Assembly (NCBI RefSeq): GCF_001592085.1
Contig: NZ_BCWD01000002.1
Location: 62,001-126,000, forward strand
Source of the DNA: Levilactobacillus senmaizukei DSM 21775 = NBRC 103853
Lineage (GTDB): Bacteria; Bacillota; Bacilli; Lactobacillales; Lactobacillaceae
Length of the DNA: 64,000 bases
Direction of reading: 5' to 3'
The translations under genes were made by a program, and so were the position numbers. Shown one piece after another: positions 1-64,000 of this stretch (its first letter is position 1; each line of letters starts with the position of its first letter). Under the pieces are notes generated by a model. That model was not told the origin of the DNA. It saw only the letters and a program-made list of their open reading frames with translations, and made no database searches.

Positions 1-22
1 TAGAAAACAAAAACCAACGCCA

Positions 23-60
23 AACGCCCGGCTCTCTCACTGGAGAACCGGGCGTTCTTT
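23..60 (-). terminator. Terminator of the sigma/DUF1659/DUF2922 unit
   Basis: A 9-bp perfect stem (AACGCCCGG at 23-31 with CCGGGCGTT at 48-56) lies just below the DUF2922 stop codon. The T-rich tail on the minus strand is interrupted by G residues, so it is not a textbook terminator. Confidence 0.6.
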
Positions 61-90
61 GGTTGCGTCACCGTTCAGTGACAGGTGTAA

Positions 91-312
91 TTAGACGACT
101 GGTACCAGCGTCGTGGTGTTAGTGTCGACTAAGTCGGCCTTCACGGGTTCGGCGTATAAGTCAACGCCTTCCTTAGCGAAGAGCTTAGTAGCGGCCAACG
201 TTTCCATAAAGTGTTGAATTTCCTTGGGCTGTAAGTCGGTGTTCACGTACTTCAAGCGCAAATGCTTGATCCGGGTGTCGGAACCTTTAAACGTCAATTC
301 TAATGCTTTCAT
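91..312 (-). CDS. DUF2922 family small protein
   Basis: A 73-residue protein of the DUF2922 type, a family of short cytoplasmic proteins of unknown function common in lactobacilli and other Bacillota. It begins MKALELTF and contains the patterns GSDTRIKHLRLKYVNTDL and LFAKEGVDLY; there is no signal peptide or membrane segment. The start is fixed by an AAAGGAAGG ribosome site seven bases upstream. It is the last gene of a three-gene unit, 35 bp after the DUF1659 gene and downstream of a sigma factor. DUF1659 and DUF2922 genes are frequently adjacent, and their function is not established. Confidence 0.85.
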   Translation of the reverse strand: MKALELTFKGSDTRIKHLRLKYVNTDLQPKEIQHFMETLAATKLFAKEGVDLYAEPVKADLVDTNTTTLVPVV

Positions 313-347
313 AAAGAACCTTCCTTTCGGGACTTAGTGGCGGACGA

Positions 348-545
348 TTAAGCTAAGACGTTTTGGACCGTAACCAGGCCGCCTAAGAATGGCAAGCCGG
401 TCAGACCGGATAAGGTGTTGCCGAAGTCTTCGACCTGCTTGGCCGTTGGATCTGCGACGGCATTGGCCATCGCAATCTTAACGGGGTGCACAGCGTCGGT
501 ACCTAGGAGAAAAGTAATCGTGGTCTTCTTCCAATTCGTTTGCAT
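348..545 (-). CDS. DUF1659 family small protein
   Basis: A 65-residue protein resembling the DUF1659 family: an N-terminal basic stretch (MQTNWKKTTITF) and the middle VADPTAKQVEDFGNTLSGLTG. I placed the start at 545 because a GGGAG ribosome site lies eight bases upstream; an upstream in-frame ATG at 590 has no comparable site. It lies between the sigma factor gene and the DUF2922 gene, so all three are probably co-transcribed. Function unknown; co-occurrence with DUF2922 suggests the two small proteins act together, which is inference. Confidence 0.8.
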   Translation of the reverse strand: MQTNWKKTTITFLLGTDAVHPVKIAMANAVADPTAKQVEDFGNTLSGLTGLPFLGGLVTVQNVLA

Positions 546-645
546 GGTGGAGCTCCCTTCGTGAACCTGTTTTGGTAAGTGGTCGGCCAACCCTTACACT
601 CCTACTAACGAAATCCGGGCCGATTTTTTCGCATGTTTTCGCAAA

Positions 646-1206
646 TTAATTTAAAAAATTTTCCGGTGGCGTCAAATGGGCAATCAGTCGCTGGGTTAGC
701 GAACGCCGCCAGCGGTACACCGTGGCCAGGTTCACGTCATGGCGTTGCGCAATCTCGGCCGCCGTTAGCTGATCGACCATGGTGCCCACCAAGAAGCGCC
801 ATTCGCCGGTCTTACCGGCGGCTCCCACTAATTTTAGGAGGTAGCGGCGATAATCGGCCAGGCCAATCGCCGTCAGGACATTCTCCTCATTCGGGAGTTC
901 CGTGAGGACGGGATCGGCATCCCCCGGCAGTTGGCGTTCCGTTTGTTTCCGGTCCTGTCGCAATTGATCGGCCAGCGTCCAGACCACCTTTTGCAGGGCG
1001 TACGCCAGGAACTGGTGGGGTTGGGCCTCCGGATCACCGGGATAGGTCGCATAAATTTCGGGAAAGGCCAGCCGGCCCTCCTGGAGGTAGTCCTCGTAGT
1101 CGTTGTGACTGGGCGACAGGTGGAGGCGCTTGAGGGCGGCATAGAGAATCGTTTCGTGGTCGCCTTCGTATAAGAAGCGATACGCGGCGGTGGGGTCAGT
1201 AACCAA
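646..1206 (-). CDS. Orphan sigma-70 family factor (ComX/SigH-like)
   Basis: A 186-residue protein with the two-domain layout of small alternative sigma factors. An N-terminal region-2-like segment (about residues 10-85) includes EDYLQEGRLAFPEIY, matching the usual D-L-x-Q-E-G core-binding helix. A C-terminal helix-turn-helix (about 147-172) reads LTAAEIAQRHDVNLATVYRW, the region-4 segment that reads the -35 element. The start is a TTG preceded by GGAAGGA nine bases upstream; no ATG in frame fits. No anti-sigma factor gene is adjacent, which is the usual situation for lactobacillar ComX/SigH-like factors. It leads a unit with DUF1659 and DUF2922 genes. The target promoters are not evident, but see the duplicated motif upstream at 1290-1418. 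Confidence 0.8.
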   Translation of the reverse strand: MVTDPTAAYRFLYEGDHETILYAALKRLHLSPSHNDYEDYLQEGRLAFPEIYATYPGDPEAQPHQFLAYALQKVVWTLADQLRQDRKQTERQLPGDADPVLTELPNEENVLTAIGLADYRRYLLKLVGAAGKTGEWRFLVGTMVDQLTAAEIAQRHDVNLATVYRWRRSLTQRLIAHLTPPENFLN

Positions 1207-1527
1207 ATGAAATCATCCTTCCGAGTGTGATGATCCATAGCGCTATGGTCACGGCCTACCTTACCGGAGTCGGCGGCGGACTCCTAACGCCCGTTTTTTC
1301 CCGTTTAGCCCCCGTTTTTGGCCTGTAAAACCGGTCCTTCATCCCCTAAATAGCTATTCGCGGGAAAATCGGCTGAAATCGTCAAAGTCCTGCTTTTTCC
1401 CGTTTAACCCCCGTTTTGTTCTTTTTAGAGGGTAAATTTATTTTCAGAATCACCCGCAGACTGAGTTATTTGTGGTATAAATAATTATGTAAGCGGTTAA
1501 ATAATAGATTTCATATCGGAGGCATTT
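1207..1527. promoter_or_regulatory. Divergent regulatory gap with a duplicated 24-base motif
   Basis: This gap separates the sigma factor gene from the divergent secreted-protein gene. It holds two near-identical direct repeats exactly 100 bp apart, TTTTTCCCGTTTAGCCCCCG at 1294 and TTTTTCCCGTTTAACCCCCG at 1394, each followed by TTTT. Read on the minus strand the motif is ACGGGGG, four bases, ACGGG and an A-tract. No standard -10 hexamer clearly belongs to either copy. A role in reading by the neighbouring sigma factor or a repressor is inference. Confidence 0.5.
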
Positions 1528-2631
1528 ATGCACATGAAGAAAGCGGTTTGGTTAACGGCCGTTGCCAGCGCGGCCCTGCTCTTGGGCGGGACCAGCGTGG
1601 CTCAGGCCAAGACTTATAATCAAAAGGGTAACGCCCTAGCCAGTTATAACGTTAAGAAGTACAAGACGGTAAACAATAAGAACTTATTTGTTAAGCGGTA
1701 CGGCTTCAAGACCAGTTATAGCAACATTTTCCAGACGTCACCCACTAGCCTACATAGCACCAAGGGGAAGAAAGCCACGTTCAAGAGTAACGTCTTCCTA
1801 CCCGTCACCTACAACCGGTCGGCCGACTGGGGCAATCCCCAAAGTGAGGTCATCACAAAGGACGGCAAGACCCTCTACGAGCTGATTACCACCAGTTCGC
1901 AAAGTACCCGCGGTTGGATTGTGAAGTACAACCTGGGCGCCCTGCGGAGCAAATACGGCATCAGTACTAGCCACATGGATGCCTTGCGCCGGGCCACTTA
2001 CGACCACGCCACTAAGCAAATGACCAGTAAGGATAAGGCCATCCTGAAGTACATCAAGGTCGGACCTAAATTCAACACCGGTCACGGCCAATCGTTGAGT
2101 ATGAATCCAAAGAACGGCCAACTCTGGTTTATCGGTAAGCCCGCCGCGGTGAAGTCCAACGTCCAACAAGTTTCGACCAAGACGTTGAAACCAACCAAGA
2201 AGATTAACTTCAAGTTAAAGAGTACCGTAGCCATGGGGTCCAACTTGACGTTTGATAAGAAGGGCAACGCCTACTTCTTCACCTACAGCAATGGTGGCTG
2301 GGCGCCTAAGGGTGCGGTCAAGATTTACCAAGGGAAGATTTATAGCAAGTCCGTTAAATTCCACCTGGTGATGCAGGGGTTGCGGAACCGTCCCGGCACC
2401 AAGCCACAGGCGATGAGCTACAACGCCAAGCGTAACCGGCTGTACTTCGTGTCCGATGGCAGCATCTCATCCATCCCCGTCTCCAAGCTCGGTCACCTGA
2501 AGGCTAGCCAAGTTGAGGCCTCCAAGTTCAGCGGTAAGCGTGAATTCGAGGGGCTACAATTCACCTCGAACGGTAACGGCTACCTCATGAGTAATAAGGG
2601 TGCGGAGCTGTTGAAGATTAGTAAGTATTAG
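1528..2631 (+). CDS. Secreted beta-propeller-like protein
   Basis: A 367-residue exported protein of unrecognised family. Residues 1-27 form a classical signal peptide (basic MHMKK, then a long hydrophobic run, ending AQA before KTYNQ), so signal peptidase I cleavage is likely. The mature part is Lys, Ser and Asn rich and contains repeated strand-turn units such as NGQLWFIGK, KKGNAYFFT, KRNRLYFVSDG and NGNGYLMSN, spaced roughly 45-60 residues apart, which resembles a beta-propeller. There is no LPXTG motif or lipobox. A CGGAGG ribosome site lies five bases before the ATG. It is transcribed away from the sigma factor unit, and a terminator follows only after about 320 bp of structured repeats. 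Function unknown. Confidence 0.8.
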   Translation: MHMKKAVWLTAVASAALLLGGTSVAQAKTYNQKGNALASYNVKKYKTVNNKNLFVKRYGFKTSYSNIFQTSPTSLHSTKGKKATFKSNVFLPVTYNRSADWGNPQSEVITKDGKTLYELITTSSQSTRGWIVKYNLGALRSKYGISTSHMDALRRATYDHATKQMTSKDKAILKYIKVGPKFNTGHGQSLSMNPKNGQLWFIGKPAAVKSNVQQVSTKTLKPTKKINFKLKSTVAMGSNLTFDKKGNAYFFTYSNGGWAPKGAVKIYQGKIYSKSVKFHLVMQGLRNRPGTKPQAMSYNAKRNRLYFVSDGSISSIPVSKLGHLKASQVEASKFSGKREFEGLQFTSNGNGYLMSNKGAELLKISKY

Positions 2632-2632
2632 A

Positions 2633-2757
2633 GTGAGAAGGCCAGCGGGTAATTGCTGAGCATTAACGGCGCCAGGATGGAAATCCCGAACTTGGATTTC
2701 TGTCCTGGTGGAGTTAAGCGGAGGCGATTGCTGGCCTGAACACGTTTCGGAAAGAGT
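2633..2757 (+). repeat. Family A hairpin repeat, copy A1
   Basis: An approximately 125-bp imperfect palindrome. The central stem pairs 2672-2686 (CCAGGATGGAAATCC) with 2694-2708 (GGATTTCTGTCCTGG) entirely, counting two G-U pairs. Outer arms TTAAC/GTTAA and GGCCAGC/GCTGGCC extend it. The unit ends CGAACACGTTTCGG-like and GAGTGAGAA and is followed directly by copy A2. Confidence 0.75.
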
Positions 2758-2885
2758 GAGAACGACGGCGGTAGCTGGCGAGCTTTAACGGCGGTGGGCC
2801 GAGAATCCCGCTTCTGGATTCTTGGTTCGCCGGGGTTAAGCGGAACCAGTTGCCCGCGCGAACACGTTTCGGAAAGAGTGAGAAG
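2758..2885 (+). repeat. Family A hairpin repeat, copy A2
   Basis: Head-to-tail neighbour of A1. The shared parts are TTAACGGCG, GGTTAAGCGGA and CGAACACGTTTCGGAAAGAG. The central stem has a different sequence (CCGAGAATCC at 2799-2808 with GGATTCTTGG at 2816-2825) but still pairs, so the hairpin rather than its sequence is kept. Confidence 0.75.
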
Positions 2886-2948
2886 ACCCATCGGAGTTCC
2901 CCGTGTTCCAAGCACCAATCCTCACCAACCAAACCAAGTGTTCCAGAG

Positions 2949-2989
2949 AAGGCCTCATCCGTGAGTGGTCCACGGACGAGACCTTTTTA
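2949..2989 (+). terminator. Terminator downstream of secreted-protein gene
   Basis: A stem of GGCCTCATCCGTG with CACGGACGAGACC and a six-base loop is followed by TTTTT. It is the first clear terminator after the 1528-2631 gene, so repeats A1 and A2 would lie in the 3' untranslated region. Confidence 0.75.
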
Positions 2990-3159
2990 GCTAGTTATTT
3001 TCACAACAAAAAAATGGGCAACAACCGCCAAGATTCAGCGATCATTCCCCATTTCTGAAAAAAGCATCGAAATACTAATCAAATTAAACCGACAATGTTA
3101 TACTAGCCGCGAGACGGGCGCCATCCCGTCTGAGTTAACTACCATAACTTAATCTCCAA

Positions 3160-3192
3160 CAAAGGGAACGTCCTTACGACGTTCCCTTTGCG
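3160..3192 (-). terminator. Terminator after the 129-residue protein gene
   Basis: A perfect stem AAAGGGAACGTC/GACGTTCCCTTT with a five-base loop, located 20 bp below the minus-strand gene ending at 3210. The T-run is short on both strands. Confidence 0.6.
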
Positions 3193-3209
3193 ACGTTCTG
3201 GCGGTATTT

Positions 3210-3599
3210 TCACTCGGCATTGTCATGACCCAAGTAGTGGAAATCCGGGTCCCGTCCTACCCGGTAACAAGCGAAGGACTTGGTTAGCTCGTTGTGAAAA
3301 GTCACCAGAATGGCCGGTGTGGCCCAGGTTGAGGCCGCCCAGAAGACGGTGTCGTCTAGCTCCCGGTTATCGTTAGGATACCGATAGTAGCCGCGATCTT
3401 CATCCCAAATGGTTCCCTGCGTGTTGAGCCAATCCTCGGCAAGACCGGCCTGAACCACCGCCATGACATCGTGGTTGTCGTGAATGAGCGCCGCCACCTT
3501 CTGCCAATCCAGTTGCCAGTCATGTAGCTTGGGATTCTGGTTCCGCGTGCCCAACGGCGTATGTTGTAAGTCAATCGGATCCAAATCAATAAAATCCAT
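3210..3599 (-). CDS. Unrecognised 129-residue cytoplasmic protein
   Basis: A soluble, acidic and aromatic-rich protein that I do not recognise. It begins MDFIDLDPIDLQHTPLG and holds IWDEDRGYYRYPNDN and FWAASTWATPAILVTFHNE. There is no signal peptide or membrane segment. The start at 3599 is chosen for an AGAGGTGG site eight to eleven bases upstream; the longer upstream frame runs through a terminator hairpin and is unlikely to be coding. A TACACT -10 (3624-3629) and a TTGTTA -35 with an 18-base spacer could be its own promoter, separate from the SOS operon that ends at the terminator at 3651-3712. Confidence 0.65.
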   Translation of the reverse strand: MDFIDLDPIDLQHTPLGTRNQNPKLHDWQLDWQKVAALIHDNHDVMAVVQAGLAEDWLNTQGTIWDEDRGYYRYPNDNRELDDTVFWAASTWATPAILVTFHNELTKSFACYRVGRDPDFHYLGHDNAE

Positions 3600-3650
3600 C
3601 GTAACCGCCACCTCTTTGTTCTTAGTGTACTGCGGTCCCGAAAATAATAA

Positions 3651-3712
3651 CAAAAAAAGATGGCCAGTTAGAAATTCTCCGGATGGCTTTGCGGAGATAC
3701 CTCTAACTGACC
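3651..3712 (-). terminator. Terminator of the uvrX SOS operon
   Basis: On the minus strand GGTCAGTTAGA (3702-3712) pairs with TCTAACTGGCC (3662-3672), with an inner CTCCG/CGGAG stem, and is followed by ATCTTTTTTT. It is the first terminator below the YolD-like gene, so repeat B1 (3845-4013) lies in the operon's 3' untranslated region. Confidence 0.75.
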
Positions 3713-3844
3713 TAAAGTGACGCATGAAGGATGAATCAATCTGCTTGGTCGACCCTGTCCCGCAGGTGCCAACCAAGCGAATCTGAATAATTGAATAACT
3801 ATAATCGTTTAAGTAACCTAGTCTGTTAACTACGGACAATCGAT

Positions 3845-4013
3845 CTTAGCCGAGAGGGCGGCGCTAGGATGGCTCAGTGGTGTCGTTTAGCTTGATCGGC
3901 GTGATCTTCGCCGGTCTAGGTAAAGACCGAGCTTGAAGACTTGCGGGTTGGGCAAAGCTTCAAGTCATGTCCACCACGTTCCAGCCATCCCAGCGCCAAC
4001 CGGCAGGCGCCAG
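3845..4013 (-). repeat. Family B three-stem repeat, copy B1
   Basis: Begins 14 bases after the YolD-like stop codon, in gene-sense orientation. P1 pairs 3861-3874 with 3983-3996 (one mismatch in 14). P3 pairs the AGCTTGATCGGCG arm with CGCCGGTCTAGGT, with imperfections. P2 is CTTGAAG/CTTCAAG around the loop acttgcgggttgggcaaag. Ends are the conserved GCCGAGAGGGCGGC and GCCAACCGGC. Confidence 0.85.
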
Positions 4014-4026
4014 TGTCGATCGCCAC

Positions 4027-4407
4027 CTAAGTGAACGTGACGTTGCGAACAGCGCTGAGGGGAAAGCGGCGGTAACGCCCGGACGCCACTCGCAACACAA
4101 TCTGGTCCTCATTGACACCGGCCACCAAGCCGTCCGCCAAGGCAATCGTCTGGTTGGTACTAAAGATGTTCAGCTGTAGATGGATGGCCTTCTTATACCG
4201 CCAGGCGGTAGCGAGGTCCTCGCTTATCGCTTTCTCGTCCTGTTGCGGCCGAGTCGGTTCGATCTGCTCGGCCGCGTGCATTTTCGCCAGGGCACTAGTG
4301 TGATCGGACAGATAGAAACCGCCCCACTTCAACATCCCACGATCATGATAGTCCCGGTCAAAGAACTGATCGGCAACCCGGTCATCGGGTTCTTGATGTA
4401 AAATCAT
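4027..4407 (-). CDS. YolD-like SOS operon protein
   Basis: A 126-residue soluble protein resembling the YolD-like family, whose members sit beside Y-family polymerases in Gram-positive SOS operons and are proposed to take the place of UmuD. The N-terminal half has DYHDRGMLKWGGFYLSDHTSAL, like the M-x-K-W-x-P/G-F-x-L-x-E/D-H segment of YolD proteins; the C-terminal half (about 75-126) is a small beta-rich domain ending YRRFPLSAVRNVTFT. An AGGGAG site precedes the ATG. It is third in the operon, 14 bp after the 107-residue gene, and is followed by repeat B1 and a terminator. The precise role of YolD proteins is not settled. Confidence 0.75.
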   Translation of the reverse strand: MILHQEPDDRVADQFFDRDYHDRGMLKWGGFYLSDHTSALAKMHAAEQIEPTRPQQDEKAISEDLATAWRYKKAIHLQLNIFSTNQTIALADGLVAGVNEDQIVLRVASGRYRRFPLSAVRNVTFT

Positions 4408-4421
4408 GGACCGTCACTCCC

Positions 4422-4745
4422 TTAACGAATCCAGCGCTGACTCCGAGGCCAGCGAACTTTCCCGAAATCCACGAAATTCAGGGTTAAATCTGTCTGTTGC
4501 TTGACCTGATCGATCACATTTTCTAGTATCTCTAAATCGGTCGACCGCACCGTATGTAACGGAATCGATCGCTCTCGGTGATTCTTGCGGCGAATATCTA
4601 AAAAGAAATTAAACCCATGCCCAAACTGGTTATAGACCACGTCAATCCGGTAGCGGCAGTGCCACTGCGCCGTGAATAACGGGTCTAAACGTTCGACCAC
4701 AATCTGGGCTTCCTTACGTGTATCAATCAAAACTATTCCCCCCAT
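4422..4745 (-). CDS. Unrecognised SOS operon protein, 107 residues
   Basis: Begins MGGIVLIDTRKEAQIV and contains CRYRIDVVYNQFGHGFNFFLDIRRK. The start at 4745 has a GGGGG ribosome site five bases upstream and overlaps the end of uvrX by 23 bp, which implies translational coupling; the longer upstream frame lies inside uvrX. It is soluble, basic and without a domain I can name. Its place between UvrX and a YolD-like protein suggests a role in damage-induced DNA synthesis or its control, which is inference from context only. Confidence 0.7.
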   Translation of the reverse strand: MGGIVLIDTRKEAQIVVERLDPLFTAQWHCRYRIDVVYNQFGHGFNFFLDIRRKNHRERSIPLHTVRSTDLEILENVIDQVKQQTDLTLNFVDFGKVRWPRSQRWIR

Positions 4746-6021
4746 TATGACCCCCAACCAACGCGGACCGGCGCAACATGGTGCCACCTCGGAGCAAGCT
4801 GCTGGCCGGAATAACCGCCGTCTTGCCGAAACGGTCGCGAAGTTCATCGATCACCCGGTCAAATTGGTTATTTTTAATCTGCCGTTCGGGGTTCTGGAAT
4901 AAATCCAACTGTAAGTTCTGACTCGCACTGAGTCGCGATAGCCCCACACCGATATTACGAACGGGTTGGCCTTCCCAGTATTGCCGGAATAAGCGAATCA
5001 GTTCGGCGATGATATCATGCGCGTTATCGGTCGGATCAATCCGGTGAGTATGATGCAATCCGCCCCGACCATCATCGGCTTCGCCATCCCAAGCGAAGCC
5101 CACAAACAGACTAACACATCCAGCCTGTTGATGATGGTGCCGCATCCGCGACGTGACCTGTTGCCCGATTTCCCGCAAGACTAACTCAATCTCAGATTGT
5201 CGCTTATAGTCACGTGGCAGCACTTGCGAGTTACTCCAGCTCTTCTCCTTAGGTGGCCGGACATTCCCCAGCTCGGTGCGATCGATTCCCCAGGACAAAG
5301 CAAAGAGCTGTGTCCCAATTAAGCCCATTTCGTGGCGCAATTCATACGGATTCACGTGGGCCAGGTCGCCCATGCTGTGAATCCCCAACCGTTGAAGGTG
5401 TGCCGCCGTCCGATGGCCAATGCTCCAGACCTTTTCCAAATTGGTCATCGGCCAGATGTGTTCCCCGAAGTCTTCATAAGTTAAACGGCCAATCAGATCG
5501 TGATCGTGTTTAGCCTGCAAGTCTAAGGCGAGTTTAGCCTGAACCGGATTTTCTCCGATGCCCACCGTCGTGTACAGCCCCAGCTCACGCCGAACTCGGA
5601 GCTGAATCCGTCGAGCGACTTCTTCCGGGGTCTTGCCAAATAACCGCCACGACTTAGTCATGTCCAGGATCGATTCGTCAATTGAGTACGGAAACAGATC
5701 GCTGTCGGCCACATACTGACGAAAGATCTTATTAATGGCCAAATTCTTCTGAATATACAGATTCATTCGTGGCGGAACCACTAAAATTCGTGGATCTCGT
5801 GGTACTTCATATTGTCGCGAAACATTACTAATCCCAAATAGTCGTTTGGCGGTGGGTGACGCAGCCAACACCAGCCCGGTCCCGGTATTGTCTGCTTCCG
5901 ACATCACAATCAAACATGATTTCAGCGGATTAAGGCCGCGTTCGATACTCTCCACGCTAGCGTAGAACGATTTGTTATCAATCATAAAATATAAGCCATG
6001 GGGCTCCCGCGAGTAATCCAT
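4723..6021 (-). CDS. uvrX: Y-family DNA polymerase, UvrX type
   Basis: A 432-residue translesion polymerase of the UmuC/UvrX branch. The first catalytic motif is FMIDNKSFYASVE with Asp15, and the second is PYSIDESILD with the S-I-D-E acids near residues 113-116. Thumb and little-finger segments follow (SIGHRTAAHLQRLGI is the helix-hairpin-helix, about 185-200). The start at 6021 follows GGGAGG by eight bases; the alternative eight codons upstream lies on top of the transcription start. It heads an SOS operon with two small proteins. A palindromic LexA-type box lies inside the promoter spacer. The polymerase is expected to copy damaged DNA with low fidelity. Confidence 0.92.
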   Translation of the reverse strand: MDYSREPHGLYFMIDNKSFYASVESIERGLNPLKSCLIVMSEADNTGTGLVLAASPTAKRLFGISNVSRQYEVPRDPRILVVPPRMNLYIQKNLAINKIFRQYVADSDLFPYSIDESILDMTKSWRLFGKTPEEVARRIQLRVRRELGLYTTVGIGENPVQAKLALDLQAKHDHDLIGRLTYEDFGEHIWPMTNLEKVWSIGHRTAAHLQRLGIHSMGDLAHVNPYELRHEMGLIGTQLFALSWGIDRTELGNVRPPKEKSWSNSQVLPRDYKRQSEIELVLREIGQQVTSRMRHHHQQAGCVSLFVGFAWDGEADDGRGGLHHTHRIDPTDNAHDIIAELIRLFRQYWEGQPVRNIGVGLSRLSASQNLQLDLFQNPERQIKNNQFDRVIDELRDRFGKTAVIPASSLLRGGTMLRRSALVGGHNGGNSFD

Positions 6022-6051
6022 CGTCACCGCCTCCCTTCCATTCATGAGATA

Positions 6052-6080
6052 ATTATACGAACGTCTGTTCGTTATTGCAA
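6052..6080 (-). promoter_or_regulatory. uvrX promoter with LexA (DinR) box in the spacer
   Basis: A -35 TTGCAA (6075-6080) and a -10 TATAAT (6052-6057) are separated by exactly 17 bases. The spacer contains the palindrome CGAACGTCTGTTCG (6058-6071), a close match to the Gram-positive SOS box CGAAC-N4-GTTCG. Repressor binding would block both hexamers. Confidence 0.9.
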
Positions 6081-6296
6081 GCGAACACGAGAAATTAAAT
6101 CAATTTTTTATCGAATTAACTATCCCATTTTTTGCCGCCATGGGCTGATTATCGAACCGGTCTAAAACCCGCGTACACTTTGAACTACTTCGGTCATGAA
6201 TAACGCTATATTGAATTCATTGCTATGCTTGTCAATCAGTAGTCGACTAAATATTTTAATAGCTTTTATGGCAACCAAGTGGTAGAATGAACTTGT

Positions 6297-6395
6297 GAAG
6301 TTAGCCCTAGTCAACTAGCTTCCTCAACTTTTTAAGAAGTAACCCGGGCCTGTCCGCCACTTAAACGCGGCAACGTCTGGATTGCTTCTTTTTGT
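6297..6395 (+). ncRNA. Candidate small RNA with terminator
   Basis: Two hairpins in a 99-base stretch without a reading frame. The first pairs 6297-6304 with 6315-6322 (8 bp, one G-U). The second joins AAGAAGTAACCCGG (6334-6347) with CTGGATTGCTTCTT (6377-6390), with an inner CCGC/GCGG, and ends TTCTTTTTG. A TAGAAT -10-like hexamer lies at 6283-6288, without a good -35. The case rests on structure and terminator alone. Confidence 0.4.
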
Positions 6396-6506
6396 TACAA
6401 TCCGTTAATATAACGATGTTACACTGTCTGCATTTCGTGGTCAGTCCGACACTTTTATCGCTTGATAATTTCTGACTAAAACGGTTATTTGTCCCATTAG
6501 AATGCA

Positions 6507-6547
6507 AGAAGCCCCTCACTGGAACCTATCCGGTGAGGGGCTTTTGA
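6507..6547. terminator. Bidirectional-looking hairpin terminator
   Basis: AAGCCCCTCAC pairs with GTGAGGGGCTT around a loop that itself contains GG/CC, followed by TTTT on the plus strand. No gene ends here; it may terminate the candidate RNA at 6297 or an unseen transcript. The rest of the 6082-6838 gap holds repeat A3 and nothing else that I can name. Confidence 0.55.
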
Positions 6548-6710
6548 CGTTCTTAACGCTGATATTAATTTAGTTATTTGCGGTAGACCGGTCTGGTTTA
6601 TTCAGTCAGATCCGCTCAACGCCGATCCGCGTAACCCCATTCGGTTCCGGTATCATTCGGTTTTGATTATCAGGTGGTGCCCCCTTCGGGGTCCTTTCTT
6701 GCTAATTATC

Positions 6711-6838
6711 TGGCCGAAACGTGTTCGGGCCAGCAACCGCCTCCGCTTAACCCCGGTAGGTCAAAAATCCAAGTTCGGGATTTCCACCCTACCGACGTTA
6801 ATGCTCAGCAGTTAACTGCTGGCCTTCACACTCTATTT
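6711..6838 (-). repeat. Family A hairpin repeat, copy A3
   Basis: Inverse orientation relative to A1 and A2. The shared segments are CGAAACGTGTTCGGGCCAGC, CCGCTTAACCCC and TTAATGCTCAGCA. The central stem CGGTAGG (6754-6760) pairs with CCTACCG (6788-6794), again a different sequence from A1 and A2. It ends at the stop codon of the ABC transporter gene, in sense orientation with it. Confidence 0.75.
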
Positions 6839-8767
6839 CTATTCGTACGACAGGGCTTCCACTGGATCCAGCTTCGAAGCCTGGCCGGCTGGCGCCAGTG
6901 CCGCTAACAGACTGATGATAATGGCGACGACAATCCCAAAGATCATGTAGTTACTGGTGATATCAATAATCATGTAACCAATGCCTTTTCTAGCCACGTT
7001 ATTAGCCAGCACCGCCACAATTTCCGTGAAGACCAGCCCCAACAGGCTGGAGAATAACCCGAGGAAGAAGGCTTCCGACAAGAACAAGTGGCGAATATCC
7101 TTGCGCCGCACACCTAATGCCCGCAGAATACCAATTTCCTTGGTCCGTTCCGAAACGCTGATGTACAGCACCACGATAATCATAATGGCCGAGACTAACA
7201 GGGAAATTCCCGCGATGGCTGCCAAGACGTAGAACGCTAATTGAATGTAGGTGTTCAGCGTCGAAACAATCGCGCCGGCCCCCGTCAACTGATACTGTTT
7301 CTTCTTGCCATTGTCGGTCTTCAAGCCCTTGATCTTATCCTGCACGCTCGTCACGTTCTTCAAGGAATCAATCATGACCGTCGCAAAGTTGGCCCGGAAG
7401 GTCAGCTTCTTACTCTTGTACATGTTGCGCACCGTTTGCAGGTTGGTCTGAAGTTGGCCCGAACTGTCGTCGGTAATCCCACTAACCTTCAGGGACTTGG
7501 TCATCACGACCGGCAAATGCTGCTTGTTCATCCCCGTGACAGAGACCTTCACCTTCTGCCCAATCAACTTGTACGGATGTTGCTTGTTGAATTTCTTGGC
7601 AAATGCCTTGGACAAAATGACTTCGCCCGTAGCTGGCTTGTGCCCCTTCTTCACGCTCTTAGCCAACATTTGGTCGGTCGTCGTTTGGAAGATGGACGAG
7701 GTCGCCGAGGTGCCGCCCTTTTGAACCTGAATTCCTTGGCCGTAATACCCGAGTTCAACCTTCTTAACGTGCTTCAATTGCTTAATTCGGTTGACGTCGG
7801 TCTGGCCAATCTCAAGCTTCTTGGCATCCTGACTGTCCGTGTTCTGGGCTACCTGAACGGCGGTTGGCTTAATTTGGGAATAAATTTCGTGGTTGATATA
7901 CCCCTTAACGCCGCGCCCAAGGCCCAACATCAGAATCACACTGAAGATCCCGATGGACGCCCCAAAGATAATTAACAAGTTCCGTTTCAAGTTGTAGCGC
8001 ATATGCTTCAGTGCCATCTTGACCATGGCCGTGAAGCTCAGGTGCTTCGATGGTAAGTCGTGATGTTCTCCAACTGGGAAGGCAGCCTTCAACCGCGTAT
8101 CGTGGTCGATGATCCCGTCTTCCATGTGAACAATTCGCGTCCCGTGGTCAGCCACCTCTTGTGAGTGGGTAACACAGATGACCAGCTTACCATCCGCCGC
8201 AATTTCATCCATCAACGCCAGAATTTCCTGGGTGTTCTGAGAATCCAACGCCCCGGTTGGTTCGTCGGCGATGATGATGTCGGGATCGGAGGCTAACGCC
8301 CGCGCGATGGCGACCCGTTGCTTCTGCCCACCGGACAATTGGTTAGGATGCTTGTGCATATGTTCCGCCAGCCCCACCTTTTTCAGGAGGCTTTCGGCTC
8401 GTTCCTTCTGATCATGCCGACTGAGGCCGGTCATTTGCAGGGAAACCAGCACGTTATCCAAAATGCTGAGATGACTGATTAAATTAAAGTTTTGAAAGAC
8501 AAAGCCAATCGTCTGGCGCCGAAAGGCATCGAGCTCTTTCGCCGAAATCTGCCGCACGGACGTGCCATTCAACAGCACATCCCCTTCGTACTGGGCGTCC
8601 AGCCCACCGATGATATTCATCAGCGTGGTCTTCCCACCACCAGATTCCCCCAAGATCGACACAAACTCGCCGCGATCAAACTGCAGGTCGATTCCCTTCA
8701 GAACCGGAAAGGCGGTCTTGTTCATGTAATACGTCTTACGAATACCCCTTAACTCTAAAAAGCTCAT
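6839..8767 (-). CDS. ABC exporter, fused ATPase and FtsX-type permease (MacB-like)
   Basis: A 642-residue fusion. Residues 1-225 are an ATPase of the LolD/MacB class: Walker [10 protein letters not shown] (40-48), signature LSGGQKQR (about 143-150), Walker [13 protein letters not shown] (about 161-172). The permease part has one membrane helix near 250-275 ([18 protein letters not shown]), a large extracytoplasmic domain of about 240 residues, and three C-terminal helices ending in [20 protein letters not shown], the usual FtsX/MacB tail. AGGAGG-like TTGGAGGAG precedes the start. Family members export or sense peptides and antibiotics, or take part in envelope stress. No partner or two-component system is adjacent, so the substrate is unknown. 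Confidence 0.88.
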
Positions 8768-8842
8768 AGGCTGTACTCCTCCAAATAAAGTATACCGTGA
8801 ACAATACCCCTTTTTAGATCGTTGTGCAATCTTTTCAATGGA

Positions 8843-9499
8843 TTATTTAACAGTAAACACGGTGCGGATCGCCTTCACGTCGCGATCGATATCGTCACTC
8901 TGGGTGAGCAGACTGATCACGGCTGCCCCCATGGCGCCCGCCTGCGCAATCGCGGGCAAGGCGTCGACGGTAATCCCGCCAATGGCCACGATGGGAAAAT
9001 GACTGCGCTCAACCAACATTTGTAGTCCGGTGACCCCAATGACGGGATCGGCATCGGTCTTGGAGATCGTTGGCAGAATGGGGCCACTCCCTAAGTAATC
9101 AATTCCCTTAATTTGGTTAGCGGTGCGGACCTCATCCTTTGTCGAGCAGGACAATCCCACGAACATGTTATGCCCGGCAATCCGGTCGATGACGTCCGTC
9201 ACCCGCTGATCACCTTGGCCGACGTGAATCCCATCGGCATGTAAGGCCAACGCTAAATCCACATCGTCGTCCACAATGAAGGGCACGCTAGCCGCCCGAC
9301 ATTGGGCCCGCAGATCGCGGCCGAGGTCCAAACGTTGGGCACCACTCAACTTACTAGCACCCTTATCTCGAAATTGAAAGGCCGTGATTCCGGCCGCCAG
9401 GGCTGCCGTTAATACTTGACGTAAGTCCCGTCCGGGCACGTCTTGACTGCCCGCAACGAAGTAAGCCCGTAGTAATCCTGGTTCAAAAGTAACCGACAT
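8843..9499 (-). CDS. thiE: Thiamine-phosphate synthase
   Basis: A 218-residue TIM-barrel enzyme joining HMP pyrophosphate with thiazole phosphate to make thiamine phosphate. Characteristic segments are FQFRDKGASKL (pyrophosphate contact), FIVDDDVDLALALHADGIHVGQGD, GLSCSTKDEV, YLGSGPILPTISKTDA and VAIGGITVDALPAI. The start at 9499 is chosen because an AGGAGG site lies upstream and its ATG overlaps the thiD stop codon (TAATG). It is last in the thiM-thiD-thiE operon, which salvages pyrimidine and thiazole moieties. Confidence 0.95.
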   Translation of the reverse strand: MSVTFEPGLLRAYFVAGSQDVPGRDLRQVLTAALAAGITAFQFRDKGASKLSGAQRLDLGRDLRAQCRAASVPFIVDDDVDLALALHADGIHVGQGDQRVTDVIDRIAGHNMFVGLSCSTKDEVRTANQIKGIDYLGSGPILPTISKTDADPVIGVTGLQMLVERSHFPIVAIGGITVDALPAIAQAGAMGAAVISLLTQSDDIDRDVKAIRTVFTVK

Positions 9500-10314
9500 T
9501 ATTGTGCACCTCCTTGACCATAGGCCCAATGATTGAGGGGCCCGTGACCGTGACCGACGGGAATCGTATTTTCAATCGCCGCCGTCACAAAATCCTTACT
9601 GATTCGAATCGCCGTTTCATAATCTTGACCCTTCGCCAATTCGGCCGTAATGCATGAGGACAGTGTGTCCCCGGTACCATGCGTTCGCACGGTATCGATG
9701 CGAGGCGCCGTGAGCCAAAATGACCGGCCGTCCGCCATCAAGACGAAGTCACTGGCTTCATCCGGCGTGGCCTCATGGCCCCCTTTGATCACGATGTTCT
9801 TCGCCCCAAGGTCTTGCAACGCTAACGCCGCCTGCACCATCTGATCGGATGACTCAATCGTCAATCCCGTCAACCGCTCGGCTTCTGGGATATTAGGCGT
9901 CAGCACATCCGCCAATGGCACCAGCTCGTCACGCACCGTGGTCACGGCGTCATCGGCCAGTAACGCCGCGCCGCCCTTGGCAATCATAACTGGATCAACT
10001 GTCAGCGGACCAAAACAATTTTTCTTTAGATTAACCACGACGTCATGCACGTGCTCAGCATCCGCCAACATTCCGGTCTTGCAGGCGCGAATGTTAAAGT
10101 CAGCCGCCAACGACGCGAATTGTTCGTCAATCAGGTGCTGCGGCACGGCCATGAAATCCTGAACCCCCAGGGTATTCTGGGCGGTAACGGCCACCACCAC
10201 GGCAGTCCCAAAGACGTTACGCTCCTGCATCGTCTTCAAGTCCGCCATTACACCGGCGCCACCACCACTATCCGTCCCCGCAATGGTTAACGTTTCTGGA
10301 AATTCATTTGCCAT
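9499..10314 (-). CDS. thiD: Hydroxymethylpyrimidine (phosphate) kinase
   Basis: A 271-residue ribokinase-fold kinase that phosphorylates HMP and HMP-phosphate. The N-terminus LTIAGTDSGGGAGVMADLKT is the family signature; LTVDPVMIAKGGAALL and the anion-hole segment THGTGDTLSSCITAELAKG with its catalytic Asp are present. The length matches the family. It lies between thiM (28 bp upstream) and thiE (1-bp overlap), so it provides one of the two substrates for ThiE. Confidence 0.95.
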   Translation of the reverse strand: MANEFPETLTIAGTDSGGGAGVMADLKTMQERNVFGTAVVVAVTAQNTLGVQDFMAVPQHLIDEQFASLAADFNIRACKTGMLADAEHVHDVVVNLKKNCFGPLTVDPVMIAKGGAALLADDAVTTVRDELVPLADVLTPNIPEAERLTGLTIESSDQMVQAALALQDLGAKNIVIKGGHEATPDEASDFVLMADGRSFWLTAPRIDTVRTHGTGDTLSSCITAELAKGQDYETAIRISKDFVTAAIENTIPVGHGHGPLNHWAYGQGGAQ

Positions 10315-10342
10315 GTCACATCATCCCTTCTTATAAATTTAG

Positions 10343-11131
10343 TTATTCAAACGCGGCCACCGCTTCAATATCGGTAACCGTCGTCGTTTGGAGCGCATCC
10401 AGAAGTTTAACAATAAAGCTTCCAGCCGCCACATCCGGATTGGCTTCCACCACCAGTTGCCCGATGGCCGCAAAAACTAGGCAGGCCGTCTGGGCCGCCT
10501 CGAAGGCATCCGGCTCGATAGCACAGAAGGCCCCCACGATACTGGACAACATGTCCCCGGACCCCACGTGCACCTGAAATAGTGGCGTACCGTTCATGAC
10601 TTTCACCGTCCGCGTCCCATCGGTAATAATATCGGTGGGCCCGGATAGGATCACGGTACAACTCAACTTCTGCGCACAGGCTTGGGCAATTGCCACCAGG
10701 TCGCCGTCACCGGAACCGGCATCAATGCCCTTAGCCGCCCATGTGATATCGGCGAGCGCGGCAATTTCGCCGGCATTCCCGCGAATAACATCTGGGTGAA
10801 ACGTCTCTAATAAATGATTAGCCACGTGCTTCCGGTAAGTCACGGCCCCCACCGCTACCGGATCGATCACCAATGGCCGGTGCTGTTCATTTGCCAGCTG
10901 GCCGACCGTTTGAATTTGTTCGATTTGCCGCTCGGTAAAAGCCCCCAAGTTCAGGCAGACCGCATTGGCAATCCCCACCATTTCCGCGGCTTCCGCAACC
11001 TCTTCCGACATGATGGGTGACGCCCCCAAGGCATTCAACCCGTTCGCCACGTCCTGGACGGTAACGAAATTGGAGATGTTAAAGACAATTGGATTCTGGA
11101 CCCGTAACTCATTCAACAGTGATAACTTCAT
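10343..11131 (-). CDS. thiM: Hydroxyethylthiazole kinase
   Basis: A 262-residue enzyme that phosphorylates hydroxyethylthiazole for use by ThiE. Recognisable segments are PIVFNISNFVTVQDVANGLNALGASPIMSEE, LVIDPVAVGAVTYR, GNAGEIAALA and the active-site VGSGDMLSSIVGAF (the ATP and catalytic region; many homologues have Cys in place of Asp here). It is first in the salvage operon, with an AAGGGGG ribosome site. I looked for a TPP riboswitch in the 750 bp upstream and did not see its CUGAGA and ACCUGA cores; the upstream sequence holds repeats B2 and B3 instead. Confidence 0.95.
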   Translation of the reverse strand: MKLSLLNELRVQNPIVFNISNFVTVQDVANGLNALGASPIMSEEVAEAAEMVGIANAVCLNLGAFTERQIEQIQTVGQLANEQHRPLVIDPVAVGAVTYRKHVANHLLETFHPDVIRGNAGEIAALADITWAAKGIDAGSGDGDLVAIAQACAQKLSCTVILSGPTDIITDGTRTVKVMNGTPLFQVHVGSGDMLSSIVGAFCAIEPDAFEAAQTACLVFAAIGQLVVEANPDVAAGSFIVKLLDALQTTTVTDIEAVAAFE

Positions 11132-11191
11132 GATGCTGCCCCCTTATAATTTGTCTTACTCTTTCTGGTTCCTATTTTGGTGGCCGAAGAT

Positions 11192-11344
11192 CGCCTACCG
11201 GTTGGCCAGCTAGATACTGGAACGCCATGGGCACGGCTTTGAGCCCAAAAACGTCTCAAAGGCCGACCTTTCTCTAAGCTGGGAATCTCCCTAAACTAAG
11301 AGAAACTTCATAGCTGAGCATCTATCTGACCGTCCTCTCGGCTA
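11192..11344 (+). repeat. Family B three-stem repeat, copy B2
   Basis: Starts CTACCGGTTGGCCAG and ends CCGTCCTCTCGGCT. P2 GCTTTGAG/CTCAAAGGC and P3 TTTCTCT/AGAGAAA with inner GGGA/TCCC are intact; P1 (AGCTAGATACT with AGCATCTATCT) has imperfections. It is 60 bp upstream of thiM, antisense to it, and inverted relative to B3. Confidence 0.85.
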
Positions 11345-11475
11345 ACACTGACCCCCAAGTCTCAATTAACTGACAGACGGACAATCATAGCAATCACCAT
11401 GATGGCAACTGAGTTACCCTAACCAATTCCACTCTGACGAGGTGCGATTCCCATCCTTATACCCTCCACGACTGG

Positions 11476-11637
11476 GTAAGCCATGAGGACGGTCCCGGAG
11501 ATACTCAGTGGTATCGTTTATCTTAGCCGAGTGAGTTCCTCGGGTTAGGTAAAGACCGACCTTTAAAATACAGGTCCTTCGCGACTTAAAGTCGTGTCCA
11601 CCACGTTCCAGCGTCTCCAGGGCCAACTGGCAAGACG
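11476..11637 (-). repeat. Family B three-stem repeat, copy B3
   Basis: Downstream of the SDR gene and in sense with it. P3 is TTTATCTTAGCCGAG with CTCGGGTTAGGTAAA; P2 is CTTTAA/TTAAAG around a long loop; P1 is short (CCC and GGAGA with TCTCC and GGG). The remainder of the 11132-11890 gap (11345-11475 and 11638-11890) shows no gene. Confidence 0.8.
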
Positions 11638-11890
11638 ACCCAGGGTGGCCGTCAGCCACCCAAACCAGGCCACTGAAAATCAAGACAACATAAAACGGAC
11701 CGCCAGCTCACGAAAGTGTGAACCGGTGGCCCGTTGTGGGTGCCACGACACGTTCCCTTCGCAAGTTTGAACTTGACAGGTTCTAAGGGATCGCTGACAA
11801 ATCAACATCTCAGCCCACGAATGGACACCCCTAGTGTTTTGGTTACTTCTAGCCTACCAGCTTTCGCTCGTGACAACAACGCTTCTTAGA

Positions 11891-12727
11891 TTATTGGGTA
11901 ACACGTTCAGCAGCCTTACCAATTGAAAGCCACATCCGATCGATCACCTTATCTGGCAGGAATCGATGGATATAGAGTACTTGGCTCCCGGAACCACCAT
12001 GGTAACGAGTTTTTGGCCGCCGTGATAGGGCTGCACGGTCAACCAGACGGGCAATCACCTTAGGTTCGCTGGCAAACTTTTCAACGCCCTTGAGAATAGC
12101 CGCAGCTTTGTCGGCGGATGGGCTGTAAGGGCCATCGGCGGACAAGGCCTTCAGATGATCGGCCGCAATGCCGGCCCATTCGGATTGGATAGCCCCGGGT
12201 TCGATCACGGCGACGTCAATGCCTAACGGCTTCAACTCTAACCGGAGGGCATCGGATAAGCCTTCCAAAGCAAACTTGGAAGCAACGTACCAGCTAGCCA
12301 GTGGTTGGGCAATCTTGCCATCCACGGAGGTAATGTTAATAACCCGGCCACTGTGTTGTTGCCGCATCAATGGTAAGACCGTCTTGATAAGGTCGGCAGC
12401 GCCAAATAGGTTAACGTCGAATTGGTTCTTGGCATCTGCCAACGGCACATCTTCCAAGGCCCCCATTAGGCCGTAACCGGCGTTGTTAACTAGGATGTCG
12501 ATCCGACCTTCCTCGTTCGTGATTCGGTCAACGACCGTCCGCACACTGTCGGCGTCCGTAATGTCTAGGTGAACGGTAGTAATCCCCAGGTCATCCAGAT
12601 CGTTCATCTTGTTAACCCGCCGGGCCCCCGCATAAACGGTCACACCGTTACGATGCAGGCTTCGGGCAATTGCGTTCCCAATTCCTGATGAAGCCCCAGT
12701 TACCAATGCAACTTTTCGTTGTGTCAT
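11891..12727 (-). CDS. Short-chain dehydrogenase/reductase
   Basis: A 278-residue classical SDR. The Rossmann glycine motif is TGASSGIG (residues about 10-17), NNAG follows at about 85, the catalytic Ser is in INITSVDG and the YxxxK pair is in WYVASKFALEG. The acidic residue that would select NAD is replaced by ARR after the second strand, which favours NADPH. The substrate cannot be told from sequence; the closest annotated types are broad oxidoreductases of the YusZ/retinol-dehydrogenase-like group. It stands alone between repeat-filled gaps. Confidence 0.85.
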   Translation of the reverse strand: MTQRKVALVTGASSGIGNAIARSLHRNGVTVYAGARRVNKMNDLDDLGITTVHLDITDADSVRTVVDRITNEEGRIDILVNNAGYGLMGALEDVPLADAKNQFDVNLFGAADLIKTVLPLMRQQHSGRVINITSVDGKIAQPLASWYVASKFALEGLSDALRLELKPLGIDVAVIEPGAIQSEWAGIAADHLKALSADGPYSPSADKAAAILKGVEKFASEPKVIARLVDRAALSRRPKTRYHGGSGSQVLYIHRFLPDKVIDRMWLSIGKAAERVTQ

Positions 12728-12869
12728 AAGTCCATTACCTCCTAGATAATTAGACCGAGCATTAATCGGCCGTGGATGAAATCGCTTACCTTCATATAAT
12801 AATGATGCTAAAACTTATTGGGCGCCACGTCTACTAATTAACACGATAAATCACAAAAAGTTGTGGGTT

Positions 12870-13032
12870 CTGTCTCGCCAGGAGCCAGCCCTGATGGGCC
12901 GGAACGCGGTGAACATGACTTTGAGCCAAAGGGCGGTCTCAAAGATCAGTTCTGCCTAACCGGAGAAGTTTCCTCCGCTAAGGCAGTTCCACGGCTGGGC
13001 CCGGGCTGGCTCCTGGCTGGCTCCTGGCTGGA
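12870..13032 (+). repeat. Family B three-stem repeat, copy B4
   Basis: P1 is a perfect 15-bp pairing of 12877-12891 with 13003-13017 (GCCAGGAGCCAGCCC). P2 is CTTTGAG/CTCAAAG around ccaaagggcggt. P3 is CTGCCTAACCGGAG with CTCCGCTAAGGCAG. The right end contains an extra TGGCTCCTGGC duplication at 13014-13028, a small tandem expansion of the P1 arm. Confidence 0.88.
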
Positions 13033-13169
13033 TACTTACCGTTGACTTATCAACTGTAGAAACTGATGACGAACTACCTAGAAGAGCGTTAGACACCCAG
13101 TCATTTTTCAATTGCGAACGCTTCCGTAGGTTATTTCTAGATCTACACCCCGTCGAACCATTCCCAATC

Positions 13170-13235
13170 AAATTAAAATGGTCGCCTTGAGTTGGGACTA
13201 GCAGGCATGACGACTAGTTCCAACTCAAGACGATC
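13170..13235 (-). terminator. Hairpin, probable fetAB terminator
   Basis: A 14- to 17-bp stem (GTCGCCTTGAGTTGGGACTAG with CTAGTTCCAACTCAAGACG) with a 12-base loop; the minus-strand tail is CATTTTAATTT. Repeat B5 lies between the fetB stop and this hairpin. Confidence 0.55.
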
Positions 13236-13289
13236 GTTTAAAAGTTCCTCAATGATTCAATTCTCAGCAGTTCAGGCACTGAGCCTACC

Positions 13290-13446
13290 TAAGCCGTGAG
13301 GGCGGCCAGATAGATGCTCAGCCATGAAATTTCTCTTAGGCGGGCGACCTTCCCGACTTAGAGAAAGGCCGGCCTTTGAGACCGCTCTTTGGCTCAAAGC
13401 CGTGCCCACGGCGTTCCAGCAGCTATCTGGCCAACCGGCAAGACGA
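13290..13446 (-). repeat. Family B three-stem repeat, copy B5
   Basis: Lies 20 bp after the fetB stop, in sense with it. P1 pairs 13304-13313 with 13423-13432 perfectly (GGCCAGATAG). P3 is TTTCTCTTAGGCGGG with CCCGACTTAGAGAAA. P2 is CTTTGAG/CTCAAAG around accgctctttgg. Confidence 0.88.
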
Positions 13447-13466
13447 CCAAAACAAAAGATCAAATT

Positions 13467-14225
13467 CTAGATCAACAATTGCTTTTGGTCATTGTAAAAC
13501 CGTTTGTAGGCCCAGTAGCAGGCGAGTACGGAGCCAATGCTGGTGGCGGATAGCAACATGAAGGTCACCATGACTTGGTATTTAATTGCCCGAACGGGGT
13601 CGACGCCGGCAAAGATTAACCCAGACATCATCCCCGGTAAGCTGACGATGCCAACTGTCTTGGCGCCATCAATTGTCGGTTGCATCCCCGTCTTGATACT
13701 GTCGCGCAAGATATCCTTCGACGCGTCCTTCAGGTCCGCACCCAACGCTAACTTTTCCAGCACCGCTTGCCGCTCTTGGCGGAACTGGGCGTTCAAGTTA
13801 CGGTAACACAGCCCAATGGCCACCATCGAGTTTGAGGCAATCATTCCGGAAATCGGGATCATTTGTGCCGGAATGAATTTGATAGCGCCCGCCAACATCA
13901 AGACGCCCAACGTAACGGCCGTACTGATCAGGATGGCGCCGATGGAAATCGGCAAGGCATCGGGAATACCATTACTGCGCTGTTTAGCATTATAGCCCGC
14001 GTTAAAAATAATGATGAGAATCAATGTCAATGTGAGCCAAAGGTTATCGACCTTGAAGACCGACTTGAGTAAATACCCCACCACAAAGAGTTGGATGACC
14101 GCCCGGACAACCCCGATGATCATATCCTTATCGATCCCCAACTTTTCCTTCCAACCAATCGCCAAAGCAATCAACACGAGCCCTAGCGCCAACATTAATG
14201 ATTGATTATTCACCGCCAGATTCAT
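13467..14225 (-). CDS. fetB: ABC exporter permease, FetB (UPF0014) family
   Basis: A 252-residue integral membrane protein with about seven helices and the UPF0014 signatures NAGYNAKQR, IPISGMIASNSMVAIGLCYRNL and VSLPGMMSGLIFAGVDPVRAIKYQ. In E. coli FetAB is an iron exporter that helps resist oxidative stress; the same role here is inferred. The ATG overlaps the end of fetA by four bases (ATGA), so the two are translationally coupled. Confidence 0.88.
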   Translation of the reverse strand: MNLAVNNQSLMLALGLVLIALAIGWKEKLGIDKDMIIGVVRAVIQLFVVGYLLKSVFKVDNLWLTLTLILIIIFNAGYNAKQRSNGIPDALPISIGAILISTAVTLGVLMLAGAIKFIPAQMIPISGMIASNSMVAIGLCYRNLNAQFRQERQAVLEKLALGADLKDASKDILRDSIKTGMQPTIDGAKTVGIVSLPGMMSGLIFAGVDPVRAIKYQVMVTFMLLSATSIGSVLACYWAYKRFYNDQKQLLI

Positions 14226-14875
14226 GAGGCACCTCCCGCGTCGATCTTCCCTGCGGTCAGTGTTATCAACCGCGAGGCCGCCGCTATCTCTGCTTGATCG
14301 TGGGTAATCGCAATAATCGTCAAGCCGTCGTCCTCGTTAAAATGGCGAATCATCGACCAGACGAAGGCCTTATTTGCTTCATCTAATCCGGCGGTCACCT
14401 CGTCCAGGATCAAGACTTCCGGATAAATCATCACATTTCGTAACAGTGCCACCCGTTGACGTTGCCCGCCGGACAGGTCAACCACCGGTTTGGCGAGATC
14501 ACTGGCCGCCAAGCCTACATATTCTAGTCCGCGAACGGCCCGGTCCCGATCAAAGGGCATTTGCCGGATGTCATACGGAAACTGGAGATTGTCCTGAACT
14601 GTGTTGCCGAAGAGCGTGGGTTGTTGGAAGCTATACGAAACCCGGCGCCGATAGCTGATCGGATCGTAGAGCTCAATCGGGTCGTCATCGAAATTCAATT
14701 CACCACTGGTCTTGCTCAGTAACGACGCGATAATCCGAACCAGGGTAGACTTGCCACTCCCCGAAGGTCCCGCAATGGTCACCCATTCCTGCCGGTCAAT
14801 CGTCAGATTAATTTCCTTCAAAATACAGGTATCATCCACGTGATACCCCAAATCGACTAGTTCAATTAGACTCAT
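14222..14875 (-). CDS. fetA: ABC exporter ATPase, FetA family
   Basis: A 217-residue ATPase: Walker A GPSGSGKST (about 37-45), Q-loop in YSFQQPTLFG, signature LSGGQRQRVAL, Walker B VLILDEVTAGLD and the switch His in IAITHDQAE. It forms the energy-coupling subunit for FetB, with which it overlaps by four bases. The gene has an AGGAGGAG site. It is divergent from rlmD, 200 bp away; no metal-responsive operator was recognised in the gap. Confidence 0.88.
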   Translation of the reverse strand: MSLIELVDLGYHVDDTCILKEINLTIDRQEWVTIAGPSGSGKSTLVRIIASLLSKTSGELNFDDDPIELYDPISYRRRVSYSFQQPTLFGNTVQDNLQFPYDIRQMPFDRDRAVRGLEYVGLAASDLAKPVVDLSGGQRQRVALLRNVMIYPEVLILDEVTAGLDEANKAFVWSMIRHFNEDDGLTIIAITHDQAEIAAASRLITLTAGKIDAGGAS

Positions 14876-15074
14876 GAGAACTCCTCCTCCCCACGGATGT
14901 CCCGCATGGCATCATTGTAGCCAAAACGGTCCCAGATCCCTACAGAAAGCACTCCGTTTGGTTAAAAAATCCCCGTCGCCCCGGGCACCCTCAAAGTTTG
15001 GTATAATGTTCAAGACCGTAACGGTATGAAATAAATGAAGTTACTTAACAAATGACAACCCAATAGGAGAAAAT

Positions 15075-16550
15075 ATGGCTAAATTTGAGTCAAATAACCA
15101 CCGGAATTTCCGAAATGATCGCCACGATCACAACGACCACCACTACAACAATCACCACCGGCCCCAGCAGGAGACACCCAGTGTCACGGTCGAAGAGGGC
15201 CAACGGTTCCCACTGACCATCAAGCGCATGGGTATTAATGGTGAAGGGATCGGTTACTATAAGCGCATGGCCGTCTTCATTCCCGGCGCTTTGACCGGCG
15301 AAGAAGTAGTCGCCGAGGTCACCAGCGTGGCCAAGCGCTTCCTACGCGCCAAGATTCACCGGATTCGTAAGACCAGCCCCCACCGGGTGGAACCCCGCGA
15401 TAGCTACGCCGATGAGGTTGGTGGCTTCGAACTGGAACATTTAGACTACCCTGAGCAATTAAAATTCAAACGTGACGTCGTGGCCCAATCGCTCGAACGC
15501 TACAAACCTTATGGCTACCAACACTACGACCTGCGGCCAACACTGGGCATGGATGACCCTTACGGCTACCGTAACAAGGCCCAATTCCAGGTTCGCAAGA
15601 ACGCCGAGGGCCAAGTGGAAGCCGGGCTCTACGCCGAACGTAGCCACGACCTGGTTGACCTACCAACCTGTTCCGTCCAAATGCCCGTTGTCATGACGGT
15701 CATGCGCGCCGTGGTTGGGATGTTACAAGATCTCGAGATTCCCATTTACGACGAAGAGGCGCACTCCGGCATCGTGAAGACCCTGGTCGTACGGGCCGCA
15801 GCTCACACCGACGATGTGCAATTGGTCTTCATCACCAACTCACAGAAGCTCCCCCGCAAACGCGACCTGTTAACCCGGATCGCCGATGAGTTACCCCAAG
15901 TCACGTCCGTAATGCAAAACATTAACCCGGGAGAAACGTCACTCATTTGGGGCGACGAAACTCGTCACCTGGCTGGGTCCGAAACGATTACCGAAAAGTT
16001 GGGCGACCTGTCATTTAAGCTCTCCGCCCGGGCTTTTCTCCAATTGAATCCGTACCAAGTGGAAGTCCTCTACGACGAAACGAAGAAGGCCCTGGATCTT
16101 CAACCGGGTGAAACGGTTGTCGATGCCTACGCCGGCATTGGGACGATTGGATTATCCCTCGCCGACACTGCCGAAGAAGTTCGGGGCATGGAAACCATCC
16201 CCGAGGCCGTCGAAGACGCCAACGCTAACGCCGAAGCCAACGGCATCACCAATGCCCACTACGAACTCGGTAGTGCCGAGGACCTCCTGCCTAAGTGGGT
16301 CATGGCCGGCTTTCATCCCGATGCGATCGTGGTCGATCCACCCCGCACCGGCCTGGATGAAACGTTGATGGATACCATCCTGGCGATCCGCCCAGCGAAG
16401 TTCGTCTACGTGTCCTGTAACCCCTCAACGTTGGCCAAAGATTTGGTCACGTTAGCCGAGGACTATCGGGTGGACTACATCCAATCCGTGGACATGATGC
16501 CACAAACGGCCCGTTGCGAAGCTGTCGTGAAACTTAGCCGTCGTCAATAG
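15075..16550 (+). CDS. rlmD: 23S rRNA (uracil-C5) methyltransferase, RlmD/RlmCD type
   Basis: A 491-residue SAM-dependent methyltransferase of the TrmA/RumA group. It has an unusual Asn/His-rich leader (1-32, many HNDHH-type repeats), a TRAM RNA-binding domain (about 38-97), and a catalytic domain with VVDAYAGIGTIGL (SAM motif), VVDPPRTGLD (421-430) and the nucleophile Cys448 in VSCNPSTL. In place of the four cysteines that hold an iron-sulfur cluster in E. coli RlmD it has DSYADEVGGFELEHLDY, so the cluster is absent. In Gram-positive bacteria one such enzyme can modify both U747 and U1939 of 23S rRNA. An AGGAG site precedes the ATG. Confidence 0.9.
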   Translation: MAKFESNNHRNFRNDRHDHNDHHYNNHHRPQQETPSVTVEEGQRFPLTIKRMGINGEGIGYYKRMAVFIPGALTGEEVVAEVTSVAKRFLRAKIHRIRKTSPHRVEPRDSYADEVGGFELEHLDYPEQLKFKRDVVAQSLERYKPYGYQHYDLRPTLGMDDPYGYRNKAQFQVRKNAEGQVEAGLYAERSHDLVDLPTCSVQMPVVMTVMRAVVGMLQDLEIPIYDEEAHSGIVKTLVVRAAAHTDDVQLVFITNSQKLPRKRDLLTRIADELPQVTSVMQNINPGETSLIWGDETRHLAGSETITEKLGDLSFKLSARAFLQLNPYQVEVLYDETKKALDLQPGETVVDAYAGIGTIGLSLADTAEEVRGMETIPEAVEDANANAEANGITNAHYELGSAEDLLPKWVMAGFHPDAIVVDPPRTGLDETLMDTILAIRPAKFVYVSCNPSTLAKDLVTLAEDYRVDYIQSVDMMPQTARCEAVVKLSRRQ

Positions 16551-16631
16551 ATTAATAGGCACTAACCGCTTTTCGTGTTAGACTTTTAATAACGAATATC
16601 GCAATGAATGATTAAGAAAGTTGGCAATGAC

Positions 16632-17072
16632 ATGCAAGATCCTTTCAAGGGCTTTAACGACGATGATCAAAACAATCAAAATGGTAACGGCCCGCAAGGA
16701 CTGCCACTACCGCCAAATTATGCCACCGTCGTCAATCCTGAGACGGGTAACATGCGGATCGCCAAGGTGGGGTTCTCGTGGACCATGTTCCTCTTCCCGC
16801 CATTTCCCACGATTTTCCGGGCAGACTGGTATAATCTGCTCTGTATTTTATTACTAGAAATCTCTGCTTCGATGATTATTATTATGTTGGTTCCCGCCAA
16901 TCAGTTGGCCAATTACCGCTCACTGATTGTGCCGCTCGCCCAGAGTATTCTGTGGGGGAGCATCTACAACATGATGTACTTCAAGCACCTGTTCAAGCTG
17001 GGCTTCATGCCGGCCGATGAACGGTCACGAGACTTGTTGGAACACGCCCACTACTGGACGCAACCAAAGTAA
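16632..17072 (+). CDS. Small membrane protein, DUF2628-like
   Basis: A 146-residue protein with an Asn/Asp-rich N-terminus (DPFKGFNDDDQNNQNGNG), a segment VGFSWTMFLFPPFPTIFRADW and two hydrophobic helices (about 70-92 and 97-118). The FSW-x-M-FLFP-x-F-P-x-FRADW pattern resembles DUF2628-type inner-membrane proteins. The start is uncertain: ATG at 16632 begins MQDPFKGF, and an in-frame ATG at 16608 adds eight residues; neither has a strong ribosome site. It follows rlmD by about 80 bp and ends at a terminator. Function unknown. Confidence 0.7.
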   Translation: MQDPFKGFNDDDQNNQNGNGPQGLPLPPNYATVVNPETGNMRIAKVGFSWTMFLFPPFPTIFRADWYNLLCILLLEISASMIIIMLVPANQLANYRSLIVPLAQSILWGSIYNMMYFKHLFKLGFMPADERSRDLLEHAHYWTQPK

Positions 17073-17079
17073 ACTGAGG

Positions 17080-17120
17080 AATCGCCAACCATGGGTTATA
17101 CCGGTGGTTGGCGATTTTTT
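17080..17120 (+). terminator. Rho-independent terminator
   Basis: AATCGCCAACCA pairs with TGGTTGGCGATT (12 bp), followed by TTTT, just after the membrane protein gene. The remaining gap to 17409 has a second hairpin (GGCCTGTC with GACAGGGC, about 17203-17235) and no gene. Confidence 0.88.
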
Positions 17121-17409
17121 GGCCTTAGCCGGTCAATTTGACCCTGGTCCTTACTCTTAGCATTGGTCTATTTGCGATGAGTTAATTTGGTCGTCAGTAA
17201 AACGGCCTGTCCTCCTTTTTCATGACAGGGCACCGCCTAACGAATGCGGCTCGAGCGCTTCGAAGTCAAGATGCACGGTCATCCCCTTTTATTCTGACAA
17301 TTTCTCCAAGCTTTCTTAAGTTATCCTATGATTCATCCTTTTTGAATTGTGGCGGTCCTTTTTTTCTGGTATCTTGGGGCTAATCGAACCGACTACAAAG
17401 GAGAATTGG

Positions 17410-18267
17410 ATGCAAACAACTCGACCCGACAGCCCGGTGAAACGCTTCTTTAAAGGCATCATTATCGCCCTGGGCTTCATACTACCCGGTGTCTCTGGCG
17501 GCGTACTGGCCGCTATTCTTGGCATTTACGAACGCCTACTCGGCTTCATGGCGCACTTCCGCCAAAACTTCAGACAAGACTTTTGGTATTTCGTCCCCGT
17601 CGGCCTCGGCGGCATTGTGGGGATTGCGCTCCTATCGGCTCCCTTGGAATACCTGTTGGCACACGCCCAGGTCATCGTTCTGTGGGGCTTTGCCGGCGCC
17701 ATTATTGGCACGCTACCGGCACTCATGCAGACTGCCAGTTCCCAGACCCCTCGTGATATCGCGGATGTGGTCTGGTTCGGCGCGACCTTCGTGATCAGTG
17801 CTGGACTCCTCTACTTTATGAGTGACCTCTTTGGCACCCTACCAGCCAACTTTATCGGCTTCACCGTGGCCGGCGCTCTGATTGCCCTCGGCGTCCTGGT
17901 GCCCGGCTTGAGTCCGTCTAACCTACTCTTAATCCTGGGGTTATTTACCCCCATGCTGACGGGCTTTAAGAACCTGGATCTGTTCGGCGTCTATCTGCCA
18001 ATCGCGATTGGCGGTTGCCTAGCCATGGCTATCTTTTCAAAAGGGATGGACTACCTGATTCACCGGTTCCATTCACGTGTGTATCATTTTATCCTGGGAA
18101 TCGTCACGGCCAGTACCATCTTGATTCTAGTACCCAACAGTCACGCCGCCGAAAGCATTTCGTATGCCGGTGCCAACTGGATGACCCTCATTTGGAGCGC
18201 GGTGGCCCTCATAATTGGGATTGCGTTGGGCTACTGGATGAGCCGGCTGGAAGAAAAGTATAAATAA
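17410..18267 (+). CDS. DUF368 (PopT-type) polyprenyl-phosphate transporter
   Basis: A 285-residue multi-spanning membrane protein with the DUF368 signatures FILPGVSGGVLAAILGIYERLL near the start and LVPGLSPSNLLLILGLF in the second half, an inverted-repeat layout of eight to ten helices. DUF368 proteins such as PopT have been shown to recycle undecaprenyl phosphate across the membrane for wall synthesis; the assignment here is by family. I start at 17410 because AAAGGAG lies seven bases upstream; the frame remains open further upstream without a ribosome site. A bidirectional terminator follows. Confidence 0.85.
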   Translation: MQTTRPDSPVKRFFKGIIIALGFILPGVSGGVLAAILGIYERLLGFMAHFRQNFRQDFWYFVPVGLGGIVGIALLSAPLEYLLAHAQVIVLWGFAGAIIGTLPALMQTASSQTPRDIADVVWFGATFVISAGLLYFMSDLFGTLPANFIGFTVAGALIALGVLVPGLSPSNLLLILGLFTPMLTGFKNLDLFGVYLPIAIGGCLAMAIFSKGMDYLIHRFHSRVYHFILGIVTASTILILVPNSHAAESISYAGANWMTLIWSAVALIIGIALGYWMSRLEEKYK

Positions 18268-18304
18268 CTGCGATACTTATTGCTAACTCCGTAAAAGAAA
18301 TTAA

Positions 18305-18347
18305 AAGTTCCGCAAAAACCGAAAAAGTTTTTGCGGAACTATTTTTA
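18305..18347. terminator. Bidirectional terminator between popT-like gene and glpK
   Basis: AGTTCCGCAAAAAC pairs with GTTTTTGCGGAACT around a short loop, with ATTTTTAT on the plus strand and TTTTAATTTC on the minus strand. Confidence 0.88.
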
Positions 18348-18365
18348 TACCGGCTAAAGAGCTGG

Positions 18366-19883
18366 CTAGTCTTGTTCAGGTTTGAAAGCGCGCGTCGCAT
18401 TCACGGCCTGTTTCCAACCGGCGTATAAGCGATCCCGCCGTTCCGGTGCCATGTCGGGTTCAAAGAGCCGACCGGCAGTCCGGATTTCTTTAACTTCATC
18501 AATACTTTGCCAGAAGCCCACTGCGAGCCCAGCCACAATGGCAGCACCCATGGCGGTCGTCTCCTCATCGGATGCCCGCAGAACCGGAATATCCAAGATG
18601 TCGGATTGGAATTGCATCAGGTAGCGGTTCCGTGAGGCACCACCATCGGCCATCAGGGTCGTGATATCGATCCCAGTGTCTTGGGTCATGGTATGCAGAA
18701 CGTCCTTGGTTTGGTAGGCAATCGACTGCAGGGTAGCCTTCACGAAATCATTGCGATTCGTACCACGAGTTAAGCCAAAGACTGCCCCCTTAGCATCGGC
18801 ATCCCAATAGGGCGCCCCCAACCCGTTAAAGGCGGGGACCACATAGACTTCGTCCTCGTTAGTCGAAGCCATAGCAGCCTGACGAGATTCAGGAACGTTA
18901 TTAATGATCTGCATGCTTTCATGGAGCCAAGCCAGTGCCGTACCGGCTACCAGAATCGACCCTTCAAGCGCATAGGTAATTTCACCATTTAAACCATAGG
19001 CAATTGTCGTTAACAAATTATTATTCGACGTCTGCGGCTCGTTCCCCGTGTTCATCATGACGAAGGCCCCGTCACCATACGTGTTCTTGACGGTTCCAGG
19101 TTTCAAAGCCAACTGTCCCAGTAACGCGGCGGATTGGTCACCGACAATCCCGGCGATCGGTACTTCCACTCCGTAGAATTGGAAGTTTTGGGTCACACCA
19201 TAGACTTCCGAACTCGATTTAACCTCAGGTAACATGGCGGCCGGAATGTTCAGCCAGCTTAAGATGTCGGCGTCCCACTTCAGGTCGTGAATATTGAAGA
19301 GCATGGTCCGGCTGGCGTTACTATAATCGGTCACGTGGACCTTCCCACCGGAGAGCTTCCAGGTGAGCCAACTATCTACGGTCCCAAACAGTAGCTCACC
19401 CTTTTCGGCGCGCTCTTGGGCGCCAGGAACCTGGTCCAAAATCCAGCGAACCTTGGTGGCACTGAAGTAGGCATCGACCACCAACCCAGTCTTGTCACGG
19501 ATGGCATCCGCATGCCCCGCCGTGATCAGGCCCTTGGCCAACTTAGTCGTTTGCTTACTTTGCCACCCAATGGCTGGATAAATGGGATCGCCAGTTACCT
19601 TGTCCCACACAATCGTGGTTTCCCGTTGGCTACTGATCCCGATCGCTTCAATATTTTCTGGATGAATCGAGGCGTCGATCAGGGCACTAGCGATGACGGA
19701 CAGCACACTATTCCAGATCTCATTAGCATCCGATTCGACCCAGCCCGCGTGTGGATAATATTGTGGAACTTCCTTGTATCCTTCAATGACCTTACGCCCC
19801 GTGTGGTCAAAGATTAATGCCCGCGTGCTCGACGTTCCTTGGTCAATTGCTAATATGTATTTTTCTGGTTCCTTGAGTGCCAT
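18366..19883 (-). CDS. glpK: Glycerol kinase
   Basis: A 505-residue FGGY-family kinase making glycerol-3-phosphate. The N-terminal phosphate motif is [17 protein letters not shown], the glycerol and ADP-binding region includes [14 protein letters not shown] and [14 protein letters not shown], and the C-terminal signature is [18 protein letters not shown]. The start at 19883 is preceded by GGAGGGAG; an upstream ATG has no such site. No glpF or glpO neighbours are present, so the kinase is expressed alone. A cre-like site upstream fits catabolite control. Confidence 0.93.
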
Positions 19884-19916
19884 AAGTCTAACTCCCTCCA
19901 AATCCCAGCTTCTCCA

Positions 19917-19931
19917 GGGAAGCGGTTACAA
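19917..19931 (-). promoter_or_regulatory. cre-like CcpA site upstream of glpK
   Basis: On the minus strand TTGTAACCGCTTCCC matches the cre consensus WTGNAANCGNWNNCW at 14 of 15 positions and lies 34 bp above the glpK start codon. Confidence 0.65.
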
Positions 19932-20018
19932 ATTCACTGCGTACATCATAGCATGACCCTTGTGAAGAACGCCAGATTTTGCCTCAATCATTGCCGTGGC
20001 TTGTGAATTTCTTAAGGT

Positions 20019-20666
20019 TTAAACGGTCAGGCTTTGGCCCGCCAGAAAGGACGCGTCGAAGTCGGCCCGTGTCTTCACCTTTTTACCAAATTCATCAATC
20101 AAGGCATGAAATTCTTGGTAGTCGGTCAGCTCAAAGTCCAGTTGGGCCACGACCTGCTTCTGAAAGACCGGATAAGTTTTCGGCATTGCTGCCCCCAGCC
20201 AGCCAAACAAACGGCGAGCGTAGGTATCGACCATGAAAGCCCCGTGATCCAGCGTGTACATCAGAATGTAATCGGCCGTTTCGTTGCCAATTCCGGTGAT
20301 GGCCAAGAGATCGGCCCGCAAATCAGCCCCCTCGCGTTGACGGAGGGCCTCCAAGTCATCCCCATTCGCACCCAGCCATTCCGCCAGAGCTCGCACGGCC
20401 GCACCCTTACGGTGATAGAAGCCACTGGTACGAATCAAGTTTAACAGTTCGGCTTCCCCGAGCTGGCGAATCTTAGCGGGATCAAAACCCGTCTCCCGTT
20501 TCAAATTTAGCAGCGATGGCTCAACGTTACGCCAGTTGGTGTTTTGGACCAGAATGGCACCCAGCATAATTTCTACCGGCGTTTCGGCCCACGGTGTCCC
20601 CGGTCGCAGCCAGGGTTGGGGGCCCATTGCCCCAGCCATCGTGTGATAAAGTTCTTGGACGTTCAC
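20019..20666 (-). CDS. Endonuclease III-like DNA glycosylase (HhH-GPD)
   Basis: A 215-residue base-excision enzyme of the HhH-GPD superfamily. The helix-hairpin-helix is LLAITGIGNETADYILMY and the catalytic Asp follows in FMVDTYARRL. The early segment EIMLGAILVQNTNWRNV replaces the Nth-type VLSAQTTD. The Nth catalytic Lys and the four C-terminal iron-sulfur cysteines are missing, so it belongs to the cluster-free branch often annotated as an endonuclease III domain protein. The substrate lesion is unknown. Confidence 0.85.
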   Translation of the reverse strand: MNVQELYHTMAGAMGPQPWLRPGTPWAETPVEIMLGAILVQNTNWRNVEPSLLNLKRETGFDPAKIRQLGEAELLNLIRTSGFYHRKGAAVRALAEWLGANGDDLEALRQREGADLRADLLAITGIGNETADYILMYTLDHGAFMVDTYARRLFGWLGAAMPKTYPVFQKQVVAQLDFELTDYQEFHALIDEFGKKVKTRADFDASFLAGQSLTV

Positions 20667-20687
20667 AGGGGTTCCTCCTTTAAAATA

Positions 20688-20720
20688 AAAAATGATCAGC
20701 CGCGAGATTCGTGGCTGACC
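20688..20720 (-). terminator. Terminator after 82-residue protein gene
   Basis: TGATCAGCCGCGA pairs imperfectly with GGCTGACCA, and the minus-strand tail is ATTTTTTATTTT. Confidence 0.75.
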
Positions 20721-20738
20721 ACTTTCACTGTTCGCAAC

Positions 20739-20987
20739 TTAGTTTCGCTTGATGACCAAACGAATATCACTGTCGCCTGCAGGGTTTAATTCTTCTTGAT
20801 AGTCAAAGCCGGCGTCTTGGAAGTAAGCCTTGATTTCGTCATTGATCTCTTCCACTGGCCGAACGTCTTTGTCTTGGCGTGTCAATAAAAGCGTGTATTC
20901 CTTTGAATCCTCATCGACGTTTTCAAAGCTGTACAATACCGCTTCACTATTCAAAATCTCTTGAATCAACTGTCGTTCTGTCATCAT
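20739..20987 (-). CDS. Conserved-looking small acidic protein, 82 residues
   Basis: A short soluble protein, MMTERQLIQEILNSEAVL at the N-terminus, with alternating acidic and hydrophobic residues and the segment VEEINDEIKAYFQDAGFDYQ. I recognise no family. It has an AGGT ribosome site close to a double ATG and its own terminator, so it is a single-gene transcript. Size and composition suggest a regulatory or accessory protein, but no function can be assigned. Confidence 0.7.
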   Translation of the reverse strand: MMTERQLIQEILNSEAVLYSFENVDEDSKEYTLLLTRQDKDVRPVEEINDEIKAYFQDAGFDYQEELNPAGDSDIRLVIKRN

Positions 20988-21131
20988 GTTTACCTCGCTT
21001 AAATTTTATTCTACTACTCTACTATAGAGTTAATCCCCCGTTTTGTGAACTATTTCGTCAGGCAAGGGGTGACAAATTTACTGAGCCATGGTTATACTTA
21101 GTCCATTCAATGCTTGAAAGGAAGCGACGCC

Positions 21132-21857
21132 ATGCGTCCACGAATTGCTTTACCCGCCGATACTCTCGGCGAGGCCACCAATATTATTAACGAACGAAAT
21201 GCTGCCTTTGCCCCCCGGCCGGTGGTCGAAGCCATCGTTGCCGCCGGTGGCCTCCCCGTGATTTTGCCAACCGTTGACCCTGATTTAGTCGCCGACTACT
21301 TGCCCCTCTTCGATGGGGTCGCCTTTCTCGGCGGTGCCGATGTCGATCCCACCTTCTACCAAGAAGAACCCCACTTACAACTGGGCAAGACCGACCGTAA
21401 ACGGGATCTCTTCGAGATGGCGCTCCTAAAGGCCGCCATCGACAGCAACAAGGCCGTGCTGGGCATCTGCCGGGGGCTTCAATTGATCAATGTCACCCTA
21501 GGGGGAACGCTGTATCAAGACCTCGGTGAAAACCCCAGCGCCAAGATTAAGCATAGCCAAGCGGCCTTCGGCAACCAGGTCACCCATCACGTAACGGTGA
21601 CGGCTGGCAGTCACCTCGCCCAGATCACCGGTGAACGATTATTGGTTAATTCTCGCCATCATCAGGCCGCTAAGACAATCGCACTGGACCTAACTGTAAC
21701 CGCCCGGGCCGATGATCAGGTGGTTGAAGCCGTGGAATCCACCGCGAGTGACCAGATCCTGGCCGTTCAGTGGCATCCCGAAAACCTCTTTAAACACGAG
21801 GAAACGGCGATGGGCATTTTCACCAACCTGATCAAGCGAGCCGCCGACCGCACCTGA
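21132..21857 (+). CDS. Class I glutamine amidotransferase-like hydrolase (peptidase C26, PuuD-like)
   Basis: A 241-residue gamma-glutamyl hydrolase. The substrate-binding loop is FLGGADVDPTFYQEE, the nucleophile Cys is in VLGICRGLQLINVTLGGTLYQDL and the partner His and Glu are in VQWHPENLF. Family members cleave gamma-glutamyl-GABA or related conjugates; the specificity is not visible and no putrescine genes are adjacent. The start at 21132 has AAAGGAAG upstream. Confidence 0.88.
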   Translation: MRPRIALPADTLGEATNIINERNAAFAPRPVVEAIVAAGGLPVILPTVDPDLVADYLPLFDGVAFLGGADVDPTFYQEEPHLQLGKTDRKRDLFEMALLKAAIDSNKAVLGICRGLQLINVTLGGTLYQDLGENPSAKIKHSQAAFGNQVTHHVTVTAGSHLAQITGERLLVNSRHHQAAKTIALDLTVTARADDQVVEAVESTASDQILAVQWHPENLFKHEETAMGIFTNLIKRAADRT

Positions 21858-21933
21858 TTTTCAGAAAGACCTTTCATTGTGGGACCGGTTCCATTAAACT
21901 AGACACTAGACGAAATTAACGAGGTGAAATTAC

Positions 21934-22590
21934 GTGGCAAAAATGCAGGACTTTGGACAGCGAATGCGCTTTTTAGCATTCTCAATTTTTCTGAACTCCG
22001 CCGCTAACGCCCTCACGATTTCAACCAACCTTGGGAGTGCCGTTTGGACCGGGTCTTCCGTGAATCTGTCTAACTGGATTAACGTGCCCTTGGGAACGAC
22101 CCTCTTCGCTTACGGGATCGTCATTACCATCTTGAACCAAGTCTTACTTGGAACCTTTGACCGTCGGCGCTTCGTTTCCAACCTGCTTTACATCGTCCCA
22201 TTTAGTTATCTGGTCGAGTGGATCGGGTACTTCTGGAACTGGATTGGTGTCGGTCGGCTCAACCTGACCGGCCGCGTCATCGTCGACATCATTGGCCTCT
22301 TCGGGGTGGCCTTTGCCGTGTCAATCTACCAACGCTGCAATATCATCATGCATCCTAACGATGACTTGGCCTACATTCTCCGGTTTAAGTTCCTGCATGG
22401 ATCGGCCGTCATTGCCCAATGGGCCAGTTATGTGCCACCGCTCACCATTATTATCCTATCTTGGTACTTCACCGGTGAGCTCCACGCCATTGGCTTCGGG
22501 ACCATCTGGGCGTTAGTCACCCAAGGGATTATCATGGCCTGGGCCGACGTCCACGTTTTCCCCCGATTAAAACATCACGTTGACGTTTAA
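21934..22590 (+). CDS. YczE/YitT-type integral membrane protein
   Basis: A 218-residue membrane protein with five or six helices, beginning with a GTG that follows GAGGTG by seven bases. The pattern SAANALTISTNLGSAVWTGSSVNLS near the start and the late segment DDLAYILRFKFLHG resemble the YczE/YyaS family (DUF6198-like). No transported substrate is known. It stands 76 bp after the C26 hydrolase and may be co-transcribed with it. Confidence 0.8.
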   Translation: MAKMQDFGQRMRFLAFSIFLNSAANALTISTNLGSAVWTGSSVNLSNWINVPLGTTLFAYGIVITILNQVLLGTFDRRRFVSNLLYIVPFSYLVEWIGYFWNWIGVGRLNLTGRVIVDIIGLFGVAFAVSIYQRCNIIMHPNDDLAYILRFKFLHGSAVIAQWASYVPPLTIIILSWYFTGELHAIGFGTIWALVTQGIIMAWADVHVFPRLKHHVDV

Positions 22591-22597
22591 CTAAAAT

Positions 22598-22640
22598 AAC
22601 GACTGAGAATAATCACATCATCCTCAGCCGTTTTTGTTTA
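22598..22640 (+). terminator. Terminator after YczE-like gene
   Basis: CGACTGAG pairs with CCTCAGCCG across a 14-base loop and is followed by TTTTTG. It overlaps the end of the small minus-strand frame at 22613-22768. Confidence 0.7.
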
Positions 22641-22768
22641 CCATAATTTTTACGTCGTCCTTTGATCCATGAATAACCATCGAGCACGGTCGCCACCACA
22701 AGTTCAAAAATCGACATGATGTTGAGTAATTCGATGATTCCCGCTAGGAACTGACCGACTCGCTTCAT
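22613..22768 (-). CDS. Small membrane protein, 51 residues
   Basis: A short frame, MKRVGQFLAGIIELLNIMSI then FELVVATVLDGYSWIK and a basic tail (GRRKNYGKQKRLR). One hydrophobic helix with a charged C-terminus suggests a single-pass membrane peptide with the tail in the cytoplasm. AGAGGGGG lies seven bases before the ATG, which is the main support. It lies 60 bp after the alpha/beta hydrolase gene on the same strand. It resembles no family I know, and no paralogue is seen in the window. Confidence 0.55.
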   Translation of the reverse strand: MKRVGQFLAGIIELLNIMSIFELVVATVLDGYSWIKGRRKNYGKQKRLRMM

Positions 22769-22828
22769 CAAAATGCCCCCTCTGACCAAAAAGGACCGGT
22801 GCCGTTAGCAACCTGGTCCATAATGCGT

Positions 22829-23749
22829 TTAAGCCTCATCCAATTCGCCAGTCAAAACAAATTGGCGAATTCGGCGGAGGGTTCGTTTAGTCTCCGGTAA
22901 TTTCTCCCAGAGAATATAGTCATGGAGCATCGACTTCATTTCAAACGCTTGAACTTCGGTTCCGACCGCACCATTCAGATGTTGTAAGAGCCGCTTATCA
23001 TCGGCCGCCAGGAGTTCATTGGTGCCGTAATACAACTGGATGGGGCCCAACCCTTCAAAGTCACCATAGAGTGGGCTCACCAATGGGTCCGTGACCGGAT
23101 GATTCCCAGCATATTGAAATCCAATCCGCTTCAGCACGGCCAACGACAGGAATGGATCGGCCTTGGCGCCGCTCTTCAAATCGGGATTCATCATACTGAG
23201 GTCCGTCCACGGTGAGATCAAAATGGTCCCAGCCGGTAGTGGTTCTTGATGTTCCTTCAGCTGTTGGAGGAGCGTCAGCGCCAGTCCTCCGCCGGCTGAA
23301 TCACCCATTAGAAAGAACTGGTCATCCGGGTACTGCGCCCGCAAATAATCGTAGGCGTTCATGGCGAAGATGACCGTTTCGTTAACCGTCGCTTCCGGAA
23401 CTAATGGATAGTCGATGTAGGAGACCCGCAGATTGGCCTGGTCGACTAGATTCACCATGAGATCCCGGTGACGCTTGGTTCCCTGTAAGGTGTAGGCACC
23501 TCCGTGAAATAACAGGACGTGCTGTGTTAACGGCGCGCCCGAATCCACGGTTAGGATGCGACCATCGAAGACTTCTCGTTCTTTGGTCACCATATTATCA
23601 GGGAATTTTGCGGGCACGACTGCCCGATTCTTTCTGCTCGGTTGAGAAAAAGCCTGTTGCATCTGCTGTTTCAGCTGGCTATGCCGGGTTTTAAAAAGTA
23701 ACCATTTCCCTTGCAAACTCACGACGATCACCCTATCTTTTGCCTTCAT
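22829..23749 (-). CDS. Alpha/beta hydrolase, hormone-sensitive-lipase type
   Basis: A 306-residue esterase-like enzyme. The oxyanion-hole motif HGGAYTLQG follows LLF, the nucleophile Ser is in MGDSAGGGLAL, the Asp is in the region ADPFLSL or later, and the His lies in MLHDYILW. No signal peptide was found, but the first 20 residues are hydrophobic. The start at 23749 has GCAGAGAG four bases upstream and a TATACT -10-like hexamer just above; the frame extends further up only to a TTG without a ribosome site. Likely substrates are short-chain esters. Confidence 0.8.
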   Translation of the reverse strand: MKAKDRVIVVSLQGKWLLFKTRHSQLKQQMQQAFSQPSRKNRAVVPAKFPDNMVTKEREVFDGRILTVDSGAPLTQHVLLFHGGAYTLQGTKRHRDLMVNLVDQANLRVSYIDYPLVPEATVNETVIFAMNAYDYLRAQYPDDQFFLMGDSAGGGLALTLLQQLKEHQEPLPAGTILISPWTDLSMMNPDLKSGAKADPFLSLAVLKRIGFQYAGNHPVTDPLVSPLYGDFEGLGPIQLYYGTNELLAADDKRLLQHLNGAVGTEVQAFEMKSMLHDYILWEKLPETKRTLRRIRQFVLTGELDEA

Positions 23750-23935
23750 CAACTCTCTGCACTCATACAGCCAGTATACAGCGTTTCCCCGAAAAAGGCT
23801 CCCCAAGAATCAATTACTAGGCAAAATTTCCGAAAACCGTTAGAATGAAAAGGATGATAAACTATCGGGGATTTACTAGTTAACCGTCTAATTAAGCGGC
23901 TGAACGACCCGAATAACGAAAGGATGACTGAGTTA

Positions 23936-24730
23936 ATGGATAACGACCGAATATTAGACGTACAGGGTGGTGTCAACTTTAGAGAACTTGGTGGTTACGC
24001 AACCGTCGATGGTCACACTGTAAAGTGGCACAAACTGTTGCGGACGGCCGGACTCGCTAACCTCACGCCATCAGACCTGCAACGGTTAACCGACTACGGC
24101 GTCAAAACCGACGTCGACTTTCGCTCTCGCGATGAACAAAAACAGGCACCCGATAAGGTACCGGCAGGGGTCACCTACCAATTTACCCCCGTCTTCCCAG
24201 CGGATGACGAGACCGATGCTTCGGCCTCTCAAGTTCAATTGGAAGAACGTTTCTCGGCGGATAACCAAGCCGGCTACCGCCATATGCTCAACGTGTATGA
24301 ACAAATGGTGACATTGCCCTCCGCCCAGCAGGCCTACCACAACTTTCTCGCGGAACTGCTCAAGAATGATGGCGACAGTCAATCCGTCCTGTTTCACTGT
24401 ACCGCCGGTAAGGATCGGACCGGGTTGGCCGCCTTCTTCGTATTAAGCGCCCTGGGCGTTGACCCCCAGACCATTCGTCACGACTACCTGATGACCAACC
24501 AGACGTCGGCTAAGCATATCAATGAAACGACGACTGCCGCTGCTGCCCGCGGCGAAACCGCGGCGTTTGTCACCAACATTCGGGCCCTGTACACCGTCAA
24601 CAATGATTATTTCGATACAGCGATGCGACTCATTAATACACAATATGGTGGCACGCTTGACTATTTACACGACGTTCTGGGACTTTCCCGGGGCGACCTA
24701 CAAACATTAAAACAACTCTATTTGGATTAA
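23936..24730 (+). CDS. Tyrosine-protein phosphatase (PTP-like, LipA/IphP family)
   Basis: A 264-residue enzyme. The phosphatase P-loop is HCTAGKDRTG with Cys and Arg in the CX5R spacing, and the early NFRELGGY and TDVDFRSRDE segments are those of the Y_phosphatase3 group. Homologues act on phosphotyrosine or phosphoinositides in vitro. There is an earlier in-frame ATG at 23924, but it sits on the AAAGGA ribosome site, so 23936 is preferred. A terminator follows. Confidence 0.88.
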   Translation: MDNDRILDVQGGVNFRELGGYATVDGHTVKWHKLLRTAGLANLTPSDLQRLTDYGVKTDVDFRSRDEQKQAPDKVPAGVTYQFTPVFPADDETDASASQVQLEERFSADNQAGYRHMLNVYEQMVTLPSAQQAYHNFLAELLKNDGDSQSVLFHCTAGKDRTGLAAFFVLSALGVDPQTIRHDYLMTNQTSAKHINETTTAAAARGETAAFVTNIRALYTVNNDYFDTAMRLINTQYGGTLDYLHDVLGLSRGDLQTLKQLYLD

Positions 24731-24737
24731 CTTCCAT

Positions 24738-24772
24738 GCCAGACTAACCATCGAGGGTAGTCTGGTTTTTTA
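24738..24772 (+). terminator. Terminator after phosphatase gene
   Basis: CCAGACTA pairs with TAGTCTGG, followed by TTTTTT. Confidence 0.85.
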
Positions 24773-24804
24773 CCTCATGGACGACGAAAGGACTTGATGT
24801 TTTT

Positions 24805-25737
24805 ATGAAAAAATCGACACTGACTTGGGCCCTTCCCTTGGCAGGGCTGGCGGCCACTTCCCTCATTGCCAGCGAGCGATTGTTCAACTTCGCTTTTAAA
24901 CGGGTCAATTACGTTCCCGAAACCTCTGCCGATAAACAAAAGTATGCCGACGCTTACTATGCCTATGTCGATTGGTACAAACAGGTTAAAAAGGAAAAAT
25001 GGTTCCTACACGAACACGATCCCAATAACCGGATGGTCGCGGAATATATTCCAGCGGAAACGCCTAGCAAGCAGACCGTCATCATCTCCCATGGTTACAA
25101 GGGCAATGGCGAGACCATGGCCAACTTTGCTCAGATGTTTCATCGGCTAGGCTTCAACGTTCTTCTACCCGATGACCGCGGTCACGGCGAGAGTGCCGGC
25201 AAATACATTAGTTTTGGCTGGCTGGATCGGCTGGACTATCAAGAATGGATTCACCAGGTTATTGAACGGTCATCACAGAACGTCAAAATTCTGATGTTCG
25301 GGGTTAGCATGGGAGGCGCCACGATGGAAATGTTGTCTGGTGAAAGCCTGCCCCAACAGGTTAAGGCGATCATCGCGGACTGCGGCTACTCCAGTATCGA
25401 GGCCGAATTGACCTACCTGTTAAAACGCCAATTTCACCTGCCCAAGTATCCATTGGAGCCCCTGGTCAGCACCATTTCCAAGCGTCGACTGGGCTATTAT
25501 CTGGGCGACGTGTCCGCTACCGAACAGTTGGCCAAAAATAAACGGCCCATCCTGTTTATCCATGGTGAGAAGGACGTCTACGTTCCCGTTGGCATGGCCT
25601 ACGAGAACTATGCGGCAACCCATGCCCCAAAACAACTGTGGATTGTGAAAAACGCTTCGCATGCTGAAAGCTTCTGGGTCAATCCCAAACGCTATCAGGA
25701 CCACGTTGAAGAGTTTTTGACGACCTACTTTAAGTAA
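24805..25737 (+). CDS. Membrane-anchored alpha/beta hydrolase
   Basis: A 310-residue hydrolase. Residues 1-24 (MKKSTLTWALPLAGLAATSL then IASE) are an uncleaved signal or anchor helix, so the catalytic domain is probably outside. The nucleophile Ser is in MFGVSMGGATME, the oxyanion region is IISHGYKGNGE, the Asp lies in FIHGEKDVYVP and the His in NASHAESFW. Homologues of this YqkD/lactobacillar type are often of unknown substrate. AAAGGA lies upstream. The gene is followed by a candidate small RNA. Confidence 0.85.
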   Translation: MKKSTLTWALPLAGLAATSLIASERLFNFAFKRVNYVPETSADKQKYADAYYAYVDWYKQVKKEKWFLHEHDPNNRMVAEYIPAETPSKQTVIISHGYKGNGETMANFAQMFHRLGFNVLLPDDRGHGESAGKYISFGWLDRLDYQEWIHQVIERSSQNVKILMFGVSMGGATMEMLSGESLPQQVKAIIADCGYSSIEAELTYLLKRQFHLPKYPLEPLVSTISKRRLGYYLGDVSATEQLAKNKRPILFIHGEKDVYVPVGMAYENYAATHAPKQLWIVKNASHAESFWVNPKRYQDHVEEFLTTYFK

Positions 25738-25843
25738 TTCCGGAAAGAATCTTCACAATTTAGAATTCCTTTATAAATTAATCAAAAAGTCGTCACGAAA
25801 TGTCCCCGTTTCTATTCACAAACTACGGGTATAGTTATCATCA

Positions 25844-26039
25844 TAGTAATCAGCTAATAACTATTACTAGTCAAAATCTACTTTCAATCCCTTTTTAAGA
25901 TTCTCCTCCCCAGAGAATCGCAATCCCTGGATAGGACCCCTCAAGCCTATCCACCCCTCAAAATGAGTCACTCCCCCTAGTGGCTCACTCCTCATGAATC
26001 AAATTGCGGCAGCCCCTTACCAAGGCTGCCGCAATTTTT
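25844..26039 (+). ncRNA. Candidate multi-hairpin RNA with C-rich loops
   Basis: Five hairpins in succession end in a strong terminator. H1 pairs 25844-25850 with 25863-25869; H2 25899-25905 with 25913-25919 (loop ctcccca); H3 25928-25935 with 25946-25953 (loop acccctcaag); H4 25964-25970 with 25981-25987 (loop ctccccctag); H5 26004-26014 with 26024-26034 (loop ccttaccaa), then TTTTT. The joining segments also contain AATCCC, CACCCCTC and CTCCTC. No good reading frame or clear promoter was found. CU-rich single-stranded loops that can pair with GGAGG are the usual feature of Gram-positive regulatory small RNAs. Confidence 0.6.
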
Positions 26040-26069
26040 GTGTCCTGATTTTTCTTTCGTTCATTGCCA

Positions 26070-26226
26070 ACCTACCGGTTGGCCAGGGAAGGGCCGGAAC
26101 ATGGTGGACACGACTTGAAGCCTTGCCCAACCCGCAAGTCTTCAAGCTCGGTCTTTGCCTAAGCCGAAAAAAGCTCGGCTAACGCAAACGACACCACTGA
26201 GCCCTTCCCTGGCCGTCCTCTCGGTT
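26070..26226 (+). repeat. Family B three-stem repeat, copy B6
   Basis: P1 is a perfect 14-bp pairing of 26081-26094 with 26201-26214 (GGCCAGGGAAGGGC). P2 pairs 26114-26120 (CTTGAAG) with 26140-26146 (CTTCAAG). P3 pairs TTTGC and TAAGCCGA with TCGGCTA and GCAAA. It lies between two convergent terminators, in sense with neither neighbour's coding end. Confidence 0.9.
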
Positions 26227-26265
26227 TTCACGATCTAAAAACGATGTCAAAGAATTTAGCAAAAC

Positions 26266-26316
26266 CACAAAAATAGCGACCGTCACAACGGAGTTAACCC
26301 TTGTGACGGTCGCTAT
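26266..26316 (-). terminator. purB terminator
   Basis: ATAGCGACCGTCACAA (26273-26288) pairs perfectly with TTGTGACGGTCGCTAT (26301-26316); the minus-strand tail is TTTTTG. Confidence 0.85.
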
Positions 26317-26413
26317 TGCTATTTATCCAAGGTAATTAATATAAGGGTACTCACCACTACAGGTTACTAATCCCTCTCAAAAGAGAACTCGATGGAACAC
26401 GCTATCATAGCAG

Positions 26414-26460
26414 GACCCCGGAAGCAGATGGGGTGCCCCAAATCTGCTTCCGGGGTTCCA
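26414..26460. other. Strong hairpin below purB without a T-run
   Basis: GGACCCCGGAAGCAGAT pairs with ATCTGCTTCCGGGGTTCC over at least 15 bp. There is no T-run on either strand, so it is not the terminator. It lies 26 bp after the purB stop codon and may protect the mRNA 3' end. Confidence 0.6.
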
Positions 26461-26485
26461 ACGGCCAATCTCGCCAAGCTAACCG

Positions 26486-27787
26486 CTAGTCTTCCGTCAA
26501 GCCAAGCCGATTGAAGATATAGTCGACGCGGCGGAGATGATAATGGTAATCGAAGGCGTCGTCGATCTGCTCCGATGTCAACCGATCCGTAATTTCCGCG
26601 TTGGCCTCGACCAATGGTCGGAACTGGATTTGTTGGTCCCAAGCTTGGGCCGTCAATGGTTGAACCAAATCATAGGCCGCTTCACGGCTCAGGCCACTTT
26701 CAATTAGCTTCAATAAGAGTCGTTGACTGTAAATCAGCCCGTAAGTCCGGCCCATGTTAGCCTTCATCGTTTCTGGGAAAACGTCCAATTGACTTAAAAT
26801 TCGATTGAACCGGTGCAGGGAATAATCCAACAGCGTCGTGGTTTCCGGCAGAATCATCCGTTCGGCAGAGGAATGGGAGATGTCGCGTTCGTGCCACAAA
26901 CTGACATTTTCGTAGGCCGTCACCACTGTGCCCCGAATCACCCGGGCCAACCCGGTCACGTTCTCGGAACCAATTGGATTTCGTTTGTGGGGCATTGCCG
27001 AGGACCCTTTTTGTCCAGGATTAAAATGTTCTTCGACCTCATGAATTTCGGAACGCTGGAGGCTCCGAATCTCCGTGGCAAACTCTTCAATACTAGTGGC
27101 AATCAAGGCCATCGTCGCGACGTAATCCGCATGCAGATCCCGTGGCAGTACCTGACTAGCAATCGGTTGGGCACTAATCCCCAATTGGTCACAGACAAAC
27201 TCTTCGACCTCAGGCGGCACGTTGGCAAAGGTCCCAACTGCTCCACTGATCTTACCGGTCTCCACGCCCTTAGCAGCCCGGTCAAATCGGTCTAAGTTCC
27301 GCTGCATTTCAGCATACCACCGGGCAATCTTTAGCCCAAAGGTCGTGGGTTCGGCTTGAACCCCATGGGTCCGGCCAATCATGACGGTCTCTTTATATTG
27401 AAGCGCCAGTTTCTTTAGGGTCGCAATCAGCGTCACAATATCCGCACGTAGGACCGCGTTAGCTTGCTTTAGCCGATAGCCTTGAGCCGTATCAACCACG
27501 TCTGTACTGGTCACACCGAAGTGAATCCATTTCCGTTCCGCACCCAATGATTCGGAAACGTTACGCGTAAACGCCACAATATCGTGATGCGTCACGGCCT
27601 CAATCTCCGCAATTCGGTCAACGTCAAAGGTGGCCTTGGCCCGAATCTTGGCGGCGTCTTCGGCGGGTACCTCCCCGAGCTTGGCCCAGGCCTCATCAAT
27701 CGCCACTTCCACGGCTAACCAGGATGCGTATTGGTTTTTCAAAGACCAAATCTGACCCATCTCGGGGCGAGTATAACGTTCTAACAT
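26486..27787 (-). CDS. purB: Adenylosuccinate lyase
   Basis: A 433-residue lyase acting twice in purine synthesis (SAICAR to AICAR, adenylosuccinate to AMP). The family signature is GSSAMPHKRNPIGSEN, with IGRTHGVQAEPTTFG (catalytic His) and HFGVTSTDVVDTA. The start at 27787 begins MLERYTRPEM and follows GAGGAGG by six bases. No pur operon is attached; the gene faces away from purA, with PurR-like boxes in the shared gap. Confidence 0.96.
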   Translation of the reverse strand: MLERYTRPEMGQIWSLKNQYASWLAVEVAIDEAWAKLGEVPAEDAAKIRAKATFDVDRIAEIEAVTHHDIVAFTRNVSESLGAERKWIHFGVTSTDVVDTAQGYRLKQANAVLRADIVTLIATLKKLALQYKETVMIGRTHGVQAEPTTFGLKIARWYAEMQRNLDRFDRAAKGVETGKISGAVGTFANVPPEVEEFVCDQLGISAQPIASQVLPRDLHADYVATMALIATSIEEFATEIRSLQRSEIHEVEEHFNPGQKGSSAMPHKRNPIGSENVTGLARVIRGTVVTAYENVSLWHERDISHSSAERMILPETTTLLDYSLHRFNRILSQLDVFPETMKANMGRTYGLIYSQRLLLKLIESGLSREAAYDLVQPLTAQAWDQQIQFRPLVEANAEITDRLTSEQIDDAFDYHYHLRRVDYIFNRLGLTED

Positions 27788-27811
27788 CAAATTCCTCCTC
27801 AATCATTTGGC

Positions 27812-27850
27812 AAAACACGAACATTAATTAACGCTTCTTTGTTTCCTTCG
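27812..27850. promoter_or_regulatory. PurBox-like pair upstream of purB
   Basis: AACACGAACATTA near 27816 on the plus strand and ATTACCGAAGGAA on the minus strand near 27848 are inverted CGAA-core motifs resembling the PurR box. The match to the lactococcal consensus is about 10 of 13 for each, so this is weaker than the purA pair. Confidence 0.4.
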
Positions 27851-27965
27851 GTAATTATCATATCATAGAACATCCCATTTTTATACCCTTTAAACCGGTA
27901 AGTTCAGCTGCTAATTGATTTCTACCCGCAATTATAAGAACTTTAATAAACAATTTTGCGAAAAT

Positions 27966-28008
27966 AGTTCGTATATTCCTTGCTTTTTAATTCCGAACTT
28001 GATACACT
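27966..28008 (+). promoter_or_regulatory. purA promoter with two facing PurBoxes
   Basis: A -35 TTGCTT (27980-27985) and a -10 TACACT (28003-28008) have a 17-base spacer. The box AATTCCGAACTTG (27989-28001) in the spacer matches AWWWCCGAACWWT at 12 of 13 positions. A second box on the opposite strand (ATATACGAACTAT, 27966-27978) also matches at 12 of 13. This is the paired layout bound by PurR of Gram-positive bacteria. Confidence 0.7.
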
Positions 28009-28058
28009 GAATCTTTCTGGGCGTTCGGCTTAGTAAAATAAAACGATGAGGTGTTGTT

Positions 28059-29345
28059 ATGTCTTCAATAGTTGTAGTTGGTAGTCAATGGGGCGATGAA
28101 GGTAAAGGAAAGATCACGGATTTTCTAAGTGAACAGGCTGACGTCATTGCTCGCTACCAAGGAGGCGACAACGCCGGTCATACCATCGTCTTCAATGACC
28201 AAACTTTCAAATTACGGTTGATTCCTTCGGGAATTTTCTACGCCGACAAAATTAGTGTGATTGGTAACGGCGTCGTTTTAAACCCCCAATCATTAATTCA
28301 AGAACTCACCTATCTCCACGAAAATGGGGTGGCCACCGACAATCTTCGGATTTCTAACCGGGCCCACGTCATCTTGCCTTACCATATCCTATTGGACCAG
28401 GCGCAAGAGAAGATGAAGGAAAATAAGATTGGGACCACTAACAAGGGAATCGGTCCTGCCTATATGGATAAGGCCGAACGAATTGGAATTCGGGTAGCCG
28501 ACCTGCTGGACCACGATGTGTTTGCCGACAAGTTGCGTCAAAACCTAATTGAGAAAAACAACGTGTTAACCAAGCTTTATGATGAAGAACCTTTGGACTT
28601 TGATGATATCTTTGAGACCTACTATGACTTGGGTCAACAGTTAAAGGGCTACGTTACCGACACTTCCGTCGTGATCAATGATGCCCTGGACGCTGGTAAG
28701 AACGTTCTCTTTGAAGGGGCCCAAGGCGTGATGCTCGACATCGACCACGGGACTTACCCATTTGTCACGTCTTCCAACCCAGTTGCCGGTGGGGTGACCA
28801 TTGGTTCTGGTGTTGGCCCAACTAAGATTGAACACGTCGTTGGGGTCTGCAAAGCCTACACATCACGGGTCGGCGACGGTCCATTTCCAACGGAACTCTT
28901 CGACGAAATCGGTGACACCATCCGCGAAACTGGTCACGAATACGGGACCGTTACCAAGCGTCCCCGCCGGATCGGCTGGTTCGACAGTGTTGTCTTGCGG
29001 CATGCCAAGCGTGTTTCTGGTTTGACCAACCTATCATTGAACTGTTTAGACGTCTTGACTGGTCTGCAGACCGTTAAGATTTGCAAAGCCTACGAATTGA
29101 ATGGCGAAACGATCTACCATTACCCAGCTAGCCTGGTTGACCTGGAAAACTGCCAACCAATCTATGAAGAATTCCCTGGCTGGACGGAAGATATCACCCA
29201 TTGCCAATCCGTCGACGAACTACCCGTTAACGCACAAAACTACGTGAAGCGACTGGCCGAACTGGTTGGCGTCGACATTGCCACCCTGTCCGTCGGTCCC
29301 GACCGGCAACAAACCAACATTTTAGAAAACGTCTGGAACGCTTAA
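28059..29345 (+). CDS. purA: Adenylosuccinate synthase
   Basis: A 428-residue GTP-dependent ligase converting IMP and aspartate to adenylosuccinate. The P-loop-like start [18 protein letters not shown] and the IMP-binding NAGHTIV and [14 protein letters not shown] segments are complete, with [14 protein letters not shown] near the middle. GAGGTG precedes the ATG. It is followed by guaC after 24 bp, forming a nucleotide-balance operon in which PurA leads IMP to AMP and GuaC returns GMP to IMP. Confidence 0.97.
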
Positions 29346-29369
29346 CCTACAATCAAGGAGTGACGAACA

Positions 29370-30356
29370 TTGCATCCAGCTGAAGTATTTGACTATGAAG
29401 ATATCCAACTCATTCCCAACAAATGCATTATCGAAAGCCGGAGTGAAGCCGATACCAGCATCGAATTTGGCCCCCACCGGTTTAAAATTCCGGTGGTACC
29501 AGCCAATATGGAAACCGTCATTAACGAACCTCTGGCCGTTTGGCTAGCTAAAAATGACTATTTCTACGTGATGCACCGGTTCCAACCTGCCGATCGCCGC
29601 GGCTTTATCGAACGGATGCAAGCGCAGTCCTTGTTTGCCTCCATCAGTGTCGGCGTAAAGGAAGACGAACACGCCTTCATCGATGAATTAGCCGCGGCCA
29701 ACCTGACTCCGGACTATATCACCATCGATATTGCCCACGGTCATAGTGATGCCGTGATCCAGATGATTCATCATATCAAAGAGAAATTACCAAATAGCTT
29801 CATTATCGCCGGTAACGTCGGTACTCCAGAAGCCGTCCGTGAATTAGAAAACGCGAGTGCCGATGCCACCAAGGTCGGCATTGGTCCCGGTAAGGCTTGC
29901 ATCACCAAGCTAAAGACCGGTTTCGGTACCGGTGGTTGGCAACTCGCCGCCCTCCGGCTCTGTGCCAAGGCTGCTCGTAAGCCAATCATCGCCGACGGTG
30001 GGATTCGCTACAACGGTGACATCGCCAAGTCCGTTCGCTTCGGTGCCAGCATGGTCATGGTTGGTTCAATGTTAGCCGGCCACGAACAGTCACCTGGTAA
30101 CCTGTTGACCATTGACGGCCGCACTTTCAAGCAATACTGGGGTTCCGCCTCGGAAAAGCAAAAGGGTGCCTACCGTAACGTAGAAGGCAAGCAGATGTTG
30201 GTCCCTTACCGGGGCGACATTTCCCAAACACTGAACGCCATGCAAGAAGATCTCCAATCCTCAATCTCTTACGCTGGTGGCCGAAACCTCTTGGACATTC
30301 GGACCGTCGATTACGTGATTGTGAAGAGCTCCATCATGAACGGTGATAACTACTAG
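29370..30356 (+). CDS. guaC: GMP reductase
   Basis: A 328-residue TIM-barrel enzyme reducing GMP to IMP. The active-site loop is [20 protein letters not shown] with the catalytic Cys. IMPDH would have a CBS domain insert and SICTT, so this is GuaC. The start is TTG with an AAGGAG site nine bases upstream. In operon with purA; a terminator follows. Confidence 0.94.
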
Positions 30357-30362
30357 AATCAA

Positions 30363-30394
30363 CGACACCCACCAGATTGGCGGGTGTTTTTTTG
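30363..30394 (+). terminator. purA-guaC terminator
   Basis: ACACCC and GGGTGT form the stem core, with CACCAGATTGGC between, followed by seven or eight T. Confidence 0.85.
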
Positions 30395-30398
30395 CGTA

Positions 30399-30428
30399 AA
30401 AAAACGCTGACCAAATGGCCAGCGTTCT
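30399..30428 (-). terminator. Terminator of the secreted-paralogue cluster
   Basis: AACGCTG pairs with CAGCGTT; the minus-strand tail is TTTTTTACG. It sits four bases below the last gene of the cluster. Confidence 0.8.
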
Positions 30429-30431
30429 AAT

Positions 30432-30884
30432 CTAATCAGCAATATGCGAGTAATAATGGGCAACCTTTTTACCTTTAATGAAGTCAAAACGATATCCACC
30501 TTGATAACCGCGAATAACCTTATAATGCTTCTTACCAATCTTTCGGGAAGCCAACTTCATGTCTCCTTCTGGGAATAGACTGCTAGCAGCATTTTTATTT
30601 TTTGAATTCAATGTAAAAAAGCCATTCGACTTCTTATAGGACAAACGATGAGCCTTATTCTTAGCTTTCGGAGTCAGTTTAAAGATCTTTTCCCCAGGAT
30701 ACTTTATCGAAGCCTTATGGGCCGAGATACTCAACTTCGTCCACTTATGATGGCCTTGATAGGCATAAAAATTCCCACGAATCGACTTTGGCATGGTCGT
30801 CGCACTAGCGGATGCTGGAACAACTGTGGCGCCCATAACGCCCAAAGAAATGGCAGAAACTGCCAACAATTTCATTAACTTCAA
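30432..30884 (-). CDS. Small secreted protein, paralogue 3 of 3
   Basis: A 150-residue exported protein: signal peptide about 1-27 (MKLMKLLAVSAISLGVMGAT, then VVPASASA) followed by a basic, Lys-rich mature domain. Shared with its two neighbours are TTMPKSIRGNFYAYQGHHKW, LSISAHKASIK, the FKLTPKAKNKAHRLSYKK block, a LFPEGDMKLASRKIGKKHYK block and a C-terminal YRFDFIKGKK. The start is TTG, six bases after AGGAGGAG. No cell-wall anchor was found. Function unknown; this type is lactobacillar. Confidence 0.8.
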   Translation of the reverse strand: MKLMKLLAVSAISLGVMGATVVPASASATTMPKSIRGNFYAYQGHHKWTKLSISAHKASIKYPGEKIFKLTPKAKNKAHRLSYKKSNGFFTLNSKNKNAASSLFPEGDMKLASRKIGKKHYKVIRGYQGGYRFDFIKGKKVAHYYSHIAD

Positions 30885-30918
30885 ATGACTCTCCTCCTAA
30901 TCTAAATGATCAAATCAA

Positions 30919-31377
30919 CTAGTTTAAGTGAGTCCGGTAAATGTGCTTAACCTTCTTGCCCTTAATAAAGTCCCACTTGGTAGCGCTTTGGTAACCGCGA
31001 ATCACCTTGTAGTGCTTCTTGCCAATCTTGCGCGAGGCTAATTGCATCCCTCCGGCTGGAAATGGACTGTCGGCCAATACTTTAATCTTGGAGTTTAAGA
31101 AGAACCGATGCATCGACTTATAGTTCTTGTAGGATAAGCGATGTGCCTTGCTCTTGGCCTTGGTGGTCAGTTTGAACGCCTTGTCCGAACCAATTTTAAT
31201 GTAGGCCGAGTGCTTAGAAATTTTCAATTTATCCCATGAATTGTAACCTTGGTAGGCATAATATGTACCCCGTAACTTCTTGGGAACCGTCGTCGCGCTG
31301 GCAGATGCCGGAACCACCGAAGCCCCTACTACCCCTAATGACACAGTGGCGACAGCCAATAACTTAACAAGTTTCAC
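30919..31377 (-). CDS. Small secreted protein, paralogue 2 of 3
   Basis: A 152-residue homologue of the 30432-30884 protein with the same signal peptide and block order, including SKAHRLSYKNYKSMHRFFL and LASRKIGKKHYKVIRGYQ. The start is GTG with AGGAGGAG upstream; the nearby ATG is in another frame. The 34-bp gap to the next gene, identical orientation and similar ribosome sites suggest one transcript and recent duplication. Confidence 0.8.
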   Translation of the reverse strand: MKLVKLLAVATVSLGVVGASVVPASASATTVPKKLRGTYYAYQGYNSWDKLKISKHSAYIKIGSDKAFKLTTKAKSKAHRLSYKNYKSMHRFFLNSKIKVLADSPFPAGGMQLASRKIGKKHYKVIRGYQSATKWDFIKGKKVKHIYRTHLN

Positions 31378-31548
31378 ATGAATCTCCTCCTTACCTGAAT
31401 TATTCTAAGTATACTGCGATTTCGCCGAAATGAAACTAGTTATTTAATTATGAAATAGGTAAATCATTGTCCGCCAAAACTGACTACCTCGATCAGACAC
31501 CAAAGGCCTGCCCCAGCAAGCGTCGAGACAGGCCTCTATCGACCATCA

Positions 31549-31968
31549 CTAATCCAAAAGTCCCCAATTCAGCTTAGTCCCCTTGATATAATCCCATTCA
31601 TATTTACCCGTATAATTCCGTAGGACATGGTATTTTTCACCATCAACGGTTACTTTGACGAGACGCAGCTTGTCACTAGGAAAGTAACTCCCCTTGGCAA
31701 GTTTGAAATATTTTCCAACTTTTTTATACCGAATACGTTTAGCCTGATGCTTCGCCTTAGACGTCAGGACGAAGGGCTTCGTCCCTTTCAGCTTCAACGT
31801 CACTTTATGCGCAGAGATCTTCATTTTGGCATCGAGATGACCATAACTGTAATAGGTCCCACGGATTGACTTGGGCACCGTCGTCGAACTGGCGTTAGCC
31901 GGAACAATGGCCCCACCGGCAACCCCTAAGGTAACTACCGCAACCGTTAACCACTTAATCCACTTCAT
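31549..31968 (-). CDS. Small secreted protein, paralogue 1 of 3
   Basis: A 139-residue and more diverged member of the same family: signal peptide about 1-27 (AGGAIVPANASSTT at the cleavage region), then TVPKSIRGTYYSYGHLDAKM, KISAHKVTLKLKG, FVLTSKAKHQAKRIRYKK and EWDYIKGTKL. It has an ATG start with GGGAGGAAAG upstream. A 170-bp gap with a hairpin (AGGCCTG/CAGGCCT, about 31504-31537) separates it from paralogue 2, so it may be transcribed separately. Confidence 0.8.
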   Translation of the reverse strand: MKWIKWLTVAVVTLGVAGGAIVPANASSTTVPKSIRGTYYSYGHLDAKMKISAHKVTLKLKGTKPFVLTSKAKHQAKRIRYKKVGKYFKLAKGSYFPSDKLRLVKVTVDGEKYHVLRNYTGKYEWDYIKGTKLNWGLLD

Positions 31969-32118
31969 CTGACTTTCCTCCCACCCTGAACTGTCTTCAG
32001 TATACCGCGAGTCCTTAGGAATTGGTCAAGGAATCGACCATCAATCAGCTTAATTATCCAGTATCGACCGGGATCTAAGTACAAAACGATTAAACGGCCA
32101 AAGTAGTGAGATACTAAA

Positions 32119-32148
32119 TCACCCGCCAATCCAAAGATTGACGGGTGG
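32119..32148 (-). terminator. Hairpin, probable terminator of the first mntH-usp cassette
   Basis: CACCCGCCAATC (32120-32131) pairs with GATTGACGGGTG (32136-32147), with a poor T-run on the minus strand. It lies beyond repeat B7. Confidence 0.5.
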
Positions 32149-32169
32149 TTTCTAATCCAGTTTAACTTG

Positions 32170-32296
32170 AGTCCGGCGGGTGCCTGGGCCCAGCGGTGTC
32201 GTTTGGCTTAGGCAAAGGCTGAGCTTAGAGACCGCTCTTTGGCTCTAAGTCATGCCCACCGCGTTCCGGCCCAAGGGCACCCGCAGTACGGCGCAG
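32170..32296 (-). repeat. Family B repeat, copy B7 (short P3)
   Basis: P1 pairs 32176-32184 with 32276-32284 perfectly (GCGGGTGCC). P2 is CTTAGAG/CTCTAAG around accgctctttgg, the same loop as B5 but with a stem changed at two pairs on both sides. P3 is reduced to TTTG/CAAA. It lies 40 bp after the usp stop codon, in sense with it. Confidence 0.85.
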
Positions 32297-32335
32297 GTGC
32301 CACTGTCTAAGTCTTTGACCTCGGCCCTAAATCTT

Positions 32336-32767
32336 TCACCGCACAACCATCACCGAGATCGGGGCATACTTGGCCATGTAGGCAGCTTGACTACCGAAGT
32401 GACGCCGGACGCCCTTCTTGGCCAGTGAACCCACGATCAAGATATCTGGCTTCACATCCGGAATAACTTCCTTCACGATGGTTTCGCCGGGTTCGCCCTC
32501 CGCAATCATCATGCGAACATTTTCCACGCCGGCATCCTCCGCTTGTTTTTGATACTTCTTGACGTGATTCTCCAGGTCCGTGTATTCCCCATGGACAAAG
32601 TCCCGGTCCAACGCTTGATAGACATTCATATCGTCATTTTCCAAAACGGAAACAATCACCAATTCCGAATGGTCACGTTTAGCCTGATGAATCGCGTAGT
32701 CAAATGCTAAGAGCGCATCCGCCGAGTCATCAACCCCGACTAAAATCCGTTTAAAAGTTGTTGGCAT
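32336..32767 (-). CDS. Universal stress protein, mntH-linked
   Basis: A 143-residue UspA-family protein with the start RILVGVDDSADALLAFDYAI and the end APISVMVVR. The usual ATP-binding motif G-x2-G-x9-G-S/T is altered: VGSLAKKGVRRHFGS lacks the second Gly, so nucleotide binding may differ. It starts 2 bp after the mntH stop with its ribosome site (AGGAGG) inside mntH, so the two are coupled. It is nearly a duplicate of the 34543-34974 protein. Confidence 0.85.
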   Translation of the reverse strand: MPTTFKRILVGVDDSADALLAFDYAIHQAKRDHSELVIVSVLENDDMNVYQALDRDFVHGEYTDLENHVKKYQKQAEDAGVENVRMMIAEGEPGETIVKEVIPDVKPDILIVGSLAKKGVRRHFGSQAAYMAKYAPISVMVVR

Positions 32768-32769
32768 CC

Positions 32770-34350
32770 CTATTCCTCCTGTTGTTCATTCTTCGCCGCT
32801 TGCGCTGCCGCATAGGCCTTATTCCCACGATGCAATTCCACCACGGTCCAGGTCAGCAACGCCAACACAATCGCAATTAAGCCATAGGCAATCCCGTCGG
32901 CCAGCGTCTTTTGACCGGCGGTGAGGGTATCCCCAAAGAATCCTTCGACTTGCCCCGGCATCCCTTCCATATTTAACGCAGTAAGGCTAATCACCGAGAA
33001 CCAGCCCAGAATCTTCAGCCACCACGAATTCTTGAAGCGATCGCCCATTTCAACCTGACTATCGGTCATCATCAACAATGGCAACATTGAAAATGGCAGG
33101 GCAAAGGCTAGAAAGACTTGCGAGTTATTCATCAAATCATTCAAGGCCACGTGCTCGTCCACCACACTCTTCCCACTCGTCAGCATGACACAGATTAAGA
33201 CGGGAATCACGGACAGGAGTCGGGTCACCAATCGACGTAGCCACAATGGCATCCGCATGTGAACGAAGCCTTCCATAATGACTTGTCCGGACAAGGTCCC
33301 GGTAATCGTCGAGTTTTGCCCGGAGGCCAGTAAGGCCACGGCAAACAACGTGGACAGAATCCCCGTCCGTGCCACGCTACTCAGAACACCATTACTCATG
33401 GTCGTCGTATCCGACAGCGCGTGGAATAACCCAAAGAACGATGGGTCCTTAACGGCGCCGGTCTTGAAGACAGCCACCCCCATGATTAACAAGAGCGCAT
33501 TGACGAAGAAGGCAAAGGTCAATTGAATGTTGGAATCCAAACCGGCAAACTTCACCGTCCGCGCCACATCTTCTTCGTCATTATGGTCAACCGATCGCGT
33601 CTGCGAAATGGCGGAATGTAGGTAGAGGTTATGCGGCATGACGGTCGCGCCAATAATCCCCAGCGATCCATCCAGGGCCGTCATACCGCCGACCTTTTTT
33701 CCAGTTGAGAAAGTTGCCGCCGTGGGGATCAACCCCTTGACGACGCCACCCCAGTCCGGATTCGATAGGGCCACCTGGTAGACGAAAACAAATAGAATGA
33801 CCATGATGAGACAAACGACCAAGGCCTCAATTTTACGAAAGCCGACCTTCGTCAGTAACAGGAGCAACAGAACGTCAAAGACCGTGATGAATACGGCAAT
33901 GACCAGCGGAATATCGAACAACAGGTATAGGGCAATCGCCGCCCCAATCACTTCGGCAATATCCGTGGCCATGATGGCAAATTCCGTCAAGATCCACAAC
34001 ACAACTCCCAGTGCCTTACTTGTTCGCGCCCGAATGGCTTGAGCCAAGTCCATCTGACTCACGATGCCAAGTTTAGCCGCCATGTACTGTAGTAGCATCG
34101 CGATCAAACTTGACATTAAGATAACAGACATCAACAGGTACTGGAAGTTTTGGCCCCCCGTTATCGAAGTTGACCAATTCCCCGGATCCATATACCCCAC
34201 CGCAATCAACGCACCCGGTCCCGAGTAGGCAAACAAGGTTTTCCAAAATCCAAGATCCTTGGGAACCTTCACCGTCCCGTTAATTTCGGCCAAAGAACGA
34301 CCATTGGCATACTGAATCAGCTTGTGCTTCTTTTCCTTCCCTTTTTCCAT
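32770..34350 (-). CDS. mntH: Nramp-family Mn2+/H+ symporter, copy 2
   Basis: A 526-residue transporter with eleven helices. The metal-binding motif in the first helix is GYMDPGNWST, and the sixth-helix motif is MPHNLYLHSAISQT. Lactobacilli accumulate millimolar Mn2+ as an antioxidant, so an import role is expected. The start at 34350 is chosen for GGGGGAG eight bases upstream; an in-frame GTG three codons earlier overlaps that site. The protein is very similar to the 34987-36564 copy, differing mainly at the termini and near residues 200-225. Confidence 0.93.
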   Translation of the reverse strand: MEKGKEKKHKLIQYANGRSLAEINGTVKVPKDLGFWKTLFAYSGPGALIAVGYMDPGNWSTSITGGQNFQYLLMSVILMSSLIAMLLQYMAAKLGIVSQMDLAQAIRARTSKALGVVLWILTEFAIMATDIAEVIGAAIALYLLFDIPLVIAVFITVFDVLLLLLLTKVGFRKIEALVVCLIMVILFVFVYQVALSNPDWGGVVKGLIPTAATFSTGKKVGGMTALDGSLGIIGATVMPHNLYLHSAISQTRSVDHNDEEDVARTVKFAGLDSNIQLTFAFFVNALLLIMGVAVFKTGAVKDPSFFGLFHALSDTTTMSNGVLSSVARTGILSTLFAVALLASGQNSTITGTLSGQVIMEGFVHMRMPLWLRRLVTRLLSVIPVLICVMLTSGKSVVDEHVALNDLMNNSQVFLAFALPFSMLPLLMMTDSQVEMGDRFKNSWWLKILGWFSVISLTALNMEGMPGQVEGFFGDTLTAGQKTLADGIAYGLIAIVLALLTWTVVELHRGNKAYAAAQAAKNEQQEE

Positions 34351-34542
34351 CGAGCACACTCCCCCTTCTGACCATACTTCCGGCCATGCCGTTAGTCTAC
34401 GCTCATCGTTGAACGACCTGGGAACATTTGCCTAGTCAATCGCGTCGGGACAATTGCTGGCGTTCATTTGAACACACAAAAGCCGGTCCAAACGCATTTA
34501 GCGTCGCAACCGGCTACGATAACTCATTTAATTTTCAGACTC

Positions 34543-34974
34543 TTACCGCACGACCATCACCGAAATGGGGGCGTACTTGGCCATGTAGGCGGCTTGGCTA
34601 CCGAAGTGGCGACTAACACCCTTCTTGGCCAGCGACCCAATGACCAATAAGTCAGGTTCCACGTGCGGAATGACATCCTTCACGATGGTTTCCCCGGGTT
34701 CTCCCTCGGCAATCATTGCCCGAACCTTGGCCACACCGGCATCGACCGCTTGTTGCCGATATTTTTGAACGTGTTTTTCCAAGTCGCCGCGTTCCCCGTG
34801 AATATAATCGCTGCTTAGGGCTTGGTAGATGTTCATGTCGTCATTTTCCAAGACCGACACGATGATCAACTCAGCGTCATCCTTCATCGCTTGATGAATG
34901 GCATAATCGAACGCCAATAAAGCATCCGCCGAGTCGTCGACTCCCACTAAGATTCGTTTGAACGTTGTTGTCAT
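34543..34974 (-). CDS. Universal stress protein, second mntH-linked copy
   Basis: A 143-residue Usp with FKRILVGVDDSADALLAFDY and GSLAKKGVSRHFGSQAAYM. It lies 12 bp after mntH copy 1 with its own GGGGGA site. It is close to the 32336-32767 protein across the full length, as expected of duplication of the whole mntH-usp cassette. Confidence 0.85.
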   Translation of the reverse strand: MTTTFKRILVGVDDSADALLAFDYAIHQAMKDDAELIIVSVLENDDMNIYQALSSDYIHGERGDLEKHVQKYRQQAVDAGVAKVRAMIAEGEPGETIVKDVIPHVEPDLLVIGSLAKKGVSRHFGSQAAYMAKYAPISVMVVR

Positions 34975-34986
34975 GGTTGATTCCCC

Positions 34987-36564
34987 CTATTCCGTGAGTG
35001 CTGCTTGCTTCGCAGCTTGTTCCTTAGCCAACCGTTGATTTCCGTGGTAGAGTTCTACACACGTCCAAACCAATAAGGCTAGAACGGCCACAATCAAGGC
35101 ATAGGCAATCCAGTTGGACAAGTCTGCTTGAGCTGGCGTAATGCCATCCCCGAAGAAGCCCTTAATGGCATCGGGTAGGCTTTCCATGTTGAGGACCGTC
35201 AGGCCGACAACGGAAATCCAGCCCAGAATCTTCAACCATAGCGAGTTTTTGAACCGGTCACCCATTTCGGCCCGACTATCCGTCATCATTAACAACGGTA
35301 ACATCGAGAACGGTAAGGCGAAGGCCAAGAAGACTTGTGAGTTGTTCATCAGATCATTCAGCGCCACGTGTTCATCAACGGCGCTCTTGCCGCTGGTCAT
35401 CATGACACAGATGAGAACGGGCACCACGGAAATTAATCGGGTCACTAATCGCCGTAACCAGAGCGGCATCCGCATGTGGACGAAGCCTTCCATGATGACC
35501 TGTCCGGTTAAGGTCCCGGTAATCGTGGAATTTTGTCCTGATGCCAACAAGGCAACGGCAAACAACGTGGAAAGAATCCCGGTACGAGCCACACTACTCA
35601 GTAAACCATTGCTCATGGTTGCCGTATCTGACAACGCATGGAACAGGCCGAAGAATGACGGATCCTTAACGGCCCCCGTCTTGAAGACGGCCACCCCCAT
35701 GATGAGGAGTAAGGCGTTCACAAAGAAGGCAAACGTCAATTGGATGTTGGAATCCAAGCCGGCAAATTTCACCGTCCGGGCGACATCTTCTTCATCATTG
35801 TGATCAATGGCCCGGGTTTGAGAAATAGCGGAGTGCAGGTAGAGGTTATGTGGCATAACCGTTGCCCCAATAATCCCTAAGGCCCCACTCATGGGGGTCA
35901 TGCCGCCAACCTTGACACTGCTTGAGAAGGTCTTGCCCGTTGGGATTAACCCGCGGACAACGCCACCCCAATCAGGGTTTGACAGTGCCACTTGATAGAC
36001 GAAGACAAACAAAATGACCAGGATCAGGCAAACCACGATGGCCTCAATCTTACGGAAACCAATCTTGGTTAATAATAATAATAGCAAGACATCAAAGACC
36101 GTAATGAAAACCGCAATGACCAGCGGAATATTGAATAATAGATACAGGGCAATCGCCGCCCCAATGACTTCGGCGATGTCGGTCGCCATAATGGCAAATT
36201 CCGTTAAAATCCATAGAATCACACCGAGCGTCTTACTGGTCCGCGCCCGAATGGCTTGAGCCAAATCCATCTGACTCACGATACCAAGTTTAGCCGCCAT
36301 GTATTGCAACAACATCGCAATCAAACTTGAGATCAAGATGACAGACATCAGTAGGTACTGGAAGTTTTGCCCACCGGTAATGGATGTTGACCAATTACCG
36401 GGATCCATGTATCCCACTGCAACTAAAGCACCAGGCCCAGAATAGGCGAACAAGGTTTTCCAAAATCCCATATTTTTTGGTACTTTAACGGTCCCGTTGA
36501 TTTCTCCCAACGATGGACCGTTAGCGTACTCGATTAACTTATGCTTCTTTACCGAATCACTCAT
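34987..36564 (-). CDS. mntH: Nramp-family Mn2+/H+ symporter, copy 1
   Basis: A 525-residue transporter with the same motifs as copy 2 (GYMDPGNWST, MPHNLYLHS), eleven helices and a cytoplasmic basic start MSDSVKKHKLIEYANGPS. AGGGAGG precedes the ATG. Upstream at 36751-36768 is TTTTAGGCAAGTATAACT, a half-palindrome that might be a metal-regulator site, but the match is poor. First gene of two tandem mntH-usp cassettes. Confidence 0.93.
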   Translation of the reverse strand: MSDSVKKHKLIEYANGPSLGEINGTVKVPKNMGFWKTLFAYSGPGALVAVGYMDPGNWSTSITGGQNFQYLLMSVILISSLIAMLLQYMAAKLGIVSQMDLAQAIRARTSKTLGVILWILTEFAIMATDIAEVIGAAIALYLLFNIPLVIAVFITVFDVLLLLLLTKIGFRKIEAIVVCLILVILFVFVYQVALSNPDWGGVVRGLIPTGKTFSSSVKVGGMTPMSGALGIIGATVMPHNLYLHSAISQTRAIDHNDEEDVARTVKFAGLDSNIQLTFAFFVNALLLIMGVAVFKTGAVKDPSFFGLFHALSDTATMSNGLLSSVARTGILSTLFAVALLASGQNSTITGTLTGQVIMEGFVHMRMPLWLRRLVTRLISVVPVLICVMMTSGKSAVDEHVALNDLMNNSQVFLAFALPFSMLPLLMMTDSRAEMGDRFKNSLWLKILGWISVVGLTVLNMESLPDAIKGFFGDGITPAQADLSNWIAYALIVAVLALLVWTCVELYHGNQRLAKEQAAKQAALTE

Positions 36565-36797
36565 GGTAAAAAGCCCTCCCTTTTCTTTCAGATATCGTTT
36601 CTGTTACGAATGGTTCCTCCTTAAGCGTTCATGAATGGCCCTTCGGCTAAACCAATCCCCCGATTGGAAGCCGTCGCGACTGTCGTGGACCAACCACACG
36701 TCCGCCAACACCTCTCAGGGTAACGCAACTTTCAAGTAAGGTAAACACTTTTTTAGGCAAGTATAACTTTTATCAGAATGCTGATTAACTTTAATAA

Positions 36798-36846
36798 CGA
36801 CAAAAAATCCCGGTCCGACTAGCTTTCAGCTGATCGAATCGAACTT
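36798..36846 (-). terminator. Probable terminator after nhaC
   Basis: On the minus strand CGATCAGC pairs with GCTAGTCG (one mismatch and one wobble), followed by GACCGGGATTTTTTG. The rest of the 36565-36882 gap is the mntH leader and shows no gene. Confidence 0.5.
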
Positions 36847-36882
36847 GAAATTGTTTCAAATATTTATTTATTCCTAATGAAT

Positions 36883-38328
36883 CTACCGACCATCGGCAGC
36901 CATCGTGGCAGCAGTGGCATTCTGGTCATCAGCAGCGGGCAACCGCTTCAACCCAACACCAGTGAATCCACTGAGGATGGAGAAGATCGGGGACAGTAAG
37001 CTGAAGAAGCAGAATGGCAGGTAGGACAACGTGGAGACGCCCAAGGTGTTAGCAGCAAAGACGGCTGCAACGCCCCAAGGAACCAAGTAGTTGATCACGG
37101 TCCCACCATCTTCCAGGACCCGGCTCAAGGCCAAGTTGTCTAAGCCACGGTCGTTAAAGGTTTGCTTGAAGGCTTTCCCAGGTAAGATAACGGAGAGGTA
37201 CTGTTCCCCAACGAAGACGTTCACGCCAATTCCAGCGAGAATGGCGGCGGTCACAACCGACCCATTACTGTGAAGGCGCTTGGCCAATGGCACCATGGCC
37301 GTTTGGATGATGTTGAACTTCATCAACAGGCCCCCTAAGGTCAGGGTCAGGATGATTAGAGAAACTGTAGACATCATGGCGCTAATCCCACCACGCGTTA
37401 ACAAAGCATCGACACTGGCATTACCGGTCTTGGAAACGAAACCGGATTCGATCATCGTGGCAACGCTACTCAACGCCGTTGAAGGCTTTTCGATGAAAAT
37501 CATGACAATCCCTAACCCAACGTTTAACAATAACGTGGCGATGGCTGGAATCTTCCGCCAGGCACAGACGAACATGATGACGATTGGTAAGGCAGCCCAC
37601 CAAGTGATGGTGAAGTGACCGTTTAACGTTGCCACCGTGGAATTAATTTTGTTTAAGGCATTGGCATCGGAAGTGCCAGTCCCCAAGAAGAAGTAGAGCG
37701 CTAAGGAAACAACGAAAGCGGGAATCGTCGACCACATGAGGTTCTTGATGTGGGCAAATAATTCGGATTCGGCAATAGCTGAGGCCAGGTTAGTCGAGTC
37801 GGAAAGTGGTGAAGTCTTATCACCAAAGATGGCTCCGGAGATGATGGCCCCGGCAACTAAGGCCGGGTTGAAACCCATCGTGGTTCCCATCCCGAAGAGG
37901 GCAATCCCAATCGTGGAGATGATGGTGAAGGCACTCCCAATGGACGTACCGATGATGGCACAAACTAAGAAGACGGACGGCACGAACCATTGAGCGGAAA
38001 TCAGGTGGAACCCGAAGACCATCATGGAAGGAATAATCCCAGCGGCAATCCAGACACTGATGAGTGCCCCGATTAACAGGAAGATAAAGATGGGAATAAT
38101 TCCGGTCTTAATCCCATCGATGATACCATCGTGAATGGTATCCCAGTCGGCTCCCCGAACCTTGGACCATAGAATGACTAAGGCGATGACTAACAGGACT
38201 GGTGTGGTTGGCGAAAGGCCAAATTTGATAACACCGGTTCCCATGACCAATAACATGATTAACAAAATCGCTAGGGCTTCGCCAAATTTGACTGGCTGCC
38301 AGGTTTTCTTCTCTGATTGTTCTTTCAT
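36883..38328 (-). CDS. nhaC: NhaC-family antiporter, likely tyrosine transporter
   Basis: A 481-residue membrane protein with about eleven helices, of the NhaC/YheL type (GDKTSPLSDSTNLASAIAES and NVFVGEQYLSVILPGKAF). The start at 38328 follows AAGAGGAG by about eight bases; the longer frame runs into the leader. A T-box riboswitch with a Tyr specifier precedes it, and comparative work on Tyr T-boxes has proposed that YheL/NhaC members move tyrosine. The tyrosine role here is inferred from the regulatory element. Confidence 0.85.
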   Translation of the reverse strand: MKEQSEKKTWQPVKFGEALAILLIMLLVMGTGVIKFGLSPTTPVLLVIALVILWSKVRGADWDTIHDGIIDGIKTGIIPIFIFLLIGALISVWIAAGIIPSMMVFGFHLISAQWFVPSVFLVCAIIGTSIGSAFTIISTIGIALFGMGTTMGFNPALVAGAIISGAIFGDKTSPLSDSTNLASAIAESELFAHIKNLMWSTIPAFVVSLALYFFLGTGTSDANALNKINSTVATLNGHFTITWWAALPIVIMFVCAWRKIPAIATLLLNVGLGIVMIFIEKPSTALSSVATMIESGFVSKTGNASVDALLTRGGISAMMSTVSLIILTLTLGGLLMKFNIIQTAMVPLAKRLHSNGSVVTAAILAGIGVNVFVGEQYLSVILPGKAFKQTFNDRGLDNLALSRVLEDGGTVINYLVPWGVAAVFAANTLGVSTLSYLPFCFFSLLSPIFSILSGFTGVGLKRLPAADDQNATAATMAADGR

Positions 38329-38368
38329 TCTAATCGCTCCTCTTATAATCTCTGCTAATTTATGTAAT

Positions 38369-38629
38369 AAAAAAATCGTCCCCGCTGCAACTATGCAACA
38401 GGGACGATTAGACTCAACCGTGGTACCACCCAACTTGAATCACTGGTTCTAGACCCAGCAATTCCACTCTCTAGAAGGTAACGGCTCTAGTCATTTTCCG
38501 CCTGGCGTACCAGGACATTCCACTGTATTTCGTCGTAATCATCCTGATCGGTTCGCAGCAACCACCGACTCTCTTACGCACAGATGACACGCTACTTGGT
38601 AATGGAAATTAGCGTTCGTTATTCGATTG
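38369..38629 (-). promoter_or_regulatory. T-box riboswitch upstream of nhaC, Tyr specifier
   Basis: On the minus strand the leader has a stem I with AGAGAGTCGG and CCAAGTAGCG, a specifier loop GAAATACAGTGGAAT in which UAC (38525-38527) is followed by A, the T-box core GGTGGTACCACG (38419-38430) and a terminator TAATCGTCCC/GGGGACGATT with seven T (38369-38410). UAC reads tyrosine. Confidence 0.88.
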
Positions 38630-38635
38630 CCTTTG

Positions 38636-38664
38636 ATAATAGCATGATGAGAAAAACTCGTCAA
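38636..38664 (-). promoter_or_regulatory. Promoter of T-box nhaC leader
   Basis: -35 TTGACG (38659-38664), a 17-base spacer, -10 TATTAT (38636-38641). Confidence 0.85.
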
Positions 38665-38837
38665 CCTCTAATCTAAATATTATTTTTGGATTAGTCCGGA
38701 TGATCCCCCGCAATGACCTTACCGTCGCGATCGATCGGCCGCCAAAAAAATTTTGACATTTTCTCAGTGACGGCTTGAATCCGGTCGGCGAACCCCGTAC
38801 ACTAGGAACATCCTAACTAAGAAATGAGGTGCCAGGC

Positions 38838-39227
38838 TTGACGACTAAACATCGCTGGGCGGTGATCAGCGTCGCTATCTACGTGGTCTTTATCCTGGCG
38901 GCGGTGGTCATTGGCTTTTTGAACCCCGCGCGCATCGGCCTCCAATGGACCATCTTCTGGGTCGTGGCGGTTGCTGGGCTGTGCTATTACTTCTACTTCA
39001 AAAACATTAGCTATCGCGTGGTCATCTACTACGCAAAAAAGCTAGACCTACACAAGGCAGACCTAGCTTCATTAGTACCAAATTTAAAGGACACCCAAGA
39101 CGTTCCCGACCCTGATCGGCCGAATCTCTTGAGCCCCTTCATCGGGATTCCCATTAGCGTCACCAATCAACTCACTGAACAGTTGATTGACCAGGCGCAA
39201 CAGGCCAATATCCCACCATTTCAATAA
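38838..39227 (+). CDS. Small two-helix membrane protein
   Basis: A 129-residue protein: two hydrophobic helices (about 8-28 and 38-56), then a basic soluble tail with KNISYRVVIYYAKKLDLHKA and a conserved-looking LSPFIGIPISV. It is unrecognised. The start is TTG at 38838, eight bases after GAGG. Its stop codon TAA abuts the stop codon of the aldo/keto reductase on the other strand with no intervening base, so no terminator fits between. Confidence 0.7.
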   Translation: MTTKHRWAVISVAIYVVFILAAVVIGFLNPARIGLQWTIFWVVAVAGLCYYFYFKNISYRVVIYYAKKLDLHKADLASLVPNLKDTQDVPDPDRPNLLSPFIGIPISVTNQLTEQLIDQAQQANIPPFQ

Positions 39228-40091
39228 TTATTTACGACCCGAGTAACTTTGGGATTGCTTTAACCAGGCGGCATCGTCTGGGTCAGGACCCACCCGTTTG
39301 CCGGCGTCGAGATCGGCGATGGCCTTCATCTCATCCTCATCTAAGCCAAAGGCAAAGATGTCGCGGTTTTGTTGAACGCGGGCCTCGTGAATCGATTTAG
39401 GAATCACGATTTCTTCGCGTTGAACGTGCCACCGCAAGATGATTTGGGCCGCGCTAACATCGTGGGCCGCAGCTAATTCGCTGATCACGGGATCGGTCAG
39501 AGCATTATTGCTCCCACCGCCCAGTGGACTCCAGGCTTCATGCAAGATTCCCTTGCTTTCGAGGTAGGCGTGCATCTCATCTTGTTGTAAGTAGGGATGC
39601 GTTTCGATTTGGTCAACGACCGGCTTAATCGTGCCATTTGCCAGAATATCGTCCATCTGCTTCTGATTGAAGTTGGAAACCCCGATATTCTTAATCTTGC
39701 CTTCCTTATACAGGTCTTCCATGGCCCGCCAACTTTCCAGGTAACCTGGTGCTGGCCAGTGGATCAGGAACATGTCGAGATAGTCAAAACCTAAGCGGTC
39801 TAAGGACTCTTGGAAGGCCTGCTTGGTCTCGTCGTAACCCCGAACGCTATTCCAAAGCTTAGACGTCACGAAAACATCCTCGCGCTTAACGTCGCTCTCG
39901 CGGATAGCTTCACCCACCCACTGCTCATTGCCGTAATAAGCGGCGGTGTCGATGTGGCGGTACCCAGCGGCCAATGCCCACTTGATGGAATCCTTGGTGT
40001 CTTTAGCATTGTCGACTTGGAACACACCCAGACCCAATTGAGGAATCCGATTGCCATTATTTAATGGTAAATCTGGAATATCATTATGCAA
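39228..40091 (-). CDS. Aldo/keto reductase
   Basis: A 287-residue NADPH-dependent reductase of the YvgN/YtbE type. Signatures are LGLGVFQV, YRHIDTAAYYGNE (catalytic Asp and Tyr), VTSKLWN (Lys), LIHWPAPG (His) and IVIPKSIHEARVQQN (coenzyme). The start is TTG, seven bases after AAGGGTGG. The carbonyl substrate is unknown. Tail-to-tail with the small membrane protein. Confidence 0.9.
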   Translation of the reverse strand: MHNDIPDLPLNNGNRIPQLGLGVFQVDNAKDTKDSIKWALAAGYRHIDTAAYYGNEQWVGEAIRESDVKREDVFVTSKLWNSVRGYDETKQAFQESLDRLGFDYLDMFLIHWPAPGYLESWRAMEDLYKEGKIKNIGVSNFNQKQMDDILANGTIKPVVDQIETHPYLQQDEMHAYLESKGILHEAWSPLGGGSNNALTDPVISELAAAHDVSAAQIILRWHVQREEIVIPKSIHEARVQQNRDIFAFGLDEDEMKAIADLDAGKRVGPDPDDAAWLKQSQSYSGRK

Positions 40092-40296
40092 AATAAAACC
40101 ACCCTTCTAACTTTAATCCCTTTCCATCATACAATACGCTGGCGATTTTCGTGAAATGAAAGTACCGAAATTGATGAAAATTGGCTGATCATTGTTTTCT
40201 ATAGGGGTTTTGCGGTATTATGGAGGGTGTGGTAGTTTGTCGTGTTAACGGCAAGCTTGTTTTTTCACACCGTTTCTGGACATGGAGGTTTTTCAG

Positions 40297-40902
40297 TTGA
40301 ATAACCAAGAACCAAAATCACGCGTACAACGGTATAACTTCAATCAGGGCAACGATCAAGCGACCCGCCAACGGCCTAAAAAGCCGCGGCGCTGGTGGCC
40401 TTGGATTTTGACGCTCTTAACCCTGGCTATCGCAGTCCTGCTGGTTTTAGCCATCAACCATCATAACAATGCCGCCTCAAACACCGCGGCTTCTTCCAGC
40501 AATAGTTCCTCGATTGCTGCTAAAGACTCATCGGCCTCGGAGCAATCCGCCTACGAGCGCTTTCAAGATAAATACGAGCAATACAACGATCACGGCATTA
40601 CGGTTACGCAGAAACAAAAGCTGCAGAACATCATCAATGCTGAATCAAATAGTGCCGTCCAATCGCGGGAACAAAAACTCCTCGATCAGGCGACAACTAA
40701 ACCCTCTGCTTCCGCCTCGAGTTCCTCGAAGAAGAAGGATTCGGATGATGATCAATTCTCAACGACGCACACGTTCTCTTCCGTAGCCGATGCCCAGAAC
40801 TGGGCGCAAGCGTCGAAAAATTCCTGGTTGCAAGCCGGTTATACCACCTACACCATCACTTCCGATGGCCAAGGGAATTACAATTTACAGTTTGTGCATT
40901 AG
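40297..40902 (+). CDS. Single-pass membrane protein, Ser-rich extracellular region
   Basis: A 201-residue protein of the DUF1510/YrrS-like layout: a basic cytoplasmic part with QRYNFNQGNDQATRQRPKKP, one membrane helix (about 38-58, WWPWILTLLTLAIAVLLVLA), a Ser/Ala-rich linker, a Lys/Asp-rich second linker and a C-terminal beta-like domain ending GNYNLQFVH. YrrS-like proteins often associate with cell-division and wall genes. Start TTG, eight bases after ATGGAGG; the ATG of that site itself is in frame but lies within the ribosome site. A bidirectional terminator follows. Confidence 0.75.
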   Translation: MNNQEPKSRVQRYNFNQGNDQATRQRPKKPRRWWPWILTLLTLAIAVLLVLAINHHNNAASNTAASSSNSSSIAAKDSSASEQSAYERFQDKYEQYNDHGITVTQKQKLQNIINAESNSAVQSREQKLLDQATTKPSASASSSSKKKDSDDDQFSTTHTFSSVADAQNWAQASKNSWLQAGYTTYTITSDGQGNYNLQFVH

Positions 40903-40909
40903 TCAGTCA

Positions 40910-40941
40910 ACGAAGTCCAATTAGGGCTTCGTTTTTTTATG
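40910..40941. terminator. Bidirectional terminator
   Basis: AACGAAG pairs with CTTCGTT, with TTTTT on the plus strand. The K+ channel stop codon on the minus strand lies within it. Confidence 0.75.
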
Positions 40942-41697
40942 GCTTGGTTTTTCCAAAGCATCCAACTTCGTTTGCAGGTCATCGACCTTCCCCGTTAACG
41001 TATCGATCTTGGCCATCAAGATTGGAAGTTCATCCTTCTCTTGACTCTCCTCGGCCGCCGAAGACTGCGCCGCTCGTTTCGTGATAAAACCGGTAATCGT
41101 ACTGGTTAACAAACCAATAAAACCGATCCCGCCAACCATTAGGAAGCTCGCCACAATTTTACCAAAAGCGGTGTGGGGCGTTTCATCCCCGTACCCCACG
41201 GTGGTTGCCGTGGTAATCGCCCACCACAGGGAGTTACCCAACGTTTGTTTTTCCGAAACGGAGAACAAAAACGCACTCAGAACAATAATGGCGACACTAA
41301 TTGAGAACAGGTAAATAAAACCGGTCTTATAGATAAACCGATGATAGATTTGCGTCCATTTGCCAGCGATCCGCATCTTCCAAAAAAGATGGTGGAACCG
41401 AATTAACCGGACCAACCGTCCAAGTCGGAAGAAAGCAAAGACCGGATGCATGGGAATAATTCCCAAGAGGTCAAAGGTTGATTGAATCAAGAATATCTTA
41501 CGATCGTGCGTGCGAAGTAACCGCCACAAATAATCTAAGGCAAACACGACCAACAACCCGTTATTGATGACAGATTCCACGTGATAGTCGCCGAACTTCA
41601 AAAGCATCAGTAACACGTTACCGACCGACCAAAACGTCAGGACAGTCACGATGACATGATAAGCAATCAAGGACTTCTTTACTCGATGCTTGGCCAT
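40921..41697 (-). CDS. Voltage-gated-type potassium channel
   Basis: A 258-residue channel with an S1-S4 sensor-like region (basic LGRLVRLIRFHHLF as S4), then pore domain helices around the selectivity filter TATTVGYGD, and an acidic and heptad-like C-terminal coiled coil (LPILMAKIDTLTGKVDDLQ). It resembles other short Kv-type bacterial channels of 250-290 residues. GGGGGAAGGGG precedes the ATG. It is alone between terminators, and no regulator is adjacent. Confidence 0.9.
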   Translation of the reverse strand: MAKHRVKKSLIAYHVIVTVLTFWSVGNVLLMLLKFGDYHVESVINNGLLVVFALDYLWRLLRTHDRKIFLIQSTFDLLGIIPMHPVFAFFRLGRLVRLIRFHHLFWKMRIAGKWTQIYHRFIYKTGFIYLFSISVAIIVLSAFLFSVSEKQTLGNSLWWAITTATTVGYGDETPHTAFGKIVASFLMVGGIGFIGLLTSTITGFITKRAAQSSAAEESQEKDELPILMAKIDTLTGKVDDLQTKLDALEKPSHKKTKP

Positions 41698-41904
41698 GAT
41701 TTCCCCTTCCCCCTCTAGCTAATTACTCTTAAATATAAGCCGTTTTATTAAAAATACCAGCTTCCGTTAATATTTTTTAACAGTTTGACCCCATTCTATC
41801 CAGAATCTTAATATTTGGCACCTTAATGATTGCTGGGCTCCATCAGTTGATTTACTGGGACCGTGAGGTCACAAGGATAGTGGAACGACCTGCGGTCGTT
41901 CTGG

Positions 41905-42063
41905 CGCCTTACCGGTTGGCCGGTAGGTGGCCGGAACGCCACGGACACAGCTTTGAGCCAAAGAGCGGTCTCAAAGACTGGTCTTATTCTAACCTTGGGA
42001 AAACCACCCAAGCTAAGAATAATTTCATGGCTGAGCCACCTACCGGCCGCCCTCACGGCTTAG
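41905..42063 (+). repeat. Family B three-stem repeat, copy B8
   Basis: P1 pairs 41918-41931 with 42035-42048 perfectly (GGCCGGTAGGTGGC). P2 is CTTTGAG/CTCAAAG around ccaaagagcggt. P3 is TCTTATTCT and TTGGG with CCCAA and AAGAATAA. The left end is GCGCCTTACCGG, the right end CCGCCCTCACGGCTTAGA. Confidence 0.9.
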
Positions 42064-42203
42064 ATCGGTGAAAATCCAACACCGTCTGAATCCATCTACC
42101 TAACCATCTAGTAGATCGAGATGCCACTTTGTCCGGTATAGCTGCTATTAATGGATATTAGACAACCAGTCGCGCCAACAATTAAATCCCCCAAGACCAA
42201 AGT

Positions 42204-42248
42204 AAAGAGGCCTGCCAATCCATATGGATCAGCAGGCCTCTTTACTTA
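42204..42248. terminator. Long hairpin, terminator-like
   Basis: AGTAAAGAGGCCTGC pairs perfectly with GCAGGCCTCTTTACT around an inner palindrome atccatatggat. T-runs are poor. It is the first such hairpin beyond C1/C2 in the direction of the peptidase gene. No gene was found between 41698 and 42811. Confidence 0.5.
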
Positions 42249-42359
42249 TTCACCAAATCCAATCGAAACACCCTGCAAAAAAACTTTCATCTCAATAAAA
42301 AAGGTTACCAACATTGGTGGTCAATACCTAATCAGGATAACCGTACATACCGTTAGCCA

Positions 42360-42535
42360 GAGAAGGCCAGGGAGGTAGCTAGCCGTGAAGGTGGTGTTGA
42401 CTGGCGTTTTGGGCCAGTTTACGCCACGGGCGACCTTTGAGACGCAGGCTTGTCGCAGCTTCAAGTCGAGTCGAAAGCCCGCTTCTCAGGCTGGAGCATC
42501 CCAACGGTAGATTGCCTCCCTGGCCGTTAACGGCA
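42360..42535 (-). repeat. Family C structured repeat, copy C1
   Basis: P1 pairs 42365-42377 with 42513-42525 (13 bp, one G-U). It contains AAGGTGGTGTTGACTGG facing CCAGTTTACGCCAC, and a shorter CTTTGA/TTCAAG stem that corresponds to P2 of family B. Confidence 0.75.
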
Positions 42536-42604
42536 ACCACCACGTCTAATCTAAATAAATCCGCAGCCTGGTATCATCAATATCCAGCCAAGATAACAAA
42601 ACAT

Positions 42605-42795
42605 AATCGTAGCCGGAGAAGGTCAGGGAGGTAGTCAACCGTGAAGGTGGTGTTGACTGGCGTTCTGGCCCAGTTTACACCACGGGCGACCTTGAAGACA
42701 CGGTCCTTTCGTGGCTCCAAGTCGAGTCGGAAGCCCGGCTTCTCAGGCTGGAACGTCCCCACGGTAGGCTGCCTTCCTGGCCGCCGTAGGCGACC
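42605..42795 (-). repeat. Family C structured repeat, copy C2
   Basis: A close tandem copy of C1, starting 17 bp after the peptidase stop (42812). P1 GGTCAGGGAGGTAG (starting at 42621) still pairs with CTGCCTTCCTGGCC using G-U pairs, which points to function as RNA. P2 is CTTGAAG/CTCCAAG around acacggtcctttcgtgg. Confidence 0.75.
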
Positions 42796-42811
42796 AATAA
42801 CTCACAAACCA

Positions 42812-43966
42812 TTAGTCTAAAGAATCAAAGAATGCTGGTACCAGGGCCTTGTAAACTTCAACTGCCTGGAGATATTCCTTAATGGAAATGTATTCGTCCA
42901 CCTGATGCGAGGTATTGCTGCCGGGCCCGATTTCGATGCTAGTAAAGTCAGCCTTGGCCCGCAGGAACTCGGCACCATCGTTCGCGCCACCAGAACCCAC
43001 AATTTTAGTATCGTGCCCACAGATCTCATCACTTATCTGCTTTGCCAACTGAACCAACGGTGCATCCGGATCACCCGGAATGGCTTCTTCTGGGTAGCTG
43101 TAACTCAGGTCCAATTGCACGTCTGGCTCTGCATTTAGCTTAGCTACCAATGCTTCTAACTCGTCATAAATGACCTGGTTAGGATAGGCCGGGATCGTCC
43201 GCATGTTGGCCATCAATTCGGCCTGGGCCGGAATCGAGTTAATCTGTTCCCCACCGGAGATCAAATCCACATTATGTAGCAGGCTACCCAATACTGGATC
43301 GGTCTGGTCGTGCTTAGCCATAATAGGACCGACCGCATTATAAAATTTCATCAGATTGTCGATGGCATTAACGCCCTTCTCAGGTTGCGCACTGTGACTG
43401 GCCTTCCCGGTTGAAATAATCTTATAGTCAATCACACCACGAGCCGTGTACACCACATTATCCAGACCACTGGGTTCCGCGATAATCAACCCAGCCAACT
43501 GGTCGGCATAGCCTTCATCGGTTAGTTTAGCGGCCCCGTACTCACCGGTTTCTTCCCCAACGGTCGCCAGAAGCCGAATGCTCCCTTTCAATGGCGTCTG
43601 CTGCTCCAAGAACTCCAGCATTGTAATGACGATGGCCCCCAGACCACTCTTCATGTCGGAAGCCCCCCGGCCAAATAGTTGGTCGCCGACAATCTCGCCG
43701 GCAAAGGGATCTTGGCTCCAGGCGCTGACATCCCCAGGATCGACGACGTCCATGTGCCCACAGAGACCGATTTGCGGACCGTCTGCATGACCAATCGTCA
43801 CCACCAAATTGTCACGGTGCTTAGCGAAAGGTACTTTTTCAACCTTGGCGTCGGGATACGGCGCAAAGAGGCTGGCAATATAATCGGCAACGTCCGTCTC
43901 GTGGTCGTTAACTGAAGGAATCTGAATCAAATGCTGCAAAATACTAATCTTAGCTTGTGGGGTCAT
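42812..43966 (-). CDS. M20 family metallopeptidase (ArgE/DapE/ACY1 type)
   Basis: A 384-residue amidohydrolase. Metal ligands lie in LCGHMDVVDPGD, GRGASDMKSGLGA and GEETGEYGA, with a second half IEIGPGSNTSHQVDEYIS. The closest named functions are succinyl-diaminopimelate desuccinylase and acetylornithine deacetylase; the substrate is not decided. ATG at 43966 is preferred because AAAGG lies nine bases upstream. No arginine or lysine genes are adjacent. The 3' region holds C2 and C1 in sense. Confidence 0.85.
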   Translation of the reverse strand: MTPQAKISILQHLIQIPSVNDHETDVADYIASLFAPYPDAKVEKVPFAKHRDNLVVTIGHADGPQIGLCGHMDVVDPGDVSAWSQDPFAGEIVGDQLFGRGASDMKSGLGAIVITMLEFLEQQTPLKGSIRLLATVGEETGEYGAAKLTDEGYADQLAGLIIAEPSGLDNVVYTARGVIDYKIISTGKASHSAQPEKGVNAIDNLMKFYNAVGPIMAKHDQTDPVLGSLLHNVDLISGGEQINSIPAQAELMANMRTIPAYPNQVIYDELEALVAKLNAEPDVQLDLSYSYPEEAIPGDPDAPLVQLAKQISDEICGHDTKIVGSGGANDGAEFLRAKADFTSIEIGPGSNTSHQVDEYISIKEYLQAVEVYKALVPAFFDSLD

Positions 43967-44159
43967 CTGGGTCATCCTTTCTGAAGTGAACTAATTGTTT
44001 CTAAGCATACGCTTCTATTACCGGAAATCAACCATTTTCTGTAAGTATATTACATTTAATCGACTTATTCGTATTTTTATACATTATTAATGAATATTGA
44101 GGGGTGGTGGAGCGGATGCGGTATAATGAACTTAGTACTCATTCGTTAGGAGGGTTTAC

Positions 44160-44669
44160 ATGCGACTTGAAGTCCCAACCGTACAAGGTTATTTAGCAGA
44201 CGAATACAGCAAGCACGCAACGGGGGCCGCCGTTTATAAGGGCCAACCCGTCCAATCTTTTCCAATTAGCCTCAGTGATATTCCTGCAGGCACCCAAAGC
44301 TTCGCACTCTATGTGATCGACTTTGATGCTGTGCCAGTCAGTGGTTTCCCTTGGATTCACTGGGTCGCCGCCAATTTTCCTGGCGCCACCCGCGAAATTC
44401 CCGCCGACGTGTCCCGGACCAATGCCATCCCCCACGTCCACGGCCGTAACAGTAACGGCGGTCACCTAGTCGGCAACACCGACCCCGCCATCATTCAAAA
44501 CTATACGGGACCCTTCCCACCCAACGAGGACCACGACTACGAACTGGTCGTCTATGCGTTGGACACTCAGCTCGCCTTAGCCGACGGATTCTGGCTCAAT
44601 GACCTCCGTCACCAAATCAACGGGCACGTCTTAGACCAAGCCACGCTAACTTTAAAGGGCCGCGTCTAA
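44160..44669 (+). CDS. YbhB/YbcL (PEBP) family protein
   Basis: A 169-residue protein with the ligand-binding pattern YVIDFDAVPVSGFPWIHWVAAN and the later GPFPPNEDHDYELVVYALD, both typical of bacterial Raf-kinase-inhibitor-like proteins. The family binds phosphate-like ligands, and its cellular role is not firm. AGGAGGG lies upstream. A universal stress protein follows after 24 bp. Confidence 0.88.
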   Translation: MRLEVPTVQGYLADEYSKHATGAAVYKGQPVQSFPISLSDIPAGTQSFALYVIDFDAVPVSGFPWIHWVAANFPGATREIPADVSRTNAIPHVHGRNSNGGHLVGNTDPAIIQNYTGPFPPNEDHDYELVVYALDTQLALADGFWLNDLRHQINGHVLDQATLTLKGRV

Positions 44670-44693
44670 ACTCCCAGACAAAGAAGGTTAATT

Positions 44694-45212
44694 ATGGAAC
44701 AGAAATATCAGCGAATCTTAGTTCCCGTGGACGGCTCCGTTCAAGCGGAACTGGCCCTAAAGAAGGCCGTCACCGTCGCCCAACAGAGCGGTGCGCACAT
44801 CGATCTGCTCAGTGTCTTACGGATTAACCACTATGGCTTCTACGCCAGTGGGTCAATGCCCGGCAACGTGATTCATGAATTGGCCACGGATGCCACGGAC
44901 TACCTGACCTCATTGGTCGACACCACGTCCGCCGCTACCGGCTTCAAGGACTTCGACATTCACGTCCGGTTCGGCAATCCCAAGACGGTTATTGCCCACG
45001 AGTTTGTTCGCGACCACCACAACGACTTTATCGTTCTCGGTGCTACCGGGATGAGCGCCGTAGCCCGGATGGTTGAAGGGTCCGTGACCGCCTACGTCAG
45101 TCGTATGGCCGATATTGATGTCTTCGTTGTCCGTACAACTGAAGATGGTCAACCGATTAATGCTAAACAAATCCTGGACAAGAACCAAGATCAACCTAAG
45201 TTAACCGAATAA
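44694..45212 (+). CDS. Universal stress protein, ATP-binding type
   Basis: A 172-residue Usp with a C-terminal extension. Unlike the two mntH-linked paralogues it has a complete G-x2-G-x9-G-S motif (LGATGMSAVARMVEGSVTAY), so it probably binds ATP. In operon with the PEBP-like gene; a long terminator hairpin follows. Confidence 0.88.
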   Translation: MEQKYQRILVPVDGSVQAELALKKAVTVAQQSGAHIDLLSVLRINHYGFYASGSMPGNVIHELATDATDYLTSLVDTTSAATGFKDFDIHVRFGNPKTVIAHEFVRDHHNDFIVLGATGMSAVARMVEGSVTAYVSRMADIDVFVVRTTEDGQPINAKQILDKNQDQPKLTE

Positions 45213-45213
45213 C

Positions 45214-45264
45214 AAACGGGTGTCCGAACCACGTGAATTTACGTGATCCGGACACCCGTTTTAA
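45214..45264. terminator. Perfect hairpin terminator between usp and yfhO-like gene
   Basis: AACGGGTGTCCG pairs with CGGACACCCGTT, with an inner CACGT/ACGTG, and is followed by TTAATTTACT. It serves both convergent genes. Confidence 0.85.
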
Positions 45265-45273
45265 TTTACTCAT

Positions 45274-47832
45274 TTATAGTCGGCGAAAGTGCCACAGGTC
45301 GAGATAGCTCAGGAAACAGACCAACGCTACGATGACGCCTAATCGGCCACCAGGGACGCGGTATTGAACCTGAATGTCGTTGATCCCAGAACGAATGGGC
45401 ACGGCCGTCAGACCCGTTAAAACAGTCTTAGTTGGTACCAATTGACCATTCACGGTAATGTGCCACCCCGTCTCGGTTGGCAGACTCAAGTAAGCCCAGC
45501 GCTGGTCGGTCTGATTGACCAACTGACCCTGATAACTGGTTGGCACCGTGTGCTGCTGGGTCAAATCAAGTGCGGTCGCTCGTAGCTGGCGATGAATGGC
45601 GGTGATCCCCGCCGCCGGGAGGGTTGCAATGTGGATAGCCCGGATACCTTCATCCCAGCTGGCAAAGGTCACGGTGACCGGCTGGCCCTTGGTAAAGGTC
45701 CCCAGATCCAGCAGGACGGGACGACCATCCGCAAAATACTCAGGATGAACATGCTGTCCATTGACCCGCATGGAAGAATACTTGCTGGTACCAGACTGGT
45801 CAAACCAGTACAGATGCCCTGTAGCCTGGGCCGTCATGGTCCACCGATGATGGTATTTGAATACGGCCAGTTGATCAACCGACCGCCAGTTATCCCAGGT
45901 CTTGACGCTGATCGTTTTGGCATCGTAAAAATATGGCCGATGACGCGGCCGCAGTGCCTGCAGCGTGGCCTCCTGGTTAGCAATGGCATCCGTCCCGTAA
46001 CGAACTCGAATCAACCTATCCGGCACCGCAAATCCCATGCCACTGTATGTAGCTACCCGATCAATTGTTCCGGAGGGCCGGACCTTGTCTCGGATACCAA
46101 ATAATAACTCCGAAACCGGTGAGAAACCGGCGGTACTGACCCGCCGAAGATTCCGCGAAAACAGGCCAAGTTGCCGTGATAGGGTCACCGTGGTGGCCGT
46201 CATGGTCGAACTGTAAGCCCCGGTTCCGTTGTACCCCATCCAAACACTATCGTTGTAAGGATTATAATGGCCGGTAAATCCCGCGGCAACCGTGGGCGCC
46301 TCGTTACGAATCCGGGACAGCGACTGCCGTTGGGTTAGGGGTGCCAAACGTTTAGCCGCCGCGGCAGCCGCTTGGGCATACGCGCGTTGATGACCAAATT
46401 CGATACCGTTTAGTGCCAACCCAAAGTTGGCCACCAACTCGCCAACGACCAGCAGAGCCAGCAAGCCGCGATACTTGGGCCCGTGCCAGAGTACAACTGC
46501 CGTCACGAGCAGCAGCCCCACACTGGCCAATAAGGCCCGCCGACTGATTGGCTCCAAACTGGCATAGTAGGCCGACTGCGTCCACGTCTGCATTGGCGCA
46601 ATCATCAGGGTCCCCCCGACCATGAGGCCGGCCAATAACAGCGGTAGCCACCGCCAGGCAGCAGTGAGTTGACGGATGTCATGTTGCCAGGCTCCCGCCG
46701 CCAACATGATCAGGACAAAGCTGAAGAAGAAACTATTTCGAAAGGGGTAACCGGCTGGCAACGCCATCATATGCCAGAACGTGTTGAAACCACGTAACCA
46801 CATTCCCAGAAACAGGAACAATAACAACAAGGTGGCGCGGACCTTATCCCAGCGAGTGACAGACTTCAGACCAAAGTAGGCTATGGCTAATAGGATCACC
46901 AGTGATGACACATATAGTGCCGGCGCATGGTCAATCCGTTGTGAAAAGTCTGTGGTTCCCAGGCTGAACTGCCGAAAGAACTCCAATCCAAAGGTCGGAA
47001 ATAGTGAGAAGGCAGCCGACCCCGGATGGGCCTTAGCCGTCGTTAACATATTCAAGATTGTTGGCAACAACAGCGCCAGCGTGCTCCCCACACTCAACAG
47101 GGAGGTTACGATGAACCGGCCGATGAGTCCGCGCTCCTGGACCCACCATTCCCGTATCGTTTGCCCCTTCAGCTTGGTTCCCAACATCAGGTAGACGAAA
47201 TAGCCCATCACAAACAAGCAGGTCATGTAACCCAAATAATAATCGGTTAAGACGGCAACGAAAAGCCAACCGAAATAGGCCCCATCCCGTCTGGTAGCCA
47301 CAAAATTATCGAGTCCCCAGGCAACCGACGGTAACCAGATCAGGGCATCCAACCACATGACATTAAAGAAGTTCACGGTCACAAAGCCACAAAAGGCATA
47401 GGCGAGGCCGAAAACCATGACAAAGGCGTGATGAAATTGCCAATGACTCTGAAGATAAACGGTCATGGTTCCCGCCATGGTCGCGATCTTCAACATAATG
47501 ATAACCGCCACCATCACTGGAATCTGGCTGCTATGCACCAGAAACAAGAGGCTATTGAACGGGCTCATCAGGTAATACGAAATAATTGGCATCCAGCTAC
47601 CGCCGAGTGCCTGATGAAAGTTAAATAAACTAGTGCCGTGGCCCCGTACTAGGCGCACGAAGTCCGTGAAGAAGGGGATATATTGAACCCCTAAGTCCCC
47701 AATTAATAAATTATGATCACCAAACGGGGTGATCCCCCGAATGGCAAACAAACCAGCGACCATCACTAACGCGATTAATCCCGCTCCGACAGGATATCGC
47801 CAATGATGGCGCCGTAGTTCTTGCTGTCGCAT
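45274..47832 (-). CDS. YfhO family membrane protein
   Basis: An 852-residue protein with about thirteen to fifteen helices and a large extracellular C-terminal part (about 480-830) before a last helix. The early GDLGVQYIPFFTDFVR and the LIWLPSVAWGLDNF regions agree with YfhO, a GT-C-like group; B. subtilis YfhO acts in lipoteichoic acid glycosylation, and that role here is inferred from the family. AGGGGAGAG lies before the ATG. No partner glycosyltransferase is adjacent. Confidence 0.88.
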   Translation of the reverse strand: MRQQELRRHHWRYPVGAGLIALVMVAGLFAIRGITPFGDHNLLIGDLGVQYIPFFTDFVRLVRGHGTSLFNFHQALGGSWMPIISYYLMSPFNSLLFLVHSSQIPVMVAVIIMLKIATMAGTMTVYLQSHWQFHHAFVMVFGLAYAFCGFVTVNFFNVMWLDALIWLPSVAWGLDNFVATRRDGAYFGWLFVAVLTDYYLGYMTCLFVMGYFVYLMLGTKLKGQTIREWWVQERGLIGRFIVTSLLSVGSTLALLLPTILNMLTTAKAHPGSAAFSLFPTFGLEFFRQFSLGTTDFSQRIDHAPALYVSSLVILLAIAYFGLKSVTRWDKVRATLLLLFLFLGMWLRGFNTFWHMMALPAGYPFRNSFFFSFVLIMLAAGAWQHDIRQLTAAWRWLPLLLAGLMVGGTLMIAPMQTWTQSAYYASLEPISRRALLASVGLLLVTAVVLWHGPKYRGLLALLVVGELVANFGLALNGIEFGHQRAYAQAAAAAAKRLAPLTQRQSLSRIRNEAPTVAAGFTGHYNPYNDSVWMGYNGTGAYSSTMTATTVTLSRQLGLFSRNLRRVSTAGFSPVSELLFGIRDKVRPSGTIDRVATYSGMGFAVPDRLIRVRYGTDAIANQEATLQALRPRHRPYFYDAKTISVKTWDNWRSVDQLAVFKYHHRWTMTAQATGHLYWFDQSGTSKYSSMRVNGQHVHPEYFADGRPVLLDLGTFTKGQPVTVTFASWDEGIRAIHIATLPAAGITAIHRQLRATALDLTQQHTVPTSYQGQLVNQTDQRWAYLSLPTETGWHITVNGQLVPTKTVLTGLTAVPIRSGINDIQVQYRVPGGRLGVIVALVCFLSYLDLWHFRRL

Positions 47833-47856
47833 GGCTCTCTCCCCTTGAAAATTCCC

Positions 47857-48231
47857 CTACTTTCGCCAGAACGTCGTGCAATCAGCCTTATCGGCAATAT
47901 TAAATTCGATAATCCGCTTCAGTAAATCATAGTCGACAGGTTGACTCCACTTGATTCGGCCAAACTTTTTTCCAGGATTATAATGGTCCGCTTGAATATC
48001 GGTAGCAAAGGCTTCCATGACTGTTCCCTCTGGTGCAAAGGCCATATGCGTCTTCGCCACGCTAAACCCAATGATAAAGGTCCCGTGGTCCGTAAACATT
48101 GGCTGGTTCCAGGCGTAACGTTGTTCCAACTGTGGAAAGGTGGTCTGAACCCACTCCAGCACGTCGCGCACTCGCTGTTGGTGTTCTGGGTCTTCAACCT
48201 GATCAATAAATTTTTCAAAATCGGCAATCAT
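47857..48231 (-). CDS. DUF1801 (YdhG-like) protein
   Basis: A 124-residue soluble protein with RYAWNQPMFTDHGTFIIGFS and HMAFAPEG, the DUF1801 pattern; the B. subtilis member Fra/YdhG is a frataxin-like iron chaperone. The Cys in the C-terminal DCTTFWRK is not a family hallmark. The start at 48231 follows GAGGTGG. It is 24 bp upstream of yfhO and probably co-transcribed. Confidence 0.8.
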   Translation of the reverse strand: MIADFEKFIDQVEDPEHQQRVRDVLEWVQTTFPQLEQRYAWNQPMFTDHGTFIIGFSVAKTHMAFAPEGTVMEAFATDIQADHYNPGKKFGRIKWSQPVDYDLLKRIIEFNIADKADCTTFWRK

Positions 48232-48347
48232 GCTGCCACCTCGCAATCGTTTTGATATGCCTCTAATTGTACCATTCACTCCCTGCGATAGTGGCGAAAT
48301 CATTCTCAGTTACGGAACTTATTCAGTCCTTAAGCTTTCTGTTTTGA

Positions 48348-48383
48348 TTCTTGTTCTGATTCTTGTTCTGATTCTTATTTCAG
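48348..48383 (+). repeat. Short 12-bp tandem repeat
   Basis: GATTCTTGTTCT occurs twice and once more in the altered form GATTCTTATTTC. It borders repeat B9. Likely a slippage tract. Confidence 0.75.
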
Positions 48384-48407
48384 TATTTGAATGCCGACGG
48401 CATTCCT

Positions 48408-48571
48408 TGGCGCCTTACCGGTTGGCCCTACAAGCGCTGGAACGCTGTGGACACGACTAGGAGCCTTGAAACCCACAAGTCTCCTAGCTCGGTCTTTATC
48501 TAGGCCGAGAAATTCTCTCTGCCAAGATAAATTTCACAGCTGAGCACTTGTAGGTCCGCCCTCACGGCTTA
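48408..48571 (+). repeat. Family B three-stem repeat, copy B9
   Basis: P1 pairs 48427-48434 (CCTACAAG) with 48547-48554. P2 is CTAGGAG/CTCCTAG, a complete compensatory variant. P3 is TTTATCT, GGC and GAG with CTC, GCC and AGATAAA. The 48572-48848 stretch beyond it holds no gene. Confidence 0.88.
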
Positions 48572-48847
48572 GACTGGTGAAAATCGAGACCAACAAGAAT
48601 CAACGGCCACGATACCAAGACTCGAAACAACAATCACCGAAACCGTCTCTATCTCACACACCAAAAATGAAACTCAGACCTCATCGATCCCCCTTGATAG
48701 CAACTCATTATTTTAAATAAATAAATGCCCACCGCGACAGCCTACTTTCGGGCTCGAATCCATCAAAAATGACGATCTCCTTAGACAAGTTCCACCACAA
48801 CCAAAGTCATAAAACCCGTCACCGTCTCATGTCAAATAGAAGTCGGA

Positions 48848-48958
48848 GACTGGTAAACCCGGAGTTCCGTGATCATCATCTAAGCCTGCCGACCTGAAGA
48901 CCGCTTCCTAGGCTTCAGGTCGGCCTTATGGAACGCAGGACTTACCAGTTTTTAGCAC
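48848..48958 (-). repeat. Family C structured repeat, copy C3
   Basis: P1 pairs 48849-48856 (ACTGGTAA) with 48942-48949; P2 pairs 48888-48899 (GCCGACCTGAAG) with 48913-48924 perfectly, with loop accgcttcctagg. The TATGGAACGCAGG part is similar to family B. Confidence 0.75.
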
Positions 48959-48967
48959 TGGATCAGA

Positions 48968-49150
48968 AGCCGAAGGAAGGCAGGTGCGGAGTCCCGTGGT
49001 GGTCTTCTTAGGTCGGCCGGGCCTGCCGGACTTAGAAGACTGGCCGTCCAGATAGACTCGGGTCTTTGAGGCTACCTGGCGCCCTGAAGACCGCTCCTCA
49101 GGCTTCAGGTGCTGCCTCATGGGACGCAGCACCTGCCAGCCGTAGGCTGA
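48968..49150 (-). repeat. Family C structured repeat, copy C4
   Basis: P1 pairs 48979-48987 (GGCAGGTGC) with 49139-49147. It has an extra long hairpin (GTCTTCTTAGGTC with GACTTAGAAGAC), and a P2 of CCTGAAG/CTTCAGG around accgctcctcagg. A larger, more branched relative of C3. Confidence 0.7.
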
Positions 49151-49261
49151 CCAACCCCAACCACCCCCCAACCAAAACCAAAACTAAACCTTTACGAGAT
49201 CAACATCAAATGACTACATAAGTTGGCTACAGTGAATAACAGAGAAAGAGGAGGCATTATC

Positions 49262-49408
49262 ATGCGACCAATGTCTGATCGACTGTACAGCTACGTCTGG
49301 ATGTCACTGTTGCTAGTGGGCTTCGGTTCACCGAGCATTGCGGCGGCTGCTCAGGCCCTAGCTAACGCTAGCCAAACAAAAAGACCGTCCTCACAGGAAC
49401 GGCCTTGA
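49262..49408 (+). CDS. Possible 48-residue exported peptide
   Basis: MRPMSDRLYSYVWMSLLLVG then FGSPSIAAAAQALANASQ: a hydrophobic segment with an AAA-type cleavage region and a short polar tail. AGAGGAGG lies eight bases upstream of the ATG, a very good site. The frame ends inside the terminator of the convergent xylT-like gene, and no homologue is known to me. Its plus-strand orientation opposes all neighbours. Confidence 0.4.
   Translation: MRPMSDRLYSYVWMSLLLVGFGSPSIAAAAQALANASQTKRPSSQERP
49378..49407 (-). terminator. Terminator of the first xylT-like gene
   Basis: AAGGCCGTT pairs with ACGGTCTT (one mismatch); the minus-strand tail is TTTTTG. Confidence 0.75.
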
Positions 49409-49416
49409 TGAATCGT

Positions 49417-50799
49417 TTAATTAACTTTTTCGGTAACAACTAAGTCATCGGCATCTTCACCGGCCTTAGTCCGTAACGTCGCTTCGATATCTTCCAAAGA
49501 GCGGCCGCGAGTTTCGAAGACCTTCTTTTGAACGAACCAGATAGAAACGAAGCAGAGCACCCCGTAACCGATGAACAAACTACCAGTACCAAAGTAGTCC
49601 AGCAGGTATGGGAAGGTTAAGGAAACAATCATGTTCGCCGTCCAGTTAATCACACTGGCGAAGGAGTTCCCTAAGCCCCGAATATTGAGTGGGAAGACTT
49701 CCCCAATCATAACCCACATCACCGGACCCCAAGTTGCGGAGAAGAAAGCAATGTAGATGGTTAAGGCGATTACGGAAACGATCGCGGCCACGTGGGAACC
49801 CCCGGAGAACTTCATGCCAAGGCTCATCACAAATAGGGAAATTCCCATGCCGACGGCCCCGATATTCAACATCTTTTTCCGGTCGAATTTATCCATGATG
49901 GCCACGGCAACCGCGGTAACCACCACGTTGAAGACCCCAATCCCGATATGCGCTAACAGAGCGGCATGCACCCCGAAACCGACATCGGTGAAAATGGTGG
50001 GTGCGTAGTAGAGCACCGTGTTACAACCCATTACCTGTTGGAAGATGGCAAGACCAACCCCAATAACTAATGAAGGATGAACCATCTTACTGAATAATTC
50101 ATTCCAGCCACCACTAACAATTTTAGCAGAGGCTTCGATTTCGGTAATTTCTTTGTTTACGGCAACTTCGTCATGTTTATTCATGGTTTCGAGCACTGCC
50201 CGTGCTTGATCCATGTGGCCACTCTTGGCTAAGAACCGTGGGCTCTCTGGTAGAATTAACCCACCCAGGAATAATAGGGCTGCCGGTAGCGCAGCGAACC
50301 CTAACATCCAGCGCCAACCGGTATACATACCGGAGAAAGTTAAGTTGGTAATGTAGGCCAACAGAATCCCGGTCATCACCATCAGTTGGAACAGGCTGGA
50401 GACCGTACCCCGTTTGTCGGCGGGCGCGAGTTCAGCTAGGTACGTTGGAATTAAGGCGGAGGCAGCCCCCACGGCAGCACCCAAGATAACTCGTGAGATA
50501 ATCAGTGTCCAGAACTCTGGCGAGAACGCCGACCCCAAAGCACCAATAAAGAAAATAATAGCAGAGAGAAGTAGAAGCTTCCGCCGACCATAACGGTCAG
50601 ACGATGGCCCGATAATAGCGGCACCCAAGATGGCACCCAGCAGGACGGCACTAACGACCCAGCCTTGTTCCCAAGGACCCAAGTGCATTTGCTTCTGAAT
50701 AAACAAAATGGCTCCTGAGATTACCCCGGTATCATACCCAAAGAGGAGTCCCCCAAGGGCGCCGAAGAAGTAAACGAATCCGGTTGAAACTTTATGCAT
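49417..50799 (-). CDS. Sugar:H+ symporter, XylT-like paralogue
   Basis: A 460-residue MFS sugar porter with twelve helices: GYDTGVISGAILFIQ in helix 1, DRYGRRK in the first loop, PESPRFL after helix 6, QQVMGCNTVLYYAPTIF in helix 7, and GEVFPLNIRGLGNS. It is a close tandem paralogue of the 50987-52360 symporter; the extra C-terminal residues DLVVTEKVN are the main difference. Its promoter has the same cre/XylR pattern, so it belongs to the xylose regulon. Xylose or arabinose substrate cannot be separated by sequence. Confidence 0.9.
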   Translation of the reverse strand: MHKVSTGFVYFFGALGGLLFGYDTGVISGAILFIQKQMHLGPWEQGWVVSAVLLGAILGAAIIGPSSDRYGRRKLLLLSAIIFFIGALGSAFSPEFWTLIISRVILGAAVGAASALIPTYLAELAPADKRGTVSSLFQLMVMTGILLAYITNLTFSGMYTGWRWMLGFAALPAALLFLGGLILPESPRFLAKSGHMDQARAVLETMNKHDEVAVNKEITEIEASAKIVSGGWNELFSKMVHPSLVIGVGLAIFQQVMGCNTVLYYAPTIFTDVGFGVHAALLAHIGIGVFNVVVTAVAVAIMDKFDRKKMLNIGAVGMGISLFVMSLGMKFSGGSHVAAIVSVIALTIYIAFFSATWGPVMWVMIGEVFPLNIRGLGNSFASVINWTANMIVSLTFPYLLDYFGTGSLFIGYGVLCFVSIWFVQKKVFETRGRSLEDIEATLRTKAGEDADDLVVTEKVN

Positions 50800-50871
50800 A
50801 GTCTTTTTACTTCCTTTGACGGTTCATCGCCGTAGATTTTGGTTCAATGTAAGTTGGCGTTTCTTTAGTTA

Positions 50872-50890
50872 GTTGATTGCCTCAACCAAC
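50872..50890. promoter_or_regulatory. XylR operator upstream of the 49417-50799 symporter
   Basis: GTTGATTG, three bases, CAACCAAC; nearly identical to the xylT operator and lying ten bases below the -10. Confidence 0.75.
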
Positions 50891-50900
50891 TATGCTTATT

Positions 50901-50938
50901 ATGATAGCACTTACATTTATTTTTTGGAAGCGTTTTCC
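50901..50938 (-). promoter_or_regulatory. Promoter with cre, xylT-like gene
   Basis: -35 TTCCAA (50924-50929), 17-base spacer, -10 TATCAT (50901-50906). The cre-like site TTGGAAGCGTTTTCC (50924-50938) lies over the -35 and matches 14 of 15 positions. Confidence 0.75.
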
Positions 50939-50986
50939 GCAAAAAAATACACCGCCATGCCCGGCGGTGTATTCCAAGTTATTTGA

Positions 50987-52360
50987 TTATTCAGCAGCAC
51001 TCAGGTCTGAAGCCGTATCGCCGGCCTTTTCCCGTAACGTTGCTTCGATTTCTTCCAGTGAACGGTTCCGCGTTTCGAAGACTTTCTTCTGAACGAACCA
51101 GATGGAGGCGAAGCAGAGCACCCCGTAACCGATGAACAGACTACCAGTCCCGAAGAAGTTCAACAGTGCTGGGAAGGTTAAGGAAACGACCATGTTAGCC
51201 GTCCAGTTGATCACACTGGCAAAGGAGTTCCCTAAGCCTCGAATGTTCAATGGGAAGACTTCCCCAATCATAACCCACATCACGGGTCCCCAAGTGGCAG
51301 AGAAGAACGCAATGTAGATGGTTAAGGCAATCACGGAGATAATGGCCGCAACGTGTGAGCCGCCGGAGAACTTCATCCCGATACTCATAACGAACAGGGA
51401 AATCCCCATCCCAACGGCACCGATGTTTAACATCTTCTTCCGGTCGATCTTATCCATGATGGCCACGGCAATGGCCGTCACAATCACGTTAAAGATCCCA
51501 ATCCCGATATGGGCTAACAGGGCCGCATTGACCCCGAAACCAACGTCGGTAAAAATGGTTGGTGCGTAGTAGAGCACCGTGTTACAACCCATGACTTGTT
51601 GGAAAATAGCTAAGCCAATCCCGATAACCAATGAAGGGCGCACCATCTTACCAAAGAGTTCGGTCCAGCCGCCACTCTTCATCTTAGCCTGTTCTTGAAT
51701 CTGGGTTAATTCGGCGTTAACCGCCTTAGTATCGTGCTTGTTCATGGTGTCTAAGACTTGGCGAGCATCGTCAACTCGACCACTCTTGACCAAGAACCGT
51801 GGACTTTCGGGTAAGATTAATCCCCCGAAGAACAGTAATGCGGCAGGCACAGCCGCGAATCCTAACATCAGACGCCAGCCGTGGAACATGTCAGCCCAAG
51901 CGTAGTTAGTGATGTAGGCTAACAGAATCCCCGTCATCACCATCAGCTGGAACAGACTGGAGACCGTCCCCCGCTTGTCGGCGGGTGACAATTCTGCCAA
52001 GTAGGTTGGGATTAACGCGGACGCTGCCCCAACGGCCATCCCCAGGACGACCCGGGAGATAATCAGTGTCCAAAACTCAGGTGCCAGCCCGGAGCCTAAG
52101 GCCCCAACGAAGAAAATAATGGCTGATAGTAATAAGAGTTTCCGCCGGCCATAGCGGTCAGACGATGGCCCAATGATGGCGGCCCCTAAGATGGCACCCA
52201 ACAAGACGGCACTAACGACCCAACCTTGTTGCCAAGGGCCCAAGTGCATTTGCTTTTGAATAAATAGAATGGCACCTGAGATGACCCCGGTATCGTAACC
52301 GAAGAGTAAGCCACCTAATGCCCCGAAAAAGTAAACAAATCCGGTTGAAACTTTTCGCAT
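50987..52360 (-). CDS. xylT: D-xylose:H+ symporter
   Basis: A 457-residue MFS sugar porter of the same length as the characterised L. brevis XylT. It has twelve helices, GYDTGVISGA, DRYGRRK, PESPRFL and GEVFPLNIRG. AAGGAG precedes the ATG. Next to xylB and xylA, so it is the preferred xylose carrier; the paralogue downstream is probably a later duplication. It has its own promoter with cre and a XylR operator. Confidence 0.9.
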   Translation of the reverse strand: MRKVSTGFVYFFGALGGLLFGYDTGVISGAILFIQKQMHLGPWQQGWVVSAVLLGAILGAAIIGPSSDRYGRRKLLLLSAIIFFVGALGSGLAPEFWTLIISRVVLGMAVGAASALIPTYLAELSPADKRGTVSSLFQLMVMTGILLAYITNYAWADMFHGWRLMLGFAAVPAALLFFGGLILPESPRFLVKSGRVDDARQVLDTMNKHDTKAVNAELTQIQEQAKMKSGGWTELFGKMVRPSLVIGIGLAIFQQVMGCNTVLYYAPTIFTDVGFGVNAALLAHIGIGIFNVIVTAIAVAIMDKIDRKKMLNIGAVGMGISLFVMSIGMKFSGGSHVAAIISVIALTIYIAFFSATWGPVMWVMIGEVFPLNIRGLGNSFASVINWTANMVVSLTFPALLNFFGTGSLFIGYGVLCFASIWFVQKKVFETRNRSLEEIEATLREKAGDTASDLSAAE

Positions 52361-52462
52361 ATTTTTCGCTCCTTATGCGGCCTACGCCGTAAAAATAAAG
52401 TGACAGAGTATGTGGAAGTAAACACTGAATTGCTTAATGTAAGTTGGTTTAATCACGTGTTG

Positions 52463-52481
52463 GTTGATTGGCTCAACCAAC
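52463..52481. promoter_or_regulatory. XylR operator upstream of xylT
   Basis: GTTGATTG, GCT, CAACCAAC, extended on the left by GTTG. It lies nine bases below the -10 element. Confidence 0.78.
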
Positions 52482-52490
52482 CATGAGGAT

Positions 52491-52528
52491 ATAATACCAC
52501 GTCCAAATCTATTTTGGAAGCGTTTTCT
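52491..52528 (-). promoter_or_regulatory. xylT promoter with cre
   Basis: -35 TTCCAA (52514-52519), 17-base spacer, -10 TATTAT (52491-52496). The cre TTGGAAGCGTTTTCT (52514-52528) matches the consensus at all 15 positions. Confidence 0.8.
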
Positions 52529-52546
52529 TTTAAAACTAAAAAAAGT

Positions 52547-52570
52547 CCGACAAGCGCCGGACTTTCTGCA
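52547..52570 (-). terminator. xylB terminator
   Basis: AAAGTCCGG pairs with CGGACTTT on the minus strand, followed by TTTTTTAG; it separates xylB from xylT. Confidence 0.85.
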
Positions 52571-52588
52571 AACTTTATTAGAATATTT

Positions 52589-54097
52589 TTATAGCTCCGC
52601 CTTACGGTAATCAAGGAGTTGTTCACTGATCCCCTTGGTTTGTTGGTATACCTGCTTATAGATTTGATGCATCTTGGCGTATTTGGCCGCGTTCTCTGGA
52701 TTAGGCTCGTAGGCCTTGCCAAAGTGAACGAAAGTTTCGGCACAGTCTTGGAGTGAGTCGAACCAGCCCAGGCCAACGGCGGCGATCATCGCTGCCCCCA
52801 TGCCAGGACCCTGTTCATTTTCTAGGCTGACGACCTTACGGTTAAAAATATCCGCTTGAATCTGCAGCCAGAGTGGACTCTTAGCCCCACCACCGATGGA
52901 GACTACCGTATCAAAGTCGCCCCCATTTTCCTCGTAAATATCGAAGAGGTCGCGGAAAGAAAAGACGATCCCCTCCAAAACAGCGCGGACAAAGTCGTAC
53001 CGTTGATGCGTGCCATCGATCCCGGTAAAGCTCCCCCGGATGTCAGCATCGGCGTACGGCGCCCGCTCACCCACGATATAAGGCGTGTAGAGCAGACCAT
53101 TGGCGCCGACCGTCGACTTGGCCGCACTCGCCACAAACTCCGTGAAATCATCGACGGGAGCAAAGGTCTTCTTGAACCAGCTCAAAGAATACCCAGCGGC
53201 CAGGGTCACACCCATAGAGTAGTATTTGTCGGGAATGGCATGGTCTTCGAACTGCAGCACCCCATGGTAGTTCACGTCGGCATTATCTTCATACTTCAAG
53301 ACAACCCCGGAGGTTCCGATACTGGAAAGCACCATGTTCGGGTGTAAAATGCCCGCACCAACGGCTCCTGCGGCGTTGTCGGCGGCCCCACCGAAGACCT
53401 TGGTCTCCATATTCAAGCCAGAGAACTCGGCGTAAGCCGCCGTCACCGTTCCCGCAAAGTCAATCGACTTGATCAGGGGTGGACACATGCTCATCGGAAT
53501 ATCGAAAACGTCACAAATCCGTTGGCTCCATTCGCCCTTAGCCACATCCAGTAAGACCGTCCCGGTCGCATCGGAGTAATCCATGGCCAAATTGCCGGTC
53601 ATGCGGTAACGCACGTAGTCTTTCGGTAACACAAAATACTTAGCCTTCGCCCAAATATCGGGTTCGTTTTCCTTAACCCACAACAACTTGGTCAGCGTAA
53701 AGCCTTCGAGCGGCTGATTCCGGGTAATGTCAACGAACTCGTCACCCAGCTTCGCTTCAATTTCTTCCCGTTGTGGCGTACTCCGGGTATCGTTCCAAAG
53801 AATCGACGGCCGAAGGACCTTCTTGTTCTCATCCAACAGAACGAGCCCATGCATTTGGCCAGAAAAACTCAGCCCCTCAATATCATCGGCGGCCAGGTGG
53901 TCATTCAAAATCAAGCGGACAATGGCGACCGTTGTGCCAGAGACCCAGTCCTCGGGATTTTGTTCGTTATACCCTGGCTGTTTCTGAATCAAATCGTAGT
54001 CAAAACTTTCCTGAGCAACAATCTGCCCACTATGGTCTAAGGCCGATACCTTGACGGCACTGGTCCCCAGGTCAACACCGAGTACATACTTTCCCAT
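52589..54097 (-). CDS. xylB: Xylulokinase
   Basis: A 502-residue FGGY kinase phosphorylating D-xylulose. Start [17 protein letters not shown], then [15 protein letters not shown] (xylulose recognition), [16 protein letters not shown], and [19 protein letters not shown] near the C-terminus. AGGAGG precedes the ATG. It lies 380 bp below xylA, beyond a terminator and repeat B10; no clear promoter or XylR palindrome was seen just upstream, so it may depend on readthrough. Confidence 0.95.
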
Positions 54098-54167
54098 CGG
54101 TCATTCCTCCTAGTTTATCGTTTGGTTTTAATTTTTTGGTTTTAAATTCTAGACAGTGCAAGCTGTC

Positions 54168-54321
54168 CGCCTTGCCGGTCCCAGCTAGCAAGCTGGAACG
54201 TGGTGGGCCGACTTTGAGCCCCAAACCCGGTCTCCAAGCTCGACCTTTGCCTAACCCGAGCAGACCTCTCGGCTAAGGCAAACAACACCACGGAGCCTGC
54301 TAGCTGGTTTCCTCACGGCTC
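54168..54321 (+). repeat. Family B three-stem repeat, copy B10
   Basis: Lies in the xylA-xylB gap, antisense to both. P1 pairs 54181-54190 (CCAGCTAGCA) with 54298-54307 perfectly. P2 is CTTTGAG/CTCCAAG, with one imperfect pair. P3 is CCTTTGCCTAACCCGAG with CTCTCGGCTAAGGCAAA. Confidence 0.85.
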
Positions 54322-54421
54322 ACAATTGATCACAAGAACCAACCAGAGTGGCTTTAGTTGCAACGACAATCTCAGCCGAGAGGGCGGCCTGACGCAAAAC
54401 GCAAGACCCACCGACCGGAAG

Positions 54422-54456
54422 ACAAAAACGGCGGACGAACACACCGTTCGTCCGCC
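54422..54456 (-). terminator. xylA terminator
   Basis: GGCGGACGAAC pairs perfectly with GTTCGTCCGCC; the minus-strand tail is GTTTTTGTC. Confidence 0.85.
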
Positions 54457-54479
54457 AATTTCTTGTCAGTTATTTTAAG

Positions 54480-55829
54480 TTATTTGCTAAGAGTCTCAAT
54501 GATGTAGTGGTTGAGCGTGTCCTTAACTTGTTCAAGGTGGTCTGAGTGCGTCGCATTAACCAGATCAGCTTGCGTCTTGTCTAAGGAGTAGTCTTCCATC
54601 TGCTTCAAGCTAGCCTTACCAGCTTCGATGTCGGCACCGATGCCAGACTTGTATGAGCTGTAACGATCAGCCTTCAAGTTGTCCAAGAAGCCATCAGCCT
54701 TCATAGCAGCCGCAACCCGCAGGCCGGCAGCAAAGCTGTCCATCCCAACGATGTGACCGTAGAAGAGATCTTCTGGAGCAAATGAGGTCCGACGAGGCTT
54801 AGCATCGAAGTTCAACCCACCGCGAGGGCCGATGCTACCGTTTTCGATAACTTCGTACATTGCGGCAGTCGTTTCGTATAAGTTTGAAGGGTATTCGTCG
54901 ATGTCCCAACCGATTAACTTATCACCCTCGTTGGCATCCAATGAACCCAATAAGCCGGCTTCACGGGCAACGCGGATTTCGTGTTGGTAAGTATGGCCAG
55001 CTAAGTTGGCGTGGTTACCTTCCAAGTTCAACTTGAAGTCTTTGTCCAGGTCGTATTCCTTCATGAAGGCGATCGTGGTTGCGGCGTCAAAGTCGTACTG
55101 GTGGGTCGTTGGTTCCTTAGGTTTTGGTTCTAACAACATCTGAGCATCGAAGCCGATTTCGTTAGCGTAGTCCTTAGCCAAATGGAACATCTTAGCAGCA
55201 TGTTCTTGTTCCTGCTTCATGTTCGTGTTCCAGAGTGATTCGTAACCTTCACGGCCACCCCAGAAGACATAGTTTTCAGAACCGACCCGCTTACCAATTT
55301 CCAAACTGTGCTTCAATTGAGCAGCACTGTAAGCAAAGACGTCCGCGTATGGTGAGGTTGCGGCTCCTTCAACGAACCGAGGGTTTGAGAACATGTTTGA
55401 CGTGTTCCACAAAACCTTCATGCCAGAAGTCTTTTGGTAGTCAACGATCTTGTCGACAACTTTATCCAAGTTAGCGTTGGTTTCACGTAAAGTGTCCCCT
55501 TCAGGCGCTAAGTCGCGGTCATGGAAGCAAAGGTAGTCTACCCCTAATTTGTTATAAAATTCGAAGGCAGCATCCACCTTGGCTAAAGCCAAGTCCATTG
55601 GATCTGTGTAGTGGTCGTATGGCCGTTGAGCGGTCCCGTCACCAAATGGGTCAACTAAACGTTGATCAAAGGTGTGCCAGTAAGCTACGGAGAACCGTAA
55701 CCAATCTTTCATTTTCTTACCTGCAATCACTTCTTCAGGATTGTAGTATTGGAAACCTAAGCCAGACTTCTTATCTTGATGGCCGACGTATTGAATCTTG
55801 TCGATGCCTTTCCAGTATTCTTCAGTCAT
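54480..55829 (-). CDS. xylA: Xylose isomerase
   Basis: A 449-residue enzyme converting D-xylose to D-xylulose. The active-site His and Asp are in [18 protein letters not shown], the metal ligands in [18 protein letters not shown] and [18 protein letters not shown], and [10 protein letters not shown] is the standard signature. The length is that of class II isomerases. AGGAGG lies thirteen bases before the ATG, a somewhat long spacing. Confidence 0.97.
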
Positions 55830-55849
55830 AATTTTATAAAAACCTCCTG

Positions 55850-55872
55850 GTTAGTTCGTTGCGACAACCAAC
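55850..55872. promoter_or_regulatory. XylR operator upstream of xylA
   Basis: GTTAGTTCGTTG, CGA, CAACCAAC: an imperfect dyad that matches the xylT operators, positioned eleven bases below the -10 element. Confidence 0.78.
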
Positions 55873-55883
55873 TTACAAAACTT

Positions 55884-55920
55884 ATTATACAGGGCTTAAA
55901 AGTTAATGCAAGCGTTTTCG
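55884..55920 (-). promoter_or_regulatory. xylA promoter with cre
   Basis: -35 TTGCAT (55906-55911), 16-base spacer, -10 TATAAT (55884-55889). The cre-like ATGCAAGCGTTTTCG (55906-55920) matches 14 of 15. The rest of the gap up to 56256 holds a TATAAT at 56188-56193 that may serve the plus-strand gene. Confidence 0.8.
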
Positions 55921-56256
55921 TCAAGATTTTTCAAAAATATGTTAGCGGTTACTTCCCAACTTAGTAAAAAAACTAAACCAACTCCCTGGAACTATCTGGA
56001 GAATACCACAGAATTCGTTATGGCGGGTCAAACTTGAACTAGGTAAATCCATTCACTTATATATAGTAGGGAAATATCGTCCTAGGAAACGGATTCATAA
56101 ATTAGATGTTTATTTCAACACCTTTGCTTAACCATTTCTGAACGTAAACTTTACATTTTGACGACCTATTCCTTTATGTTCATCCACTATAATATTTTTA
56201 AAGAATCAATGAGGAATGCTAAGTGGTCATGCCCATATCGATTGAGGAGGATAACT

Positions 56257-56601
56257 ATGTGGATGCGTCAATATTCGCTTATTCGTCAGCTTATGAAGCA
56301 GAATTGTTGGCCATGGTTGGTTAGTGGCCTCGTGGTCATTACTGTATTAACCAGTGGGAGCATCAGGGCGTTGGCCGACTCGACGACGCCCGTGGAACCC
56401 ACCATGGTGACGCAAACCCTCACCAAGAATCACCGACCAAAGCCGTCGATCATTCCGCTGGCAACCCACAAGGCGGTACCCGCTACCGCAACCACTCCTG
56501 AGCGGCCAAACCTACCGTTAGTTGGCCTGGCACTGCCCCTGTTGGCCCTCTTCATTCTCGACCTGCTGGAGCGAGACAATCAGCATAAGAATTTTAAATA
56601 A
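56257..56601 (+). CDS. Two-helix exported protein between xylA and xylR
   Basis: A 114-residue protein: N-terminal signal-like helix (about 18-40, WPWLVSGLVVITVLTSGS, ending ALADS), a Thr/Pro-rich mature region with HRPKPSIIPLATHKAVPATA, and a C-terminal hydrophobic helix (NLPLVGLALPLLALFILDLL) with a charged tail. This resembles a surface protein without an LPXTG motif. The start at 56257 has GAGGAGG six bases upstream. It is divergent from xylA and convergent with xylR. No family recognised. Confidence 0.7.
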   Translation: MWMRQYSLIRQLMKQNCWPWLVSGLVVITVLTSGSIRALADSTTPVEPTMVTQTLTKNHRPKPSIIPLATHKAVPATATTPERPNLPLVGLALPLLALFILDLLERDNQHKNFK

Positions 56602-56611
56602 TCCCGATCAA

Positions 56612-56655
56612 AAAGCGTGTCCCAGGAGTTTACTCCCCGGAACACGCTTTTCATT
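56612..56655. terminator. Bidirectional terminator
   Basis: AAAAAGCGTGT pairs with ACACGCTTTT, with an inner GGAG/CTCC; T-runs on both strands. Shared by the 56257-56601 gene and xylR. Confidence 0.85.
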
Positions 56656-56660
56656 TAGGC

Positions 56661-57854
56661 CTAACCCACCGGCTCGGTGGTTGGCCGTTCGAAGTTTAAT
56701 TCATAATTATCTAAGCCCAGGACTCGGTGAGTAATCAGCGAGCAGCCGCCCAGAACCGTTGCCAACCGAGCATTCTGGGTCACGTCAATGTTCACGTGAT
56801 CATTGGCCAATGTCTGGTAAACGCTGCGAATTTGCTTCAGCAGGTCTGGAATTTCTTCAACCAGTGGCGAATTTAGGAAAAATGCGTCGGGATCAAGCGT
56901 CTTCATCGTATTGTAGATGAGCCCCCCGATAGCCGTTGAGAACGCCTTCAGGATCACCAAGGTTTCCGGATCTTCTTCGCGGTATAGTCGCACAATGGCA
57001 TCGCGATCCAGGTCTTTCAAGCCCTTTTGTTCCTCAACCTTTTGGATAATGGCATCCTCGGAGCTGATGTCTTCGGCGTGCATGAAGCGCGGTTGACCGT
57101 CCGCATCCATCTCAATGCTGGCAACGGACCGGCCGATTTCACCGGCATCCCCATGTTCCCCGCGGAAGAGGTCGCGGTGCAAGATGATCCCGGCCCCGAT
57201 CCCACGGTGAATACTGATGGTCACAGTACTGTTCAGGCCATGCGCCCCATTGAAGTCCCGTTCGTAAATGGCGGAAAGGTTGGCTTCGTTTTCCAAAACA
57301 ACTGGTACCTGATAGGCCATCGAGAAGATCTTCTCCAGGTCGACGCCGTCCATGTCGATAAATGGTGACGTCTTCACCTGGTTATTCAAGACGATCCCGT
57401 GTATAGAGAAACAAATACCCAATAGGCCATTGCTGGTGGTGTCTTGCTTCTGAATCTGACCGATGTACTCATTGATCCGGTCGACCATTTCATGAATGGT
57501 CTTCCCCTTGGTATCAATTCGATCATACTTGGACACCCGGCCGTTGAGCCGGGTTACCAGGGCATGGAGATGACGATAGCCCAGATCAAACGTCAGCGTG
57601 TAGCCGTAGTCCTGGCTGATCTCGACCAGCGTCGGCTTCCGACCACCCGCGGTCGAGGCCTCACCGAGGCCGAGTTCCGTCAAATAGCCCGCCGACATCA
57701 AGGTATTGTATAGCGATGATACCGTGGACTTGTTGAGATTCAACTGATGTGAAATCTCAATCCGCGATGTGGGGTGATTATTAAAAATCTGTTGCAAGAC
57801 AAATTTTAAATTTTGATCATGTAATTGATTACGATTCATACTCCGGCGAACCAT
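56661..57854 (-). CDS. xylR: Xylose repressor (ROK family)
   Basis: A 397-residue regulator: N-terminal winged helix-turn-helix (about 20-62, SRIEISHQLNLNKSTVSSLY), then a ROK kinase-like domain with RGIGAGIILHRDLFRGEHGDAGEIGR. The four ROK zinc-binding Cys residues are replaced here, as in other XylR proteins. GAGGAGG lies seven bases before the ATG. It is expected to repress xylA and both symporters and to release on xylose binding. It has a palindrome in its own upstream region. Confidence 0.93.
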   Translation of the reverse strand: MVRRSMNRNQLHDQNLKFVLQQIFNNHPTSRIEISHQLNLNKSTVSSLYNTLMSAGYLTELGLGEASTAGGRKPTLVEISQDYGYTLTFDLGYRHLHALVTRLNGRVSKYDRIDTKGKTIHEMVDRINEYIGQIQKQDTTSNGLLGICFSIHGIVLNNQVKTSPFIDMDGVDLEKIFSMAYQVPVVLENEANLSAIYERDFNGAHGLNSTVTISIHRGIGAGIILHRDLFRGEHGDAGEIGRSVASIEMDADGQPRFMHAEDISSEDAIIQKVEEQKGLKDLDRDAIVRLYREEDPETLVILKAFSTAIGGLIYNTMKTLDPDAFFLNSPLVEEIPDLLKQIRSVYQTLANDHVNIDVTQNARLATVLGGCSLITHRVLGLDNYELNFERPTTEPVG

Positions 57855-57906
57855 TTGATTTCCTCCTCGTGGCTTGACAAGCCCCCTGGCTCGCCCATTT
57901 CGTCTG

Positions 57907-57929
57907 GTTGGTATTTTGATAATACCAAC
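57907..57929. promoter_or_regulatory. Palindrome upstream of xylR
   Basis: GTTGGTATT, TTGAT, AATACCAAC: perfect nine-base arms. The GTTGG/CCAAC ends match the XylR operators, but the interior differs; the likely role is autoregulation. Confidence 0.6.
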
Positions 57930-57966
57930 TAACTAAGATAATAGCAATAACTTTGGTCTCATTGCT

Positions 57967-57981
57967 TTGTAAGCGTTCACA
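57967..57981 (-). promoter_or_regulatory. cre upstream of xylR
   Basis: TTGTAAGCGTTCACA matches WTGNAANCGNWNNCW at all positions, about 110 bp upstream of xylR. The rest of the gap to 58125 shows a CCAACCAAC half-site and no gene. Confidence 0.7.
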
Positions 57982-58124
57982 TAGAGACGGCATGGTTCGA
58001 TGAACCAACCAACTCAAGTATCACCCCCGCTCCTAAATAAATCAACCGTTTTACCTAATTTACCTCGGTTCTTGTCGATTACCGTAAAAATCCGAACGCA
58101 ACTCCCTAAATTCTGACCGAAAAA

Positions 58125-58151
58125 AAGATGCTCGGCGGCTACCGAGCATCT
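58125..58151 (-). terminator. Terminator of the arsC-reductase operon
   Basis: AGATGCTCGG pairs with CCGAGCATCT; the minus-strand tail is TTTTTTT. Confidence 0.88.
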
Positions 58152-58157
58152 CACAAT

Positions 58158-59000
58158 CTATTCATGGACTTTAATTTCCAAGATTCGTTTGACGTCTGCC
58201 GCCGTTCGCCGTTCCTTATCATTACGTTCCAGATCGGTGATGGCCGTCATGTCACTCGGCAACAACTCGAAGTCAAAGGCTAGCTTGTTATCCAGCAGGC
58301 GTTGTTCATGCACCGTCTTCGGGATCACGACAACCCCCCGCTGCATCAGCCACCGTAACATGACCTGTGCCGTGGTCCGACGATACTTCGTCGCGATCTT
58401 CTCCAACAACGGATTGTGGAAAACATCGTGGCGACCCTGGGCTAACGGTCCCCAGGCCTCAGCTTGAATACCGTTATTGCGCAGGTAGTCCACCGTGGCC
58501 GTCCGTTGGCGGAAAACGTTCAGCTGAATCTGATCGACCGCCGGCGTAACTTCGTTAAATTTCGTGAAGGCCGCCAGTAACGGCGGATCAAAGTTAGCCA
58601 CCCCGATGGCGCGAATCTTACCGGCGTGGTACAACTCTTCTAACGCCCGCCAGGCACCATAAACATCCCCAATGGGCAAATGAATCAGGTAGAGATCCAG
58701 GTAATCGAGCCCTAGCCGGTCGAGTGAATCCTGAAAGCCCCGCTTGGCCCCCTCGTAGGTCATATCCTGAACCCAGAGCTTCGAGGTGACAAAGATTTCT
58801 TCGCGAGGAATCCCACTTTCCCGGATGGCCTCGCCAACGGCGGGTTCGTTCTGATAAGACGCGGCCGTATCGATGAGCCGATAGCCATCCTTGAGTCCGG
58901 TAAGGACCGTCTCCTTGGTCTTGGTTAGGTCCCAGATTCGAAAAACCCCGAGACCTAGTTGGGGCATCTCGACCCCATTATTAAGTTTGACTGTTAACAT
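58158..59000 (-). CDS. Aldo/keto reductase
   Basis: A 280-residue AKR: LGLGVFRI, YRLIDTAASYQNE (Asp kept; the catalytic Tyr moved to SYQN position), VTSKLWVQ, LIHLPIG (His) and VVIPKTVHEQRLLDN. The HLP in place of HWP and SYQN in place of YYGN separate it from the 39228-40091 reductase. GGGGGAA precedes the ATG. Follows arsC by 27 bp in the same transcript. Confidence 0.88.
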   Translation of the reverse strand: MLTVKLNNGVEMPQLGLGVFRIWDLTKTKETVLTGLKDGYRLIDTAASYQNEPAVGEAIRESGIPREEIFVTSKLWVQDMTYEGAKRGFQDSLDRLGLDYLDLYLIHLPIGDVYGAWRALEELYHAGKIRAIGVANFDPPLLAAFTKFNEVTPAVDQIQLNVFRQRTATVDYLRNNGIQAEAWGPLAQGRHDVFHNPLLEKIATKYRRTTAQVMLRWLMQRGVVVIPKTVHEQRLLDNKLAFDFELLPSDMTAITDLERNDKERRTAADVKRILEIKVHE

Positions 59001-59027
59001 TGGGCGTTCCCCCTTAGTTCGTCATTC

Positions 59028-59456
59028 TTAGTCGGTAGCATCCTCGGGCCAGGCTGTGATCAGCTGCCGGACATGTGCTTCAATCTCATCCCGCACCTGC
59101 CGAAAGACGGTCATGATCGCTTCATCATCACCGGTTGCCTGCGCCGGGTCCGGCAGTGGCCAATGCAGTTTGGCTACACTGGGGGGCGTCACGGGACAAC
59201 GGTCACGCGCATCTCCACACAGCGTCACAACTACATCACTCGCCATCAGGTAATCCGCGTCAATCAACTTGGACGTCTGTTGGGAGATGTCGATGCCGAC
59301 CTCCTGCATCGCGGCAACGGCCCGCGGATTGAGTCCGTGAGTTTCGATGCCGGCACTGGCAATCTGCCAATCTGCGGGCGCTAGTTTGCGGGCGAAGCCT
59401 TCAGCCATTTGACTGCGACACGAGTTACCGGTACAGAGAAAATATAGTTGGGCCAT
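59028..59456 (-). CDS. arsC: Arsenate reductase (thioredoxin-coupled, ArsC)
   Basis: A 142-residue low-molecular-weight phosphatase-like enzyme. The P-loop is [16 protein letters not shown], with the nucleophile Cys near residue 8, and the redox Cys pair is in [13 protein letters not shown]. No arsR or arsB is adjacent, so the role may be general redox or phosphatase; arsenate reduction is by family. The start at 59456 has GGAAGGTG. Confidence 0.85.
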
Positions 59457-59541
59457 GAGAACACCTTCCATTATATAAGAGTTATTATCTCCAGCTTACC
59501 AGTCTTTAACCCGCGATGCAGGCCAAATTCAGTTTTTTTCA

Positions 59542-59570
59542 CAAAAAAGGTCGGCTTTTGAATGCCGACC
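59542..59570 (-). terminator. rarA terminator
   Basis: GGTCGGC (59549-59555) pairs with GCCGACC (59564-59570); the minus-strand tail is TTTTTTG. Confidence 0.85.
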
Positions 59571-59588
59571 GCTACGACTCCCATTCCA

Positions 59589-60908
59589 TTAGTCACGGTG
59601 CTCCTGATGCCACCGTTTAATATAGTCCATTCGTTCCTTGAACCGCGGCTCACGCCCTTGGTCCGTGGGATGATAATATTCATGACCCTTCAGCATCGCG
59701 GGCATGGTCTCCATTTCGGTTAACTTATCCTTGGTGTCATGCGCATACTGGTAGTCGGCCCCATACCCCAAGTCCTTCATGAGCTTGGTGGGGGCGTTGC
59801 GAATCTGTAATGGCACCGGTTCATCGCGCGTCGTCTGCACATCCCGCTTGGCTTCGAGACTGGCCTTGTAGATCGCGTTTGATTTTGGCGCCAACGACAG
59901 GTAGCTCACGGCCTCGACCAGATGAACGTCACACTCCGGCATCCCCAGAAACTGACAGGCTTGAAAGACGTTGATCGCCACATTGAGGGCGTTCGTATCC
60001 GCCAGCCCAATATCCTCACTGGCGAAGCGCACCAGCCGACGGGCAATGTACAGCGGATCTTCCCCACCGGCCAACATCCGTGTCAGCCAATAGATGGCGG
60101 CATTGACGTCCGAATTACGCATCGATTTATGTAAGGCGGAAATAATATTGTAGTGTTCTTCACCCGTCTTGTCGTAAAGGACAAACTTCTGGCTAATCAA
60201 CTGCTTCAGGTCAGCCATGGTGACCGTCACCTGATCATCCTGCTTATCACCATTGAGCACGGCCATTTCCAGGGTATTCAGGGCCATTCGCGCATCCCCA
60301 TTGGCAAATTCAGCAATCGCGTGCCGCTCCTCGGAACCAATCTTGACGGTCACGTCAAAGCCATCGGGATTTTGGATGGCATTGGTTAAAAGTTCTTCAA
60401 TATCGGCCGTCTCAAGGGCTTTCAAAACGAAGACCTTACAGCGCGAAAGTAACGCGGCGTTGACCTCAAATGAGGGATTCTCCGTGGTGGCGCCAATCAG
60501 GATGATACTCCCACGCTCCACGTATGGCAGAAACGCATCCTGCTGGGCCTTATTGAACCGATGGATTTCATCCACGAAAACAATCGTCTGCTCGCCGATC
60601 TCGCGGTCACCCTCGGCCTGTTTCATAATGTCTTTAATCTTACGAATACTGCTGTCCACGGCACTGAAGCTCAGAAATTTGGCCTGCGTTTGCCGGGCGA
60701 TGATCTCGGCCAACGTGGTCTTGCCGACACCGGGCGGCCCCCAGAAGATCATCGATGACACCTGATCATTTTCAATCAGTTCACGCAGAATCTTCCCCGG
60801 ACCCAGTAGGTGGGTCTGCCCCACGAATTGGTCCAGCGTCTGGGGCCGCACCCGACTAGCCAACGGCGTGTTCTGCCGGTCATTCGAAAATAACGATTCT
60901 TGTTGCAC
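59589..60908 (-). CDS. rarA: Replication-associated recombination ATPase RarA
   Basis: A 439-residue AAA+ ATPase related to clamp loaders: LASRVRPQTLDQFVGQ, Walker A FWGPPGVGKTTLAE, Walker B IVFVDEIHRF, sensor 1 GATTENPSFEVN, and the MgsA/RarA C-terminal tetramerisation domain with PVPLQIRNAPTKLMKDLGYG. The start is a GTG (VQQESLF) at 60908 with AAGGGTGG upstream; the frame is open seventeen codons higher but without a site. Acts at stalled replication forks. Confidence 0.93.
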   Translation of the reverse strand: MQQESLFSNDRQNTPLASRVRPQTLDQFVGQTHLLGPGKILRELIENDQVSSMIFWGPPGVGKTTLAEIIARQTQAKFLSFSAVDSSIRKIKDIMKQAEGDREIGEQTIVFVDEIHRFNKAQQDAFLPYVERGSIILIGATTENPSFEVNAALLSRCKVFVLKALETADIEELLTNAIQNPDGFDVTVKIGSEERHAIAEFANGDARMALNTLEMAVLNGDKQDDQVTVTMADLKQLISQKFVLYDKTGEEHYNIISALHKSMRNSDVNAAIYWLTRMLAGGEDPLYIARRLVRFASEDIGLADTNALNVAINVFQACQFLGMPECDVHLVEAVSYLSLAPKSNAIYKASLEAKRDVQTTRDEPVPLQIRNAPTKLMKDLGYGADYQYAHDTKDKLTEMETMPAMLKGHEYYHPTDQGREPRFKERMDYIKRWHQEHRD

Positions 60909-60980
60909 GAGTCCCACCACCCTTTTAAGACCATGATAACCCGTTTCGCAAATGAACAACAGTCCTAACCCCTAAGTGGC

Positions 60981-62363
60981 TTAGCGGTCACTTTCGGGTA
61001 GGTTGGCCGTCTGATTCGCATAGCGGAAAGCCCCCCAGGCGAAGCCGATGCCAAAGCCAATGAGTGTGGGTACCAACCAGCCCAGGCCAAGGCTCGCAAA
61101 TGGCAAATATTGGTGATAGATACCTAACGCGGTATGAATCGGCGTGAACTGGCTAATCATGGCCGGCGCACTGTTTAGCATGTCAAGAATGGCGGGGAGA
61201 ATGGTGAACGCCATCGTAACCTTGTAAATGGTCCCGGCGTAAGGGCGGCTGGCAACCGTCAACGACAGCCCGATCAGTGCCAGAGCCAACGGGTACATCA
61301 ACATCAGCACGGGTAAGGACCAGGTGATGATGGTGTCCAGCCCGGCGTTAGCAACCAGGAAGGATAGGATCGTGGTAACCCATAGCCAGGTCCGGTAGCC
61401 CACCTTGGGAAATAGCTTATGGAAGTCTTGGGCAAACGAGGAAACCAAGCCAATTGCGGTCGTCAACACGCCTAGCGTCACCAGGGCCCCCAATAAGAGC
61501 GTCCCCACGCTACTGAAGTAGTGACCGACAATTTGGGATAAGGCCGTGCCACCGTTCGCAGATAACTTCAGTTGGCTCATGCTCAAGGCCCCGAGGAGCA
61601 CCAGACCAAAGTAGATAAGCACCTCTAACGAAATACTGATAATCCCGGCCTTCGCGGTTAATTTGGTCAGCTCGCGACCTTCGTATCCCAGACCCCGAAT
61701 GGCGTGGATCAGGGTGACACTCAGTGCCAGTAAGGCCACGGCGTCCAAGGTGTTGTAGCCTTCCAGCAACCCACCAATCGTAGCATTAGCTTGATAGGTA
61801 GCAGTTGGCGTCTGCGCCAGACTCCCCATTGGCTTCAGGAAGGCCACGATGAAGATGATGGCCAGTAGTGCGAGGAACCCCACGTTGAGGTACTTCCCAA
61901 CAATCTTTAGCAGATGTTGTTGATGGGTGGCAGCTAGATAGGTTGCCGCAAAAAACAATCCCGTAAAGAGCAACATGCCCAGCGTGGACCAGTGCTTGGG
62001 AATAAACGGTTGAACGGCCATCTCATAGGCGGTTGCAGCGGTCCGCGGCGTTGCGAAGAACGGCCCAATGGTCAAATGAACCAGAATAAGGAAGATGGCG
62101 GCGGCATGCTTGCCAACAGGACGGGCGAGGTCTAAGAGACCGTCACTCTTGGTCACCACCACGGCCAGGATCGCCAGTAAGGGGAACAGTGACCCCGAGA
62201 TCGCAAAGCCCAACGCGGCCAGGAACCAATTTGACCCAGCCATCTGTCCCAGGTGAACGGGAAAAATCAGGTTGCCGGAACCAAAAAACATGCCAAAGAT
62301 TAAGGAACTGACGACTAATAATTGACCCCAACTTTTCTTCGGTGCTGCATTTAATTCTTTCAT
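60981..62363 (-). CDS. brnQ: Branched-chain amino acid:cation symporter, BrnQ family
   Basis: A 460-residue LIVCS carrier with twelve helices: LIFPVHLGQMAGSNW near the start, FFATPRTAATAYEMAV and GYNTLDAVALLALS. The start at 62363 follows GGAGG by eight bases; an adjacent ATG at 62366 is also possible. It is under a T-box riboswitch. Close paralogue of the 62723-64000 gene. Confidence 0.92.
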   Translation of the reverse strand: MKELNAAPKKSWGQLLVVSSLIFGMFFGSGNLIFPVHLGQMAGSNWFLAALGFAISGSLFPLLAILAVVVTKSDGLLDLARPVGKHAAAIFLILVHLTIGPFFATPRTAATAYEMAVQPFIPKHWSTLGMLLFTGLFFAATYLAATHQQHLLKIVGKYLNVGFLALLAIIFIVAFLKPMGSLAQTPTATYQANATIGGLLEGYNTLDAVALLALSVTLIHAIRGLGYEGRELTKLTAKAGIISISLEVLIYFGLVLLGALSMSQLKLSANGGTALSQIVGHYFSSVGTLLLGALVTLGVLTTAIGLVSSFAQDFHKLFPKVGYRTWLWVTTILSFLVANAGLDTIITWSLPVLMLMYPLALALIGLSLTVASRPYAGTIYKVTMAFTILPAILDMLNSAPAMISQFTPIHTALGIYHQYLPFASLGLGWLVPTLIGFGIGFAWGAFRYANQTANLPESDR

Positions 62364-62407
62364 CATCAATTCCTCCATATCACTAATTTTTACCCGTAAA
62401 CGTCAAA

Positions 62408-62660
62408 AGAGCCCCTTTCCCACGAATGGGAAAAGGGCTCTACAAGCAGAACGGTACCACCTTTTTGTGATGGCAAGCCACCACACTCATCGCGGACTAA
62501 CATCCGCTAGCCAAATAATGGTGGCCACCACGACAGCCTTAGCAACTGTCGAACTCGGAATTAACCTTCACGAAACCTTGATGGTCACTTTGCACTAGCC
62601 GTGACTCCCTAAGCACCAATAGATCCGCTACTACTTTCTTCAACGTTTTATAAGTATTGT
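62408..62660 (-). promoter_or_regulatory. T-box riboswitch upstream of brnQ
   Basis: On the minus strand: stem I with GAAAGTAGTAGCGG and AGGGAGTCACGG, specifier region GAAGGTTAATTCC, core AAGGTGGTACCG (near 62452-62461) and terminator AGAGCCCTTTTCCCA/TGGGAAAGGGGCTCT with TTTT (62408-62441). The specifier region contains GUU (Val), UUA (Leu) and AUU (Ile), so I cannot decide which is read; all agree with a branched-chain amino acid carrier. Confidence 0.85.
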
Positions 62661-62665
62661 TTAGT

Positions 62666-62694
62666 ATCATATAACCCTGATTATTAAAAGTCAA
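62666..62694 (-). promoter_or_regulatory. Promoter of T-box brnQ leader
   Basis: -35 TTGACT (62689-62694), 17-base spacer, -10 TATGAT (62666-62671). It lies 29 bp below the upstream brnQ stop codon, with no terminator between. Confidence 0.85.
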
Positions 62695-62722
62695 TGGGTA
62701 AATTAAAACTAAATGAGAAGTT

Positions 62723-64000
62723 CTATTGGTCACTATCGGCCATCGTTGCCTGGCTGGCCCACCGGAAATGACCCCAGACCAGGCTAGCCACGAAGCCAAC
62801 CAGGGTTGGTACCATCCAGCCCAAGCCGAGACTGGCAAATGGGACAACCCCGTGATAGAACGTTAAGGCCGCGTGAACCGGAGCCCAGTTGGTCACAACT
62901 GCGGGCGCTGCGTTCAACATGTCGAGCACCGCTGGCAAGACCGTAAAGGCAATCGTGAACTTGTAGACCAGACCGGCGTATGGCCGTTTGGCAACCGTCA
63001 AGGAAACCAGGATTAAGGCCAGTGACAGCGGATATAACAACATCAAGACGGGCAATGACCAAGCGATGATGGTATCCAAACCGGCATTGGCCACCACGAA
63101 TGAAACGAACGTCGTCAGTCGTAGCCAGGAGAGATAGCTGACCCTAGGGAATAGCTTATGAAAGTCTTGGGCGAAGGACGTTACCAGGCCTAGTGCCGTG
63201 GTGAAGACCCCTAGCGTCACCAGGACGCCCAAGAATAAAGTCCCGAAGTTACTGAAGTAGTGGCCGACGATGGCTGATAACGCTACCCCGCCGTTGGCAG
63301 ATAGCTTGAGCTGACTCATACTGAAGGCCCCTAATAAAACCAGGCCGAAGTAGATGGCGATTTCTAAGACGATGCTTAACGTCCCGGCTTGCGCGGTTAA
63401 CTTGGTCAAAGCCCGATCACGGTAACCCAGGCCGCGAACCGCACGCACAAACGTTACACTTAAGGCCAACAGGGCCACGGCATCAACCGTATTGTAGCCT
63501 TCCAAGAGACCACTGATCGTGGCATTGGTTTGGTAGGCCATGGTTGGGGTGTGTTGCAGGCTTCCCATCGGATCGAAGAAGGCCACAACGAATAAGATCG
63601 CTAACATGCCTAGGAAGAAGGCATTTAAATACTTGCCGACGACCTTCAAGAGGTTACTCTGATGAGTTGCGAGGACGTAAGCCGCTCCGAAGAACAGACC
63701 CGTAAAGACCAGCATACCGACGGTGGTGAACTGCTTGGGTAGGAACGGTTGAACGGCCATTTCGTACGCGGTCGCGGCCGTCCGGGGCGTTCCGAAGAAG
63801 GGGCCGATGGTCAAATGAACCAAGACCAGGAAGACCGCCGCGTAATGCCGGCCGACTGGCTTGGCGAGATCGAACAGGCCATCACTCTTGGTCACCACCA
63901 CCGCTAGGATGGCGAGGAGTGGAAATAAAGACCCCGAAACCGCGAAGCCTAACGCCGCCATAAACCAGTTATGGCCGGCCATTTGTCCTAAATGAACGGG
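62723..64000 (-). CDS. brnQ: BrnQ-family carrier, 5' end beyond the window
   Basis: Partial: 425 residues visible, beginning within the PVHLGQMAGHNW segment that in the paralogue lies about 40 residues from the start. It matches the downstream BrnQ over the full visible length (FFGTPRTAATAYEMAV, GYNTVDAVALLALS, and the C-terminal helices). The in-frame ATG at 63982 is internal and not the start. Tandem duplication of the carrier is clear. Confidence 0.92.
   Translation of the reverse strand, partial: PVHLGQMAGHNWFMAALGFAVSGSLFPLLAILAVVVTKSDGLFDLAKPVGRHYAAVFLVLVHLTIGPFFGTPRTAATAYEMAVQPFLPKQFTTVGMLVFTGLFFGAAYVLATHQSNLLKVVGKYLNAFFLGMLAILFVVAFFDPMGSLQHTPTMAYQTNATISGLLEGYNTVDAVALLALSVTFVRAVRGLGYRDRALTKLTAQAGTLSIVLEIAIYFGLVLLGAFSMSQLKLSANGGVALSAIVGHYFSNFGTLFLGVLVTLGVFTTALGLVTSFAQDFHKLFPRVSYLSWLRLTTFVSFVVANAGLDTIIAWSLPVLMLLYPLSLALILVSLTVAKRPYAGLVYKFTIAFTVLPAVLDMLNAAPAVVTNWAPVHAALTFYHGVVPFASLGLGWMVPTLVGFVASLVWGHFRWASQATMADSDQ

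Follow-up and report, generated by a model that had tools for sequence, protein, structure and literature searches.

Folded three-way-junction ends of MITE-like intergenic units that appear to turn over in place in Lactobacillaceae

The window, a 64,000-nt stretch of the Levilactobacillus senmaizukei DSM 21775 genome (contig NZ_BCWD01000002.1), contains ten copies of a dispersed element of ≈150 nt, family B, located between genes. The initial annotation had listed all ten; a covariance model moves their boundaries by only a few bases, and the P2 arm pairs quoted there are correct (Table 1). The ten copies have one fold in common, an outer stem P1 enclosing two hairpins, P2 and P3. The enclosed hairpins had been likened to a cloverleaf; that arrangement holds, but the shape is a three-way junction. 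RNAalifold places 48 pairs across the ten copies, with two-sided compensatory change in 26, and the single-sequence RNA folds score z −1.2 to −8.4 against dinucleotide shuffles. P1, described as usually perfect, is not so in B2, because the fold of that copy is weak (z −1.22, with 25 of 200 shuffles equally good).

Table 1. Family B elements and related repeats in the window. Scores in bits are from covariance model R1.
Feature	Position	Strand	Remarks
B1 three-way-junction element	3847..4006	-	R1 137.8 bits; G026 orthologue 95% identical
B2, left element facing B3	11195..11344	+	137.5 bits; weakest fold of the ten
B3, right element of B2/B3 pair	11478..11633	-	131.5 bits
B4, left element facing B5; P1 long, GC-rich	12875..13023	+	93.8 bits
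B5, right element of B4/B5 pair	13291..13441	-	157.7 bits
B6	26072..26227	+	140.8 bits; fold z −8.39
B7, shortened copy, P3 mostly missing	32162..32294	-	84.0 bits
B8, CGCCTTACCGG end	41909..42061	+	147.7 bits
Second structured repeat type, direct repeats	42321-42481 and 42577-42737
Weak related element facing B8, within second structured repeat type	42354..42497	-	26.1 bits; repeat D5; fold
Weak related element, second copy of structured repeat type	42644..42728	-	30.6 bits
B9, CGCCTTACCGG end	48415..48570	+	158.2 bits
Weak related element facing B9	48967..49145	-	23.4 bits
B10	54172..54321	+	134.9 bits; G026 same-locus match opposite in orientation

The covariance model, R1, was built from eight of the ten copies, B4 and B7 being omitted because their ends align badly, and it recovers all ten at E ≤ 1e-20. 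Searching the window with R1 gave eight further, weaker matches up to E 1. Three of these (E ≤ 2.5e-4, all on the minus strand) we treat as relatives; the other five (E 0.014-0.42), three of which lie antisense within B4, B9, and B10, were not used.

Single copies had been taken as the unit in the initial annotation. Instead, the copies are mostly the paired ends of units of 0.35 to 0.6 kb, and the usual unit is a facing pair. Of 96 cases of close neighbors, 93 are facing pairs and none has the back-to-back arrangement. Facing pairs account for 48 of 50 close neighbors in genome G019, for all 37 in the named-genome stretches, and for 8 of 9 in G000, counted on its 30 strong copies with the 11 weakest of its 41 matches (E ≤ 1) set aside. 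The units end in CGCCTTACCGG-type inverted repeats; the ends are conserved, and the sequence of the gap recurs. Copy number reaches 132 in G019 (E ≤ 1.2e-15), and both G018 and G019 carry many near-identical units. The units thus have the terminal inverted repeats and high copy number of miniature inverted-repeat transposable elements (MITEs), as well as a length too short to encode a transposase. No target duplication was visible by eye in the flanks of complete units.

The element is present in 86 of 301 Lactobacillaceae genomes and 14 of 40 genera, and among the genomes sampled it was seen solely in this family; in a class-wide draw, a single genome of 299 matched, namely family B's own. 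Its distribution is patchy. A blastn search with B8 alone returned no plasmid record. The Y1 transposase domain (PF01797) occurs in 23 of 35 genomes, but it has no match in the element-rich G000, G018, G019, G021, G026, and G033 and is present in G012 and G024, neither of which gave an element. An IS200/RAYT transposase was therefore rejected as the mover, since its presence or absence does not track the elements, and no autonomous copy with a transposase was noticed in the stretches that we looked at.

When close species are compared, whole units seem to turn over in place. Between G018 and G019, 5 of 14 strict orthologues are inverted, with a flipped identity of 96.8 to 97.7%, and 3 of 5 further loci are inverted in other species (G027/G031/G032 and G033/G034). 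The switch point coincides with the terminal repeats, so that between species both orientations are found at one locus, as for invertible DNA; these flips are read from assemblies, one genome per species. The strict count excludes 16 of 41 G019 units for which usable anchors are absent in the G018 stretches and, from the 25 that remain, 11 that match another unit best. At 11 of the 25 compared loci, what the other species has is not a clean flip but another unit or a rearranged one, and replacement therefore also happens.

Two candidate inversions between G000 and G026 were left uncounted. Only a P1-like hairpin is left at the far end of the B6 unit (about 26420-26480), whereas at the same locus G026 has a whole right element and a cut-down left one, so each genome has lost the end that the other retains. 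B10 looks inverted, with an inverted local alignment of about 158 nt, but in G000 as in G026 most of the other end is gone. Flips look rare in this lineage. Overall, the proposal that mobility requires the fold is only partly borne out: the terminal inverted repeats, the numerous alike units in some genomes, and the in-place flips speak for it, but no transposase was found and a clean empty site was not obtained.

We then asked at which level the pairing is maintained, using 120 copies, 118 of them distinct, drawn from 75 named-genome stretches that span several genera. Paired cells make up 93.7% of this alignment, and its covariation score is 0.603 versus 0.160 in shuffles, a value reached in 0 of 500, and falls to 0.05-0.10 when the partner is slid, in an alignment that was fitted to the covariance model and is thereby biased toward structure. 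Further pair types are not above shuffles (145 versus 142.8). The pairing is almost purely Watson-Crick, with G-U no commoner than A-C in three copy sets (Watson-Crick/G-U/A-C cells 5626/70/161 in A6, 3294/103/132 in A5, and 3540/33/95 in A4). The same holds for stem changes in place, with 39 G-U versus 52 A-C between G000 and G026 and 13 versus 19 between G018 and G019. Unlike the elements, 56 distinct tRNAs of the same genomes carry 75 G-U in 1234 pairs (1159 Watson-Crick), as scored by a program that does not mark A-C as paired. The structural constraint therefore looks strand-symmetric and DNA-level. In DNA folding of three copies, both strands fold well. A structured RNA, whether a 3′ UTR element, a small RNA, or a bidirectional transcript barrier, with the fold selected in the transcript, would account for the strong covariation, the very stable RNA folds, and the many copies immediately 3′ of ORFs. 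In addition, where genes run in tandem the transcribed strand carries more G-U than A-C (94 versus 66), a weak lean that might reflect a slight RNA effect or a mutation bias tied to transcription. The G-U counts in the copy sets and in-place changes argue against the RNA-level selection that the initial annotation had entertained, as do units that flip and that occupy convergent, tandem, and divergent gaps alike. Rfam yielded one TPP riboswitch at the gathering score and, up to E 1, two sub-threshold T-boxes and two further matches at E about 0.9, none of them overlapping the elements. With neither an Rfam overlap nor the expected one-strand excess of G-U over A-C, we rejected an RNA family and regard a structured RNA as quite improbable.

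Selection on structure, also proposed initially, is upheld by comparison in place, where change increases from stems to loops to near flanks and spacers. Between G000 and G026, identity is 93.0% in elements, 80.3% in near flanks, 77.5% in spacers, and 75.4% at third codon positions; resampling of 21 elements puts the element-minus-flank difference at 9.7 to 16.6 points. Between G018 and G019, the fractions changed are 2.7% (elements), 6.7% (spacers), 7.3% (near flanks), and 9.5% (third codon positions). Stems and loops differ at 3.1 and 9.5% of positions in the first pair and at 1.4 and 5.3% in the second. The contrast is smaller against all sequence outside ORF calls (90.1% identity for G000/G026, 4.5% changed for G018/G019), which includes coding stretches that went unrecognised alongside other sequence. 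Moving outward from the element, identity is back up to 0.85-0.95 past about 50 nt (G000/G026). These rates bear on the possibility that the copies are neutral MITEs, in which a master must fold to move, inserted copies decay, and flips arise incidentally when replication switches templates at short inverted repeats. The MITE-like ends, the near-identical units of G018 and G019, and the patchy distribution all fit, and spontaneous inversion is known to occur at short inverted repeats. Nevertheless, in both of the independent species pairs the elements accumulate about a third to two fifths as much change as near flanks and spacers do, with stems slowest of all and spacers inside the same units not slowed, which makes neutrality unlikely; the slow change in place goes beyond what mobility alone predicts. 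Arm-to-arm correction, that is, hairpin-templated repair that maintains complementarity without selection, would yield covariation that is Watson-Crick only and lacks G-U intermediates, and by eye P1 of B10 differs in both arms between G000 and G026. Stem changes, however, are mostly one-sided and uncorrected (119 versus 5 two-sided Watson-Crick cells in G000/G026; 45 versus 11 in G018/G019), and the stem rate is lowered rather than merely coupled. We consider such correction very improbable, the least probable of these alternatives.

We think it probable, though well short of certain, that units of 0.35 to 0.6 kb, MITE-like and non-autonomous, turn over in place and that the elements are their folded ends. 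The units are bounded by short terminal inverted repeats with the core CGCCTTACCGG, inside which the two elements face one another; in close species whole units occur in both orientations at one locus, switching at these repeats. The helices of each 150-nt end stay Watson-Crick complementary, about equally for both strands, and the end is slower to change than the near flanks and internal spacer. In the scheme we propose, the ends would fold as DNA, either as a single-stranded hairpin at the fork or as a cruciform, and the two folded ends would be brought together. A putative enzyme acting in trans could then swap strands at the terminal repeats and so invert the unit; at times the same exchange may copy or replace it. 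Because the constraint is kept in the G000/G026 lineage, in which flipping looks rare, we suggest that the fold also serves the host or local flipping.

A bolder version is tentative and rather unlikely to hold in full: a Lactobacillaceae-wide DNA inversion system that recognises its recombining ends by their fold, as three-way-junction DNA whose stem sequence is free, with dozens of independently flipping intergenic units per chromosome kept by selection for their effect on neighboring genes. With family B, food lactobacilli would carry an abundant class of intergenic DNA that is selected as folded DNA, not as RNA or protein, and that has a measurable activity, flipping. Through the flips, what folded DNA ends do in recombination becomes open to direct testing in harmless laboratory strains, and Watson-Crick-only covariation offers a simple, portable test separating DNA-level from RNA-level structure.

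The family is best filed with MITE-like invertible repeats. The initial annotation knew of no described family with this fold in lactobacilli, and in agreement with that, neither Rfam nor searches of the open-licence literature gave a description of it. Correia repeat enclosed elements, which are Neisseria MITEs, are likewise short, intergenic, and non-autonomous with inverted-repeat ends, but they belong to another phylum, differ in sequence, and are not known to have large three-way-junction ends or paired 150-nt ends of free stem sequence. Their inversion is reported in a review (PMC10969869). REPINs, or REP doublets with a RAYT transposase, are also mobile units of two facing folding units that form persistent extragenic populations; REPs, however, are palindromes of 20 to 40 bp rather than 150-nt three-way junctions, and several element-rich genomes give no match to PF01797, where a Y1 TnpA-REP is expected in repeat-carrying genomes. 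Integron attC sites are read by their recombinase as folded DNA rather than as sequence, a recognition that would apply to family B too, but attC is a folded hairpin with a strand preference, whereas here the strands look alike and the sites come in facing pairs. Invertons such as invertible promoters are described as short, often intergenic segments flipping between short inverted repeats; family B differs in being dispersed, with very many homologous copies and with folded ends. Efa-1 of Enterococcus faecalis is an intergenic family of 163 nt for which two neighboring stem-loops are predicted on each strand, and the passages searched (PMC2267715) mention no enclosing stem; we set it apart tentatively by that description and by the class-wide R1 draw, whose one match was family B's own genome.

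As for gene context, a hairpin with a T run lies outside 19 of 67 unit ends versus 11 of 67 in reverse reading, too weak a difference to say that units follow terminators. A flipping terminator as general cargo was also rejected, since of 14 long-gap units just 4 have a one-way terminator-like hairpin. A transporter-like ORF, not a transposase, lies in the one long segment, of 2 kb, between CGCCTTACCGG ends.

All ten copies of the element described in the initial annotation (B1 to B10) are present in the window, where an independent search recovered them as direct and inverted repeats. Folding the ten together with RNAalifold gave 48 pairs, 26 of them compensated on both sides, as its claim of compensatory stem changes would have it, and the covariance model it had proposed, here built from eight of the copies (R1; B4 and B7 left out), recovers 10 of 10 at E ≤ 1e-20. 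R1 also returns eight further, weaker window matches up to E 1, three of which (E ≤ 2.5e-4) we treat as relatives. The element is a three-way junction in which an outer stem (P1) leads through a conserved asymmetric joint (GGAAC / TGA) to an inner stem prolonging P1 and to the hairpins P2 and P3. The sequence of P1 is free; over 120 copies (75 named-genome stretches), pairing holds in 96.3% across the 16 P1 pairs, with two-sided changes in 16 of 16. A further repeat type in the window (42321-42800 and 48880-49150) has a junction fold too and gives weak R1 matches; another Levilactobacillus genome, G032, has frequent weak matches, each 170-190 nt long.

R1 matches occur at E ≤ 1e-4 in 33 of the 35 genomes of Levilactobacillus, the genus in which the initial annotation had suggested a search. 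Where present, they number from at least 11 to at least 86 per genome, lower bounds drawn from the best 86 candidates at most in each. Across the Lactobacillaceae, with ten candidates scored per genome, matches were found in 86 of 301 genomes and 14 of 40 genera, and a class-wide draw of 299 genomes yielded a match in only one, the window's own. Genera picked up by a motif scan are Levilactobacillus, Companilactobacillus, Lactiplantibacillus, and Limosilactobacillus, and contigs 6 and 15 of Levilactobacillus tangyuanensis 137-3 carry the element motif. The window's genome (G000) has 30 strong copies (E ≤ 2.8e-12) out of 41 matches at E ≤ 1, with 22 of the 30 on contig C2 (144 kb of 2.21 Mb). 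Its congener G019 has at least 132 copies at E ≤ 1.2e-15 (best 150 of 395 candidates scored). With 150 candidates scored in each genome, no copy is among the matches listed for ~0.93-1.72 Mb of contig C1 in G019 or ~0.67-1.15 Mb of C1 in G032, other regions being dense. In drafts of Lactiplantibacillus plajomi and L. garii, several matches stop at the end of a stretch (L132, L138, L142, L148, L159, L174), as if contigs were broken inside the element.

The unit is usually a facing pair of elements. Among G019 neighbors with starts within 700 nt, 48 of 50 run plus then minus, one ++ and one −−; in G000, 8 of 9 neighbors face each other and one pair is ++, and in the named stretches facing holds for 37 of 37. 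In G019 stretches, short units leave ~53 nt between their elements, of which mostly one is typical and the other diverged; long units leave 199-277 nt or slightly more, mostly with typical elements at both ends and a recurring sequence in the gap. Outside the elements, CGCCTTACCGG stands at most unit ends. Units lie between genes in convergent, tandem, and divergent arrangement, as judged from ORF calls made in this analysis rather than from annotation. One unit occurs twice in G019 (L184, 7928-8280 and 14653-15005), its copies separated by 6.7 kb within an apparent tandem gene duplication. Elsewhere in G019 (L183, 14459-16467), two CGCCTTACCGG ends with truncated element remnants enclose a transporter-like ORF that is AT-rich; the matching G018 locus is ~1.2 kb shorter.

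Units appear to invert in place. G018 and G019 are ~95% identical and largely collinear, and 25 of the 41 G019 units in the compared stretches have anchors in G018 stretches. At 14 of these 25, the same-locus unit is the best match (strict orthologues), nine in the same orientation and five in the opposite one. The five inverted units are 96.8-97.7% identical, the comparison at L198 12226 covering no more than a single 157-nt element; in all five, on one or both sides, the flanks are homologous as far as the terminal repeat, after which the two genomes enter different ends of the unit. The other 11 loci hold a different or rearranged unit, and thus units are also replaced. Among G027, G031, G032, G033, and G034, three of five further loci are inverted (84-86% identity once flipped), and at one of the three, G031 stands apart from G032 as well as from G027. 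Assembly error is, we infer, an unlikely source of these flips, because a sequencing read is longer than the repeat common to both ends of a flipped G019 unit (11-18 bp, read by eye) and each end has its own specific adjoining sequence.

G000 and G026, collinear across most of the compared stretches, are 93.0% identical in the elements and 80.3% identical 5-60 nt outside them, a difference of 9.7 to 16.6 points on resampling of 21 elements. Third codon positions are 75.4% identical, the first two 97.1%, spacers 77.5%, and the remaining sequence outside ORF calls, a mixed class, 90.1%. On the spacer side, the slowed zone stops at the element edge (~0.97 inside versus 0.74-0.85 outside); outward, identity runs at 0.81-0.86 over 40 nt and then at 0.85-0.95. 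Stems changed by 3.1% and loops by 9.5%. The G018/G019 pair has diverged by 1.4% in stems and 5.3% in loops. Its third codon positions differ by 9.5%, the first two by 1.1%, and the mixed non-ORF class by 4.5%. Across the 14 strict orthologues, divergence is 2.7% for elements, 6.7% for spacers, and 7.3% for those near flanks that can be aligned. Watson-Crick changes on both sides of a pair are scarce (5 cells in G000/G026 and 11 in G018/G019). Conserved ends where flips are rare would be compatible with an effect on the host at gene boundaries or with recurrent flipping at a slow pace.

The initial annotation had proposed selection on structure in RNA or single-stranded DNA; the data favor DNA and speak against RNA, with G-U below A-C in three aligned copy sets. 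Watson-Crick, G-U, and A-C cells number 3294, 103, and 132 in A5; 3540, 33, and 95 in A4; and 5626, 70, and 161 in A6. At pairs that are at least 80% Watson-Crick, G-U and A-C make up 1.8% and 2.8% (A5) and 0.6% and 1.1% (A4). As a yardstick, 56 distinct tRNAs gave 1159 Watson-Crick and 75 G-U pairs, a comparison blind on the A-C side because ARAGORN leaves A-C unmarked as paired. Stem changes after the species split, every change viewed from both sides, comprise 39 G-U versus 52 A-C (G000/G026) and 13 versus 19 (G018/G019). As single-stranded DNA, B5, B6, and B8 each give a good fold on either strand (z −4.1 to −8.7). Against a DNA-level reading, elements sorted by transcription direction lean toward G-U on the transcribed strand (94 versus 66 A-C).

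All results fit most simply with a MITE-like unit that has ends of folded DNA and inverts in place. Its general cause is unlikely to be a Y1 (IS200-type) transposase because several element-rich genomes have no match to one. The closest known counterparts in mode of action are Correia elements, as invertible MITEs; REPINs, as facing pairs; and attC sites, in which folded DNA is the substrate. The likeness to each may be in part only.

Paired copies and other structured features of the window
Feature	Position	Strand	Remark
B2/B3	window		facing pair
B4/B5	window		facing pair
B8, B9	window		each faces a weak relative
TPP riboswitch	11736-11842	−	above Rfam cut-off
T-box leader	62430-62652	−	84.6 bits, below Rfam gathering score of 93
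T-box leader	38397-38615	−	70 bits, below Rfam gathering score of 93
Separate repeat family, one long hairpin of ~110 nt	2648-2762, 2770-2884, 6709-6840 (−)		two copies in tandem, one inverted; repeat search and fold

The B2/B3 unit (11195-11633) separates the TPP riboswitch from the point where the next ORF on the minus strand (10343-11131) begins, and at the G026 locus, the alignment spans the whole stretch.
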